64,000 nucleotides of DNA from Epinephelus fuscoguttatus (Eukaryota; Chordata; Actinopteri; Perciformes; Serranidae). The stretch spans positions 19,313,707 through 19,377,706 of the forward strand of contig NC_064770.1 of assembly GCF_011397635.1 (NCBI RefSeq). The letters run 5' to 3'. Shown here in pieces: positions 1 to 64,000 of this stretch. The position numbers and the translations under genes are program-made. The notes under the pieces were generated by a model that saw only the letters and a program-made list of their open reading frames with translations, was not told the origin of the DNA and ran no database searches. How positions within the stretch are numbered: position 1 is the stretch's first letter; each line of letters begins with the position of its first letter.

Positions 1-789
1 CTCAAAGGGACTGCAGGAGATTGTAGTTAATTAGATGTCATATAATCCAAAATGTGACCACTCTACTGCAGTACTGGTGCTCTCTGTGGGTGTGAGTTCA
101 TACTATACTAGTCTTTATTACAGAGTACATCCTCATTTCAGACATTAATTATAGATATACCTACATCTTACAGTGATAGGAGAATATGGTGAGTCAAAAT
201 AGGATTATATCAAATGAATCAAATATACATGTCCACTAGTACACCCGCTGATAAATGAAGACGAGCAAAGATTAATAAGGTGGATCCTTGATTAAGTGTG
301 CCCTATTGTTTCCATCTATGCTTACAGTGCAGATTTAGATTAGTGGGTCATATCTTGTTACATGCAGCATCTCTCCTCTGTTTCCTGTGCATCTTCACTG
401 CTGTCTGTACTGTCAGAAAGAAATAAATGCTTAAGTTAACTGAGGAGTTTCTGCCCAAGGATGCTGAATCTTTCTATGTGATGCTGGATACAATATGTAC
501 ACCGTCTGGTCACTAATGCTGGAAAGAATTATTTGAGCTAAGTAGGGTTTTTGGTCAGAAATCCATCCTGAGATTGAAAAGTTCCTAGCCAGGCTGAAGT
601 TGAATTTCACATTATCATTTGTTAAGATCATAAGCTGTAGTATTTACAGAGAAAAGACATTTTCTCTTTTAGATTTTTTTTCTAACCCAGAATTCAACAC
701 AGCTGACATGACAAATCTATCCAGTTTACAGTGCTCTGAAACTATAGTCTCACACAAACAGGTGAAATGGACATGACCTCTTAACAAGC

Positions 790-1095
790 CGCTACGTGAT
801 GGTGGGCACGAGATGTGTTAAACTCAAGAGATGGCAGCTTTAAAAGACTTTCATCGACTTTTGGTTTTACATGGGACACAAACAGCAGTCTCCTGGTTGA
901 AAGCCCATATTTGTTTGACCAATGGACCACCCTTCCTGCCCATACCTAATTTGTGTGTCCACCAGGACAAAAAAATCCTCATTGTCTTTGCAGTGACTGT
1001 TGTTGTTTGTGTTACCACACATTTTGTGCCCACTACCATGTAATGCGTTGTTAACACCTTGTGTCCATGTCACGTATTTCTGTGAGAACAGGTTG
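790..1095. repeat. Dispersed repeat with inverted ends
   Basis: The ends are weakly inverted: a block around 795-810 (acgtgatggtgggcac) pairs with 1027-1042 (gtgcccactaccatgt). The right edge (cacgtatttctgtgag) recurs at about 33713-33729 and 39174-39189, where it follows a hairpin-forming repeat. This is therefore a decayed member of the same dispersed family. It has no coding capacity and I cannot assign it to a superfamily. Confidence 0.5.
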
Positions 1096-1337
1096 TCTGA
1101 AAAACAAGTTGTTTTTTTAACCTGCTTTTTATTCTATTAAAATGTAAATGTATTGTTGTTGATAAAATTAACATATTATCATTATATGCATCTGGGTATA
1201 ATAATAGTGGTGAAATACTGATCAGGTTTGTCAGACAGCAGATTTGTGATTGCCTTTATTTTAGTAAAAAAAAAAAAAAAAAAAGATTGGTCAATGGCAT
1301 TTTCATCTTTGATGAAGTTGTAGTTATGGACTTATGT

Positions 1338-2231
1338 GGGATTTATACTTCTGCATTGAATCGACGTCGTACCTATGGCATAGGCTCTGCGTTGCTGTAG
1401 AGCCAACGCCATACCCTACGCCATAGCCTGACGTGCACCTCCCCAGAGATGTAATTACACATCACGGCGACGGAGACTTCCTGTCTATTTTTGTAAACTG
1501 AACCATTTCCCTCAGTGGAAACAATGTTTTATTCACTTTTATTTCACAGATAAGAAACAATAAATTGTGAAGACAATAAAGCCTCCACTAAAATAGCATT
1601 TTAAGTCTTGTTTGTAATTTATACTTCAGGGAATTATTCTTCTGGATTTATCCTGGCTTCATATGAGCAGAGGAAATCTCCGCTTGTCGCTAGGCTAATT
1701 TATGCAATGTAAAATGCCATAGGCTTGTGCTAATAACGTTAGTATGTTACATTTGTTTGGAAAACTTGTTTAGTATAAGACAATTTTTTTGTCGGTGAAC
1801 CTTGTGAGTTGTAATGGAGCCGAATTTTGTAACCTTTGTTAAATGTTGCTGTTGTCCCTGGCTTCATATGAGTAGAGGAAAAGTCTGCTAGCTGCTAGGC
1901 TAATTTATACAATGTAAAATGCCAAAGGCTTGTGCTAAAAACATTAGCATGTTGTATTTGTGGGGAAACTGTGTCCAGATAAAGACAAGTGTTTGTCTGT
2001 GAATGCTGCGAGTTATAGTGAAGCCAATATGTGTACTTGTGTACACGTTTAAAGTGTGTTTTGGGTGTGTTTTGAATCAACTAAACTTAACAGCACTTCA
2101 CGGAATTCCCACCACCGACTAGTGTTTTGGGGTGTAAATGCAGAGTGATGCAGGCACACCATCGCAGAAGTATAAATGCTCACAATGCTGTAGGCCACAT
2201 GTGTAGGGTCTGCCGCACAAGTATAAATCCC
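1338..2231. mobile_element. Non-autonomous TIR DNA element with internal duplication
   Basis: The left end (gggatttatacttctgc, 1338-1354) is the near-perfect reverse complement of the right end (gcacaagtataaatccc, 2215-2231). A second right-end-like motif sits at 2164-2179. The flanks acttatgt and ctttatgt could be a diverged 8-bp target duplication, which would fit hAT-type elements. Inside, a block of about 110 bp beginning tggcttcatatgag is present twice, near 1659 and 1860. No transposase frame is seen. Confidence 0.6.
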
Positions 2232-2413
2232 CCTTTATGTGCACCATTTGTGTCTAAAACTCTCAAGTAAGAGGTGACTAAAAAAATGTGACACTGTCTG
2301 GTCGCTAGATAGTTGTTTACCTTGATGAAGCCTTGCTTGACATTATTGTCTAACTTGCAGAGCTTACTAATGTCGGTAACACTGTACTTAAACACAGTGA
2401 AATATTCATAAGT

Positions 2414-2418
2414 GATGC

Positions 2419-2464
<46 letters not shown>

Positions 2465-2481
2465 GGTGGTTGTGGTGGTGG
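2414..2481. repeat. Trinucleotide microsatellite (GAT)n-(GGT)n
   Basis: About ten GAT units pass into GGT units. On the - strand this yields poly-Ser, poly-Pro, poly-Ile and poly-Thr open frames, which are artefacts of the repeat. It lies about 115 bp upstream of a coding exon of the RhoGAP gene. Confidence 0.95.
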
Positions 2482-2597
2482 TAATGGCTGTTGGGGTAAT
2501 GTACATGAGGTATGCTGACAGTTCAAACACTTAACCTGTTCACAAACATACTGAGTCTGATGCTGTTCACACACTAATGTCTTCCTGTCTCTTTCAG

Positions 2598-5124
2598 TTC
2601 ATTGAAGAGTAAAGAGCTCTCCCCTGTAATTGGGCACAAAGCCATCCAGGTGGCAGGTCCAACAGTCCCCCCCAGCTGTAGTCCTCAGAGCAGTAGCCAG
2701 TCCCCCCACTCCACAGAGCACAGTCCACACACCCTGCGCAAAGGTTAGCACCTCTCTCACTCTGAGCTTACATTGTGTATATGTATTTTCATTTCTGACA
2801 GGAGACTAATGTGTCTGTGTTGTGTGTTTCCAGGTTCCAAGAAGCTGGCCCCTGTGCCTCCCAAGGTTCCTTACAGCCAGTCTTGCGGGATGTCCGATCA
2901 GTCCACAGGTCAGCCGTCACCGGTCAGCCTGTCACCCACACCTCCTAGTACCCCTTCCCCTTATGGACTGGCCTGCCCTCCAGGGCAAGTGCCCCCATCC
3001 TCCCCTGGGCAGACCCCATTAGGGGCGCCCCACTCGCTTTCGTCCCCACCATCCCTGACCGGAACGCTCACCAAGTCGCGGCCCGCCCCTAAGCCCAGGC
3101 AGAGACCCAGTCTGCCCCCTCCTCAGCCGCCCACAGCCCCCCCGGGGTTCACTGGCCCGGCCATGGCCCCAGTTCCCCAGCCCCTGGAGCAGGGCCTCCT
3201 GGATGGACTGTCTCCCGGGGAGAGCATGTCTACAGGTAAACATCAGCCCTTGGCAACAACACCCCCTCCGCCACCACAGGTGGGGCTGCAGCGGCCCTCT
3301 CTCAGACTCGCTGTGGCATTGTCCAACGGAGACGGTGGACGAGTGTAGGACTCTGTAGGACTTGTCACCGTAGATATAAACGAAACCTTCCCCCTTGATT
3401 GACTGTTCCCAAACGAATGTCTGAATGAATAAAAGTTGCCTTTTAGACACAGCTGCCTGAGAATGATGTAAATAATAACGTTTTTGTGCTACTGTAGTGA
3501 GCAAATCCTCTTGACCTATGTATTCATTGCTTGTGTTATGTGATGATGTTTCTGGGTAATGTGTGGAAACATCAGAGAAGCATAGCTCGTCCTGCTTGTA
3601 TGGAAGTTGCCATTAGATTCATCATGTGCTCTCTGTTTATCTGTGTTACCCAGACCCTCACTCGGCAGAGGTAGGTCAGAGGCTTACGCACCAGTCCAGT
3701 CTCTCTTATTGCGTAGCAGGGTGTGGAAACCTAGCCAGACAAACCCCACAGTATATCTGCAGTATGATGTTCTGATGATGAGGTGTTCTGTCATTATATA
3801 CCAATCATTCTGTCACTTTGCTATATTTATCATTCTCTTGTTCCCCCTGCTACTATTGTGTACCTTGCAGCTGTGTGAGGCCAGGGATTCAGTGTGGGCT
3901 AAGTGTGAGGGGGACTTTTAGGGTAAGCCAGACCGTCCCCGCCCCATACGCTCCATCTCACTGCCTGGCCTCGTGCTGTGGCTGCCTCTGGGGTCTCCTG
4001 CAGCCTGCCTCAAACATACCTACCTGTAGCTCTCAATCAAAACATTTTCCCGACTTCCTCTGAGCAGGTTATTGACTCGCTGCATGGTTTTGTAGTTCAA
4101 CCGATCATGCATGGCTTAAGGACTTCCCAGAGTGCACCACACTGCGCTCACATTGCAGACGCCGTCGCTTACAAAGGTTCATCTTAAAGCCCCCTTCCTT
4201 TCGTTCCCCATTCCCAGCCCTATGCCAGCAGACATCTCCCTCTAACGCACCTGCCACCGGTATCGGGGGGCCACAGGTAACCCCCATCCCTCCTTTGGCA
4301 GGTTCATCGCTTTTTATAACCTCTGCTCCCTTTTTACTACACTGCCACGCTCCATCTCATTCCTACACAGGAGTAGTCATCAGTCTCTGCTTGGACGTGC
4401 TGCGTTCAGTAAATGCAGCAGCACATTAGAATATATTTAGAGCAAATAGTGTATACGGTCCTCATGAGATTTCCATTGTTACTTCAAGCCCACTTGGTGT
4501 CTTGGTGCCATTTTTCCACAGAGTTCCACACACATCTTGTTGCCTCTGTGTTGGTTTACTCGGCCATTGTTGTAAACATGTACAGTAATGTGTCATTGTG
4601 CAGTCATATTGACCTGTTATTGTATTTTACCTGACAAAATATCTGTTGTTGTTGTCTCAAAAGACACAAAAAAAAGCTGTGAACATACCACACTTGTTCA
4701 GGTGTGACTAGCATAACACACTGGAAAACATCCCTGTGTAGAATGTGAAGCACATGTAATCTACTGATTACTTCAATCAGGACAGACATCATTATGCCAC
4801 TTACCATGAGTTCAGACTCAAAAAGATTAATATTATTTCTGCTCTCTTCCGTTTTTTACACCTCATTACCATCACCACATGCCCTCTTCTCCTCCTCCTC
4901 TTGCTCATCATCACCATTTTTCGCCATTCTGCTCATCACACTCACCTCTCCCACCATGCTCACCATTAGATATCTTCAATTATGAAATCCCCTCCATCAA
5001 TGTCAATCTGGACAGCCTCATCGATGAGTTCAGCGGTGCCCCTTGCAGGAGGTCCGTGGCAGTGACAGACTCTCCAGAGGGGGATGCTGTGCCTGAGGAG
5101 GAGCCACAGAGCACCACTCTATGA
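2598..5124 (+). CDS. arhgap44: RICH-type Rho GTPase-activating protein, last three coding exons
   Basis: Coding exons are 2598-2743, 2834-3235 and 4970-5124, all with AG/GT borders and matching phases (146, 402 and 155 nt, stop at 5122-5124). They encode the disordered C-terminal tail: a Ser/Pro-rich part, then long proline-rich stretches resembling SH3 ligands (KPRQRPSLPPPQPP), then an acidic end with LDSLIDEFS and a terminal STTL. The tail of RICH proteins binds SH3 adaptors and PDZ proteins. The BAR domain that senses membrane curvature and the GAP domain for Rac/Cdc42 would be encoded upstream of this window. I prefer arhgap44 over its paralog arhgap17 because ndel1 and rnf222 lie next door. 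The family is clear; the exact paralog is inferred. Confidence 0.75.
3236..3348 (+). other. Possible alternative C-terminus by exon extension
   Basis: If the donor at 3236-3237 is not used, the frame of the proline-rich exon stays open for 37 more codons to TAG at 3346-3348. The added peptide starts with another polyproline stretch (TTPPPPPQ) and would end without the STTL PDZ ligand. Proline-rich coding character continues smoothly across the donor, more than expected of random intron. It may be an alternative terminal exon or simply GC-rich intron. Confidence 0.35.
3349..4969 (+). other. Last intron of the arhgap44-like gene
   Basis: This is the remainder of the intron that starts at 3236 and ends at the acceptor before 4970. 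It is C/T-rich near its 3' end (4860-4965), which is suitable as a polypyrimidine tract. Short open frames occur, but none has splice signals in matching phase that I would defend as an extra exon. Confidence 0.55.
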
Positions 5125-6335
5125 CCTATGACCCTAAGGCATCACAGCTTACCAGCACCCCTGTGGCTGATACATACTCTTAACTGTCGCCACCAAGGCC
5201 TGACGGAAACACCAATTGGCCTCACCAATGCCCACCTGAAACCAGAACTCGAACACATCTGCTACAGGCTGCAAAGAAACTCATCTCTTACAATTGCTCG
5301 CTAGTACATAAATGTGACTATAAAAAAATACAAAGAAGAAAAAAAAACCACCAAAATGCCATAGTGAAGGAACAGTTGCCTTTAGGAGGAAAGACTGGAA
5401 TATAGTTGAGTATTGCATTAAAAGATTTTTTATTGTTTGTTTTTATTTGCTTTGCTTTGTTCATCTTTGTTGTTTGATGCAGTGGTCTGTATTTCTGTGA
5501 GTTTTTCGATTTCTTTTTTTTTGCCTTATTAGAACATGCAATCAAATTGCAATATGATATTCACAAGTTGTACAACTTTTTTGGTAAGGGAAACTCAGAG
5601 CCTGACATGGTTAGGAGCAAAGCCCATCCTCAGGGTGAAACAGAGAGACAGAGAGTAGTCTTGGTGTATTACTCACAGGGTATTCAAGCTTTGTGCACAT
5701 TAGGAAACATGCTGAGCCGTAGAGACAGGTTTTTGCATGCGGGATGAACCATTTAATGCAGTTTACTTCTTAATCGTCACACCCAGTCTTTACTTCCCCC
5801 TCTTCTCACACATATTACAACTGTAGTTCTTTATCTGGCATTTACCTTCATAAAGGTAAGCTCACTTTAACTCACTTTATACCAGCACAGTAGGAGAAGA
5901 ATGTTACTGTAAATTACTTTGTTTTGTTCTCTTGACGAAAGCACCACAACGTGTTTGCATGACAAGCCAATATGAACGAATTGCTTTGGATCAAGGGCCT
6001 CAGAGTGGCAGTGTTTTATTTCGTGTGAGTGTTTCTGTTGTTGTTGTTGTCCTTGGAGAGTAAATTTAGACCGCCCGTGTGCTGTTAACGGTTTGATGAT
6101 AATGGATGGATGACTACACTGCCTTTAGGTTCGTATGATTCTCTCTCTTAACCTTGTTTCAAGTGCTTCAGGTTCAGTGACCTTTGACCCCTAGTGTAAA
6201 TACAAAGACTGTACATAAATTGATGTATATAAAATCTGAGAGGAAAAGTATATGTAAAATGCATATCTTGAATATATATAATAATAATATATGTGCTGAT
6301 ATTTATCATGTGTAGAAAATGTAATGATTAAAAAA
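5125..6335 (+). other. Probable 3' UTR of arhgap44-like gene
   Basis: AT-rich, non-coding sequence follows directly after the stop codon. An ATTAAA hexamer just before an A-run (about 6327-6340), preceded by T/A-rich sequence, is the best candidate cleavage region. The end point is inferred from that hexamer only. Confidence 0.45.
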
Positions 6336-9300
6336 AAAATTGCCGTTATTTTTGTCCCTGCACACAATGAACAGGTTTACTGTAGATTCATAATGTTTTA
6401 CTGTAACACCAGGTTAACGATGATGCTGCAGCAGAAACGCAGATTTCTGCTTGAAATCAATTGTGGTTTTCTAATTCTGTCTCCTGAGCTTTGACTTCAA
6501 ACATGCCCGAGCACTAATGAGTTGCACACCGATGCCCTATCTTCTCTTCTTCTCCTTTTAAATCAGTTATTTAATAGATTCCTGTGTAAATGATTAGATT
6601 ACTTGTAGCCCGCCTGGACCATTTAATGAATTCATAATGAGGATAAATGTAGTCCTAAGCCTATATTATTGGGCCAACTAAAAATATGTGCTCATTCAAT
6701 TAGAAAAGCAGTCAAATTTGGCACACCTGCTGTATCACCTCTGAAGTCGAAAATGACCGTGCCCTTTGTTGTTATTCTTACCGCAGACAATTAATCAGAG
6801 GTGTTTCCAGTTCATCAGATAACAGATGCTGCAGTGTCACTTTTTTAATTCCATATAAAATGTCTTAGGACTATAATTTTGTCGATTAAAGTGCAATTAC
6901 AGTGTTTACTGATCCACCTCAGTCCAAAAACAGTGGTCAAAGTCACCCTCCCCAAACCCACAGAAAACAAGCCATTAATTTTATTGCTAAGCAATTACTT
7001 TCTTTTTAAGTTTGTTTTATGTGTGAGTTTACTTACTGACAAAATGAATTCTAGATTAACCTTTCTCCAAAAGTGATCTATGGTATGCCTCAGTGTGTGT
7101 TCTCAATGGACTCTGTTTATGAAGATTTTGGTGATGTTGATAATTATATTGATAGTTGTGGTGATTATATGACAACAATTGCAAGTGCCCTCACACTGGT
7201 TGTTATTTTTGGAACTATAGGCATAATTAATGTGTACTAGAGGTTTTATTTTCTGTGCTGGATCCATACGTTTATACGAGGAGGCAGGGGTTTCTCTCTC
7301 TCTCTGTGCAGATTGAATGTGACTCACTCAGATTCCAAACGGTAGGCTACCTGATTTTGTAATAACTAACAGGCAAATAAGCACTTGTGTTTGGGTGAAG
7401 GTTAATTAGGGCCTGTTGGCATGTATTATTACCAGTACAGGGCAGTATTACTGTAATGCTTTCGTGCATCATAAGTGGAACTTACAGCCCCCTAAAAGCA
7501 TGCATTCATATTCATTCTAGGTGTGATTACTATGCTGCTGAAAAGAAAAGAAAAACATCTGTACCCTCCCCCGAAACACAAGTCATAACTTCATCACATA
7601 TCTGATTTTACGCCAGTAACTTCACGGTGATTTTCAAGGGGATATTCATTAAAAGGAAACACCTTTTGCACCAAATGGTACACTGTTACATAGTTTTATC
7701 AAGCGTTTTAACTACGATAGACCTACATTTCCTAAGTCACCTCACCACCAAGTATGTCGGTCTAAAGCAAAGCTCAATTTGTTTACATTTTGTGGGGGGG
7801 ATTTTAAATGAAAAAAAAAGGTAAATCTGAAAAAGTGTCATGCATGCGCTTAGATAGTCTTTTGATAATCCACGTTTTGTGTCAATCACTGTCTTTTTAG
7901 GGATTGTAAGAGGGGTAAAATGTAGAGATGGACTCTAGAGAATGTGGATCACAAACAATGGTCCTTCATGGGGTTTTGAGCAATACGGTAGAGGAGTGGA
8001 TGTTGCCTGTGGATGTACTGCCTCCTTCTGCTTTCACTACTAGTGTACAAACAAAAAAATCCTGCCGCTTGTCAAGCCCACCATGCCCACCCCTCCCTCC
8101 TCTGCTTAGCATATCAAGTGGAACACAGTGTGTACTGTGAAGCCTACCTGCAATCCTTATCAGAATGTCAGAAATAAATATATATATTAAACTCTACATT
8201 TTTAATAATCTCACCTGGTTCACGTGGGTTTTATTTTAGTGTTTTTACTTATTATACTTAGGTTATTTCTGTCTTCTGCCCGTTCTTCTCCTCTTCAGTA
8301 TGAATATTGTACTTTTAATCCATTACATTTATCAAGTGGTGGTGTGGAATTTACTCAAGCACTGCAATCAGTGCTTTTGCAGAGAAATTTTCTGGCCAAA
8401 CAAGTACTCTCACTTTGATGCTAAGTACATATTGCTGATTTATTACTTGTAAAGGAGTACTTTTTCTTCAGGAAATGATCTGAGTACTTCTTCCACCATC
8501 TAATGGTTAATCCTGCAAATCCTGCAAATGTAGCACCTGGTTCTTTGAGCAATTTTCTCACCCTTAGGGCTGTGACAGTTGGGGAAATTTGTACATTTTC
8601 ACCTATTTCTTTGCCTTGAAATTGATGATTTTTACACCAAAGCAATACTTCACCCACAAAATGATCATTTGCAAATCAATTACTCACACAATTTTACTTT
8701 AAAATTTGTGAAGAAAACTTTTTCTCACATGCCTCCGGGAAGAATGACGAATCCAAACATTAAGAGACTGGGCTCTTCTGACAGGGAACTTTGACTAGAT
8801 TCACACAGCACTAAATGAAACAGACAATCTGTGAAAGAATCATACTCCTCTTCCTACTCTATTGCCCTGTAACATTTCCTCAGAGCCAAGACTCTCTGAC
8901 AAAGCTGTCAGTCAAACTAGTCAGCACTGAACAAATATGAATCGAGTACTGTTTAGCTGTGCAATGAGAAAGTGTGGACACAGTTAGATGGAGTACTAGC
9001 ACCACCCACAAGCTGGACCAACTTTCTCATTTTGCAGCTAAACAGTACACTAAAATATGTTTCTGAAAGCAGTTGAAGTGAGAAATAAGCAAAGCAGTGA
9101 CTGAATCTTGATTCATATCTAACCAGCGCTGCCTAGTTTGACAGCGTTTCACAAGCAGTGATTCACGGAGGTGTCGGAGACTCCTCAGCTCTGATTGGTT
9201 GTTTCTGTTTACATGCAGTAAAGCCATAAGAAGTGCTACAAGGTAAAAGGATAGGCAGAGGGATATGAGGGAGAGATATATGACAGTTTGACCTAAGTTC

Positions 9301-11490
9301 ACCGAGCAATTGACCTGATTGGCAGCGGCTCTGACTGGTTAGAGGCATTGGAGGCATGCAGTAGCCTAGAGGAGGGCATGGTTTTTTTCACAGACTATCT
9401 TTATTCTTTATTACTAGAATAAAGTGACAGTTTGAGAAATATGACACGAAGCTGATTTCAAAAAAGGTCACCAACTGTAGCTTTAAACTAGATGCTCTCC
9501 TCAAAGCCAGACTTCACTCACAAAAACAGTAATTTTACCTTGCATAGCACAGGAGGTGCTGGTTTACCACTGCTTCGATCAGTCAGTTAGTTTTATTAAT
9601 TGTGTGAATTTGGTGTTTCAAAAGTGTAGTTCAGATTCACCAAAATCCCACAATTACACAAACAAACTACTGATAGAGGCAGAGTTAGACCAGCTGCTCC
9701 TGCATTCAATGAGGTGAAATTGCTGTTTTTATCAATGGAGTCTGGCTGGTTTGATATGATCTGACTGTTGTTAAACACAGTCGCATATCACTGTGATTCA
9801 TCGCAAATTTTCTCCATTTTTGGATTCTTACTTCACCAGAGGCATGCGACAGAACACAATGACACAAGGTCAGTAACTGACACACAAATAGTTATTCAGG
9901 GGCGTGACGTATTTCTTTAATTTGGGTCCATTTACTGACGTACAAACCACCAACAGGAATATCATTAAAAAAGTCTGATTCATCAAAGAAATTAATCATT
10001 ATTGTCCTCCTCCCACTCTCTGAGAAACCAGGTATGGCTGAAAAACAGAGGCCTCTCCAAGTGTGTAACCTGTAGGACTGGCCCAGCAGGATGGCTGAGG
10101 GATTACCACAGGAGGAAACTAGGAGTGTACACATTTGTCAGGATGATGATCATACAGATAATGTTCATTCTAACAACAAGTCTTTTTATTTGTCTTTTTA
10201 TTTTGATTCTTTGTTCAAGAGCAATTAGCATTAGTCTTCTCTCTATGAATCAGTTCCCATATTATCTTATTTTTCAGGTTTTCATGGCTGCCACAGTGAG
10301 GCTGTGTTTCTCTGCTCCATCTCAATCTGGATTCTTTCAAGAGAGAGAGTGGTAATCCAACGCCACACTCCAGCAAGTCCAGCAGTGTATCTCCTTACAG
10401 CAATCAGCCAGGCACAGCTCATCCCCAGCTGCAAGTCTATCTCCTTCAGACTCACGGGCGCATCAATTATTTCTCACTGAAAGTTTTACAGGTGTCTCTG
10501 TTTACACCGTCTTTATACACGTTACAAGAGGAGGCAGTCACATGCTGTGAAGAATGTTACTGAGGGGTCTAATTAAACACTAAACTTTATCCAATCTGCA
10601 TATTAAACATTTTCCCACTTAATCAGCACATGTAAAATTCATATTTAAGATGGAAATTGTTAGGTTTTTTATTTCAAAATGTCTGACATCTTTCCTTGTG
10701 ATGTAAGAAGGAGAGAAAGTCTGTTAATGTGACACCCTAACTGTGTCAAAAGGGTCTTTATCATCACACTTAACCGAGCTCACGTCTCAAAGTGTAACCC
10801 CGTCTTTGTTATTTTTAGCACATTTGCAGACACAAAATGATCCTGAAGGTGAGACAGATGTAGCTATGCAGTTTACATTTTTGATGCTGCTTGGAAACAG
10901 TGTATCCAACAACAGGGTAACACAACAATGACTTGAGCCGGGTTAACAACAGTGGGATTAAATAGGGTTAAATGGTTTTTATTGCTTTTTTTTTTGCTTC
11001 CATTCCCCCTTATTTGTTGAAAATACAATTCCAAGATGTCCACGCTTGTTGGGATTTTACAAACTTTTAGGTGTGCTTTGGAATTGCTACATTTCCTGCA
11101 TGTTTGCTTCTCATGAAACAGGTAAAACAGGTCACAGACGGGAATGCAAAACAAAAGACTTCGCTGTCAAGGCTTTAAACTTTACTCTGACTGTTGCTTG
11201 GTAATGCACACAAAGGACATGGGCCTGTAAACTCTCCCTAAGTTTAGGGAAGGAAATGACAATGCTCCATCACATTTTAAAACCATGCTACAAAATAAAC
11301 TTCAATGTAACATATTGAGTAACTGTATTACATTTTCATTTTGATTATTTAGTGGAATGCATCAGATTATTTAGATATTAAAACAACTACACTGCTTCAC
11401 ACACTTCATTCTATGGATGAGAAGATGTTTCCTATAAATGTCAGTTCATCTTGGCACTTCATAATCCAGAAATCCACATCACACACAAGT
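6336..11490. other. Intergenic region with dispersed repeats
   Basis: This lies between the RhoGAP 3' end and the converging rnf222-like gene. I find no conserved coding frame. It contains repeat-like blocks at about 8240-8510 (the sequence around gatctgagtacttcttccacc recurs inverted in acsf2 introns), a hairpin at 8946-9048, and another dispersed repeat at about 9440-9790 whose motif caatggagtctg recurs near 33830. Confidence 0.5.
8946..9048. repeat. Inverted repeat, 28-bp arms
   Basis: The arm 8946-8973 (gtactgtttagctgtgcaat...) and the arm 9021-9048 are reverse complements with two mismatches, separated by 47 nt. It is probably the core of a short fold-back or MITE-type element. Confidence 0.75.
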
Positions 11491-12120
11491 CTATGCCAAT
11501 AAAATCCAGGGTAAAGTTGCAGCCACCAGTGCCAGTATGGTAAATGCCGACAGCAAAACGAGCAGGCATCGTGCAGTCGTGCAAATTCTGCGCCTTCGCC
11601 TGCGCTGAGGTTGAACCACAGTCATCACAACACTGAGCGCATCGTCTTCAGCCATGGGTCGCCCCTGAGCGCTTATGATAAAGATCTGAGATGCGTTATT
11701 GCTGGGGCTGATCAACCTCTGTCGACGGATTCGTTCAGACATCCCCCTAAAGCAGCGAGCAACCCAATTAACTTCTCTCGGCGAACTGTCCGTGGAGGCG
11801 CGCCGTGCGCTCTGGAGCTGTCTCGGCGGCGGAGGCAGAGGCACCTCCAGGGTCTGCCCTTCACCTGAATCCTTGTCCGCCGCGAGGGATACGAGCGATT
11901 CCTTTTGCTTCTTGATGAATGTAAGATGTCGACAGATGGGGCAAACAATAGTGTCTCTGATACTGTTCCCATCGCTGTTGATGCTGACCAGCGTTTTGAC
12001 CAGACAGTCGTGGCAGAATACATGTCCACAGCTCAGGGTCCTCTCTATGCCCGACAGACACTCATAGCACACCGGGCACTCTCGTGCGTCCTCCTGGCTG
12101 TCTTGCTTATAAAATGCCAT
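11491..12120 (-). CDS. rnf222: RING finger protein 222-like, membrane-anchored
   Basis: This is a single uninterrupted 209-aa frame. A C3HC4 RING domain sits at the N-terminus, with Cys15, Cys18, Cys31, His33, Cys36, Cys39, Cys60 and Cys63 in the usual spacing, so a zinc-binding E3 ubiquitin ligase role is expected. A polar middle part follows, then an arginine cluster (QRRRRRR, about 171-177) just before a C-terminal hydrophobic helix (about 185-209, containing LLVLLSAFTILALVAA). This suggests a tail-anchored protein with the RING in the cytosol. The size, the one-exon coding region and the terminal helix agree with vertebrate RNF222, whose human gene lies beside NDEL1, as here. Its substrate is unknown. 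The start Met is the first in frame, with the RING only 14 residues later. Confidence 0.85.
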   Translation of the reverse strand: MAFYKQDSQEDARECPVCYECLSGIERTLSCGHVFCHDCLVKTLVSINSDGNSIRDTIVCPICRHLTFIKKQKESLVSLAADKDSGEGQTLEVPLPPPPRQLQSARRASTDSSPREVNWVARCFRGMSERIRRQRLISPSNNASQIFIISAQGRPMAEDDALSVVMTVVQPQRRRRRRICTTARCLLVLLSAFTILALVAATLPWILLA

Positions 12121-12651
12121 TTAAGGAAAATCCACCACCGCAGCAAGAAAGCTGAGAAATGATTTAGACAAGACAGTCCATTCGTGTGGAAATGTAGTGT
12201 GAATTCCCTCGGCGCATGACTTTCTGTGCTGAGGGTGGAGGCGAGAACTGCGCCTTGTAAAACAGGGCCTGCCACCTGTGACTGCAGTGACTTCACTGAT
12301 TGGGTCCTCTGAAGGTATCACTGGCTGTTCAAGTGGCCAAGCTGGTTTACATGATTTTCATAAGGCTAAATGCTCACTGACATTCTCTAAATATTAGCAA
12401 CACTAGCACATCTGGCCAACTGGAGATATTTTCAAAGCTGCAGCTGATATAGTCTACTGTAGTAATTTCATTAAACTGCACAAAGTCACTAACTAGGCTA
12501 CATTTAAATGTAGATTTGCTAAAGAAAAATAATTATCTTTTTATTTGTGTTTATGTCTTTCTTAATAAAAAAGTATCAAGATTTCAACAAGTCATTTTCT
12601 CCAATGAAACTGTGTTTGTAATAAGTTAATGGGACTCAATGAACTTTGCCC
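12121..12651 (-). other. Upstream flank of rnf222-like gene
   Basis: This contains the 5' UTR and presumably the promoter of the - strand RING gene. No TATA box is convincingly placed and no other gene is seen. Confidence 0.35.
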
Positions 12652-13233
12652 TTAAAGGAACCGTGTGCAAGATTTAGTGGGATTTAGGGACATAAAGCAG
12701 CCAGGATTGCAGATTGCAACCAGCAGGAACTTCTCCCTGTAAGGATTCCTTTAGTGTTCATTGTTCAGGAGTTTTTTACTGGGAGCCAGATATCCCACAG
12801 AGGTCTCTTTCTTTCCAAATAAATGGACCAGGTGTTTAAAACCAGTAAATACACTGAATAAATTAGTATCACCCTAAAAAAATCAGTGCTGTTCCGACAC
12901 TGCTCATCATGGACAGGCTGCTAAATACTGTGGCTGATGCAAAAATACTAAAACTATGTAAAATCGTGAAAATGCAAACACATAAGAATGAAAATAGCCC
13001 TATCTAGAGCTGGTTTAGTTTGTCCGTTCCAGGCTATTGTAGAGACGTGGCGGTGCAACATGGAGATCTCCATAGAAGGACCTGCTTCCTATGTAGATAT
13101 AAATGGCTCATTCTAACGTTACGAAAACACAACAATTCTTATTTTCATGTGATTATACACTAAATAAAATATATATATTATATTATATTCCATTTAGTAT
13201 ATCCCCCTAAATCCTACACGCTGGACCTTTAAA
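12652..13233. mobile_element. Short TIR element (MITE-like)
   Basis: The left end (ttaaaggaaccgtgtgcaag) matches the reverse complement of the right end (gctggacctttaaa, about 13219-13232, preceded by aatcctacac) at most positions. The interior is non-coding, including a block reading gcagattgcaaccagcag. A related fragment in opposite orientation lies at about 25290-25412, with gttgcaatctgcaacc and aatcctacacactg, so this is a multi-copy family in this genome. Confidence 0.65.
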
Positions 13234-13444
13234 TCAAGTGTTCTTACCACAACCTGCGTCACTAACAAGATGAATAATAAATCAATGAATTTATGGGAGT
13301 TAAATGAATAATGATGGTCTATACTTTACATATAAGACAAAATTCTGGATTTTGGTCCAATGTTTTTGTGAACCACATTTCTTAAATGGGAACAATAGTT
13401 TAAATTCTGTTCTATTGTGTTGTCAGCTCATAGACTGTATATAT

Positions 13445-14143
13445 CAGGGGTGTCAAACATACAGCATGTGGGCCAGAACCAGTCCAACAAAGGGTCCAAT
13501 GCGGCCCACTAGATGACTTTGCACACCTAATAATGATGCACTTGTGAAGGCTAAGGGGTGCCAGGTTCCAGGAGCAATTTAAACAGTAAGTAGATTACTT
13601 GAGTAAAATGCTGCCTCAGAGGCTTTTCACTCTGACCAGAATAAAGTTCTCCGAAATAACAAGATATAATTACTGTGGTTATATTTAAGGGTACTGAACA
13701 TTGTGCAAAATATTGTCAACCAGCAGCTTCAGTACAAAAGAATCTGTATCGGATTTCTGTGTTAAAACAACATGGGTGGAACCCTGTTGCTAAGACACTG
13801 ACAAAACTTCAGATTGTAAATGGCTTGTAAGGGAGAGGATGGCTTAAGCTGCTTCTTTCATAGATTCCACTTTAGAGGGAGTGGAAAATTATGAAAAAAT
13901 GTAATGAAAGTAAGAAGTAGACTGACTGAAACTGAAATATTGTTGAATTTGCACATATTTTTCTTAGGATCATTTGTTTTGTAAATGGATGAACATTTTC
14001 AAAAGTTTTATTTACACTAAAAAAGCAAACATTTGAAGGGGTTGTTATTCATAAGTTATTATGCAGTGGTTTTACTGGTCTGGCCCACTTGAGATCAGAG
14101 TGAGCTGTATGTGGCCCATGAACTAAAATGAGTTTAATCCTGG
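13445..14143. mobile_element. Decayed DNA element with caggggtgtcaaac end
   Basis: The left end reads caggggtgtcaaacatacag and the right end reads atgagtttaatcctgg, its imperfect reverse complement. Both ends carry a tggcccact or cggcccact motif inside. No transposase frame remains. The terminal pattern resembles a common fish non-autonomous DNA transposon, but I cannot name the superfamily from sequence alone. Confidence 0.55.
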
Positions 14144-14489
14144 TAAATACCTATAATAGGCCACAGTAGTTGTAACATAAAAACAGACAAAAATAATTTA
14201 AAAAAATAATAAGGGAGACAAAAAATGCAGTGGTTTAAAACAATAAAAAATAAATGAATGGCACATTTCACAGCTAATATTGGCCCCAATAGAGACAATA
14301 ACAGAGACACAATAGATGAGAAAGAACATTATGGTATTCTGCTGTTCCCTGTCCATGTGTGGTAGTTTCTGGCAATCATATGCCACCTTGTGGTCACTGT
14401 AGTGAAACTATGCTGCTACAAATCTACAGCCAAAGAAAATAAATTGTGCTGCAGAGTCTGGTACATCTATTTCTATAGCAGCCCTGCCC

Positions 14490-14714
14490 AGTTCTGACGT
14501 AAGCCTGAATTACGTCAGCACGCACGTCCATGTCAGGATTTACGTCGGTTCCGGGAGACGCGTTGGCAATTTCCTAAACACAGCTCAGTCACTTCAGTAT
14601 CATCCGAGGCCAGGGTAGGGGAGGTGTGTGTATGTGTGTGTGTTGGATGTGACACCGGCTGGAAGGAGACCCCCTGATACAGAAGATATCTGGACACCGA
14701 TTTGACATGAGCAG
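14490..14714 (+). promoter_or_regulatory. ndel1: CpG-rich ndel1 promoter and probable non-coding exon 1
   Basis: CpG density rises sharply here and stays high to about 15060. Two cAMP-response-type sites face each other, TGACGTAA (14495-14502) and TTACGTCA (14510-14517), with a third TTACGTCG near 14539. A possible 5' UTR exon ends at 14714 before GTACCG. The first coding exon then opens at 17380 after an AG acceptor, 11 nt before the ATG, so an upstream non-coding exon is required. The exact start site cannot be read from sequence. Confidence 0.55.
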
Positions 14715-17379
14715 GTACCGAATTTAACCGTGTTAATATCCGGTTTTAATGTGTGTGTGTCGAGGTGTCGTGTTCAGCTCAGCGGCGGCTTCTGTGTCAT
14801 TCCCGAGATGACAGCTCGAGCTCGGCGTCAATGTCCGGAGGTTTTAGCTCTGATTTTTGCTTCATGTGCGGTTCATTTTTAATCTGTGGTGTTGTCTGTT
14901 TTATTTTAACAGCTTAAAACGCACTGTTTGGCTTTAACGTTAACCTAAGCGTCTGTGCTGTGTGAGATACCCACACACTGACGACACGTTTACTTACGTT
15001 AGCTAACCGAAATGACAAAATGCCGCCGTTCAGATAACGTTACATTTGGCCTGATAAATGTCAGTCTGTCATTTTCAGGACTGCTTTTTACCTCTAAAAA
15101 TGTGTTGCCTGTAAGTGACAGTTAATTGTAATGCATGTCAGTTGTCACTTTTATATTTAAACCTCCTTTTGTTAGCTTTTAATGACGCTTTTATAAACAG
15201 TATGGCTATTTGAAACCTCTAACATTTGCCTAGCAAATTTGGATGACCTCCTGCAGCTAAAGCATAGCACAAGGAGCCATAATATAGGCCCAGGTCAGGG
15301 GAGCCCTACTGTACCACCACACCCTGAAAAGCTGTAGGTCAGATTATCATCCACATTAGAGCAAACTAGTAAGACTACAGAGAGGTTTTTGACTCACCCC
15401 TCTCACAGGCCCCATTACAAAAATCTGACTTCATCAGTGTCAGCATGTTAACTCTTAGTAAGCACCCAGTCATCTGCAACAAAAGAGGATGTAGAGACAA
15501 GAATGTGGGAGAGGAAACTCTCTCTTCGCTACCTTCCTCTGTCTGTAGTTTCTAGATGGCTCCACAGTAAGAGTGCCACCACCGCCACCATCATCTTTGC
15601 TGGCTATGAGCCCTGCACTCTGTCCTGGTATTGTTACAGCAGACAAATAGATCCAGAGGTCAAGCTGACGCCGCTCCAAAGGATGCTGAAATGAGAGATA
15701 ACGGGAACTGTCATGTGTTCTGGCAGGGTTTCAGCTCTCGACCTGTTGCGTGATGTAACTCAACCTTGTCGTCTCATTTGGAGTGTGTCCCAGTCTGTCC
15801 TTAATATGTTATCGCTCCTGTCATCGGTCAGTGAGCTAATACATCGTCTAGTCTTTTGAGGGGGTGATTATCCCAATAAGGCCTTTGATGTGAATCACCA
15901 TGGAAACAGTTTCCTGTTGCTCGTGCCTTTTGAAGACCAGCAGCAGGGACAAATAGAAAGCACTGGATCCCACTCTGACCATTCAGCATCACAACAAATA
16001 GAAGATCTGCCATGTTTGCTACATTACCTGGCTCCTCTGGTCTGTGTCTATAATCAGGGGGAAATATTTTGGGTTATCCCCCCCCCCCCCCCCAGGGATA
16101 TTTAAAGGCTCACCTTGTTCATATGATACGACTAGCATGTTATGTCAGTAACAGCTTGGCAACACTTTCCCTCTCTCCACCCTCGGGGTATTTTGGTCTC
16201 CAGTTTCCTTCGTGATTTCCTAAGTAGCGTACCGACACGTGAGGCGCCGTGGGGAATTCACTGTCTATGACGCCATCTTAGAGGAATGTTTAAAGGAAAC
16301 AGCGGGCGGTTTTGCCTCTGAGTCTCCATCCCTCCAAATCTAGACCATCTTAGAAAGGAAAAAACACACCCTCTTCTTTGCCTAAGCCCAAAACAGGCTA
16401 GTCTGGCCAAAATAATACCTGCCTTAAACTGTTGAGTGTAGTTTACCTGACCTTTAGTCCAGCTAAGCAGTTTCCTGTGCGGCATTCCCTGGTTGTCAGA
16501 CCTATATCCAGGAAATCCTTGTAATATCTGCTGGGATTATGAATACTCCTGGTGCTACAGCTATGGGACTGTCAGGGGGGCAGCAGCTGTGTTTCCCCCC
16601 ACGCTGAACACACGCAGCGGCTCTTTCCAGATGTGTTAAATAGTTTCTCGAAACCTGCCACATAGATCACAGAGCGAGGCAGAGTTTACTACCTCACCAG
16701 AAAAGAGGAACAACTTTTTACTGAAATGTTATTTCCGCAAACAGGACGGAAGATGAAAACTTCTAACACTAAGTCAAAACTTCCGAACTAGGCTACAGCA
16801 CACAGCTTTGATCTGTTCTGCATTAGCCACGCTTAATTAACATGGATTTCTTGTAGTAATGCTGACATCACATGAGTCAAGCTGCGAGGTTATACATTTA
16901 ATGAGGAGAAGGCACACTTCTGTTAGACACTGGACACATGTCACTGAGGCTGTTCAGTCACCGACAAGCTTGCCAAAAAATGAGGCAATAGTCTGTGATT
17001 AATGAGTAATTAATAATGACACGATCTCAGAGCGGCAGGGTAACAAGGCCAGGCCAATCTTGCGCTGTTCAGCATTTTTTAAGTAAAGAGAGATCTGTTC
17101 TGTTATCTTCTCCAGTCAGGAATGAGAGACATTTTTTTAATCTTGATGTGCCCGTTTGCTTAGCTCTGAGATAAGATGAGAATGCACGGTGCATGATTCT
17201 GCATGCCAGAGGATGCAAATAGCACAAGTCTTGTACTGTGTTTGAGCCACCTGCTAGTTTATTTTCCAATGCTTGTTCTATTTTTAACCTCACGAGCACT
17301 GGCGTTGCATCATTTTCAAATGTGGTTTAAGCACCTGGCTAACTGTTGGGAGGCTAATAAATGTCTCTTTAATCCTCAG
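14715..17379 (+). other. First intron of ndel1
   Basis: This lies between the probable non-coding exon and the first coding exon. The 5' part is CpG-rich and likely part of the promoter island. A run of Cs lies at about 16079-16094. No exon-like frame with matching splice phase is seen. Confidence 0.5.
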
Positions 17380-17390
17380 GGTGCCCTGAC

Positions 17391-20300
17391 ATGGACACAG
17401 AGATGATTCCCAAATTTTCGTCAAAGGATGAGGAAGTTGACTACTGGAAGTCCCAAGCCCTCAAATACAAGAAAAGGTAGGCAGTGTGATTTACCTCTCA
17501 TATGAGAAGTGTCTGAATGTCTATATATATGTGCATAACCTCTTCATCCATATTTAGCATCTTGTTAAGAACAGTTATGACATACTGTTCAGCTATAGGA
17601 TAGATGTTTTGCTGTGCATGGAGAGTGTTACCGGTTGTCTGCTAAGTTTATTCTTGCAAATTGAGTTATGTAACAACGTGTCACGTTTTATTTTGTGATC
17701 TGTCTTGCAAAAACGTTGAACCAAATAGCAGATGGCAGCAATCTCCCATAAGAAATAAGCACACTCGGAAAACATAAACACTCCACACAGAGGGAAGCCT
17801 AATTTGTTTATTAAGGAGCTGTAGTCACTCACTCTTACATAATAGTAATAGGCTGACTGTGTAGTTTTCTCTGTAGTTATGAAAGACATGATTACACAAT
17901 GCTTTTTTCATCATCTATGACCATTTTCTTTTTAATTTGTGGTATTTCTCTATAAAGTTGCAGCATAGAAACCCATGTCTAGCCATATAAGGCAAATGAC
18001 CAGACAAGCGTTTTGAAATTAGTGCCCACAGCTGCGGCTTACACAGGAGGAAATGACTCCATCTTTGACTTCTTAGACAGGAATCACAGTCTGTGTCTGT
18101 GCTCTGGCAGTGGTGTTTGTGAGTGTTGTTAAAATCTTTGTTGAACTTCGTCTGTCTGTCTTTTCTATTTGTGGAGAAGGGCCCCTGTTATGCTCTCAAA
18201 GGAAGTGTAGACCTGCACACAGAGGGTTAAAGTCCTGGTGGTTTTCTAAGAAATTCCTGCTGTGGGTACATAGGGGAAAAACTTCAACCCATGGAAAAAA
18301 TAACTCCAAGTATATAGTGGCTTGTCTCACACATGTTTTGGAGCGTGCTTTTTCTCAGGAATACTCTTACGGTAAACCGCTTACAGTGGCAGCATGTAGT
18401 GTGGATAATAGCCCCTTTCCACTAGAATTGGCGCAGATATGGAGGTTTTTTTAAATATGAGAAAATACGCTAAAATAGGCAAAGTGCTTTAGAGTCAAAC
18501 CAAATGCATTTGAAACACTAAGGAGAATAAAACACCAGGATAAAAGATACAATACAAGAAGGGCAAAAATTAAAAATCAAGTTGATAATCAATAAATTAA
18601 AAACCAGTAAGATGCCAATAAAATAAACAGCAAGGTCAGATAAAATCAGGACATGCTCTTTGATGAAAGTATGTTTTTAGGAGAAACTTGGATGACCCAG
18701 ACAGCCTCTGGGGCCTGATTACAAAAGCTCTGTCCCCTTTAGTCTTCAGCCCAGACCCTGCCCTTTGCCCGATGATGTCATACTATGCAATTGACATTGC
18801 TGATAGACCAGAGCTGCCAGAGCTGCTCTGCAGTATACAAGTATGTCACGTTCAGCGTTACGAATGTGCCGGAAAAACAGGTTAGTAAGCAGTAGATATT
18901 AGCATGGAGGCCAATGATAATGTTACAGTGGTTACTTCTTTTTTATATCTCTTACTTATTCAGTTTGTCTTCGGTACCAACTAATTTGGAGCGATGTTTG
19001 AGCACTGCTTAGACAAAGATGAACAGAATTTGTGGCAGCACATTGTTGCATCATACCACAAAAGGGGCGAAAGTTAGTGTGTCCACCAGGGCATCGTACT
19101 TCCACCACTGCCGTTTGGAGACATTCAGAGCTACAGCTGATAAATAATCCGTTACTACTGCAGAGTCATTTGTACCGGGAATGAATGCTGATTGAAACCT
19201 TTCCAACTAAAAACAAAAGCCAGATAGTTTGTTTGTTTTTGTCCAGTGGGAAAGGGACCTATTGAAAAGTTGTCTCCTTTTAAACTTCATTTTTTTCTGC
19301 TTGGACATAAAACATTTCATGAATATCACTTTAAAAATGTGAAATGGTCTTGCGTTGCCTGAGAGCTGCACATAAGTGAAATAAAAACATTAAAGCTACA
19401 TTTAAAACATTAAAACAAGATGAGAACAAGGTAAAACCACACATAATGATAAAATAAAACAGTGTCAAATAACTCTAAGCATGTATACCAATATAAAGTT
19501 TGTCTTAAATATTAATAAATACGTGACAGCAGCAGTTTAAAGTGCATACTTTAATGTACATACAGAGTGCTGTTGGTCGTTTTAAACTATATAAAGTGTG
19601 AGAGCCTGACTGTCACACAATATAGTTACAGGGCCCAGCGTGCTGATGAAGCAGCCACTGAGGTATTGGTATGTGTGGAACAGCCCCGCCACAACAACTG
19701 ATTCATGGATTCCAGCGCTCTGCAGAGCCACTGTGAGGCCATTATCCCAGCACAAGTCAGCTGATCTCAGAGCAGTGTTAACCACGGTGTCATTCTGTGT
19801 GTGCACACTCTTGACAGCAATAAATTAAGGCCCTTAATAAACTCAGAGATTGCCATCAAATTTATTTTTCCCTCCTGTTCCATGTTAAATTGATTGCATG
19901 TCAGACCTACATTATGAGTTACTATGTGTGTTTTAAGGTTCTCTGCACGGGGTCATCCCTGACCAGCGTGTACACACATCCTGTTTCTTAGCACATGTCC
20001 CCATCCTGTTTTTCTGTGCCCTCTCATTTTCTCCTCACCTCTGACCTTTAACCTCTCCCACAGCTGAGGACTCATGACAGCAGACCTGTTTTTCTGAGCT
20101 ACTTCTCAACCACCTACTGTCACAGTTCAGCTGTCTCCTTAGAGATGTATATTTAGAATGCTTAACTCGACAATGCTGAGCCTTGCACCGTTTCCTGTTT
20201 GGCAGTGGCAGGACTGAAGGTTAAAAATCCACAAATATCTGACTGGGCTTTTTATGCAGGGTTATTCCTGGCTGTTGGAGATAAAGCTAGAACATGCCTG

Positions 20301-23164
20301 AGCCTGGCTCATCTTACAGGACAAAAGCCAGTCATTTTTCCAGAGCTCATGTGCGTGGTCATTCAGCCAGTCAGCTATACAGAGCTGAATGGTGGATGAT
20401 GAACAGGGTTGCTGGTAATTGACAGTGATTGTTAATGTGTTTCCCCTCTGCGTCTGTGTGTGTGTCATCCAGTTGCTACGATGCCCAGGAAGAGCTGCAG
20501 GAGTTCCAGGAAGGCAGCCGGGAGCTAGAAGCTGAGCTGGAGGCACAGCTCGGCCAGGCCGAACACCGCCTCAGAGACCTCCAAGTTGAAAACGAGAGAC
20601 TGAAGAACGAGGTGTCAAACCTCAAGGTAACTGGGCCTGGTGAATTGCCGTGTTGCTTACTTTGGGATTTGGCTTGCTTGTGCGGTCTATGGGTCAGGAC
20701 ATCAATAAAGTCATTTGTGGTTACTTAAGAGGTTATCTGATCTCTGTTGGATCCTGAGGACAAGGTCCAGTGTCTTATTTTTATGTTAGGTGTTATTAAG
20801 GCATGCTGTTGGGTAATCCTCCAGCACTCTTTAATTGGATTGGAAGAAAATAGAAAACTGCCGGGACAGATTTAGTTCTTATTCACTGCAGGCGTGAACG
20901 GGAGTCAGATTCATTCAGTGTGCTTTCGTGTGCGTAACTGAACAAATTACTGCGCACACCGTTAACCATGATATTAATTACCACTGTACACAGAGCAGAA
21001 AAGTATTGTGATTTCATACGGCCCAACATGTGATTGCAGCTAAAAACAAACTGTGCATGAACAAGAGAGGTCATGAATCATGCTCTCCTGTCTTGGTGCA
21101 TCTGGGACCACGTTACAGGCGTGCTAACTGTACTGTGAAGCACCACAGCACCTCCCTGGAGGGAAAAAGAGGCTCTTTGAAAGCAAAATAATGTGTAAAA
21201 GATGATCTTGACTGTCTTATGATTCACTGGGTTGTAACAACAATAGGGGTACTGTTGTCAAATTAAATGGGATGTTTCTTTTTCCTGGAACTAGGCCTGG
21301 GTATTTAGGGTATTGACCGGAATAACAAAGTACAAATACCATCAGAAGTTCTCCAGTGAAACGACACCTGCAGTCGACCCCCTAAAATAAAACGACTACT
21401 TGTATGGGTTTTGTTTGCAGCCAGCTACCACAAGCATTGTTCAGTTTAATGTGACGTGATTTGCCCACAACCACAGCAGCTACAAGCCGTAGAGTCTGTG
21501 GTATGGTGAAGCTGAGTGTGTATTTGACAGTGTTGGCAGTTCAGTGTGCAGATATACAACCAAAACATTTGAAAGTATGGCTATACTACATGCCCGTGGT
21601 GTCTGGTGGCATTTTACATGACTGAATGCTTCCATTCACATGATGGCTATTGAATAAAGCAGAACAAAGACAAGTATCAAATGAAGTACTCTGCTGGTAT
21701 CTGTGTCACTTAAGGACACTGGTTTTGGTACTGGTATCGTCTTTTTTTTACCCAGCCCTACCTGAAACAACAGATCTGGTTTATGTCCTTGTTTCTCCAC
21801 ACACTCACTCACAAGCTCTTTTCTCTTCTTCACTCTGTCAGGAGAAGCTGGAGCATCAGTATGCCCAGAGTTATAAACAGATTTCCATGCTAGAGGATGA
21901 CCTGGGCCAGACACGCAGCATAAAGGAGCAGCTCCACAAATATGTCCGAGAGCTTGAGCAGGCCAACGACGACCTGGAGAGAGCCAAGAGGTAAATATGA
22001 ATTATTTTGGAGGGAGCTGAGGTGATGCTAAATTCTAACGGGGTTGTTTTAACAATCGTGCTCTTCAACCTCTACGTATATGCAGGGCGACAATAGTGTC
22101 TCTGGAGGACTTTGAGGGCCGTTTGAACCAGGCCATTGAGAGAAACGCCTTCCTGGAAAGTGAGCTGGATGAGAAGGAATCTCTTCTTGTGTCTGTGCAG
22201 CGGCTGAAAGACGAAGCCCGAGGTAAAGACAGGAATCCATTCTGCCTTTTTGCAGGCAATATGTCATCTGTGTAACAGTCAGAGGAGGAGTTTTTCACGA
22301 CTGTTTGTCTTCTGCAGATCTGAGACAGGAGCTGGCGGTACGGGAGCGGACCACAGACAGGATGTCAGCCCCCAGCTCCCCCACCTTAGACATCGACAAG
22401 ATGGATTCAGCAGTACAGGCCTCTTTATCCCTCCCAGCCACGCCTGTGGGAAAGAACATAGAGCACGCCTTCATCAACCCAAAAGGTCAGGATGAATTCC
22501 TCTCACTCTTTATTACACATGCCAAATGGGAGATTCACTGATATGTATTCTAACATCGACTCCTGTCCTTGTGCAGCATTGACCAACGGCTGTGGCAACT
22601 CGTCCCTCACTCCTTCTGCTAGAATCTCAGCTCTTAATATTGTTGGCGATCTCCTGAGGAAAGTTGGGGTAAATATTAAGCCCTATCTATTTAACACATA
22701 CTTACATTAATGGAGGTGGAGTGCATCCTCCTGAGCCACAGGAGAAAATTAAAAATGTTTATGATCAGGCTAAATACAGATTGTATTTCCTGCTTTCTGA
22801 CCAGGCTTTGGAGTCTAAAATCGCTGCATGCAGGAACTTTGCCAAAGACCAGGCAGCAAGGAAAAACTACTGCACAGACAACGGCAAACTCATCAACAGC
22901 AACGCCACAAAGTTCTCTCACTCTCTACATACCACTTACTTCGACAAAACGTGAGTCTGTCAGCAAGTTTTACTCTTCTTCCTGTGCGTAGTGTATACAG
23001 TATATGCATATTTGTTTCCACCCTGTACGTGCGTCAGTGTTTGCTAATGTAAATGTCCATGTGGCAACTGCAGGACTGTAAATGGACTAGACCCGAGCTC
23101 CTTGACCTCCATTGCAACATCTAGAGCCGTGTCTCCACCAGGCATGCTGCCTCTGAGCGTGTGA
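17391..23164 (+). CDS. ndel1: Nuclear distribution protein nudE-like 1 (NUDEL)
   Basis: Eight coding exons (17391-17476, 20473-20626, 21842-21990, 22086-22222, 22318-22485, 22577-22668, 22805-22950, 23074-23164) join in phase to 1023 nt, 340 aa. All have GT-AG borders. NDEL1 is a coiled-coil scaffold that binds LIS1 and cytoplasmic dynein at centrosomes and microtubules, in neuronal migration, mitosis and organelle transport. The long N-terminal coiled coil (about 17-190) includes the highly conserved [14 protein letters not shown] and [15 protein letters not shown]. The C-terminal half keeps proline-directed sites (SSPTLD, LPATP, LTPSAR) typical of CDK targets, the [15 protein letters not shown] helix, and Cys271, which aligns with human Cys273. 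The ending PGMLPLSV distinguishes NDEL1 from NDE1. The length matches the roughly 345-aa human protein. Confidence 0.95.
18411..19260. mobile_element. TIR element in ndel1 intron
   Basis: The left end (gcccctttccactagaattg) and the reverse complement of the right end (aggtccctttcccactggac) share a short terminal inverted repeat. The interior is A-rich and includes a block around gctctgtcccctttagtcttc that looks like a second nested repeat. Short open frames inside are not conserved genes. Confidence 0.55.
21292..21760. mobile_element. Short TIR element in ndel1 intron
   Basis: It begins taggcctgggtatttagg and ends with a reverse-complement counterpart (tacccagccctacc). The interior is non-coding. 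It lies about 80 bp upstream of coding exon 3 (21842). Confidence 0.5.
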
Positions 23165-24745
23165 GGGTTCCTCACACCACATAAACCTCTACTGAAATCA
23201 CCCAACACAATGTGGGAACGGAGAGGACACTTGAAAGACCATTACATTGTGTGCCAGGTGTGTGTGTGTGTGTATGTGTGTGTGTGTGTGAGAGAAAGAG
23301 TTTGAAAGGAAGAGTGATGTGCGTGTGTTCGGGATTGTGCATTTTTTGAACGTGATGTGTGGAAGAGAGGCTCGACTATACAGTGAACTCGCCTCCAGTT
23401 TTGCAGCTCTAAATGCATCTGTGAGTAGGTGCACATATGTCCCTACCACATATTTGCATGTGCCTGAAGCTGTATCATGCTTGTATGAATGTCAAATGCG
23501 TTGCTCTCTAGATGTCAACTCTGAAGTGGCACTGTTATATTCTTAGTTCCACTGAAATCTACTATCTCCGACAAAAGGTCTTCGGCAGACCATAGCTTCC
23601 TCTTAACCTTCGTTTCCTTCTGTATTTTCACTTTAATTGCACAGTTAAGCTAATTTCCATTTAGAATGTATGATATTTAAAAAGGGATGTGTTCATTATT
23701 ATTAATTTATCTCACAGTACGCTTTAAAATGCAATATTTCTGCTATTTTCTTGCATGTGTGCGTATGTAATGTGGGGTTGGAGAGGTGTAGTTGGACCCC
23801 ATGTTCATGACTGAAGTGAATGTTGATCGTTCAAAGCCATGTAGCCATAGCGCAGTCATTCCTCTTTGTCACTGGCTACTTGCTGTTATTAATTTGGAAA
23901 CAGTCTCCATGTTACAGCTTGGAAATATCAGCTGGTTCTGTCGCTGGGTTAAACCTGCACTTAAACAAACTGCTCCTCACAGGTTTTGCTGCAGTCGATA
24001 TTCCTCTGTGACATTTCGGGGAAACAGTTTTGCCTTTTTTTTGTGTGTAATTGTTTAATGTATAGGTTTTTGTTTTTTTTTAAATCACGTGACAGGCTCA
24101 TTTACCTCATTCTGATGTAATGGCAGTTATCTGCAGTAGATTCATAATATAAGTAGGTGAATTCGGCTTTATAAAACGCACACAAAAGGATACTCTAAAG
24201 TGAAATGAAACTGAGATAAGGATCCTTTTTGAGACTGTCTGTTAACTTTGGCTGGTGTATGAACTCATGGTCCATCGGGGCCTTTGTGTCATGCAGCATA
24301 TTTTGCTGCCTTTGTGTTATGTTGTGTGTGTCTTGGATTTTTAGCTGGCTGGATATTGGCACTGTATTCATTTTACATGCCTGTGTCTAAATCCATTTTG
24401 CCCACATATCTTCCCCTTTCACAGATTTTTTTTTTGCCACCATTTTGAAGCATTATTTCAAGCCTTTAGTATTAATTTTTATTTGATAATACTATATGAG
24501 ATGTCATTTTGGGCACTCTATGAGCCTGTCACTACAGTGTGTTCTACAGTCAGTGTGTGTATATAGCTTGTAAGGATGGTAATTTTGCATACCACATTTG
24601 TACATACTGACATTCGACATTAAGGTCTTATTTATTTCAGATTCTGTATGGCATGTTGAGCTAATGAATGGTTTAAGCCATTGTATTATGATATAAAATT
24701 GTTTGTCAAAATTGTTTAAGTAAATAAAGATTGAAATGATAAATA
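23165..24745 (+). other. ndel1 3' UTR with poly(A) signal
   Basis: This is AT-rich non-coding sequence after the TGA. A TG microsatellite lies at about 23257-23290. A canonical AATAAA occurs at 24723-24728 in an AT-rich context (taaataaagattgaaatg). It is the last plausible signal before sequence character changes, giving a 3' UTR of about 1.6 kb. Confidence 0.65.
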
Positions 24746-25667
24746 TATATGTTGTGTAGTTTGGGTCATGTACTAGCACAAGGTTGATTTAATGGACATT
24801 TTCCAAAGCTCGTAGTCACATCTTGTGGCCTTCATCAGTGGATGGAGTTTGTTTTGTTGTCATTTCTATTGTACAGTGTTAAAACTTTTTCTTTTTTTGG
24901 GGGGGGGGGGGTTAAAATGAAAATAGACGCATTATGATTTAATGGTTGTAGAATAATGACACCATCAGAATTTAGACTGGTTCCCTACAAGCCACAATTT
25001 CACCACGCAGTTCTGTATGTCACTGGGTAAGATCTCCCAGGAAAATTAAGTCTTGATTGCGAGCACAAAGGAAGTGCGTCAACCATTACGCAACCGAAAC
25101 AGGAAGAGGATAGCACTTTTGTTCCCCCAGCAGCTATCAGTAGTAGTTATGAAAGAGTATCAACATAAGTTCTTTGCAGATACTATCCCAGTAGTGGAAA
25201 TGCTTGACGGTGAAACAACAGACTTAACTGGAAAATGCAGTAGTTGCTAGGCTGTGAGGAAAAAGGAAAGCAATCCAGCTATCTTTGCAACAGCAACACC
25301 AACAATAATCCCATTTAAAAATGCTGAGGGCTCACATGAGAGAAGTTTCAGTTGGTTGCAATCTGCAACCTCACCACAAGATGCCAATAAATCCTACACA
25401 CTGAACTGTACACACTTTAAACTGTGTTCAAGGTCAATAATGACACTTCAAGCTCAAAGATGATGTAAGCTCTCTACTATTAAATAAACATTAAAACAAG
25501 AAATTAATGAGGAGTGAAATATGAGGTAAAAGTAAAAGAAGTTCAAGTAATGACGATCCAGGAGATGTTAAATGGTCCCAGTTGAGCTCTCAATTAATCC
25601 AACACTGCTCAGTTTCTGACTTTTATCCAGCTGATGCACTCAAATACAGTCCATAGGGTCCACACAT
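24746..25667. other. Convergent spacer between ndel1 and acsf2 copy 1
   Basis: The two genes face each other tail to tail across about 0.9 kb. The stretch holds a G-run (about 24899-24911) and an inverted fragment (25290-25412) related to the TIR element at 12652-13233. No coding frame is recognised. The 3' UTR of acsf2 copy 1 must start here, but I see no clear poly(A) signal for it. Confidence 0.5.
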
Positions 25668-28600
25668 TTAAAGGCATAATTTCTTCTCCATGTCCTCCTT
25701 TAGTATGTTCTTCTTGATCTAGAAAAAAAGTGGCAGCCATGTTAGTCTCATTGAAATCAACCATAATTCTGCACTGCCTTCTTGATGTTGCTGTTACATT
25801 TGGAGAATCGTACCTTTCCAGAGGCTGTCAGAGGGTAGCTGTCTACAAACATCACATAATGTGGAATCTTGAAGTGAGAAATCTAGGAAGGAACAACACA
25901 AACTGTACTGCTCTGCTCTGTTTTTGAGTATTTTGAGCATTTTTATTTAGTATGTCGCCCACTCTCACCTGGCCTTTGGAGAATGCTTTTATCTCCTCTG
26001 CACTGGAGGTCTGGCCCTCCTTCAGCCTGATGCAGGCACACACCTGCTCACCCAGCCTCTCATCTTTCACTCCAACCACCTGGGAAACAGACAGAGAAAT
26101 ACAACACCTAGAATGTAGGTTTAATGTAGTGCAACAAGGTGTATATTTTCTGTGACTGTTTGGAAGCAATGTAGTTGATCTTTGCTGCCCTCTAGTGGTT
26201 CCAAGTCTCACCTGCACCTCCTGTACTTTGGGATGTGTAAAGAGAAACTGCTCTATCTCAGCAGGGTAGATGTTCTCCCCTCCTCGGATGATCAAGTCCT
26301 TTATGCGTCCTTCAATGCGGCAGTATCCCAGACTGTTCAGACTGGCCGTGTCACTGTGTAGAAGAAAAATCACAGATGTAACATGTGAGCGTCAACCCTT
26401 GCTCCTCTAACATGCTTCTATATTTTCTCTGTGAGACATTCAGTTTACGTTGTACGTACATCGATCAGGTGACAGGTGAAGTCCTTTATAATATATATAC
26501 AATGTTCTGCTGGTAAAACCCAGGGTCCTGACATCCACATGAATGTCACTTGACACACACCACCCACACAAACACAATTGCAGACCAAGTACATTCCTTC
26601 ATGGCAACACCACTCCCTGATAGCAGCTCCACTGCCCCAACAGCACAATGCACCATGTCGTAATCTAAAAAACTGCTCAGGAATGGCCGAAGAAACGTCA
26701 AAGAGCTCAAGGTGTCTACCTGACCTCCAAATTCCACAGATCCTAATCTGTTTGAGCATCTGTGGAATGTGCCAGAACCAGTGCAATCCACAGAGGCCCC
26801 ACCTCACAACCCACAAAAAACCCACTGCCAATACCTTGGCACCTTGGCACCGCAAGACACTCAGTAAGGCCCCACCGTGGCTCAGACTTGATTCTGATCC
26901 ATTGAGGCATGGACATAGGAGCTCTGGGGTTCTGGAACATCTCACGGATGCTTGATCGGGTTGGGATCTGGGAAATTTGGAGACCAGGTCGACACCTTGA
27001 AGTCTTTGTCACGTTCCTTTGGCCATTTCTGAGCATGTTTTTGTGGTGTGGCAGGGCACACTGTCCTGCTTGGGGGAGGGCACGGCTATCAGGGAGTGCT
27101 TTTTAGGGGATGTACTTGATATGCAATGGTGTTTCGATGGGTGTTATATGTCAAAGGACGTCCATATTGATGCCAAGACCCAAGGTCTCCCAGTAGAACA
27201 TTGTATTGCAATAAGATAATCAATGTTAATCACTTCACCTGTCACTGGTTTTAATGTGGTGGCTGATTGGCGTATAGGATCTTACCCAGTCCTGTACCAG
27301 CGGTCTTGGGAGATAACCTCTCTGGTCTTCTCAGAATCTTGCCAGTATCCATGCATCACACAGCTGCCTCTGATCATCAGCTCTCCTGAGGCCCCCAGAG
27401 GGACAATCTCCCCAGTAGCAGGGTCCACCACTTTGGCCTATAATGAAGACACACAGGTATGAGTCACAGTGATGTGTTATGGTGATGTGTAGATAATAGC
27501 TCATAAAATGGGTCATACCTCAGTGTGGTTCATGATGCATCCAACAGTATTTATCTTCAGGTCCTCGTTGTCTTGTGGGAATCCCAGAAATGTAATGGGG
27601 CTGTTCTCAGTGGTTCCATAAGCTAACTGTTAAAACATGATGCACACTTTTTCTTATATGTGTTATACTCGTATAAGTATAACACAGCATTATTTAAAAA
27701 GGTAAAGGGCATGTAGCCGCTCACCGTTATCTCTTTCATGTTCATGTCTGTTCTCAGTCTTCTCACAATCTCAGGAGGGCATGGAGAACCTGCCATGATG
27801 CCTTTAACACAGCAGCACATACATAAAGACGCCTCAAAGGCCTCAAATACATAGTAATTATTTTTCAGTCTTCAAATCACTCACCAGCTTCAACTGATGA
27901 CAAATCATATTTCTGTAAATCACTTTGGCTGAGCATGTCGGTGAACATTGTGGGAGTGCCATAGACGACATTGCACCTTGAGTGAAAAAAAACCCAACAA
28001 GAATCGATAAAGGTGCCTGTTACTGTAGATTGAAAGTCATTTAGGTGATGAGCAGCATGCCATACTTTTCACTCTGAATGGCCTCTAGGTTGGCTCGGCT
28101 GTTGTAGCCAGTAGAGGGGAAGACCAGTGTGATGCCATGTACTGCCATATTCATCCCTCCCACTACAGAGCCAAAGCAGTGATACATGGGTACAGGCACA
28201 CACACTCGCACCTGAGGCTGATAGAAATATATGATTAGTTACATTTCACGTTCTGTTTTGGCAAATCAAGAGACAAGTATAGACTTACTCTCCATCCATA
28301 ACCCATTCGTAGACCCATAAAGTAGGCATTGTTTACAATATTGTAGTGGGAAAGACATGCTCCCTTTGGACTCCCTGTAGTCCCCTGGAACAAATAAACA
28401 AGCATCATTTTCCAGTCAAGTTACACAAGGTATACAGTGCATGTGTAACATTGTGAAAGATGCTGAAGGTTACTGATGTGAACTGGATGTTGATGGGCTC
28501 ATCGAAGGACAGTTTACTCTGCAGATCCATCAGCTCTTTGTGGTGTCGACTCTCTCCTGCTTGCATCACATCCTCTACGTGGAGCATCCCTGGCTGTCTG

Positions 28601-31600
28601 CTATCTGTCACAATCACCATACGCAAGTCTGGCAACCTGGCAGACCCAAAACAGGATTTTTATATTACATCCACAAAACTATTACTTATATAATGTGAAG
28701 TATTTACAGTTGTATACTCCAATTATGACAACAGAGGAAGAACATGTGTTAGATGTGACATTTCTCAATGGCTCAGTCAAACCTGGAGCTTTTGATCGTG
28801 CCTGTCGGCGCTGTGTTGATCTCTGGGCAGAGTTCCCTCAGCATCTCACAGAAATTTTGGGTTTTAAAGTGGGTTGGGCAGACCACAGCTTTACACTGGA
28901 CCTGCATGTGACAAATCAGGTCTGTTGAATGCATGTTCTCACAAAGTTAAAGTATTATTTTCACTGTGAAAAGAGTAAATTGTCAGATGTCATATTTTTG
29001 TATCTGACTTTGGTCCAGCAGCACAGTAAGTATGTGATTATCAGTGGTGAAAGAAGCACTCAGATCATTAACTGAAGTGGGAATAGCAGTGCCACAGTGT
29101 AGAAATACAAGCCCAATCCTGAATTCAATCTCTTACTTAAGCACAAGCAGTAGAATGTAAATGTACTTAAAGTAAAAAGTTAAAGTTCTCATGCTGAATG
29201 GTCCATTTCAGAACAGTGTTGAAGATATTAGTGAATTCATGTAGTATTCATGGATGATATGCTTCAGGTGGAGCTTCTGTTTAACTGCATATACTGCCAT
29301 GTAGCTTGTGAAGTTCACCAAGGTTTACAGCACCACTGATGGTTATGTAAGTATGCTGTTACACAACTCATCCTACCTTCTTTAGAGTAAACTCCACTTC
29401 CTTCACCTGATAGGCCGGGTTCAATGACACCTGCACATATAACAACAGTTCAACGTCATGCGCATGTATACAGCCCCTAAACACACATTTTCCAGAGGGC
29501 TTTATAGTACAAACCATATCTCATACATGATGTATTCTGTACTACATGACTGGATACTACATTACGACATACTATATTTTAGATTTACATCAAAAATGAC
29601 AGAATAGATCCCAGGGCCCCTGAATGGGGTCAATGTCCGGTTCATTGACACTTGACAGCAGAGTGTTTGGTAACACAGGGCACACTGTCTGTTTAACCGT
29701 GAGGTAGCACAAGTGTAATTTTAAAGGTGTAAATAACAATAAAGTAATAAGATTCAAAATGGGTAACTGACCAGTATAATTCCAACTTTGGCTGAAGCAA
29801 ACTGGAAAAGGATCCATTCATATGTGTTAGGTCCCCAAACTCCCAGTCTGTCGCCTCTCTTCAGGCCCAAAGCAAGCAGACCTGCAGCTGCCTTGTCAAC
29901 CTGCACCAATAAAAGTGACATCAGTGGCAGATGAAGTGCAAACCTAGGTATATTATACCTCTGTTTGCACTTGATAATCTTTTGTGATTTATTAGACAGT
30001 CACCAGTATAAATGAGTACTGTCTATAGGGAGATACATGTAGGCCCTTGGAAGCAAGAAGCTAAAGGCACAAAATCTAAAACTCACATCTTGTTGAAACT
30101 GTGCAAAGGTTTTCCGAATGCCATCCTGCAGGAAGACCACAGCTTCACGGTCAGGCCAGCGCTGCACTGTGGAGTCCAGGCTCTGGCCTACAGTCAGTGG
30201 GAGCAGAGGGATGGTGGAGGTGCCATGGACATAGCTGGTAGTCAGAGAGGGTTTGTTGGGAGGAGTGTCCACATGGAGGGACCTGGCATACATAGAATTA
30301 GGAAAAGAACAGCAGTCTATTATCGTGCATGGACTTTGATCTGAGCATCACAATTAATATCAATAATCCAGCTCTAAAATTCCTTTTCAGACACTTTGAG
30401 ATTAAACAGTGTTGCCAGTTGATATTTTCATAGTTCGCCCTCAGAAATATTGAGAGATCATGGAGACCTTGAAAATTTCAGACCAGAACCAAAACGCTGA
30501 TGACACTATACACTCATAATTTCTGCTCATTTATCATCACTGATGAACTCCACAATGACGATTACATCATTTTTAAACAGTACTTCGCTGTAAAAATAAT
30601 TACAACATATGGTAGTTTCTCTTTTACACTGTGCACCCTTCTGCATGCAAATCTTCGCGGGCATGCAGGACTTGACACAACACCAGTCTTATTGCATTAT
30701 GGGTAATGTCGGCACCGCCATGACAAGGAAAAATAATGCATAAAAAAAACTCTGGTTTCTGCTGTGTTTATTTTATGTATTTCGTTGCTGTTGACTCGGA
30801 AGCTTAGCAATGTACTGCCGCAGTGAAACATATTTTAGCCACCTGAAAAAAACAATATGAAAGTAAGTGTATGCTTTATTCACAATGCCAATGTAAAGTC
30901 AATTAGGCTCCTCTCCCCTGATGGACACACGGATTCCCTGATTCAATCACGTCACGTCAACCTCGTTTTCCTCAGTGCTATCTTTAACATTCCTGTATAC
31001 ACACAAAAACGCGGAAGTGTCCTTGATAACTCAACAATATGACAGGTTAATGTCAAGGCCATAAAATAAAATAAATGTATTTTGCCAGCTTTTGATAGCG
31101 AACGGCTTTAAGAGCATTGTGCTGTGGGCGGGTGGGGCGCGTTCCACTACTGTTTTGTAGCTGCTCTCTGCCGTCTCTGGGCTTAATGCCATTTCAGATT
31201 GCCATCCGTCTGCCGTAACTGAATCCAAATGCCACTAATAAATAAATAAATAAATAAGAAGATAAAAATGAGGCTGAGCACGGAAGAACCAGAGAGGAAA
31301 CACCATCACATGGAGCCGTCAGCCCCTGGCAACCCGGCCACCCTCCACTCCACCAGGGGAGAGCGGACCCCAAGCCAGCGGCTGCCCCGCTGGTTATACC
31401 TCCGACCGTGGCAGCTGTCACACAAACTGCTGCTGAAAATTACAGCCTACATTTTGATACAGGTAGGCTATATACATATTGCAAAACTCTGTAAAAGTAC
31501 ACCAAAGCATATTTTGTTTCCAAATATTTATTTGAAAACGAAACCATTCGGTCAATATAAAACATTTTGTTAGTAATAAAAAACAAATGTAATCTCAATG

Positions 31601-31685
31601 TGACCATGCCAGCCGGCGGGACTGTGGCTGAACCACTTCCAATGTTCGTTCATTCATTTATTCATTCATTCAATCAATCGCGTGT

Positions 31686-31745
<60 letters not shown>

Positions 31746-34700
31746 AGAGAGGAGTATCAATAAAAAAAAGTAATTATTTCGGTGTTTATTTCTTTTATTC
31801 TTCCGGTTTTTTTAATTAAAGTGCGTAATATAGCCAACAATATTATAGACCAAATGTTAATCTAATTATTATTGTAGAATGTATTTAGCAAATCACCACT
31901 CTCAACTGGAGACAGCAGCAAAAAAAAGGCATTATAAAAGCCGACAAATAGTGTTAATTAATTGAGACACTGAAGAGGTGGTCTCCTAAAGTAAATACAA
32001 TAATAGGCTAAATAGTATTTAAGCAATAATAAAGTGTCTAAACAATAATAAATATTATCTAAGTTATCTATTAGGCTACCATTCCACTCTGTAAATAGAT
32101 TTTAAAATTTCAATATAATTTTAATATTATTTTTGCTTATTTCATTATTGCTATTATTGGTTTTACTTTCTAGTAGTATTGTATTGTCTGAGGATGACTC
32201 ATGTTAGTAACTATCTACAGTAAAAAAGAAAAAAAAAACAAGCAAAGAAACAAACAAAATTCATTTTATACACTGGGCCTTCAAAGTGCTCTCTGAAACT
32301 ACACCTGGCATGGCTTGTGTCCAAAAAATGAAAAAATCTAAACTTTGTCGTAGAGCTAAACCAAATACATCATTGGAAAGGTCTCAACCTGGAGAGTAAC
32401 ATATGTCAGTATGAAGATTCTACATGGCTCCTGCTTTCAGCCATTGACCTTTGAACCTTGACCTCAGTGCATGTTTGAGGGCTTATAACTCAGCAACTAA
32501 AGGGGGTACAGACATGGGACCAGCTGTTATAGAGAGCTCTTGACCTCAGCTATCATGTGAGTGTAGTCAACAACTGGGGGTGCTGTCAGATATGGATAAA
32601 ATATGGATAAAATTAATTTTCACCCATTTAGAAATTAGATATTTAAAATCTGATTTCACAAATGTGTTTACCATCTCCTTAAAGTCCACAGTGTACTCTT
32701 AATTCAGTATTTACAACTTCCAAATCTGGGAAAAACACTTAGATTTTTAAAAAACTACAATTCCCTGGGACCACGCCATGCAGTTTGATACATATCAGCA
32801 ACATAGTTGTAGTTCTTCTGATTTGCAAAGTAGGGCTCTAAATAGGGTTGTAAAAAGATATATCTACTGAATATATCTAATATCAAGTAAAGCCGAACAC
32901 GTTATTACACTCCACCTAGATGAACTATGGTAAGAAAAAGTAAAGATGTCGGCTAATTTTCGATATTTTAGCTAATACACTAGAAACGGCGTTTTTGGGA
33001 CAGTAGGTTCGTTTGCGGCTTGTAAATTAGGGTTGTAAAAAGATAGATCTACTGAATAAATCTAATATCTAGTAAAGCCGAAGTAGTTATTACACTGCAT
33101 CTAGATGAACTATGTTAAGAAAAAAAGCAAGGATGTTGGCTAATCGTAGTTATTTTAGATAGTACTCTAAAAACGGCGTTTTTGGGACGGTAGGTTTTTT
33201 GCGGCTTGTTGTAAAACAGGGTCATAAAAAGATACATCTACTGAATATATCAAATGTCTAGTAAAGCTGAACTAATAATGACACTGCGCCTAGATGAAAT
33301 ATGTTAAGAAAAAGTAGGCATGATGGTTCATTTCAGATATTTTAGCAAGTTGTCTAGAAACGGCGTTTTTGGGATTGAATATTGGAATAGGCTATAACAA
33401 ATATCTAGAACAGCCGAACTATCACGTTATCATTATTATTATTATTGGTGGGAAATTATAACAGAGGAATGTATTTGCCGTTTTAATATCAAGAACACTT
33501 CCGTGTTTTTGTGTGTGTACAGGAATGTTAAAGATATCATTGAGGAAAACGAGGTTGACGTGACGTGATTGAATCAGGGAATCCGTGTGTCCACCACGGG
33601 AGAGGACCCTAATTGACTTTACACTGGCATTGTTTTCGTGGTGGCAGCACGTAATTTCAACCCATTACGTGCTGCCACCACAGAATGCGGTGTTAAGAGG
33701 TCGTGGTCATTTCACGTATTTCTGTGAGGTCAGGTTGGCTTTATTTGAATATTTTCTCTGCTTTACCTGTTGCCCTGTAGGACAACAGCAACTCTGGTGT
33801 TCTGCTAAGTAAAATTACTGTTTTGGTCAATGGAGTCTGAAGGCTCCAAGATAACGGCTTCCCCTTCAGAACAGACTGATAGACAGCAAGGTAAGGCGGT
33901 TTAAAAATTCTTATTATAGCATACACTTAAACTGATATTCCATTTTATAAGTGGGCCTTTTTTATGTGTCTGAAAACGAACCAGTAGATGAAGCATTTTC
34001 CATCTTCCTCATAACTACAACGTGAAGCTCATCAGTAAGGATAAGGTGATGAGTGATGTCCCTAACAGTGCTAACAATGGCAACAACACTGGAGGGTGGT
34101 TGCTATGCTTTTGCAATGCTGCTGTTGCTTTTGTCAGCGCTAACCGCTTGTAACCACTGCATGAGCACAGTGAGGAGTGGCACTGATTAGCTAGCCAGCG
34201 GGACACAAACACAGGAACTCATATGCACTTACAAACATACAAATGCTAACATGCATGCGCAGCTAGACCATCTTCCACAAAAATTATAAGAGAAGCTCAG
34301 ATTAAAACACAGAGAGGGAGCGTGACTACATTCTCTACTCTGCATACTCCACTATGGCAAACAGTGGTTTGCTGCAATATCAATGCTCTGAATGTCTATA
34401 CAGCTCCTTTACTAATATGCATTGTCTCTATTAGAAAAAAAGTCGAAGGCCGTTGCTCTTGAAAATGTGAACACAGCTCAATCGAGAAATTCTTATGTAT
34501 AAGATGTGAATATTAACATACCAACAGTCAGCAAATGAGAAATACAGGCAGACAAGGGCACACTGAAGGTTACAGGGTTAAAGTTTAATTTGATCCTTCA
34601 GGCTAAATGTGAAGAACTCAATAAGGCACAGACTGTGTCTAACAGCCTACTGTTTGTCTTTCAATCAGTAACTGAAAACCAGATTGATGTATATCTCACC

Positions 34701-34905
34701 ATGATCTTTATGCTTTAACTATTATAGACTTACATGGAACACAACCATTGTAAAGTGACACCATGTTGCCATTTGACCACTGAGGAACATAGACTTACCG
34801 ACACCACTGGAGCAAACTTGTGCTGTATAATTTCCAAGCCTTGCCATGTTTGAGTCCATCCACGTGTCTGAGACTGTGAGCACAGGATCTTAGCAGTGTT
34901 GACAT
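25668..34905 (-). CDS. acsf2: Mitochondrial medium-chain acyl-CoA ligase ACSF2, copy 1 (intact)
   Basis: Exons 1-16 are 34799-34905, 30087-30282, 29772-29900, 29377-29430, 28783-28901, 28474-28636, 28289-28384, 28066-28211, 27885-27976, 27725-27801, 27519-27626, 27286-27437, 26212-26353, 25969-26079, 25814-25882 and 25668-25718. They join in phase to 1812 nt, 603 aa (human ACSF2: 615 aa). The enzyme activates fatty acids to acyl-CoA via an acyl-adenylate, using ATP and CoA, in mitochondria. Residues 1-36 form a basic, Ser/Leu-rich presequence. Adenylation motifs are present: [10 protein letters not shown] (255-264), YGTTE (396-400), TGD with Asp481, [16 protein letters not shown] (495-510) and SGK with the catalytic Lys587. 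The start Met is the only one in frame with the presequence. This is the only copy of the array without a frame break. Intron 1 is unusually long (4.5 kb) and repeat-filled. Confidence 0.93.
26461..27276. mobile_element. Fold-back Tc1-like relic in intron 12 of copy 1
   Basis: The right edge (cacctgtcactggttttaat) is a typical fish Tc1-like terminal repeat, and the left edge (aggtgacaggtgaag) is its inverse. Both arms carry the antisense-readable 3' part of a Tc1 transposase in opposite orientation. For example, the motif around WETLGLGI is read from the right arm on the - strand, and a diverged mirror copy lies in the left arm. Stops and indels abound, so it is dead. Its right end lies 9 bp from the first base of exon 12 (27286), just beyond the splice donor. 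Confidence 0.75.
29030..29240. repeat. Dispersed repeat in intron 4 of copy 1
   Basis: Sequence around gtggtgaaagaagcactcag and cacagtgtagaaatacaag recurs in intron 4 of copies 2 to 5 (about 38400-38700, 45050-45340, 53330-53610, 61530-61910) and inverted near 8450-8510. It was probably in the ancestral acsf2 intron before the array expanded. Confidence 0.55.
30888..31033 (-). repeat. Inverted copy of the 33485-33660 repeat
   Basis: Read on the - strand it matches 33485-33640 closely: both contain acaggaatgttaaagat, gaggaaaacgaggttgacgt and gattgaatcagggaatccgt. It is the left arm of a large inverted repeat that brackets about 2.4 kb inside intron 1 of acsf2 copy 1. Confidence 0.8.
31110..31267 (+). 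promoter_or_regulatory. CpG-rich GC-box region, possible promoter
   Basis: A short CpG-rich stretch carries a GC box (gggcgggtggggcgcg, about 31126-31141) in otherwise AT-rich intronic DNA. It lies directly upstream of an open frame that ends at a good splice donor. It could be a promoter for a + strand transcript. The sequence shows only composition and motif. Confidence 0.3.
31268..31462 (+). other. Candidate orphan first exon, unknown product
   Basis: ATG at 31268 opens a 65-codon frame that reaches CAG|GTAGGC at 31462 with no leftover bases. The peptide is basic and Pro/Ser-rich, then becomes hydrophobic ([20 protein letters not shown]), as at the start of a membrane segment. GC content is well above its surroundings. 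I do not recognise the protein and cannot find a matching downstream exon in the window. It may be a captured gene fragment inside a mobile element or a chance open frame. Confidence 0.25.
31691..31744. repeat. (GT)n microsatellite
   Basis: This is an uninterrupted run of about 27 GT units. An adjacent CATT-rich tract (about 31640-31675) precedes it. The Cys/Val-repeat open frame across it is an artefact. Confidence 0.97.
32845..33425. repeat. Tandem repeat, unit about 185-189 bp, three copies plus a partial
   Basis: Units start near 32845 (gggttgtaaaaagatatatc), 33030 (gggttgtaaaaagatagatc) and 33219 (gggtcataaaaagatacatc), and a fragment follows from about 33372. Each full unit carries the shared block ctactgaat and ends with aaacggcgtttttggga (32984, 33171 and 33358). 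Units differ by substitutions and small indels, so the array is old. No coding capacity is seen. Confidence 0.85.
33485..33736 (+). repeat. Dispersed repeat with perfect hairpin
   Basis: This is the right arm of the inverted pair with 30888-31033, extended by a perfect 18-bp stem (33638-33655 and 33664-33681, starting gtggtggcagcacgtaat) around an 8-nt loop, then cacgtatttctgtgagg. A related copy with a decayed stem lies at 38945-39199 in acsf2 copy 2, and a more distant one at 790-1095. Confidence 0.8.
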
Positions 34906-35657
34906 TGCTCTGACAGTCTGTTTCAACTGGATCTAAACACTGGTTATACTGGCCTTACCTGCCTATCTAAAGCATGTGTAATTGTTAACTTTCACTCATC
35001 CTCATTGGCTGAAAGCCAACTGGTCATGTCAAACACATTTCCGCACTCTCTAAGAAAGCGTTAACTATAAATAACCCATATCAATCATTAACCAGTACTG
35101 AGAAGGACAGACAGAAAGGGCTCCAACAAGGTTTCACACGATTCATCCTCCTGACACACTAGTGGTGTGAGCAGCAAGAGATTTATAATGTCTGCACTCA
35201 AAAAGCAAGAGACAAAGAGCTGTCAACAAACCTGAGCCACTAAGAAAGAAAAAAAGCAGGCATTACACTCCGTTTATACAAAAATATGCTTATATTTATT
35301 AAACCATCACACTCACACTTAACCTGTTAACACCGTCTTGGACAGAAGTATGGAAACATTGTCCCAAATTTATAGGCTAGGGTGAAAATAGCAGAAATAT
35401 CCCATAATACTCATTTATGCTTAAATGCAGAGGCAGAAAATTTGCTGTAGTATTTTAAAAATACTGTGTGACTCTGCTTAAACCTTGCTTGTAGAAATTC
35501 TGTTTGAAGTCAAACTGATTTTTATCAATTTTAATAAAAATATCATGATAAAATGTGCAAATATTTACATACTGAACAATAGTTGGTTTGAATTATTACA
35601 GCTTGACATGATGGAGCCTGCAGTGCCACCTACAGGCAAGGAGTTACTCAGACAAAA
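34906..35657 (-). other. Spacer between acsf2 copies 1 and 2, with copy 1 promoter
   Basis: Read on the - strand, this holds the 3' flank of copy 2 and then the 5' flank of copy 1. A CCAAT box lies at 35004-35008, about 100 bp before the ATG. The sequence just after the copy 2 stop (around tggagcctgcagtgccacct) recurs in the other spacers. At about 0.75 kb this is the shortest spacer of the array. Confidence 0.55.
35004..35008 (-). promoter_or_regulatory. CCAAT box of acsf2 copy 1
   Basis: On the - strand the sequence is AGCCAATGAGG, 99 bp upstream of the start codon at 34905, which fits an NF-Y site in a TATA-less promoter. The aligned position in copies 2 to 5 reads CCAGT (for example 40776-40781 on +), which loses the core. 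Confidence 0.5.
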
Positions 35658-36540
35658 TTAAAGGCTTAATTTCTTCTCAATTTCCTCCTTTAATACATTC
35701 TTCTTCACCTGTAAAAACAAAAAGCAGCAGCCATTTCAGTCTCAGTGTAGTAATCAACCACATTTCAGCGCTGCCATCTTAATAGTTAGGTTGCTGGTGT
35801 CAAATCAAAAGTGTCGTACCTTTCTTATAGCTGTCAGAGGGTAGCTGTCTACGAACATCACATAGTGTGGGATCTTGAAGTGAGAAATCTAGGAAGAAAC
35901 AACACAGACTGAACAGCTGTGCTTTGATTATGTGTATGCTGGGATATTTTGTGTATTATATCATCTGCTCTCACCTGGCCTTTGCAGAATGCTCTTATTT
36001 CCTCTGCACTGGAGGTCTGGCCCTCCTTCAGCCTGATGCAGGCACACACCTGCTCACCCAGCCTCTCATCTTTCACTCCAACCACCTGGGAAACAGACAG
36101 AGAAATACCACAACTAGAATGTAGATTTAATGTCTCAGCTCTTCAGTAAAACAATGATTATATTCTTGTGAAATTAACAATGAAAAGAACATCTACAATT
36201 GAAAGTTTGGCTTCAAGGTGTATCTTTGCTGTCAGCTGTTCAGAGAAAATGTCTCTGATCTTTGCTGCCATCTAGTGGTTCCAAGTCTCACCTGCACGTC
36301 CTGTACTTTGGGATGTGAATAGAGAAACTGCTCTATCTCAGCAGGGTAGATGTTCTCCCCTCCTCTGATGATCAAGTCCTTTATGCGTCCCTCAATGCGG
36401 CAGTATCCCAGACTGTTCAGACTGGCCGTGTCACTGTGTAGAAGAAAAATCACGGATGTAACATGTCAGCATCAACCCCTGTTCCTTTAACATGACTCTG
36501 TATTTTCTCTATGAGACATTCAGTGTACATTGTATGTACA

Positions 36541-36719
36541 TCAATCAGGTGACAGGTGAATTGAATAACACTGATTATCGTGTTACAATGCAGTGTTCTG
36601 CTGGCAAAGCCCTGGGTCTTGACATTAATGTGGATGCCACTTGACAAAGCACCACCCTCACAAACACCAATGCAGACCCTTCACCTGTCACTGGTTCCAT
36701 TTTAGCTGATCACTGTACA
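36541..36719. mobile_element. Internally deleted Tc1-like element, intron 12 of copy 2
   Basis: Terminal motifs caggtgacaggtgaattg and cacctgtcactggtt bound about 180 bp. The remaining interior (tgttctgctggcaaagccct) is the end of the same transposase region seen in the fold-back element of copy 1. It ends 9 bp before exon 12, as in copy 1, so the insertion predates the duplication. Confidence 0.7.
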
Positions 36720-38913
36720 GGATCTTACCCAGTCCTGTACCAGCGGTCTTGGGAGATAACCTCTCTGGTCTTCTCAGGATCATCCCAGTATCCATGCATC
36801 ACACAGGTGCCTCTGATCATCAGCTCTCCTGAGGCCCCCAGAGGGACAATCTCCCCAGTAGCAGGGTCCACCACTTTGGCCTATAATGAAGACACACAGG
36901 TATGAGTCACAGTGTTATGGTGATGTGTAGATAATAGCTCATAAAATGGGTTGTACCTCAGTGTGGTTCATGATACATCCAACAGTATTTATCTTCAGCT
37001 CCTCGTTGTCTTGTGGAAATCCCAGAAATGTTACGGGGCTGTTCTCAGTGGTTCCATAAATACACTATTAAGACATGATGCACACGTGTTCTCATATGCT
37101 GGAGAAACTATACTCGTATAAGTTTTATATAGGACATAAAACCTCTCACCGTTATTTCTTTCATGTTCATGTCTGTTCTCAGTCTTCTCACAACCTCAGG
37201 AGGGCACGGAGAACCTCCCATGAGGCCTAAAACACAGCACCACTTATTGAAAAGCTTGCTAAACACCAATCTAAATACAACACAGTCTTCAAATCACTCA
37301 CCAGCTTCAACTGATGACAAATCGTACTTGTGTAAATCTGGTTGGCTGAGCATGTCAATGTACATTGTGGGAGTGCCATAGAAAAAATTGCACCTTCAGT
37401 GAGAAAAGTAAGAATCGATTAAGTTGCATAATGTTGATTATTTGATAGTCATTAAGGTGATGAGCAGCATGCCGTACTTTTCACTCTGAATGGCCTCTAG
37501 GTTGGCTCGGCTGTTGTAGCCAGGGAAGGGAAGACCAGTGTGATGCCATGTACTGCCATACTCATCCCCTCCAGTCACAGAGCCAAAGCAGTGGTACATG
37601 GGTACACACACGCCGCACCTGAGGCTGATAGAAATATGGCCTTTAAGATTAATTACACTTTCACTACCTGCGTTTTCTTCGAATTAAGAAACAAATATGG
37701 ACTTACTCTCCAGTCATAACCCATTCGAAGACCCAAAAAATAAGCATTGTTTACGATGTTGTGGTGGGAAAGACATGCTGCCTTTGGACTCCCTGTAGTC
37801 CCCTGGAACAAATAAACAAGCATCATTTTCCAGTCAAGTTACACAAGGTATACAGTGCATGTGTAACATTGTGAAAGATGCTGAAGGTTACTGATGTGAA
37901 CTGGATGTTGATGGGCTCATCGAAGGACAGTTTACTCTGCAGATCCATCAGCTCTTTGTGGTGTCGACTCTCTCCTGCTTGCATCACATCCTCTACGTGG
38001 AGCATCCCTGGCTGTCTGCTATCTGTCACAATCACCATACGCAAGTCTGGCAACCTGGCAGACCCAAAACAAGATATCCACTGTACCATTAACTGTAGAT
38101 TGTGTGTTAAGTATTTACAGATTCTTGCTCCCAAAATGAGAATACAGGAAGAATATGCGTTACATGTGACATTTCTCATTGGCTCAGTCAAACCTGGAGC
38201 TTTTGAGCGTGCCTGTTGGAGCTGTGTCGATCTCTGGGCAGAGCTCCCTCAGCATATCACAGAAATTTTGGGTTTTAAAGTGGGTTGGGCAGACCACAGC
38301 TTTACACTGGACCTGCATGTGACAAATCAAGTCTGTTGAATTTATATTCTTGCAGAGTTATATATAAGGATAGTTTTTTTCTATGAAAATACATGTAGTT
38401 CTCTCATGTGGTGGAAGTCTCAGGTCTTTTACTTAAGTAAAATGTAGTAAATGTAGCAATACCGCAGTGTAGAAATACTACACAACAGTATTTCATTCAA
38501 AATACTAAAGTATAAACTTGTATGCTGTATGACTCATTTCAGAGAAACATGTATTGTCTATTTATATTTTGTATTATTAATATGAACCTGAAAAGTAACT
38601 TGAAACTGCAGGTATAAAATAAATGTAGTGGAGTAAGTTTAAAGTAGCAAAAAAACTGAAATACAGTACGGTACAAGTTCCTCAAGTGAATGTACTTAGT
38701 TACTACCTTCTTTAGAGTAAACTCCACTTCCTTCACCTGATAGGCCTGGTTCAATGGCACCTGCAAATATACGGTACATGCAACCCTTCAACATACATTT
38801 TTCACAGTTTCACGTCAAGTCTATGTATACAACCCCTCAACACATTTTTCAAAGGACGTTATAGTACATGCCATACCTTACACATGATATATTCTGCACT
38901 ACATCATTACACT

Positions 38914-38924
<11 letters not shown>

Positions 38925-38948
<24 letters not shown>

Positions 38949-39198
38949 GGTGGGAAATTATAACAGAGGAATATATTTGCCATTTTAATATCAAGAACAC
39001 TTTCATGTTTTGTGTATACAGGACGTTGTTGAATCAGGGAATCCGTGTGGACACCACGAAAAAGGATCCTAATTGACTTTACATTGGCATTGTTTCCATG
39101 GCACTGGCACGTAATTTCAACCCATTACGTGCTGCCACTACGTAATGTAAGCGTGCAGAGATCATGCTCATTTCACGTATTTCTGTGAGATCAGGTTG
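38925..39198 (+). repeat. Hairpin repeat inserted in intron 3 of copy 2
   Basis: An ATT microsatellite (about 38915-38948) is followed by ggtgggaaattataacagag, gattgaatcagggaatccgt's counterpart and a decayed hairpin (cacgtaatttcaacccatta), matching 33432-33736. It abuts the 3' remnant of a Tc1-like element, whose 5' part is missing here but present in copies 3 and 4. Confidence 0.65.
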
Positions 39199-39411
39199 CA
39201 TAAAAGAATCAGCCTGTGATTTCAAAATGTACTTTCTACTTTTAGTGGGATTTTGAATCCAGCCATCAGTTGGTTAATGATTTTGGTTTTCATTGACTGG
39301 TGTTATGCCATTTTGTTCTCAACAAATCATACAATGTACATCAGTAAAGATTTTCAACTTAAATAATGTATTGATCAAGATCTGATTTGTGATTTAAGAG
39401 TTCCCTTAGTG
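39199..39411 (+). mobile_element. 3' remnant of Tc1-like element in copy 2
   Basis: From aatcagcctgtgatttcaaa to agagttcccttagtg this is almost identical to the last 210 bp of the elements in copies 3 (45516-46875) and 4 (53789-55142). It is the non-coding tail after the transposase plus the damaged right terminal repeat. Confidence 0.8.
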
Positions 39412-40624
39412 TCATACTGTACATAGAAATAAATACTTATTTCTTTTACAACAGAGTAGCTCTCCAGGGCCTCTGATAGGGGTCAATGTCCTGCTCACTG
39501 ACACTTGACAGCAGGGTGTTTGGGAACACAGAGCACAATCTTTAACCACAAGATTAAACTGTAAATCTGTAAACACCTCCCATACTGACCAGTATAATTC
39601 CAGCTTTGGCTGAAGCAAACTGGAAAAGGATCCATTCATACGTGTTGGGTCCCCAAACTCCCAGTCTGTCGCCTCGCTTCAGGCCCAAAGCAAGCAGACC
39701 TGCAGCTGCTTTGTCAACCTGCATCACAACAGCAGATATTTTGTCACCACAGTAATCATTCTTCAGATCATGGATAGTTTTTAAGGGTTAATACATGCAT
39801 AAAGTCACAAAATATCAAACAGACATCGTGTTGAAACTGTGCAAAGGTTTTCCGGATGCCATCCTGCAGGAAGACCACAGCTTCACGGTCAGGCCAGCGC
39901 TGAACTGTGGAGTCCAGGCTCTGGCCTACAGTCAGGGGGAGCAGAGAGATGGTGGAGGTGCCATGGACATAGCTGGTAGTCAGAGAGGGTTTGTTGGGAG
40001 GAGTGTCCACATGGAGGGACCTGGCATACAAAGAATGAGGAAAGCACAGGTGTTTCACACCAAGAAGGAGCCACTGTTTCAGTGCACTGATAATAACCCT
40101 TAAAGCTGACAAAACATTATATAGAAAAACAGTCTGTGCTTATTATAGTCATGATCACTGAGTTTCTCTTTTGTAAAACAAAATTATTCTCCACATTTTC
40201 CAGTACGTTGAGTCACCATGAACTCAGAAATATTCAGTTGAATTCGTAGCAGAGGTGGCATAACCTACAAGTACAGCATACGAGTAAAAGAATATGTTTT
40301 TCTAAGAAACGAGTAATTTTCATGTTCCTTTTTTGAACTGTAGCCCACCAGAACAAGAAGCATCTTCCAGTGTCTGTAATAATATTTTTTAAATCACTGA
40401 CTGACAACCAATTCTATGTTCTGATCGTTGTCACTTGATTTAAAAGCATCTTCAATAAGTATTTGAGTACAACCATGTTGCCATTTGACCTCTAAACATA
40501 AAATGCATTGAACTCACCGACACCACTGGAGCAGACCTGTGCTGCATAATTTCCAAGCTTTGCTGTGTTTGAGTCCATCCACAGATCTGACACTGTGAGC
40601 ACAGGATCTTAACAGTGCTGACAT

Positions 40625-42220
40625 TGCTCCTAAGTATCAAACAGTCTGTTACAGCTGGATCTAAACACTCGCTGGTGAGAAGATACTGGGTCCTAACAAC
40701 AAATATGCTCTTTTTCCTGCCTTTCTTGAGTTGAAATTTACCTCTCATGAGTAATCTTTAACTTCCACTCATTCTCACTGGCTACAAGCCAGTTGTCAAT
40801 TTAGAGAGATGTATACTGTCTGCACTAAAAAAGCCAAAGACAAGGAGCTGATAACAAACATGAGCCACCACAACAGAAAGAGGCTGGCACTACACATCAG
40901 TATATTTAATAATAACAATAATAATAATGATGATAATAATAATAATAATAAACTGATATATATATGCACCTTACATACAATAAATGCAGCACAGAGTTCT
41001 CTACAATGAGCGCATTATAAGCACTGAGTGCTTCACATGAAAATAGACATAGTGGACATAAAACAGACAAGGCAATTTAATATAAAAGGACATTTAAAAA
41101 CAGTTTAAAACATGGATTGACTGATTCATAAAATCATAGATTTGTAAAACTACAAATCATAAAATCCAGTAAGATTCTAAAAGAGTTGCAGCAGTGTAAA
41201 GCGTAAATAGAAAGTGGAAATTTATTGAAACATCTTATCTAACAAATTGACACAGAAATATTTCAGAGATGAACAATATAATGCCAAACCCTTGTCAACT
41301 TGACTTGGCAGCACAGAAATTGTATTGCACATTGCATCTGTTCCTGAGTTATGGCGCTGAATAATGGCCAGAAAAGTTACATTATGATGCCACAGTGAAG
41401 CTGACCTTTGACCTTTTGGATATAGAATGTCATCATTTCATTATTTTATGCTATTAGACATATGTGTGACATTTTGTCATAATTACATATACATTCTTGA
41501 GATATGGCTAAAACATGTTGTGTTATGCTGCAAATGTCTGACAGGATAAAATAATAAAGTGATGACATTTTTTTATTCAAAAGGTTGATAATCACAAACT
41601 GAACAAAATGTTGGTTTGAATGATTACAGCTTCACATGATGGAGCCTGCAGTGCCACCTACAGGCCATGGGATACTTTTTCCTGTGAACACGCAGATCCA
41701 TGCCAAGTAGGACATGGATCAAGCATCCCACAGTGCAATCCAGGACCAACATTGCTATCAACCAATCACGGCCCTCTAAAATCATCAGTGTGCTGCGCCC
41801 GTGCTTCTTTTAAAATTCTTTGAGCTTCTTCAGAGCTAAGCTACGTCAACAAAGTTGAAGTTAGGACAAGTGAACAAAGTCCTTATGAGGATTAGCTAGA
41901 TGAGCTAGCTTGCTAACAAGGGAGGCTATGCTAACAAATAAGCTTCCCAATAGGCTGGAATATTGTTTTAAGCTTACTCGTTAGCATAGCCTACCTAGTT
42001 AGCAAGCTAACTTGCTAATTCTGCCGTAGTTTATGAGGTTTTTCTCCGGTGTTACAGAGAATTTTGTTCAATTGGACAAACTTAATCTTGGAAAACTTGG
42101 TTGAGCTCGGAGCAGCACGGTGATGATGTCAGAGGGCTGTTTATGGGTAGTTGCAGTGTTGGTCCAGGAATGCACTGTGAGATGTTGATCTAGGAGCATG
42201 TCCTACTTAGTTCAATCACA
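40625..42220. other. Spacer between acsf2 copies 2 and 3
   Basis: The 5' flank of copy 2 (to about 40800) is conserved in copies 3 to 5. An AAT/GAT microsatellite follows at about 40908-40952. The rest is AT-rich, with a palindromic element at 41704-42212. No coding frame is recognised. Confidence 0.5.
41704..42212. mobile_element. Palindromic MITE-like element
   Basis: The arm at 41704-41755 (aagtaggacatggatcaagc) is the imperfect reverse complement of 42152-42212. An inner inverted pair reads aggctatgctaac and gttagcatagcct (about 41925 and 41980). The whole folds on itself with no coding content. Spacers 3-4 and 4-5 keep only the left half. Confidence 0.65.
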
Positions 42221-43159
42221 TCATGCAAAAGGACACCCCTTGTTAATATAATTAACAGTTTTTCCACTAAAACTACTTGAATGGAATAATTTCTTCTCCA
42301 TTTCTTCCTTCAGTATGTTCTTCTTCACCTAACAAGACAAAAAGCAGCAGCCATTTCAGTCTCATTGTAGCGCTCGACCATGTTTCAGCGCTGCCATCTT
42401 AATAGTTAGGTTGTTGGTATCAGATCAAAAGTGTGTACCTTTCCTATAGCTGTCAGAGGGTAGCTGTCTACAAACATCACATAGTGTGGGATCTTGAAGT
42501 GAGAAATCTAGAAAGAAACAACACAAACTGAACAGCTGTGCTTTGATTATGTGTATGCTGGGATATTTTGTGTATTATATCACCTACTCTCACCTGGCCT
42601 TTGCAGAATGCTCTTATTTCCTCTGCACTGGAGGTCTGGCCCTCCTTCAGCCTGATGCAGGCACACACCTGCTCACCCAGCCTCTCATCTTTCACTCCAA
42701 CCACCTGGGAAACAGACAGAGAAATACAACACCTAGAATGTAGATTTAATGTCTCAGCTCTTTAGTAAAACAATGATTATATTCTTGTGAAATTAACAAT
42801 GAAAAGAACATCTACAATTGAAAGTTTGGCTTCTAGGTGTATCTGTGCTGTCAGCTGTTCAGAGACAATGTCTCTGATCTTTGCTGCCATCTAGTGGTTC
42901 CAAGTCTCACCTGCACGTCCTGTACTTTGGGATGTGTATAGAGAAACTGCTCTATCTCAGCAGGGTAGATGTTCTCCCCTCCTCTGATGATCATGTCCTT
43001 TATGCGTCCTTCAATGCGGCAGTATCCCAGACTGTTCAGACTGGCCGTGTCACTGTGTAGAAGAAAAATCACGGATGTAACATGTCAGCATCAACCCCTG
43101 TTCCTTTAACATGACTCTGTATTTTCTCTATGAGACATTCAGTGTACATTGTATGTACA

Positions 43160-43338
43160 TCAATCAGGTGACAGGTGAATTGAATAACACTGATTATCGT
43201 GTTACAATGCAGTGTTCCGCTGGCAAAGCCCTGGGTCTTGACATTAATGTGGATGCCACTTGACAAAGCACCACCCTCACAAACACCAATGCAGACCCTT
43301 CACCTGTCACTGGTTCCATTTTAGCTGATCACTGTACA
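43160..43338. mobile_element. Internally deleted Tc1-like element, intron 12 of copy 3
   Basis: This is nearly identical in sequence, length and position to the 179-bp element in copy 2, including caggtgacaggtgaattg and cacctgtcactggttccat. Copies 4 and 5 have unrelated intron 12 sequence at this place. Confidence 0.7.
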
Positions 43339-45515
43339 GGATCTTACCCAGTCCTGTACCAGCGGTCTTGGGAGATAACCTCTCTGGTCCTCTCAGGATC
43401 GTCCCAGTATCCATGCATCACACAGCTGCCTCTGATCATCAGCTCTCCTGAGGCCCCCAGAGGGACAATCTCCCCAGAAGTAGGGTTCACCACTTTGGCC
43501 TATGGCAAAGACACACCAGCACACTAAATCACAGTATAGTTATGGTGATGTGCGGATAAAAGTTCATGCAAAAAATGGGTTGTACCTCAGTGTGGTTCAT
43601 GATGCATCCAACAGTATTTATCTTCAGCTCCTCGTTGTCTTGTGGGAATCCCAGAAATGTTACGGGGCTGTTCTCAGTGGTTCCATAACCTAACTGTTAA
43701 CACACGATGCACACATGTTCTCATATGAGAAGATATACTCGTATAAGTTTTATATAGGACATAAAGCCTCTCACCGTTATTTCTTTAATGTTCATGTCTG
43801 TTCTCAGTCTTCTCACAACCTCAGGAGGGCATGGAGAACCTCCCGTGAGGCCTAAAACACAGCAGCACTTATTGAAAAGCTTGCTAAACACCAATCTAAA
43901 TACAACACAGTCTTCAAATCACTCACCAGCTTCAACTGATGACAAATCGTACTTGTGTAAATCTGGTTGGCTGAGCATGTCAATGTACATTGTGGGAGTG
44001 CCATAGAAAAAATTGCACCTTCAGTGAGAAAAGTAAGAATCGATTAAGTTGCATAATGTTGATTATTTGATAGTCATTAAGGTGATGAGCAGCATGCCGT
44101 ACTTTTCACTCTGAATGGCCTCTAGGTTGGCTCGGCTGTTGTAGCCAGGGGAAGGGAAGACCAGTGTGATGCCATGTACTGCCATACTCATCCCTCCAGT
44201 CACAGAGCCAAAGCAGTGGTACATGGGTACAGGCATACACGCTCGCACCTGAGGCTGATAGAAATATGGCCTTTAAGATTAATTACACTTTCACTACCTG
44301 CGTTTTCTTCGAATTAAGAAACAAATATGGACTTACTCTCCAGTCATAACCCATTCGAAGACCCAAAAAATAAGCATTGTTTACAATGTTGTGGTGGGAA
44401 AGACATGCTGCCTTTGGACTCCCTGTAGTCCCCTGGAACAAATAAACAAGCATCATTTTCCAGTCAAGTTACACAAGGTATACAGTGCATGTGTGACATT
44501 GTGAAAGATGCTGAAGGTTACTGATGTGAACTGGATGTTGATGGGCTCATCGAAGGACAGTTTACTCTGCAGATCCATCAGCTCTTTGTGGTGTCGACTC
44601 TCTCCTGCTTGCATCACATCCTCTACGTGGAGCATCCCTGGCTGTCTGCTCTCTGTCACAATCACCATCAAGTCTGGCAACCTGGCAGACCCAAAACAAG
44701 ATATCCACTGTACCATTAACTGTAGATTGTGTGTTAAGTATTTACAGATTCTTGCTCCCAAAATGAGAATACAGGAAGAATATGCGTTACATGTGACATT
44801 TCTCATTGGCTCAGTCAAACCTGGAGCTTTTGATCGTGCCTGTAGGAGCTGTGTCGATCTCTGGGCAGAGCTCCCTCAGCATATCACAGACAGAAATTTT
44901 GGGTTTTAAAGTGGGTTGGGCAGACCGCAGCATTACACTGGACCTGCATGTGACAAATCAGGTCTGTTGCATTTATATTCTTGCAGAGTTATATATAAGG
45001 ATAGTTTTTTTCTATGAAAATACTGAAAATACATGTAGTTCTCTCATGTGGTGGAAGTCTCAGGTCTTTTACTTAAGTAAAATGTAGTAAATGTAGCAAT
45101 ACCGCAGTGTAGAAATACTACACAACAGTATTTCATTCAAAATACTAAAGTAAAAACTTGTATGCTGTATGACTCATTTCAGAGAAACATGTATTGTCTA
45201 TTTATATTTTGTATTATTAATATGAACCTGAAAAGTAACTTGAAACTGCAGGTATAAAATAAATATAGTGGAGTAAGTTTAAAGTAGCAAAAAAACTGAA
45301 ATATAGTACGGTACAAGTTCCTCAAGTGAGTGTACTTAGTTACTACCTTCTTTAGAGTAAACTCCACTTCCTTCACCTGATAGGCCGGGTTCAATGGCAC
45401 CTGCACATATAACAGCGGTTTCATGTCTTTGTATACAACCCCTCAACACATTTTCCAAAGGACCTTATAGGACATGCCATATTGTACACATGATATAATC
45501 TGCACTGCATGATCA

Positions 45516-46875
45516 CACTGCTCAAACAAATTAAGGCAACTCTTAATCGTCATAATATCACACCAAGTCAGTTTAATGTCAGGGATTTCAATCGGTCAAT
45601 TTAGGGAGAACAAGTGATTGTGAATCTGTTTCACCTGCTTTGAAAAAAAACAAAACAAAAATGGGGGTTGTCTTGTGGTGTCCACAGACATTTGCTCTGC
45701 TTATCCTTCCTGACTGATTCTTCTTTAGTTTTGTGTTCTGCTGGTAGTATGAGGTGGTACGTGCAGCCCAGTCAGGTTGCACAGGTAGTCCAGCTCCTCC
45801 AGGATGGCACATCCATACATGTGGTCATAGGAAGGTTTGCTGTGTCTCCCAGCACAGTCTCAAGAGCATGGAGGAGATACCAGGAAACCAGCCATTACAC
45901 AAGGAGAGCTGTACAGGGCTGTAGAAGAGGATCAACCCAGCAGCCGGACAGGTATATCTGCTGCTTTGTGCAAGGAGGAGCACTGCCAGAGCCGTACAGA
46001 ATGACCTCCAGCAGGCTACTGGTGTGCATGTTTCTGACCAAACTGTCAGAAACAGACTCCATGAGGGCTTGACGTCCTCTCGTTGAACCTGGACTCTCAG
46101 CCAAGCACTGTGCAGCTCAATTGGCACTCACCAGAGAACACCAGAGTTGGCAGGTTTGCCACTGGTGCCCCGTTCTTTTCACGGATGAGAGCATGTTCAC
46201 ACTGAGCACATGTGAAAGGTGTGAAAGAGTCTGGAGACACTGTGGTGAACGTTATATTGCCTGTAACATCATCAAGCATGACCGATTTGGCGGTGGGTCA
46301 GTGATGGTCTGGGGAGGAGGGTTGCACAGACTTCCATGTCACAGCCAAGGGTACCCTGACTGCTGATAGGTGAAATCCTCAGAGTGACTGCCAGACCTTA
46401 CGCTGGTGCAGTGAGCCCTGGGTTCTTCCTGGTGCAGAACAATGCCCAGCTTCATGTGGCCAGAGTGTGTAGGCAGTTCCTGGATGAAATCATTGATGCC
46501 ATTGACTGGCCCTCACTGGATCTCACTGATGCCCTGAATCTGGGAGGATATCCCCCAGGACACCATCCGCCAACTCATCAGGTGCATGCCCAGATGACAT
46601 TGGGAGTGCACGCAGGCACATGGGGACCATACACACTACTGAGTCACAGTATGAATTGCTGTGATAAAAGGATCAGCCTGTGATTTCAAAATGTACTTTC
46701 TACTTTTAGTGGGATTTTGAATCCAGCCATCAGTTGGTTAATGATTTTGGTTTTCATTGACTGGTGTTATGCCATTTTGTTCTCAACAAATCATACAATG
46801 TACATCAGTAAAGATTTTCAACTTAAATAATGTATTGATCAAGATCTGATGTGTGATTTAAGAGTTCCCTTAGTG
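45516..46875 (+). mobile_element. Dead Tc1-like transposon in intron 3 of copy 3
   Basis: The left terminal repeat starts cactgctcaaacaaattaag. The right one is damaged (ttaagagttcccttagtg) and lacks about 13 nt relative to the left. The + strand still shows a helix-turn-helix piece (SPSTVSRAWRRYQETSHYTR, about 45850-45900), the first catalytic Asp in FTDESMFTLST (about 46180) and GGGSVMVWGG. Stops and frameshifts split the frame. The second catalytic Asp is Asn (VQNNAQLH, about 46435), and the block around the third acidic residue is deleted. It cannot encode an active transposase. Confidence 0.88.
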
Positions 46876-48670
46876 TCATACTTATTTCTTTTACAACAGA
46901 ATAGCTCTCCAGGGCCTCTGATAGGGGTCAATGTCCTGCTCACTGACACTTGACAGCAGGGTGTTTGGGAACACAGAGCACAATCTTTAACCACAAGATT
47001 AAACTGTAAATCTGTAAACACCTCCCATACTGACCAGTATAATTCCAGCTTTGGCTGAAGCAAACTGGAAAAGGATCCATTCATACGTGTTAGGTCCCCA
47101 AACTCCCAGTCTGTCGCCTCGCTTCAGGCCCAAAGCAAGCAGACCTGCAGCTGCTTTGTCAACCTGCATCACAACAGCAGATATTTTGTCACCACAGTAA
47201 TCATTCTTCAGATCATGGATAGTTTTTAAGGGTTGAAACATGCATAAAGGCACCGAATCTAAAACCGACATCTTGTTGAAACTGTGCAAAGGTTTTCCGG
47301 ATGCCGTCCTGCAGGAAGACCACAGCTTCACGGTCAGGCCAGCACTGAACTGTGGAGTCCAGGCTCTGGCCTACAGTCAGGGGGAGCAGAGAGATGGTGG
47401 AGGTGCCATGGACATAGCTGGTAGTCAGAGAGGGTTTGTTGGGAGGAGTGTCCACATGGAGGGACCTGGCATACATAGAATTAGGAAAGCACAGGTGTTT
47501 CACACCAAGAAGGAGCCACTGTTTCAGTGCACTGATAATAACCCTTAAAGCTGACAAAACATTATATAGAAAAACAGTCTGTGCTTATTTTTGTCATTAT
47601 AGTCATGATCATTGAGTTTTCTCTTTTGTAATAAAACTGAATCTCCACATTTTCTTTGGGTCACCGTGAACTCAGAAATATTCAGTTGAATTCGTAGCAG
47701 AGGTGGCATAACCTACAAGTACAGCACACGAGTAAAAGAATATGTTTTTCTAAGAAACAAGTAATTTTCATGTTCCTTTTTTGAACTGTAGCCCACCAGA
47801 ACAAGAAGCATCTTCTAGCGTCAGCACTTTTCATACCAATACTGCAAACGACTACTACACACGTTCAGTAGGCAGCATACCCCAAAGTTAACCCAGTTGT
47901 TGAGCATTTCTCGCTGGACTGAATCAGCGCCAATGAGGTAACAGTTACTTCAACCTTTCACCTTTGACCTTTCACCTTTGATCCAATCAATTCATTGCTG
48001 AGTCCCAGTGGACTTTGTGCCAAATTTGAAGAAAGTCCCTCAAGGCATTCTTGATATATTGCATTGATGGACGTATGTATGTACATATGGACATAATGCC
48101 TCATTCAACAGCTGTCACTGACACAGAGGCATAAAAGCTGTCCATTCTGAGTCAGCCGGTGTTATGCAAACAATTGTTGAATTTCTTTGCCATTAGTCCT
48201 AATGCATTGTCTCAATGTAAGACTTGGCTCTGGAAGATGAACTGAATATTTATTGCCTGAAATTTATACCTAGATGATAATATTGCTTATCAACAGTTTG
48301 CAAATGAGAAATACAGGCAGTCAGGGGCACACTGAAGGTTAAAATGTTAGATGACAACCAGCTGTTTAATTTGACCTCCTCCTGGCTAAAAGTGATGGAC
48401 CCAGTGAGATTAGTATTGTCTGTAATACTGTTTTTTAAATCACTGACTGACAACCAATTCGATGTTCTGATCGTTGTCACTTGATTTAAAAGCATCTTCA
48501 ATAAGTATTTGAGTACAACCATGTTGCCATTTCACCACTGAACATAAAATGCATTGAACTCACCGACACCACTGGAGCAGACCTGTGCTGCATAATTTCC
48601 AAGCTTTGCTGTGTTTGAGTCCATCCACAGATCTGACACTGTGAGCACAGGATCTTAACAGTGCTGACAT

Positions 48671-50354
48671 TGCTCCTAAGTATCAAACAGTCTGTTACAG
48701 CTGGATCTAAACACTCGCTGGTGAGAAGATACTGGGTCCTAACAACTAATATGCTCTTTTTTTCCTGCCTTTCTTGAGTTGAAATTTACCTCTCATGAGT
48801 AATCTTTAACTTCCACTCATTCTCACTGGCTACAAGCCAGTTGTCAATTTAGAGAGATGTATACTGTCTGCACTAAAAAAGCCAAAGACAAGGAGCTGAT
48901 AACAAACATGAGCCACCAGGACAGAAAGAGGCTGGCACTACACATCAGTATATTTAATAATAACAATAATAATAATAATAATAATAATAATAAACTGACA
49001 TATATATGCACTTTACATACAATAAATGCAGCACAGAGTTCTCTACAATGAGCGCATTATAAGCACTGAGTGCTTCACATGAAAATAGACATAGTGGACA
49101 TAAAACAGACAAGGCAATTTAATATAAAAGGACATTTAAAAACAGTTTAAAACATGGATTGACTGATTCATAAAATCATAGATTTGTAAAACTATAAATC
49201 ATAAAATCCAGCAAGATTCTAAAAGAGTTGCAGCAGCGTAAAGCGTAAATAGAAAGTGGAAATTTATTGAAACATCTTGTCTAACAAATTGACACAGAAA
49301 TATTTCAGAAATGAACAATATAATGCCAAACCCTTGTCAACTTGACTTAGCACAGAAATTGTATTGCACATTGCATCTGTTCCTGAGTTATGGCGCTGAA
49401 TAATGGCCAGAAAAGTTACATTATGATGCCACAGTGAAGCTGACCTTTGACCTTTTGGATATAGAATGTCATCATTTCATTATTTTATGCTATTAGACAT
49501 ATGTGTGACATTTTGTCATAATTACATATACATTCTTGAGATATGGCTAAAACATGTTGTGTTATGCTACAAATGTCTGACAGGATAAAACGATAAAGTG
49601 ATGACATTTTTTTATTCAAAAGGTTGATAATCACAAACTGAACAAAATGTTGGTTTGAATGATTACAGCTTCACATGATGGAGCCTGCAGTGCCACCTAC
49701 AGGCCATGGGATACTTTTTCCTGTGAACACGCAGATCCATGCCAAGTAGGACATGGATCAAGCATCCCACAGTGCAATCCAGGACCAACATTGCTATCAA
49801 CCAGTCACGGCCCTCTAAAATCATCAGTGTGCTGCGCCCGTGCTTCTTTTAAAATTCTTTGAGCTTCTTCAGAGCTAAGCTACGTCAACAAAGTTGAAGT
49901 TAGGACAAGTGAAAAAAAAATCCTTATGAGGATTAGCTAGATGAGTTAGCTTGCTAACAAGGGAGGCTATGCTAACAAGTAAGCTTGCCAATAGGCTACA
50001 ATATTGTTCACTAACATTAAAGAGTGAGGATAATATCATTTTTCAGTAGCAAAGTCCTGTGATTAACATAGTTTCCCTCCTTTTTTAATAACATATTCAG
50101 ACTTTTTCGCAAGATTGCAGTGTTATTGTTGATCCAGGACCACACTGCCATGTTGACTCTGGATAGTTTGTTTATATCAACAAGAACATAGCAGAGATGG
50201 TCCTGGATCAACACTAGCACTGTAATCTTGCAGAAAAAGAAAGAATTTATTGAATAGGCTTTAAAAAGAAGGGAAACTAATGTGTATTGTGAGTCTTTGC
50301 AACCACAAAATTATATTATCTTTAGTCTTAATGTTAGTGAAAAATGCAATCACA
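48671..50354. other. Spacer between acsf2 copies 3 and 4
   Basis: This is nearly identical to spacer 4-5 (56954-58665). It contains the conserved 5' flank of copy 3, an (AAT)n microsatellite (about 48955-48993), the left half of the palindromic element of spacer 2-3, and a different inverted repeat at 50109-50231. No gene is seen. Confidence 0.5.
50109..50231. repeat. Inverted repeat, 34-bp arms
   Basis: The arm 50109-50142 (gcaagattgcagtgttattg...) pairs with 50198-50231 with few mismatches. It is repeated at 58369-58491. It looks like a small MITE that entered the spacer before the copy 4/5 duplication. Confidence 0.7.
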
Positions 50355-53300
50355 TCATGCAAAAGGACACCCCTTGTTAATATAATTAACAGTTTTTCCA
50401 CTAAAACTACTTGAATGGAATAATTTCTTCTCCATTTCTTCCTTCAGTATGTTCTTCTTGACCTAAGAAGACAAAAAGCAGCAGCCATTTCAGTCTCAGT
50501 GTAGTAATCAACCATATTTTACCGCTGTCATCTTAATAGTTAGGTTGCTGGTGTCAGATCAAAAGTGTTGTACCTTTCTTATAGCTGTCAGAGGGTAGCT
50601 GTCTACGAACATCACATAGTGTGGGATCTTGAAGTGGGAAATCTAGGAAGAAACAACACAAACTGAACAGCTGTGCTTTGATTATGTGTATGCTGGGATA
50701 TTGTATTAAATCACCTACTCTCACCTGGCCTTTGCAGAATGCTCTTATCTCCTCTGCACTGCAGGTCTGGCCCTCCTTCAGCCTGATGCAGGCACACACC
50801 TGCTCACCCAGCCTCTCATCTTTCACTCCAACCACCTGGGAAACAGACAGAGAAATACAACAACTAGAGAAAGTTTGGCTTCAAGGTGTATTTTTGCCAT
50901 CGGCTGTTCAAAGACAATGTCTCTGATCTTTGCTGCCATCTAGTGGTTCCAAGTCTCACCTGCACCTCCTGTACTTTGGGATGTGTAGCAAGGAACTGCT
51001 CTATCTCAGCAGGGTAGATGTTCTCCCCTCCTCTGATGATCATGTCCTTTATGCGTCCTTCAATGCGGCAGTATCCCAGACTGTTCAGACTGGCCGTGTC
51101 ACTGTGTAGAAGAAGAAAAAAACAAAACACAACGTATAATGGAGTGCTGAATGAAAAAAGTAGGTTACATTAACTGTTAACAATGTGTTTATGTAAAAAA
51201 AATAAATAAATAACTGACAAATCTAAATATTAAATGTAATCTAAATGTGAAATCTTCAAGGGGAACACCACCCAAAGAAAGTTGAATCAATATGTGAACA
51301 TGAACTACTCTCTCTCAAAGCCAGAAACTGGAGAAGTCCCAAACTTGAGATATCATAGGGTATAAAGTCTGGAGTTGCTCCAAAGCCTGATTTTGTGGAC
51401 CCACATCATGTTTGTTTGGAATGAGGAAAAATCAGCTAAATGTGAGATGAGTGATCTTAAGATTAGAAATATATATCAGATAATTGTAACTGAATTTCTA
51501 AATTTGACACTGTCACATGTAACATACTATATTTCCCACCTGAACATGAATCCTTGTATTTACTTTTTTAATACCCATCAGCGCACATGGTACATGAAGG
51601 ATCTTACCCAGTCCTGTACCAGCGATCTTGGGAGATAACCTCTCTGGTCTTCTCAGGATCGTCCCAGTATCCATGCATCACACAGCTGCCTCTGATCATC
51701 AGCTCTCCTGAGGCCCCCAGAGGGACAATCTCCCCAGTAGCAGGGTCCACCACTTTGGCCTATGGCAAAGACACACCAGCACACGAAATCACAGTATAGT
51801 TATGGTGATGTGTAGATAAAGGTTTGTCCAAAAAAATGGGTCATACCTCAGTGTGGTTCATGATACATCCAACAGTATTTATCTTCAGGTCCTCGTTGTC
51901 TTGTGGGAATCCCAGAAATGTTACGGGGCTGTTCTCAGTGGTTCCATAAACACACTATTAAAACATGATACACGTGTTCACACATGCTGGAAAAGCTATA
52001 CTGACATTAGTTTAATACAGGACGTACAACCACTTACCATTATGCCTTTCACATTCATGTCTGTTTTCAATCTTCTCGCAACCTCAGGAGGACATGGAGA
52101 ACCTCCCATGAGGCCTAAAACACAGTAACACTTAGGTAAAAGTTTGCTAAACAGCACACCTGTTCCAATACAACACAGTAATTGTGTTTTAAAATCACTT
52201 ACCAATTTCAATTGATGACACATCATACTTGTGTGAATCTGGTTGGCTGAGCATGTCAATGTACATTGTGGGAGTACCATAGAAGACACTGCACCTTGAG
52301 TAAAAAACAAGAATCAGTTAAGTTGCATAACGTTGATTATTTGATAGTCATTTAGGTGATGAGCAGCATGCCGTACTTTTCACTCTGAATGGCCTCTAGG
52401 TTGGCTCGGCTGTTGTAGCCAGGGGAAGGGAAGACCAGTGTGATGCCATGTACTGCCATACAAATCCCTCCAGCTACAGTACCAAAGGTGTGGTGCATGG
52501 GTGCGGGAATGCACACTCGCACCTGAGGCTGATAGAAATGCGGAAAATAAGATTAATTACACTTTCACTACCTGCGTTTTCTTTAAGTCAAAAGACAAAT
52601 ATGGACTTACTCTCCAGTCATAACCCATTCGAAGACCCAAAAAATAAGCATTGTTTACGATGTTGTGGTGGGAAAGACATGCTGCCTTTGGACTCCCTGT
52701 AGTCCCCTGGAACAAATAAACAAGCATCATTTTCCAGTCAAGTTACACAAGGTATACAGTGCATGTGTGATAGTGTGAAAGATGCTGAAGGTTACTGATG
52801 TGAACTGGATGTTGATGGGCTCATCGAAGGACAGTTTACTCTGCAGATCCATCAGCTCTTTGTGGTGTCGACTCTCTCCTGCTTGCATCACATCCTCTAC
52901 GTGGAGCATCCCTGGCTGTCTGCTATCTGTCACAATCACCATACGCAAGTCTGGCAACCTGGCAGACCCAAAACAAGATATCCACTGTACCATTAACTGT
53001 AGATTGTGTGTTAAGTATTTACAGATTCTTGCTCCCAAAATGAGAATACAGGAAGAATATGCGTTACATGTGACATTTCTCATTGGCTCAGTCAAACCTG
53101 GAGCTTTTGATCGTGCCTGTTGGAGCTGTGTCGATCTCTGGGCAGAGCTCCCTCAGCATATCACAGAAATTTTGGGTTTTAAAGTGAGTTGGGTAGACCA
53201 CAGCTTTACACTGGACCTGCATGTGACAAATCAGGTCTGTTGCATTTATATTCTTGCAGAGTTATATATAAGGATAGTTTTTTTCTATGAAAATACTGAA

Positions 53301-56300
53301 AATACATGTAGTTCTCTCATGTGGTGGAAGTCTCAGGTCTTTTACTTAAGTAAAATGTAGTAAATGTAGCAATACCGCAGTGTAGAAATACTACACAACA
53401 GTATTTCATTCAAAATACTAAAGTATAAACTTGTATGCTGTATGACTCATTTCAGAGAAACATGTATTGTCTATTTATATTTTGTATTATTAATATGAAC
53501 CTGAAAAGTAACTTGAAACTGCAGGTATAAAATAAATGTAGTGGAGTAAGTTTAAAGTAGCAAAAAAACTGAAATACAGTACGGTACAAGTTCCTCAAGT
53601 GAATGTACTTAGTTACTACCTTCTTTAGAGTAAACTCCACTTCCTTCACCTGATAGGCTGGGTTCAATGGCACCTGCACATATAACAACGGTTTCATGTC
53701 TTTGTATACAACTCCTCAGCACATTTTCCAAAGGACCTTATAGGACATGCCATATTGTACACATGATATAATCTGCACTGCATGATCACACTGCTCAAAC
53801 AAATTAAGGCAACTCTTAATCGTCATAATATCACACCAAGTCAGTTTAATGTCAGGGATTTCAATTGGTCAATTTAGGGAGAACAAGTGATTGTGAATCT
53901 GTTTCACCTGCTTTGAAAAAAAACCAAAATGGGGTTGTCTTGTGGTGTCCACAGACATTTGCTCTGCTTATCCTTCCTGACTGATTCTTCTTTAGTTTTG
54001 TGTTCTGCTGGTAGTATGAGGTGGTGACGTGCAGCCCAGTCAGGTTGCACAGGTAGTCCAGCTCCTCCAGGATGGCACATCCATACATGTGGTCATAGGA
54101 AGGTTTGCTATGTCTCCCAGCACAGTCTCAAGAGCATGGACGAGATACCAGGAAACCAGCCATTACACAAGGAGAGCTGTACAGGGCTGTAGAAGAGGAT
54201 CAACCCAGCAGCCGGACAGGTATATCTGCTGCTTTGTGCAAGGAGGAGCACTGCCAGAGCCGTACAGAATGACCTCCAGCAGGCTACTGGTGTGCATGTT
54301 TCTGACCAAACTGTCAGAAACAGACTCCATGAGGGCTTGACGTCCTCTCGTTGAACCTGGACTCTCAGCCAAGCACTGTGCAGCTCGATTGGCACTCACC
54401 AGAGAACACCAGAGTTGGCAGGTTTGCCACTGGTGCCCCGTTCTTGTCACGGATGAGAGCATGTTCACACTGAGCACATGTGAAAGGTGTGAAAGAGTCT
54501 GGAGACACTGTGGTGAACGTTATATTGCCTGTAACATCATCAAGCATGACCGATTTGGCGGTGGGTCAGTGATGGTCTGGGGAGGAGGGTTGCACAGACT
54601 TCCATGTCACAGCCAAGGGTACCCTGACTGCTGATAGGTGAAATCCTCAGAGTGACTGCCAGACCTTACGCTGGTGCAGTGAGCCCTGGGTTCTTCCTGG
54701 TGCAGAACAATGCCCAGCTTCATGTGGCCAGAGTGTGTAGGCAGTTCCTGGATGAAATCATTGATGCCATTGACTGGCCCTCACTGGATCTCACTGATGC
54801 CCTGAATCTGGGAGGATATCCCCCAGGACACCATCCGCCAACTCATCAGGTGCATGCCCAGATGACGTTGGGAGTGCACGCAGGCACATGGGGACCATAC
54901 ACGCTACTGAGTCACAGTATGAATTGCTGTGATAAAAGGATCAGCCTGTGATTTCAAAATGTACTTTCTACTTTTAGTGGGATTTTGAATCCAGCCATCA
55001 GTTGGTTAATGATTTTGGTTTTCATTGACTGGTGTTATGCCATTTGTTCTCAACAAATCATACAGTGTACATCAGTAAAGATTTTCAACTTAAATAATGT
55101 ATTGATCAAGATCTGATGTGTGATTTAAGAGTTCCCTTAGTGTCATACTTATTTCTTTTACAACAGAGTAGCTCTCCAGGGCCTCTGATAGGGGTCAATG
55201 TCCTGCTCACTGACACTTGACAGCAGGGTGTTTGGGAACACAGAGCACAATCTTTAACCACAAGATTAAACTGTAAATCTGTAAACACCTCCCATACTGA
55301 CCAGTATAATTCCAGCTTTGGCTGAAGCAAACTGGAAAAGGATCCATTCATACGTGTTAGGTCCCCAAACTCCCAGTCTGTCGCCCGCTTCAGGCCCAAA
55401 GCAAGCAGACCTGCAGCTGCTTCCAACCTGCATCACAACAGCAGATATTTTGTCACCACAGTAATCATTCTTCAGATCATGGATAGTTTTTAAGGGTTGA
55501 AACATGCATAAAGGCACCGAATCTAAAACCGACATCTTGTTGAAACTGTGCAAAGGTTTTCCGGATGCCATCCTGCAGGAAGACCACAGCTTCACGGTCA
55601 GGCCAGCGCTGAACTGTGGAGTCCAGGCTCTGGCCTACAGTCAGGGGGAGCAGAGAGATGGTGGAGGTGCCATGGACATAGCTGGTAGTCAGAGAGGGTT
55701 TGTTGGGAGGTGTCCACATGGAGGGACCTGGCATACATAGAATTAGGAAAGCACAGGTGTTTCACACCAAGTAGGAGCCACTGTTTCAGTGCACTGATAA
55801 TAACCCTTAAAGCTGACAAAACATTATATAGAAAAACAGTCTGTGCTTATTTTTGTCATTATAGTCATGATCACTGAGTTTTCTCTTTTGTAATAAAACT
55901 GAATCTCCACATTTTCATTGGGTCACCGTGAACTCAGAAATATTCAGTTGAATTCGTAGCAGAGGTGGCATAACCTACAAGTACAGCACACGAGTAAAAG
56001 AATATGTTTTTCTAAGAAACAAGTAATTTTCATGTTCCTTTTTTGAACTGTAGCCCACCAGAACAAGAAGCATCTTCCAGCGTCAGTTCCTGCCCCAAAT
56101 TGGCCGCACTTTTCATACCAATACTGCAATCGACTACTACACACGTTCAGTAGGCAGCATACCCCAAAGTTAACCCAGTTGTTGAGCATTTCTCACTGGA
56201 CTGAATCAGCGCCAATGAGGTAACAGTTACCTCAACCTTTCACCTTTGACCTTTCACCTTTGATCCAATCAATTCATTGCTGAGTCCCAGTGGACTTTGT

Positions 56301-56953
56301 GCCAAATTTGAAGAAAGTCCCTCAAGGCATTCTTGATATAGTGCATTGATGGACGTATGTATGTACATATGGACATAATGCCTCATTCAACAGCTGTCAC
56401 TGACACAGAGGCATAAAAGCTGTCCATTCTGAGTCAGCCGGTGTTATGCAAACAATTGTTGAATTTCTTTGCCATTAGTCCTAATGCATTGTCTCAATGT
56501 AAGACTTGGCTCTGGAAGATGAACTGAATATTTATTGCCTGAAATTTATACCTAGATGATAATATTGCTTATCAACAGTTTGCAAATGAGAAATACAGGC
56601 AGTCAGGGGGCACACTGAAGGTTAAAATGTTAGATGACAACCAGCTGTTTAATTTGACCTCCTCCTGGCTAAAAGTGATGGACCCAGTGAGATTAGTATT
56701 GTCTGTAATACTGTTTTTTAAATCACTGACTGACAACCAATTCGATGTTCTGATCGTTGTCACTTGATTTAAAAGCATCTTCAATAAGTATTTGAGTACA
56801 ACCATGTTGCCATTTCACCACTGAACATAAAATGCATTGAACTCACCGACACCACTGGAGCAGACCTGTGTTGCATAATTTCCAAGCTTTGCTGTGTTTG
56901 AGTCCATCCACAGATCTGACACTGTGAGCACAGGATCTTAACAGTGCTGACAT
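50355..56953 (-). pseudogene. acsf2: acsf2 copy 4, frameshifted in exons 2 and 3
   Basis: Exons are 56847-56953, 55534-55727, 55302-55427, 53620-53673, 53098-53216, 52796-52958, 52611-52706, 52377-52522, 52203-52294, 52038-52114, 51847-51954, 51608-51759, 50960-51101, 50725-50835, 50574-50642 and 50355-50462. Exon 2 lacks 2 nt (near 55711), so the presequence frame soon stops. Exon 3 lacks 2 nt near 55423 and 1 nt near 55385, which scrambles 14 residues but restores the frame. All other exons are intact. The last exon has the same 19-codon extension as copy 3. The lysine motif reads TAIRK, and the exon 8 core reads PMHHTFGT where copies 1 to 3 have PMYHCFGS. A second ATG in exon 1 (56905-56907), out of frame with the presequence, is in frame with the enzyme after the 2-nt loss. 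Confidence 0.72.
53789..55142 (+). mobile_element. Dead Tc1-like transposon in intron 3 of copy 4
   Basis: Same insertion as in copy 3, with the same flanks, the same damaged right end and the same Asp-to-Asn change (VQNNAQLH, about 54704). There are only scattered differences, for example FTDES became VTDES. It arrived by duplication of the gene, not by a new insertion. Confidence 0.88.
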
Positions 56954-58665
56954 TGCTCCTAAGTATCAAACAGTCTGTTACAGCTGGATCTAAACACTCG
57001 CTGGTGAGAAGATACTGGGTCCTAACAACTAATATGCTCTTTTTTTCCTGCCTTTCTTGAGTTGAAATTTACCTCTCATGAGTAATCTTTAACTTCCACT
57101 CATTCTCACTGGCTACAAGCCAGTTGTCAATTTAGAGAGATGTATACTGTCTGCACTAAAAAAGCCAAAGACAAGGAGCTGATAACAAACATGAGCCACC
57201 AGGACAGAAAGAGGCTGGCACTACACATCAGTATATTTAATAATAACAAATAAACTGATATATATATGCACTTTACATACAATAAATGCAGCACAGAGTT
57301 CTCTACAATGAGCGCATTATAAGCACTGAGTGCTTCACATGAAAATAGACATAGTGGACATAAAACAGACAAGGCAATTTAATATAAAAGGACATTTAAA
57401 ACAGTTTAAAACATGGATTGACTGATTCATAAAATCATAGATTTGTAAAACTATAAATCATAAAATCCAGCAAGATTCTAAAAGAGTTGCAGCAGCGTAA
57501 AGCGTAAATAGAAAGTGGAAATTTATTGAAACATCTTGTCTAACAAATTGACACAGAAATATTTCAGAAATGAACAATATAATGCCAAACCCTTGTCAAC
57601 TTGACTTGGCAGCACAGAAATTGTATTGCACATTGCATCTGTTCCTGAGTTATGGCGCTGAATAATGGCCAGAAAAGTTACATTATGATGCCACAGTGAA
57701 GCTGACCTTTGACCTTTTGGATATAGAATGTCATCATTTCATTATTTTATGCTATTAGACATATGTGTGACATTTTGTCATAATTACATATACATTCTTG
57801 AGATATGGCTAAAACATGTTGTGTTATGCTACAAATGTCTGACAGGATAAAATAATAAAGTGATGACATTTTTTTATTCAAAAGGTTGATAATCACAAAC
57901 TGAACAAAATGTTGGTTTGAATGATTACAGCTTCACATGATGGAGCCTGCAGTGCCACCTACAGGCCATGGGATACTTTTTCCTGTGAACACGCAGATCC
58001 ATGCCAAGTAGGACATGGATCAAGCATCCCACAGTGCAATCCAGGACCAACATTGCTATCAACCAATCACGGCCCTCTAAAATCATCAGTGTGCTGCGCC
58101 CGTGCTTCTTTTAAAATTCTTTGAGCTTCTTCAGAGCTAAGCTACGTCAACAAAGTTGAAGTTAGGACAAGTGAAAAAAATCCTTATGAGGATTAGCTAG
58201 ATGAGTTAGCTTGCTAACAAGGGAGGCTATGCTAACAAGTAAGCTTGCCAATAGGCTACAATATTGTTCACTAACATTAAAGAGTGAGGATAATATCATT
58301 TTTCAGTAGCAAAGTCCTGTGATTAACATAGTTTCCCTCCTTTTTTAATAACATATTCAGACTTTTTCGCAAGATTGCAGTGCTATTGTTGATCCAGGAC
58401 CACACTGCCATGTTGACTCTGGATAGTTTGTTTATATCAACAAGAACATAGCAGAGATGGTCCTGGATCAACACTAGCACTGTAATCTTGCAGAAAAAAA
58501 AGAAAGAATTTATTGAATAGGCTTTAAAAAGAAGGGAAACTAATGTGTATTGTGAGTCTTTGCAACCACAAAATTATATTATCTTTAGTCTTAATGTTAG
58601 TGAAAAATGCAATCACATCATGCAAAAGGACACCCTTGTTTAACAGTTTTTCCACTAAAACAACA
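56954..58665. other. Spacer between acsf2 copies 4 and 5
   Basis: This is a near copy of spacer 3-4, displaced by about 8.26-8.28 kb. The AAT microsatellite is almost lost (about 57240). The inverted repeat recurs at 58369-58402 and 58458-58491. No coding frame is recognised. Confidence 0.5.
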
Positions 58666-61600
58666 TCAATGGAATAATTTCTTCTCCATTTCTTCCTTCA
58701 GTATGTTCTTCTTGACCTAAGAAGACAAAAAGCAGCAGCCATTTCAGTCTCAGTGTAGTAATCAACCATATTTTACCACTGCCATCTTAATAGTTAGGTT
58801 GCTGGTGTCAGATCAAAAGTGTTGTACCTTTCTTATAGCTGTCAGAGGGTAGCTGTCTACGAACATCACATAGTGTGGGATCTTGAAGTGGGAAATCTAG
58901 GAAGAAACAACACAAACTGAACAGCTGTGCTTTGATTATGAGTATGTTGGGATATTGTATTAAATCACCTACTCTCACCTGGCCTTTGCAGAATGCTTTT
59001 ATCTCCTCTGCACTGCAGGTCTGGCCCTCCTTCAGCCTGATGCAGGCACACACCTGCTCACCCAGCCTCTCATCTTTCACTCCAACCACCTGGGAAACAG
59101 ACAGAGAAATACAACAACTAGAGAAAGTTTGGCTTCAAGGTGTATTTTTGCCATCGGCTGTTCAAAGACAATGTCTCTGATCTTTGCTGCCATCTAGTGG
59201 TTCCAAGTCTCACCTGCACCTCCTGTACTTTGGGATGTGTAGCAAGGAACTGCTCTATCTCAGCAGGGTAGATGTTCTCCTCCTCTGATGATCAAGTCCT
59301 TTATGTCCTTCAATGCGGCAGTATCCCAGACTGTTCAGACTGGCTGTGTCACTGTGTAGAAGAAGAAAAAAACAAAACACAACGTATAATGGAGTGCTGA
59401 ATGAAAAAAGTAGGTTACATTAACTGTTAACAATGTGTTTATGTAAAAAAAAAAAAATAACTGACAAATCTAAATATTAAATGTAATTCTAAATGTGAAA
59501 TCTTCAAGGGGAACACCACCCAAAGAAAGTTGAATCAATATGTGAACATGAACTACTCTCTCTCAAAGCCAGAAACTTGAGATATCATAGGGTATAAAGT
59601 CTGGAGTTGCTCCAAAGCCTGATTTTGTGGACCCACATCATGTTTGTTTGGAATGAGGAAAAATCAGCTAAATGTGAGATGAGTGATCTTAAGATTAGAA
59701 ATATATATCAGATAATTGTAACTGAATTTCTAAATTTGACACTGTCACATGTAACATACTATATTTCCCACCTGAACATGAATCCTTGTATTTACTTTTT
59801 TAATACCCATCAGCGCACATGGTACATGAAGGATCTTACCCAGTCCTGTACCAGCGGTCTTGGGAGATAACCTCTCTGGTCTTCTCAGGATCGTCCCAGT
59901 ATCCATGCATCACACAGCTGCCTCTGATCATCAGCTCTCCTGAGGCCCCCAGAGGGACAATCTCCCCAGTAGCAGGGTCCACCACTTTGGCCTATGGCAA
60001 AGACACACCAGCACACTAAATCACAGTATAGTTATGGTGATGTGTAGATAAAGGTTTGTCCACAAAGTAAGACATACCTCAGTGTGGTTCATGATGCATC
60101 CAACAGTATTTATCTTCAGGTCCTCTTCATCTTGTGGGAATCCCAGAAATGTTACGGGGCTGTTCTCAGTGGTTCCATAAACACACTATTAAAACATGAT
60201 ACACGTGTTCACACATGCTGGAAAAGCTATACTGACATTAGTTTAATACAGGACGTACAACCACTTACCATTATGCCTTTCACATTCATGTCTGTTTTCA
60301 ATCTTCTCGCAACCTCAGGAGGACATGGAGAACCTCCCATGAGGCCTAAAACACAGTAACACTTAGGTAAAAGCTTGCTAAACAGCACACCTGTTCCAAT
60401 ACAACACAGTAATTGTGTTTTAAAATCACTTACCAATTTCAATTGATGACACATCATACTTGTGTGAATCTGGTTGGCTGAGCATGTCAATGTACATTGT
60501 GGGAGTACCATAGAAGACACTGCACCTTGAGTAAAAAACAAGAATCAGTTAAGTTGCATAACGTTGATTATTTGATAGTCATTTAGGTGATGAGCAGCAT
60601 GCCGTACTTTTCACTCTGAATGGCCTCTAGGTTGGCTCGGCTGTTGTAGCCAGGAAGGGAAGACCAGTGTAATGCCATGTACTGCCATACAAATCCCTCC
60701 AGCTACAGTACCAAAGGTGTGGTGCATGGGTGCGGGAATGCACACTCGCACCTGAGGCTGATAGAAATGCGGAAAATAAGATTAATTACACTTTCACTAC
60801 CTGCGTTTTCTTTAAGTCAAAAGACAAATATGGACTTACTCTCCAGTCATAACCCATTCGAAGACCCAAAAAATAAGCATTGTTTACGATGTTGTGGTGG
60901 GAAAGACATGCTGCCTTTGGACTCCCTGTAGTCCCCTGGAACAAATAAACAAGCATCATTTTCCAGTCAAGTTACACAAGGTATACAGTGCATGTGTGAC
61001 ATTGTGAAAGATGCTGAAGGTTACTGATGTGAACTGGATGTTGATGGGCTCATCGAAGGACAGTTTACTCTGCAGATCCATCAGCTCTTTGTGGTGTCGA
61101 CTCTCTCCTGCTTGCATCACATCCTCTACGTGGAGCATCCCTGGCTGTCTGCTATCTGTCACAATCACCATACGCAAGTCTGGCAACCTGGCAGACCCAA
61201 AACAAGATATCCACTGTACCATTAACTGTAGATTGTGTGTTAAGTATTTACAGATTCTTGCTCCCAAAATGAGAATACAGGAAGAATATGCGTTACATGT
61301 GACATTTCTCATTGGCTCAGTCAAACCTGGAGCTTTTGAGCGTGCCTGTTGGAGCTGTGTCGATCTCTGGGCAGAGCTCCCTCAGAATATCACAGAAATT
61401 TTGGGTTTTAAAGTGAGTTGGGCAGACCACAGCTTTACACTGGACCTGCATGTGACAAATCAGGTCTGTTGAATGTATATTCTCACACCGTACTATATAA
61501 GGATTATTTTTTTTCTGAGAAAATACATGTGGTTCTCACTGGTGAAAGAAGTACTCAGACATTTTACTGAAGTAAATGTAGCAATGTCACAGTGTAGAAA

Positions 61601-63888
61601 CACTCTGTTACTGGTAAAAGTCCTGCATTCTAAAATAATACTTCACTTAAAGTACTAAAGTAAAACTCGTATGGTGTATGACCCATTTCAGAGAAACATG
61701 TTTTGTCTATTTATATTTTTATTATCAATATGAACCTAAAAATTAACTAAAAACTAAAGGTATAAAATAAAGGAAGTGAAGTAAACAACATAGTACAATA
61801 TTTGCCTCTAAATTATAATGTAGAAGAAGTATAAAGTAGCAAAAAAAAAAACAAAAAAAAAAACAACTCAAGTACAGTACAGGTACCTGGAGTGAATGTA
61901 CTTAGTTACTACCTTCTTTAGAGTAAACTCCACTTCCTTCACCTGATAGGCTGGGTTCAATGGCACCTGCACATATAACAACAGTTTCATGGCAAATATA
62001 CATGCAACCCTTCAACATACATTTTTCAAAGGGCTTTGAAGTAAATACCATGTCTTACACATGATACATTCTGCACTGCATGGCTGAATGCCTTATTACA
62101 ACATACTGTATATAGAAATAAATACTTATTTCTTTTACAACAACAGAGTAGCTCTCCAGGGCCCCTGATGAGGGTCAATGTCCTGCTCACTGACACTTTA
62201 CAGCAGGGTGTTTGGGAACACAGAGCACACTGCTAAACCACAAGATTAAACTGTAAATGTAATTTCAAATCTGTAAACAACTCTGATACTGACCATTATA
62301 ATTCCAGCTTTGGCTGACGCATATTGGAAAAGGATCCATTCATACATGTTGGGTCCCCAAACTCCCAGTCTGTCGCCTCTCTTCAGGCCCAAAGCAAGCA
62401 GACCTGCAGCCGCCTTGTCAACCTGCACCAACAAACGTCACAACAATAGCAGGTATGTTGTCACCGCTGACAGTAGAATTCTGACATTTTACAATTTAGC
62501 TTTCCTGCCTTTGTTAGCGTTTAATGATTTCTTTTTACTGCATGCAATGAAGGTATTCCTGTAAATCAGAGGACGTGATGATTTCCTTAAGAAGAAAAGA
62601 ACAAATTCACATTGTGAAACTAAATTTCATGGGAGTTGCATCATTTAAAGTCACTGACACACCAGACAGTCATTTTAAAAAGGCACATTCTGTGCTTTAG
62701 GATTAACACGTGATTTTGTCAGGTGTAAAAAGTTCTAACAGCTATTTTATTGAGTTAACATTGAAATGAATCACATCTTGTTGAAACTGTGCAAAGGTTT
62801 TCCGGACGCCGTCCTGCAGGAAGGCCACAGCTTCACGGTCAGGCCAGCGCTGCACTGTGGAGTCCAGGCACTGGCCTACAGTCAGGGGGAGCAGAGAGAT
62901 GGTGGAGGTGCCGTGGACATAGCTGGTAGTCAGAGAGGGTTTGTTGGGAGGAGTGTCCACATGGAGGGACCTGGCATACATAGAATGAGGAAAAGCACAG
63001 CAGTCAGTTTAAGTAACAAGTAATTTTCATGTTCCTCTTTTTAAGTGTAGCCTACCAAAACAAAAGGCATCTTCCAGCGACAGTCCTTGGACCAAATTGG
63101 CCATAATGCTCTTGGGGTCGGGTTTTCAGATCTAGTAATACATCCATGGGCTACAACTTTGCAAGTGATCTCTCCAGCCCTCCGTAAGCTCAGTCCTCTT
63201 CTGCTTTAGGCTAGCAAGATTACATTAGCCGGTACTAGAATAACAAACCCAAATATCTTCTGATTAAACTGTAGTTGGTTGAGATGCATTATGGGTAATT
63301 TACAGTGACACAGTGACCTTTGACCCTTGACGTTTAACTACCAAAATCTGATCAGTTTTTCTTTGAGTCCAAGTTGAGGTTGGTGCCAAAATTGAAGAAA
63401 GGCATTCTTGAGATTCTTGAGATATTGCAATGTGACCTTAAACCAAGGAAATCTGATCAGTTCATCAAGTTCAAGTGGACGTTTGTGCCAAAGTTGAGGA
63501 AATTCCCGCAAGGTGTTGTTGAGATATTGTGTTCACAGCAATGGGACAGACAAAAACGTATAGCCACACCTGTCACCGGAGCAGAGGCATAAAACCTGTC
63601 CATTCTGAATCAGATAGATAGTTGAATTTGTGCTTTTTTAAACTGATGAACAACCAATCCTATAGGCTATTTAGATATCTCACAATGATCTTTGTCACTT
63701 GGTTTAAAAGCATCTTCAGTAAATACTTGAGTACAACCATGTTGCCATTTGACCACTAAACATAAAATGCATTGAACTCACCGACACCACTGGAGCAGAC
63801 CTGTGCTGCATAATTTCCAAGCCTTGCTGTGTTTGAGTCCATCCACAGATCTGACACTGTGAGCACAGGATCTTAACAGTGCTGACAT
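58666..63888 (-). pseudogene. acsf2: acsf2 copy 5, frameshifted in exons 8 and 13
   Basis: Exons are 63782-63888, 62775-62970, 62294-62422, 61913-61966, 61327-61445, 61025-61187, 60840-60935, 60608-60751, 60434-60525, 60269-60345, 60078-60185, 59840-59991, 59214-59351, 58979-59089, 58828-58896 and 58666-58716. Exon 8 is 2 nt short (near 60653), which leads to TGA at 60611-60613. Exon 13 is 4 nt short (two 2-nt losses near 59280 and 59306) and destroys the GRIKD...GGENIYP motif. The rest is in phase. The last exon has the ancestral 51-nt length and ends KKLFH. The lysine motif reads TAIRK. Its 5' half (exon 5 to exon 1) lacks the Tc1 element and differs from copies 2-4, so it is an older branch there. 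It is the most 5' copy in transcription order. Confidence 0.75.
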
Positions 63889-64000
63889 TGCTCCTAAGTA
63901 TCAAACAGTCTGTTACAGCTGGATCTAAACACTCGCTGGTGAGCAGATACTGGGTCCTAACAACTAATATGCTCAGTTTTACCTGCCTATCTTGACATAA
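63889..64000 (-). promoter_or_regulatory. 5' flank of acsf2 copy 5
   Basis: This is the 5' UTR and proximal promoter of copy 5, cut by the window end. It aligns with the same interval upstream of copies 2 to 4. The CCAAT-equivalent position lies just beyond the window. Confidence 0.4.

Follow-up and report, generated by a model that had tools for sequence, protein, structure and literature searches.

The closest described systems are vertebrate ACSF2, a member of the ANL superfamily with PRK12583 as its bacterial counterpart, and the birth-and-death tandem arrays of teleosts. We take vertebrate ACSF2 to have 16 exons, the same number as each copy of the array described here. By resemblance, the array gene is probably of the teleost acsf2 type and would encode a mitochondrial acyl-CoA synthetase. 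The best curated subfamily for copy 1 was PRK12583 (NF009233), with 678 bits over residues 51-601, which did not reach the cut-off of 832 bits; we use the name ACSF2 provisionally, because of this match below the cut-off. Like ACSF2, copies 1 and 7 contained full AMP-binding (PF00501, 72-461) and AMP-binding_C (PF13193, 512-587) domains when scanned (5.1e-90 and 1.6e-18, respectively, in copy 1). Exon 1 encodes a leader that appears basic by eye. This locus differs from ACSF2 in forming a tandem array of seven copies, with a Gly264Ala change in copies 2 to 6 and a Gly586Arg change in copies 2 and 4 to 7. The same genome has a separate acsf2-type paralogue on another contig, ∼68% identical:

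C20, exon 2 at 39037350, + strand: paralogue with 14 of 16 exons (2 to 15) in order

Its aligned codons contained no stop, and it carries the motifs GTTGAPKG and TITGK. In contrast to the array, only one copy of this paralogue was seen, its exons 2 to 15 covering ∼45 kb, with 66-69% amino acid identity to the array copies.

By its title and the start of its abstract, PMC3464592 deals with recent tandem duplication in teleosts, and the titles and abstract openings listed with it do not mention acsf2; among those listed in further literature searches, we found no description of an acsf2 array. The locus resembles teleost birth-and-death arrays in its head-to-tail copies, mosaic blocks, homogenised tracts, and dead copies, but only its two ends are open. 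It combines recent duplicates that are unequal-crossover mosaics, conversion between members, and separate lesions, as expected of a birth-and-death array. Although the amplification process is ordinary, this gene is not commonly seen in such arrays, nor is the pattern a common one. This very young array lets one follow amplification, homogenisation, and the separate inactivation of individual copies at a single locus, where the two open copies and the unlinked paralogue serve as internal controls.

Array layout and lesions

We re-placed the exons independently in the window, the whole 64,000-nt stretch of Epinephelus fuscoguttatus DNA that was analysed, and found five acsf2 copies of 16 exons apiece, head-to-tail on the - strand. 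They span 25668..63888, exactly from the final stop-codon base of copy 1 to the A that opens the ATG start codon in copy 5, as delimited earlier by a sequence-only reading.

25668..34905, - strand: copy 1, 16 exons, 1812 nt, 603 aa, open; GT-AG introns 15/15
Copy 1 exons 1-8 (high to low), - strand: 34905-34799, 30282-30087, 29900-29772, 29430-29377, 28901-28783, 28636-28474, 28384-28289, 28211-28066
Copy 1 exons 9-16 (high to low), - strand: 27976-27885, 27801-27725, 27626-27519, 27437-27286, 26353-26212, 26079-25969, 25882-25814, 25718-25668
35658..40624, - strand: copy 2, 16 exons, broken in exon 8 (37618-37478; net -5), first stop at codon 307
42278..48670, - strand: copy 3, 16 exons, broken in exons 5 and 6, first stop at codon 182
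50412..56953, - strand: copy 4, 16 exons, broken in exons 2 and 3, first stop at codon 79
58667..63888, - strand: copy 5, 16 exons, broken in exons 8 and 13, first stop at codon 335

That reading had described a five-copy array with one open copy, which is accurate within the window but not for the array as a whole. A genome search showed that the array continues past the window edge on C19 with copy 6 (broken), copy 7 (open, 603 codons), and then a remnant. The total is seven copies of 16 exons plus the remnant, with the outer two open and the inner five broken, so that the earlier count of five copies with one open rises to seven with two open; window edges cut arrays, which calls for caution. 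Copies 1 and 7 are open up to a stop at codon 604, each with 30/30 splice dinucleotides. The copies differ in the lengths of intron 1 (497-4516 nt) and intron 12 (105-932 nt) and, between pairs, at 1.6-7.1% of coding sites.

The reading had also assigned to copies 2 to 5 differing frame-breaking indels with nearly all splice sites kept, and we confirmed this. Each copy retained 15/15 acceptors and 15/15 donors (120/120 splice dinucleotides), and the lesions were distinct. Exon 8 of copy 2 measured 141 nt versus 146; one alignment resolved the difference as -5, +1, and -1, and a second placed four gaps there. Copy 3 carried +4 in exon 5 (near 44894) and -3 in exon 6 (near 44668); copy 4, -2 in exon 2 (near 55710) and -2 and -1 in exon 3 (near 55423 and 55385); and copy 5, -2 in exon 8 (near 60654) and two -2 events in exon 13 (near 59305 and 59280). 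Among these 11 indel events, five were of 2 nt and three of 1 nt, some lying in short G or C runs. Copy 6 had deletions of 8 and 10 nt, a stop, and one lost splice acceptor. When coding lesions were compared across the broken copies, no event was found in two of them, although a short C run in exon 8 was shortened in both copy 2 and copy 5, by different base counts. No in-frame nonsense change was found in copies 2 to 5. Programmed frameshifting was rejected, as the lesions vary in place and kind, and so was a single inactivating lesion common to all broken copies, as none was seen.

Several lesions clustered within single exons (exon 8 of copy 2, exon 3 of copy 4, and exon 13 of copy 5), which independent decay does not predict. 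Intact splice sites and the lack of nonsense changes in copies 2 to 5 are expected of very young pseudogenes and also of consensus errors.

Recent blocks and exchange between copies

Several segments record recent events in the array:

44300..53230, unstranded: recent duplication block, first occurrence; 5' half of copy 3, intergenic DNA, 3' half of copy 4
52574..61459, unstranded: recent duplication block, second occurrence; 5' half of copy 4, intergenic DNA, 3' half of copy 5
28363..28653, unstranded: 291-bp tract of exon 6, intron 6, and flanks in copy 1, identical to copy 2
45401..47034, + strand: expanded intron 3 of copy 3, an apparent transposon-like insertion, with + strand ORFs between 45644 and 46683

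The two block occurrences were ∼99% identical, with substitutions at 25 of 2176 exonic bp and 59 of 6678 noncoding bp, and such blocks were spaced 8.2-8.3 kb apart. Beyond the window, exons 1-10 of copy 6 were ∼99% or more identical to copy 4, as were exons 12-16 of copy 7 to copies 4 and 5. Over these last exons, copies 7 and 5 differed by 5 substitutions in 1322 aligned bp, and the two exon-13 lesions of copy 5 were absent from copy 7. Elsewhere in exons 5-8, copies 1 and 2 diverged by 13.1%, which puts the probability of a 291-bp identical run at ∼1e-15. Purifying selection alone was rejected as an explanation for exon 6 being identical in copies 1 and 2, because intron 6 is identical too, and the tract in copy 1 is a gene-conversion tract with copy 2. 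The near-identical 8.3-kb blocks and this tract demonstrate unequal crossing-over and gene conversion.

Intron 3 measured 1634, 1628, and 1633 nt in copies 3, 4 (53674-55301), and 6, versus 341, 829, 327, and 271 nt in copies 1, 2, 5, and 7. We presume that the insertion is of the Tc1 type. An ORF of copy 4 (54020-54340) gave helix-turn-helix Pfam matches, all below cut-offs, and ORF 46360-46683 in copy 3 gave no Pfam match.

Selection on open and broken copies

Private changes numbered 7 synonymous to 2 nonsynonymous in copy 7, 16 to 21 in copy 1, and 11 to 26 plus one stop in copies 2 to 6 pooled. A neutral draw would yield a synonymous share of 22-28%, which copies 2 to 6 fit (P = 0.22-0.51) but copies 7 (P = 0.0007-0.003) and 1 (P = 0.004-0.03) do not. 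Copy 7 also differed from copies 2 to 6 (Fisher p = 0.018). Since neither copy 1 (Fisher p = 0.23) nor copies 1 and 7 pooled (p = 0.074) differed significantly from the broken copies, the contrast between open and broken copies depends on the nine changes of copy 7. These ratios indicate that copy 7 is constrained and that the private changes of copies 2 to 6 are near-neutral. Omega was 0.23 between copies 1 and 7 and 0.30-0.57, not 1, for pairs with a broken copy, values that include an older constrained history and conversion.

For comparison with bacteria, we used the best 80 of 594 relatives, 76 of which had a usable ORF and were 36-50% identical to the array protein. Gly264, in the ATP-binding P-loop, is conserved in at least 95% of these 76; it is Gly in copies 1 and 7 and in the C20 paralogue, and Ala in copies 2 to 6. 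The motif TSGTTGxPKG is present in copy 1, reads TSGSTGSPKG in copy 7 (Thr to Ser at a conserved column), and ends with the Gly-to-Ala change in copies 2 to 6. Residue 586, also a conserved site, is Gly in copies 1 and 3 and Arg in the others, including open copy 7, and copy 1 departs from the same 76 relatives at 27 of 150 conserved columns; departures alone are thus no proof of loss. The Lys of the C-terminal Gly-Lys, which we take to be the catalytic lysine, is present in 7/7 copies.

Small indels in the recent blocks were not depleted in exons and were perhaps enriched. Coding or splice positions accounted for 12/33 (p = 0.044), or 10/31 (p = 0.13) without two exon-16 stop-codon alignment artefacts, 10/22 (p = 0.013) with repeats left out post hoc, and 8/23 (p = 0.18) in a two-way count. 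Open copy 7 had no coding indel among 4 private ones (versus 10/22 non-repeat events, p = 0.14), a rough comparison because some events of copy 7 are themselves counted in the 22. With frame-intact coding sequence elsewhere as a control, P was 0.0014; we did not rely on this, as it is partly circular, counting the two open copies. We do not claim an exon excess of indels. It is doubtful, in our estimation, that inactivation of the inner copies was non-passive, with indels commoner in exons and splice sites than in equally young introns and intergenic DNA through silencing selection or exon repair. If it was, selection would have silenced surplus enzyme doses after amplification; alternatively, exon repair would be mutagenic, only exons being similar enough between copies to act as templates for ectopic recombination. 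An exon excess that held on reads would make the array a direct test case of silencing by selection versus recombination errors.

Weighing the explanations

We consider it probable that the array was amplified recently and reshuffled, that its outer copies 1 and 7 are constrained, and that inner copies 2 to 6 are separately inactivated surplus. Unequal crossing-over with breakpoints inside genes, together with gene conversion, would let the array grow and reshuffle; with such breakpoints, near-identical 8.3-kb units recur and the inner copies are mosaics. After recent growth, the outermost copies would stay under purifying selection, while the inner copies, with their common Gly264Ala, would be surplus, each inactivated on its own by small indels and copy 6 additionally by its splice acceptor loss and stop. 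Gly264Ala probably came before the loss of the inner copies and may have prompted it, and copies 1 and 7 presumably make enzyme.

The sequence-only reading had offered young pseudogenes decaying independently or an imperfect consensus. The pseudogenes are the better supported, through the ∼99% identical blocks, the lack of a repeated lesion, the neutral private changes, and Gly264Ala; "five-fold" and "only one open" proved to be window-edge effects. We regard it as unlikely, though worth weighing, that reads of near-identical copies were mixed in assembly or polishing and that copies 2 to 5 are truly open or nearly so. Such errors would suit the 8 of 11 events of 1-2 nt, some in G or C runs and several clustered, the intact splice dinucleotides without nonsense changes, and the apparent enrichment of small non-repeat indels in exons, where the copies are most alike. 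However, long-read error is expected mostly as 1-nt homopolymer slips, and only 3/11 events were of 1 nt, against 5/11 of 2 nt; copy 6 has longer deletions plus a stop; and copy 7 lacks the exon-13 lesions of copy 5 despite their near-identity. Furthermore, neutrality accounts for the private substitutions in the broken copies but not for those in copy 7, and Gly264Ala matches the set of broken copies exactly. This last evidence is independent of the indels and favors real pseudogenes; the indels are probably carried by the animal itself and are more than a product of assembly.

It seems very improbable that copies 2 to 6 are still used in a new or divided role, with a changed substrate pocket and an altered P-loop, their breaks being polymorphic or erroneous. 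The ten residues derived only in copies 4 to 6 all lie within exons 8-10, which presumably contribute to the half of the enzyme that binds the acyl group; omega there was 0.48 for copies 4 and 7 versus 0.21 for copies 1 and 7. Copies 2 to 4 also match a 310-bp stretch around exon 1 of copy 5 at 95-96% identity. Against such a role, 5/5 inner copies are broken by differing lesions, V295, Y298, C300, and G264 are changed although conserved in the bacterial relatives, and no copy pair had omega above 1 on useful counts, the value of 1.17 for copies 3 and 7 in exons 8-10 resting on 2 synonymous changes only. To an array produced by the assembly, from fewer copies with haplotypes or reads placed end to end, we give hardly any credence: the ∼99% identical blocks at regular spacing would fit, but the copies differ in intron lengths and coding sites, and the intron 3 insertion occurs only in copies 3, 4, and 6. 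We infer that no fewer than four copies (1, 2, 5, and 7) are distinct.

Copies of the array within and beyond the window

The window (C19:19313707-19377706) contains an acyl-CoA synthetase gene in five head-to-tail copies on the - strand. Copy 1, rebuilt from the sequence, encodes 603 aa in 16 exons with GT-AG introns (15/15) and complete AMP-binding and AMP-binding_C domains. Its top curated subfamily was PRK12583 (678 bits, below the cut-off of 832), and from these matches and by resemblance we take the gene to be acsf2. Copies 2 to 5 each retained 16/16 exons and together 120/120 splice dinucleotides, with the earliest stop codon at position 307 in copy 2, 182 in copy 3, 79 in copy 4, and 335 in copy 5. 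Our independent rebuild reproduced the coordinates and counts of the sequence-only reading (16 exons per copy, 603 aa in copy 1, frame breaks in copies 2 to 5). The lesions of each of these four copies are events distinct from those of the others; a short C run in exon 8 is changed in both copy 2 and copy 5, by unequal lengths. Copies 3 and 4 lack, in exon 16 (42278 and 50412), the stop that ends copies 5 and 7, and their terminal codons extend beyond it.

We searched the genome (1.047 Gb, 26 contigs) at the DNA level with the terminal exons, found matches past the window edge, and inspected that DNA. The features are listed by position on C19, the contig carrying the array; all four positions were converted from extended window coordinates.

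C19:19379713-19386221, copy 6, broken (frame disrupted)
C19:19387966-19393152, copy 7, open (full frame reads through)
C19:19393835-19393934, stray exon 1
C19:19394354-19394828, remnant, exons 12-14

In copy 6, exon 4 has lost 8 nt, the acceptor of intron 5 is removed by a 10-nt deletion, and codon 256 is TAG. Copy 7 is open until a stop at codon 604, with 30/30 splice dinucleotides. The array therefore comprises seven full copies, with open ends and broken inner copies; the earlier count of five copies, one of them open, holds within the window but not for the array, where two are open. At C19:19393835-19394828, the stray exon 1 adjoins the exon 12-14 remnant and intron 12 is nearly absent; this is an eighth copy, mostly deleted.

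An exon-2 search of the genome, which scores the best candidates only and thus gives a lower bound on copy number, recovered the seven array copies and one further place on another contig, C20:39037350 (75% identical). This C20 paralogue is long, with 14/16 exons found and aligned codons free of stops, and shares 66-69% amino-acid identity with the array copies.

Growth of the array

The segment at 44300-53230 recurs at about 52574-61459 with about 99% identity, the two occurrences differing by 25 substitutions in 2176 exonic bases and 59 in 6678 noncoding bases. The repeat unit is 8.2-8.3 kb and both its ends lie within genes, so that copy 4 is a mosaic whose 5' half resembles copy 3 and whose 3' half resembles copy 5. 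Exons 1-10 of copy 6 match copy 4 (noncoding divergence, 0.62%), and exons 12-16 of copy 7 match copies 4 and 5. Intron 3 measures 1.6 kb in copies 3, 4, and 6, and transposon-like frames were read in it in copies 3 and 4. These mosaic, near-identical blocks bear the signature of unequal crossing-over. Copies 1 and 2 are identical over 291 bp across exon 6 and intron 6 but differ by 13.1% elsewhere in exons 5-8, which marks the stretch as a conversion tract. The process is of a known kind; the titles and abstract openings of the literature searched mentioned no acsf2 array of this kind.

Inactivated copies or consensus error

The inner copies could be young pseudogenes decaying independently, or their lesions could reflect an imperfect consensus of a duplicated locus. 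Four lines of evidence, all independent of the indels, bear on this choice. Copy-private codon changes were 7 synonymous to 2 nonsynonymous in copy 7, and copies 2-6 had 11 to 26 and one stop in addition (Fisher p = 0.018); random substitution predicts 22-28% synonymous, which copies 2-6 (29%) fit and copy 7 does not. Copy 1 had 16 to 21, a count that includes its deeper branch, and likewise deviates from neutrality (P = 0.004-0.03). Its difference from the broken copies was not significant (p = 0.23), and pooling the open copies gave p = 0.074, so the open/broken contrast, which is moderate, rests on copy 7. Omega was 0.23 for copy 1 against copy 7 and 0.30-0.57 for pairs including a broken copy.

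The P-loop Gly264 falls in the 150 columns at least 95% conserved among 76 bacterial relatives; copies 1 and 7 have Gly at this site, as does the C20 paralogue, and copies 2-6 have Ala. Gly264Ala and Ser146Pro are the two residues found to be derived in 5/5 broken and 0/2 open copies. Copy 1 itself differs at 27/150 conserved columns. Since open copy 7 also has two such changes at conserved sites, Gly586Arg and Thr258Ser, a departure of this sort does not prove loss. Ten derived residues common to copies 4-6 alone, some at conserved columns, all lie in exons 8-10 (10/10) and could reflect relaxed constraint or altered function. Young pseudogenes are the more likely reading, with the numbers amended from five copies to seven and from one open copy to two.

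In the young blocks, 12/33 indel events were coding or splice-site, such columns being 22% of the total (p = 0.044). A misalignment around the stop codon of exon 16 accounts for two of these 12 events, and their removal gave 10/31 (p = 0.13). Also excluding simple repeats gave 10/22 (p = 0.013), and a further limit of 10 nt gave 10/19 (p = 0.003), both filters having been picked post hoc on data already seen; a two-way count gave 8/23 (p = 0.18). The inner copies show no visible constraint on reading frame, and young-block exons are unprotected from indels; for the possible exon excess we offer no explanation. Several lesions cluster within single exons, which points somewhat to a local process or to consensus trouble.

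In exon 15, residue 586 is Arg in copies 2, 4, 5, 6, and 7, thus also in an open copy. Gly586 adjoins the presumed catalytic lysine and is conserved in the C20 paralogue and the bacterial relatives.

Neighbouring features

11491-12120, - strand, single-exon RING-finger ORF, 209 aa, matches to six RING models

This ORF resembles rnf222. Its neighbour near 20429-22541 is an ndel1-like gene, with a NUDE_C match under its cut-off. Past the far array end, the ORF at C19:19411851-19412318 (-) is presumably meteorin-like, by eye; its Pfam scan gave no match at E 0.01. The 243 bp at 9505-9747 match their own reverse complement at 74% and are perhaps a foldback or MITE-like element.
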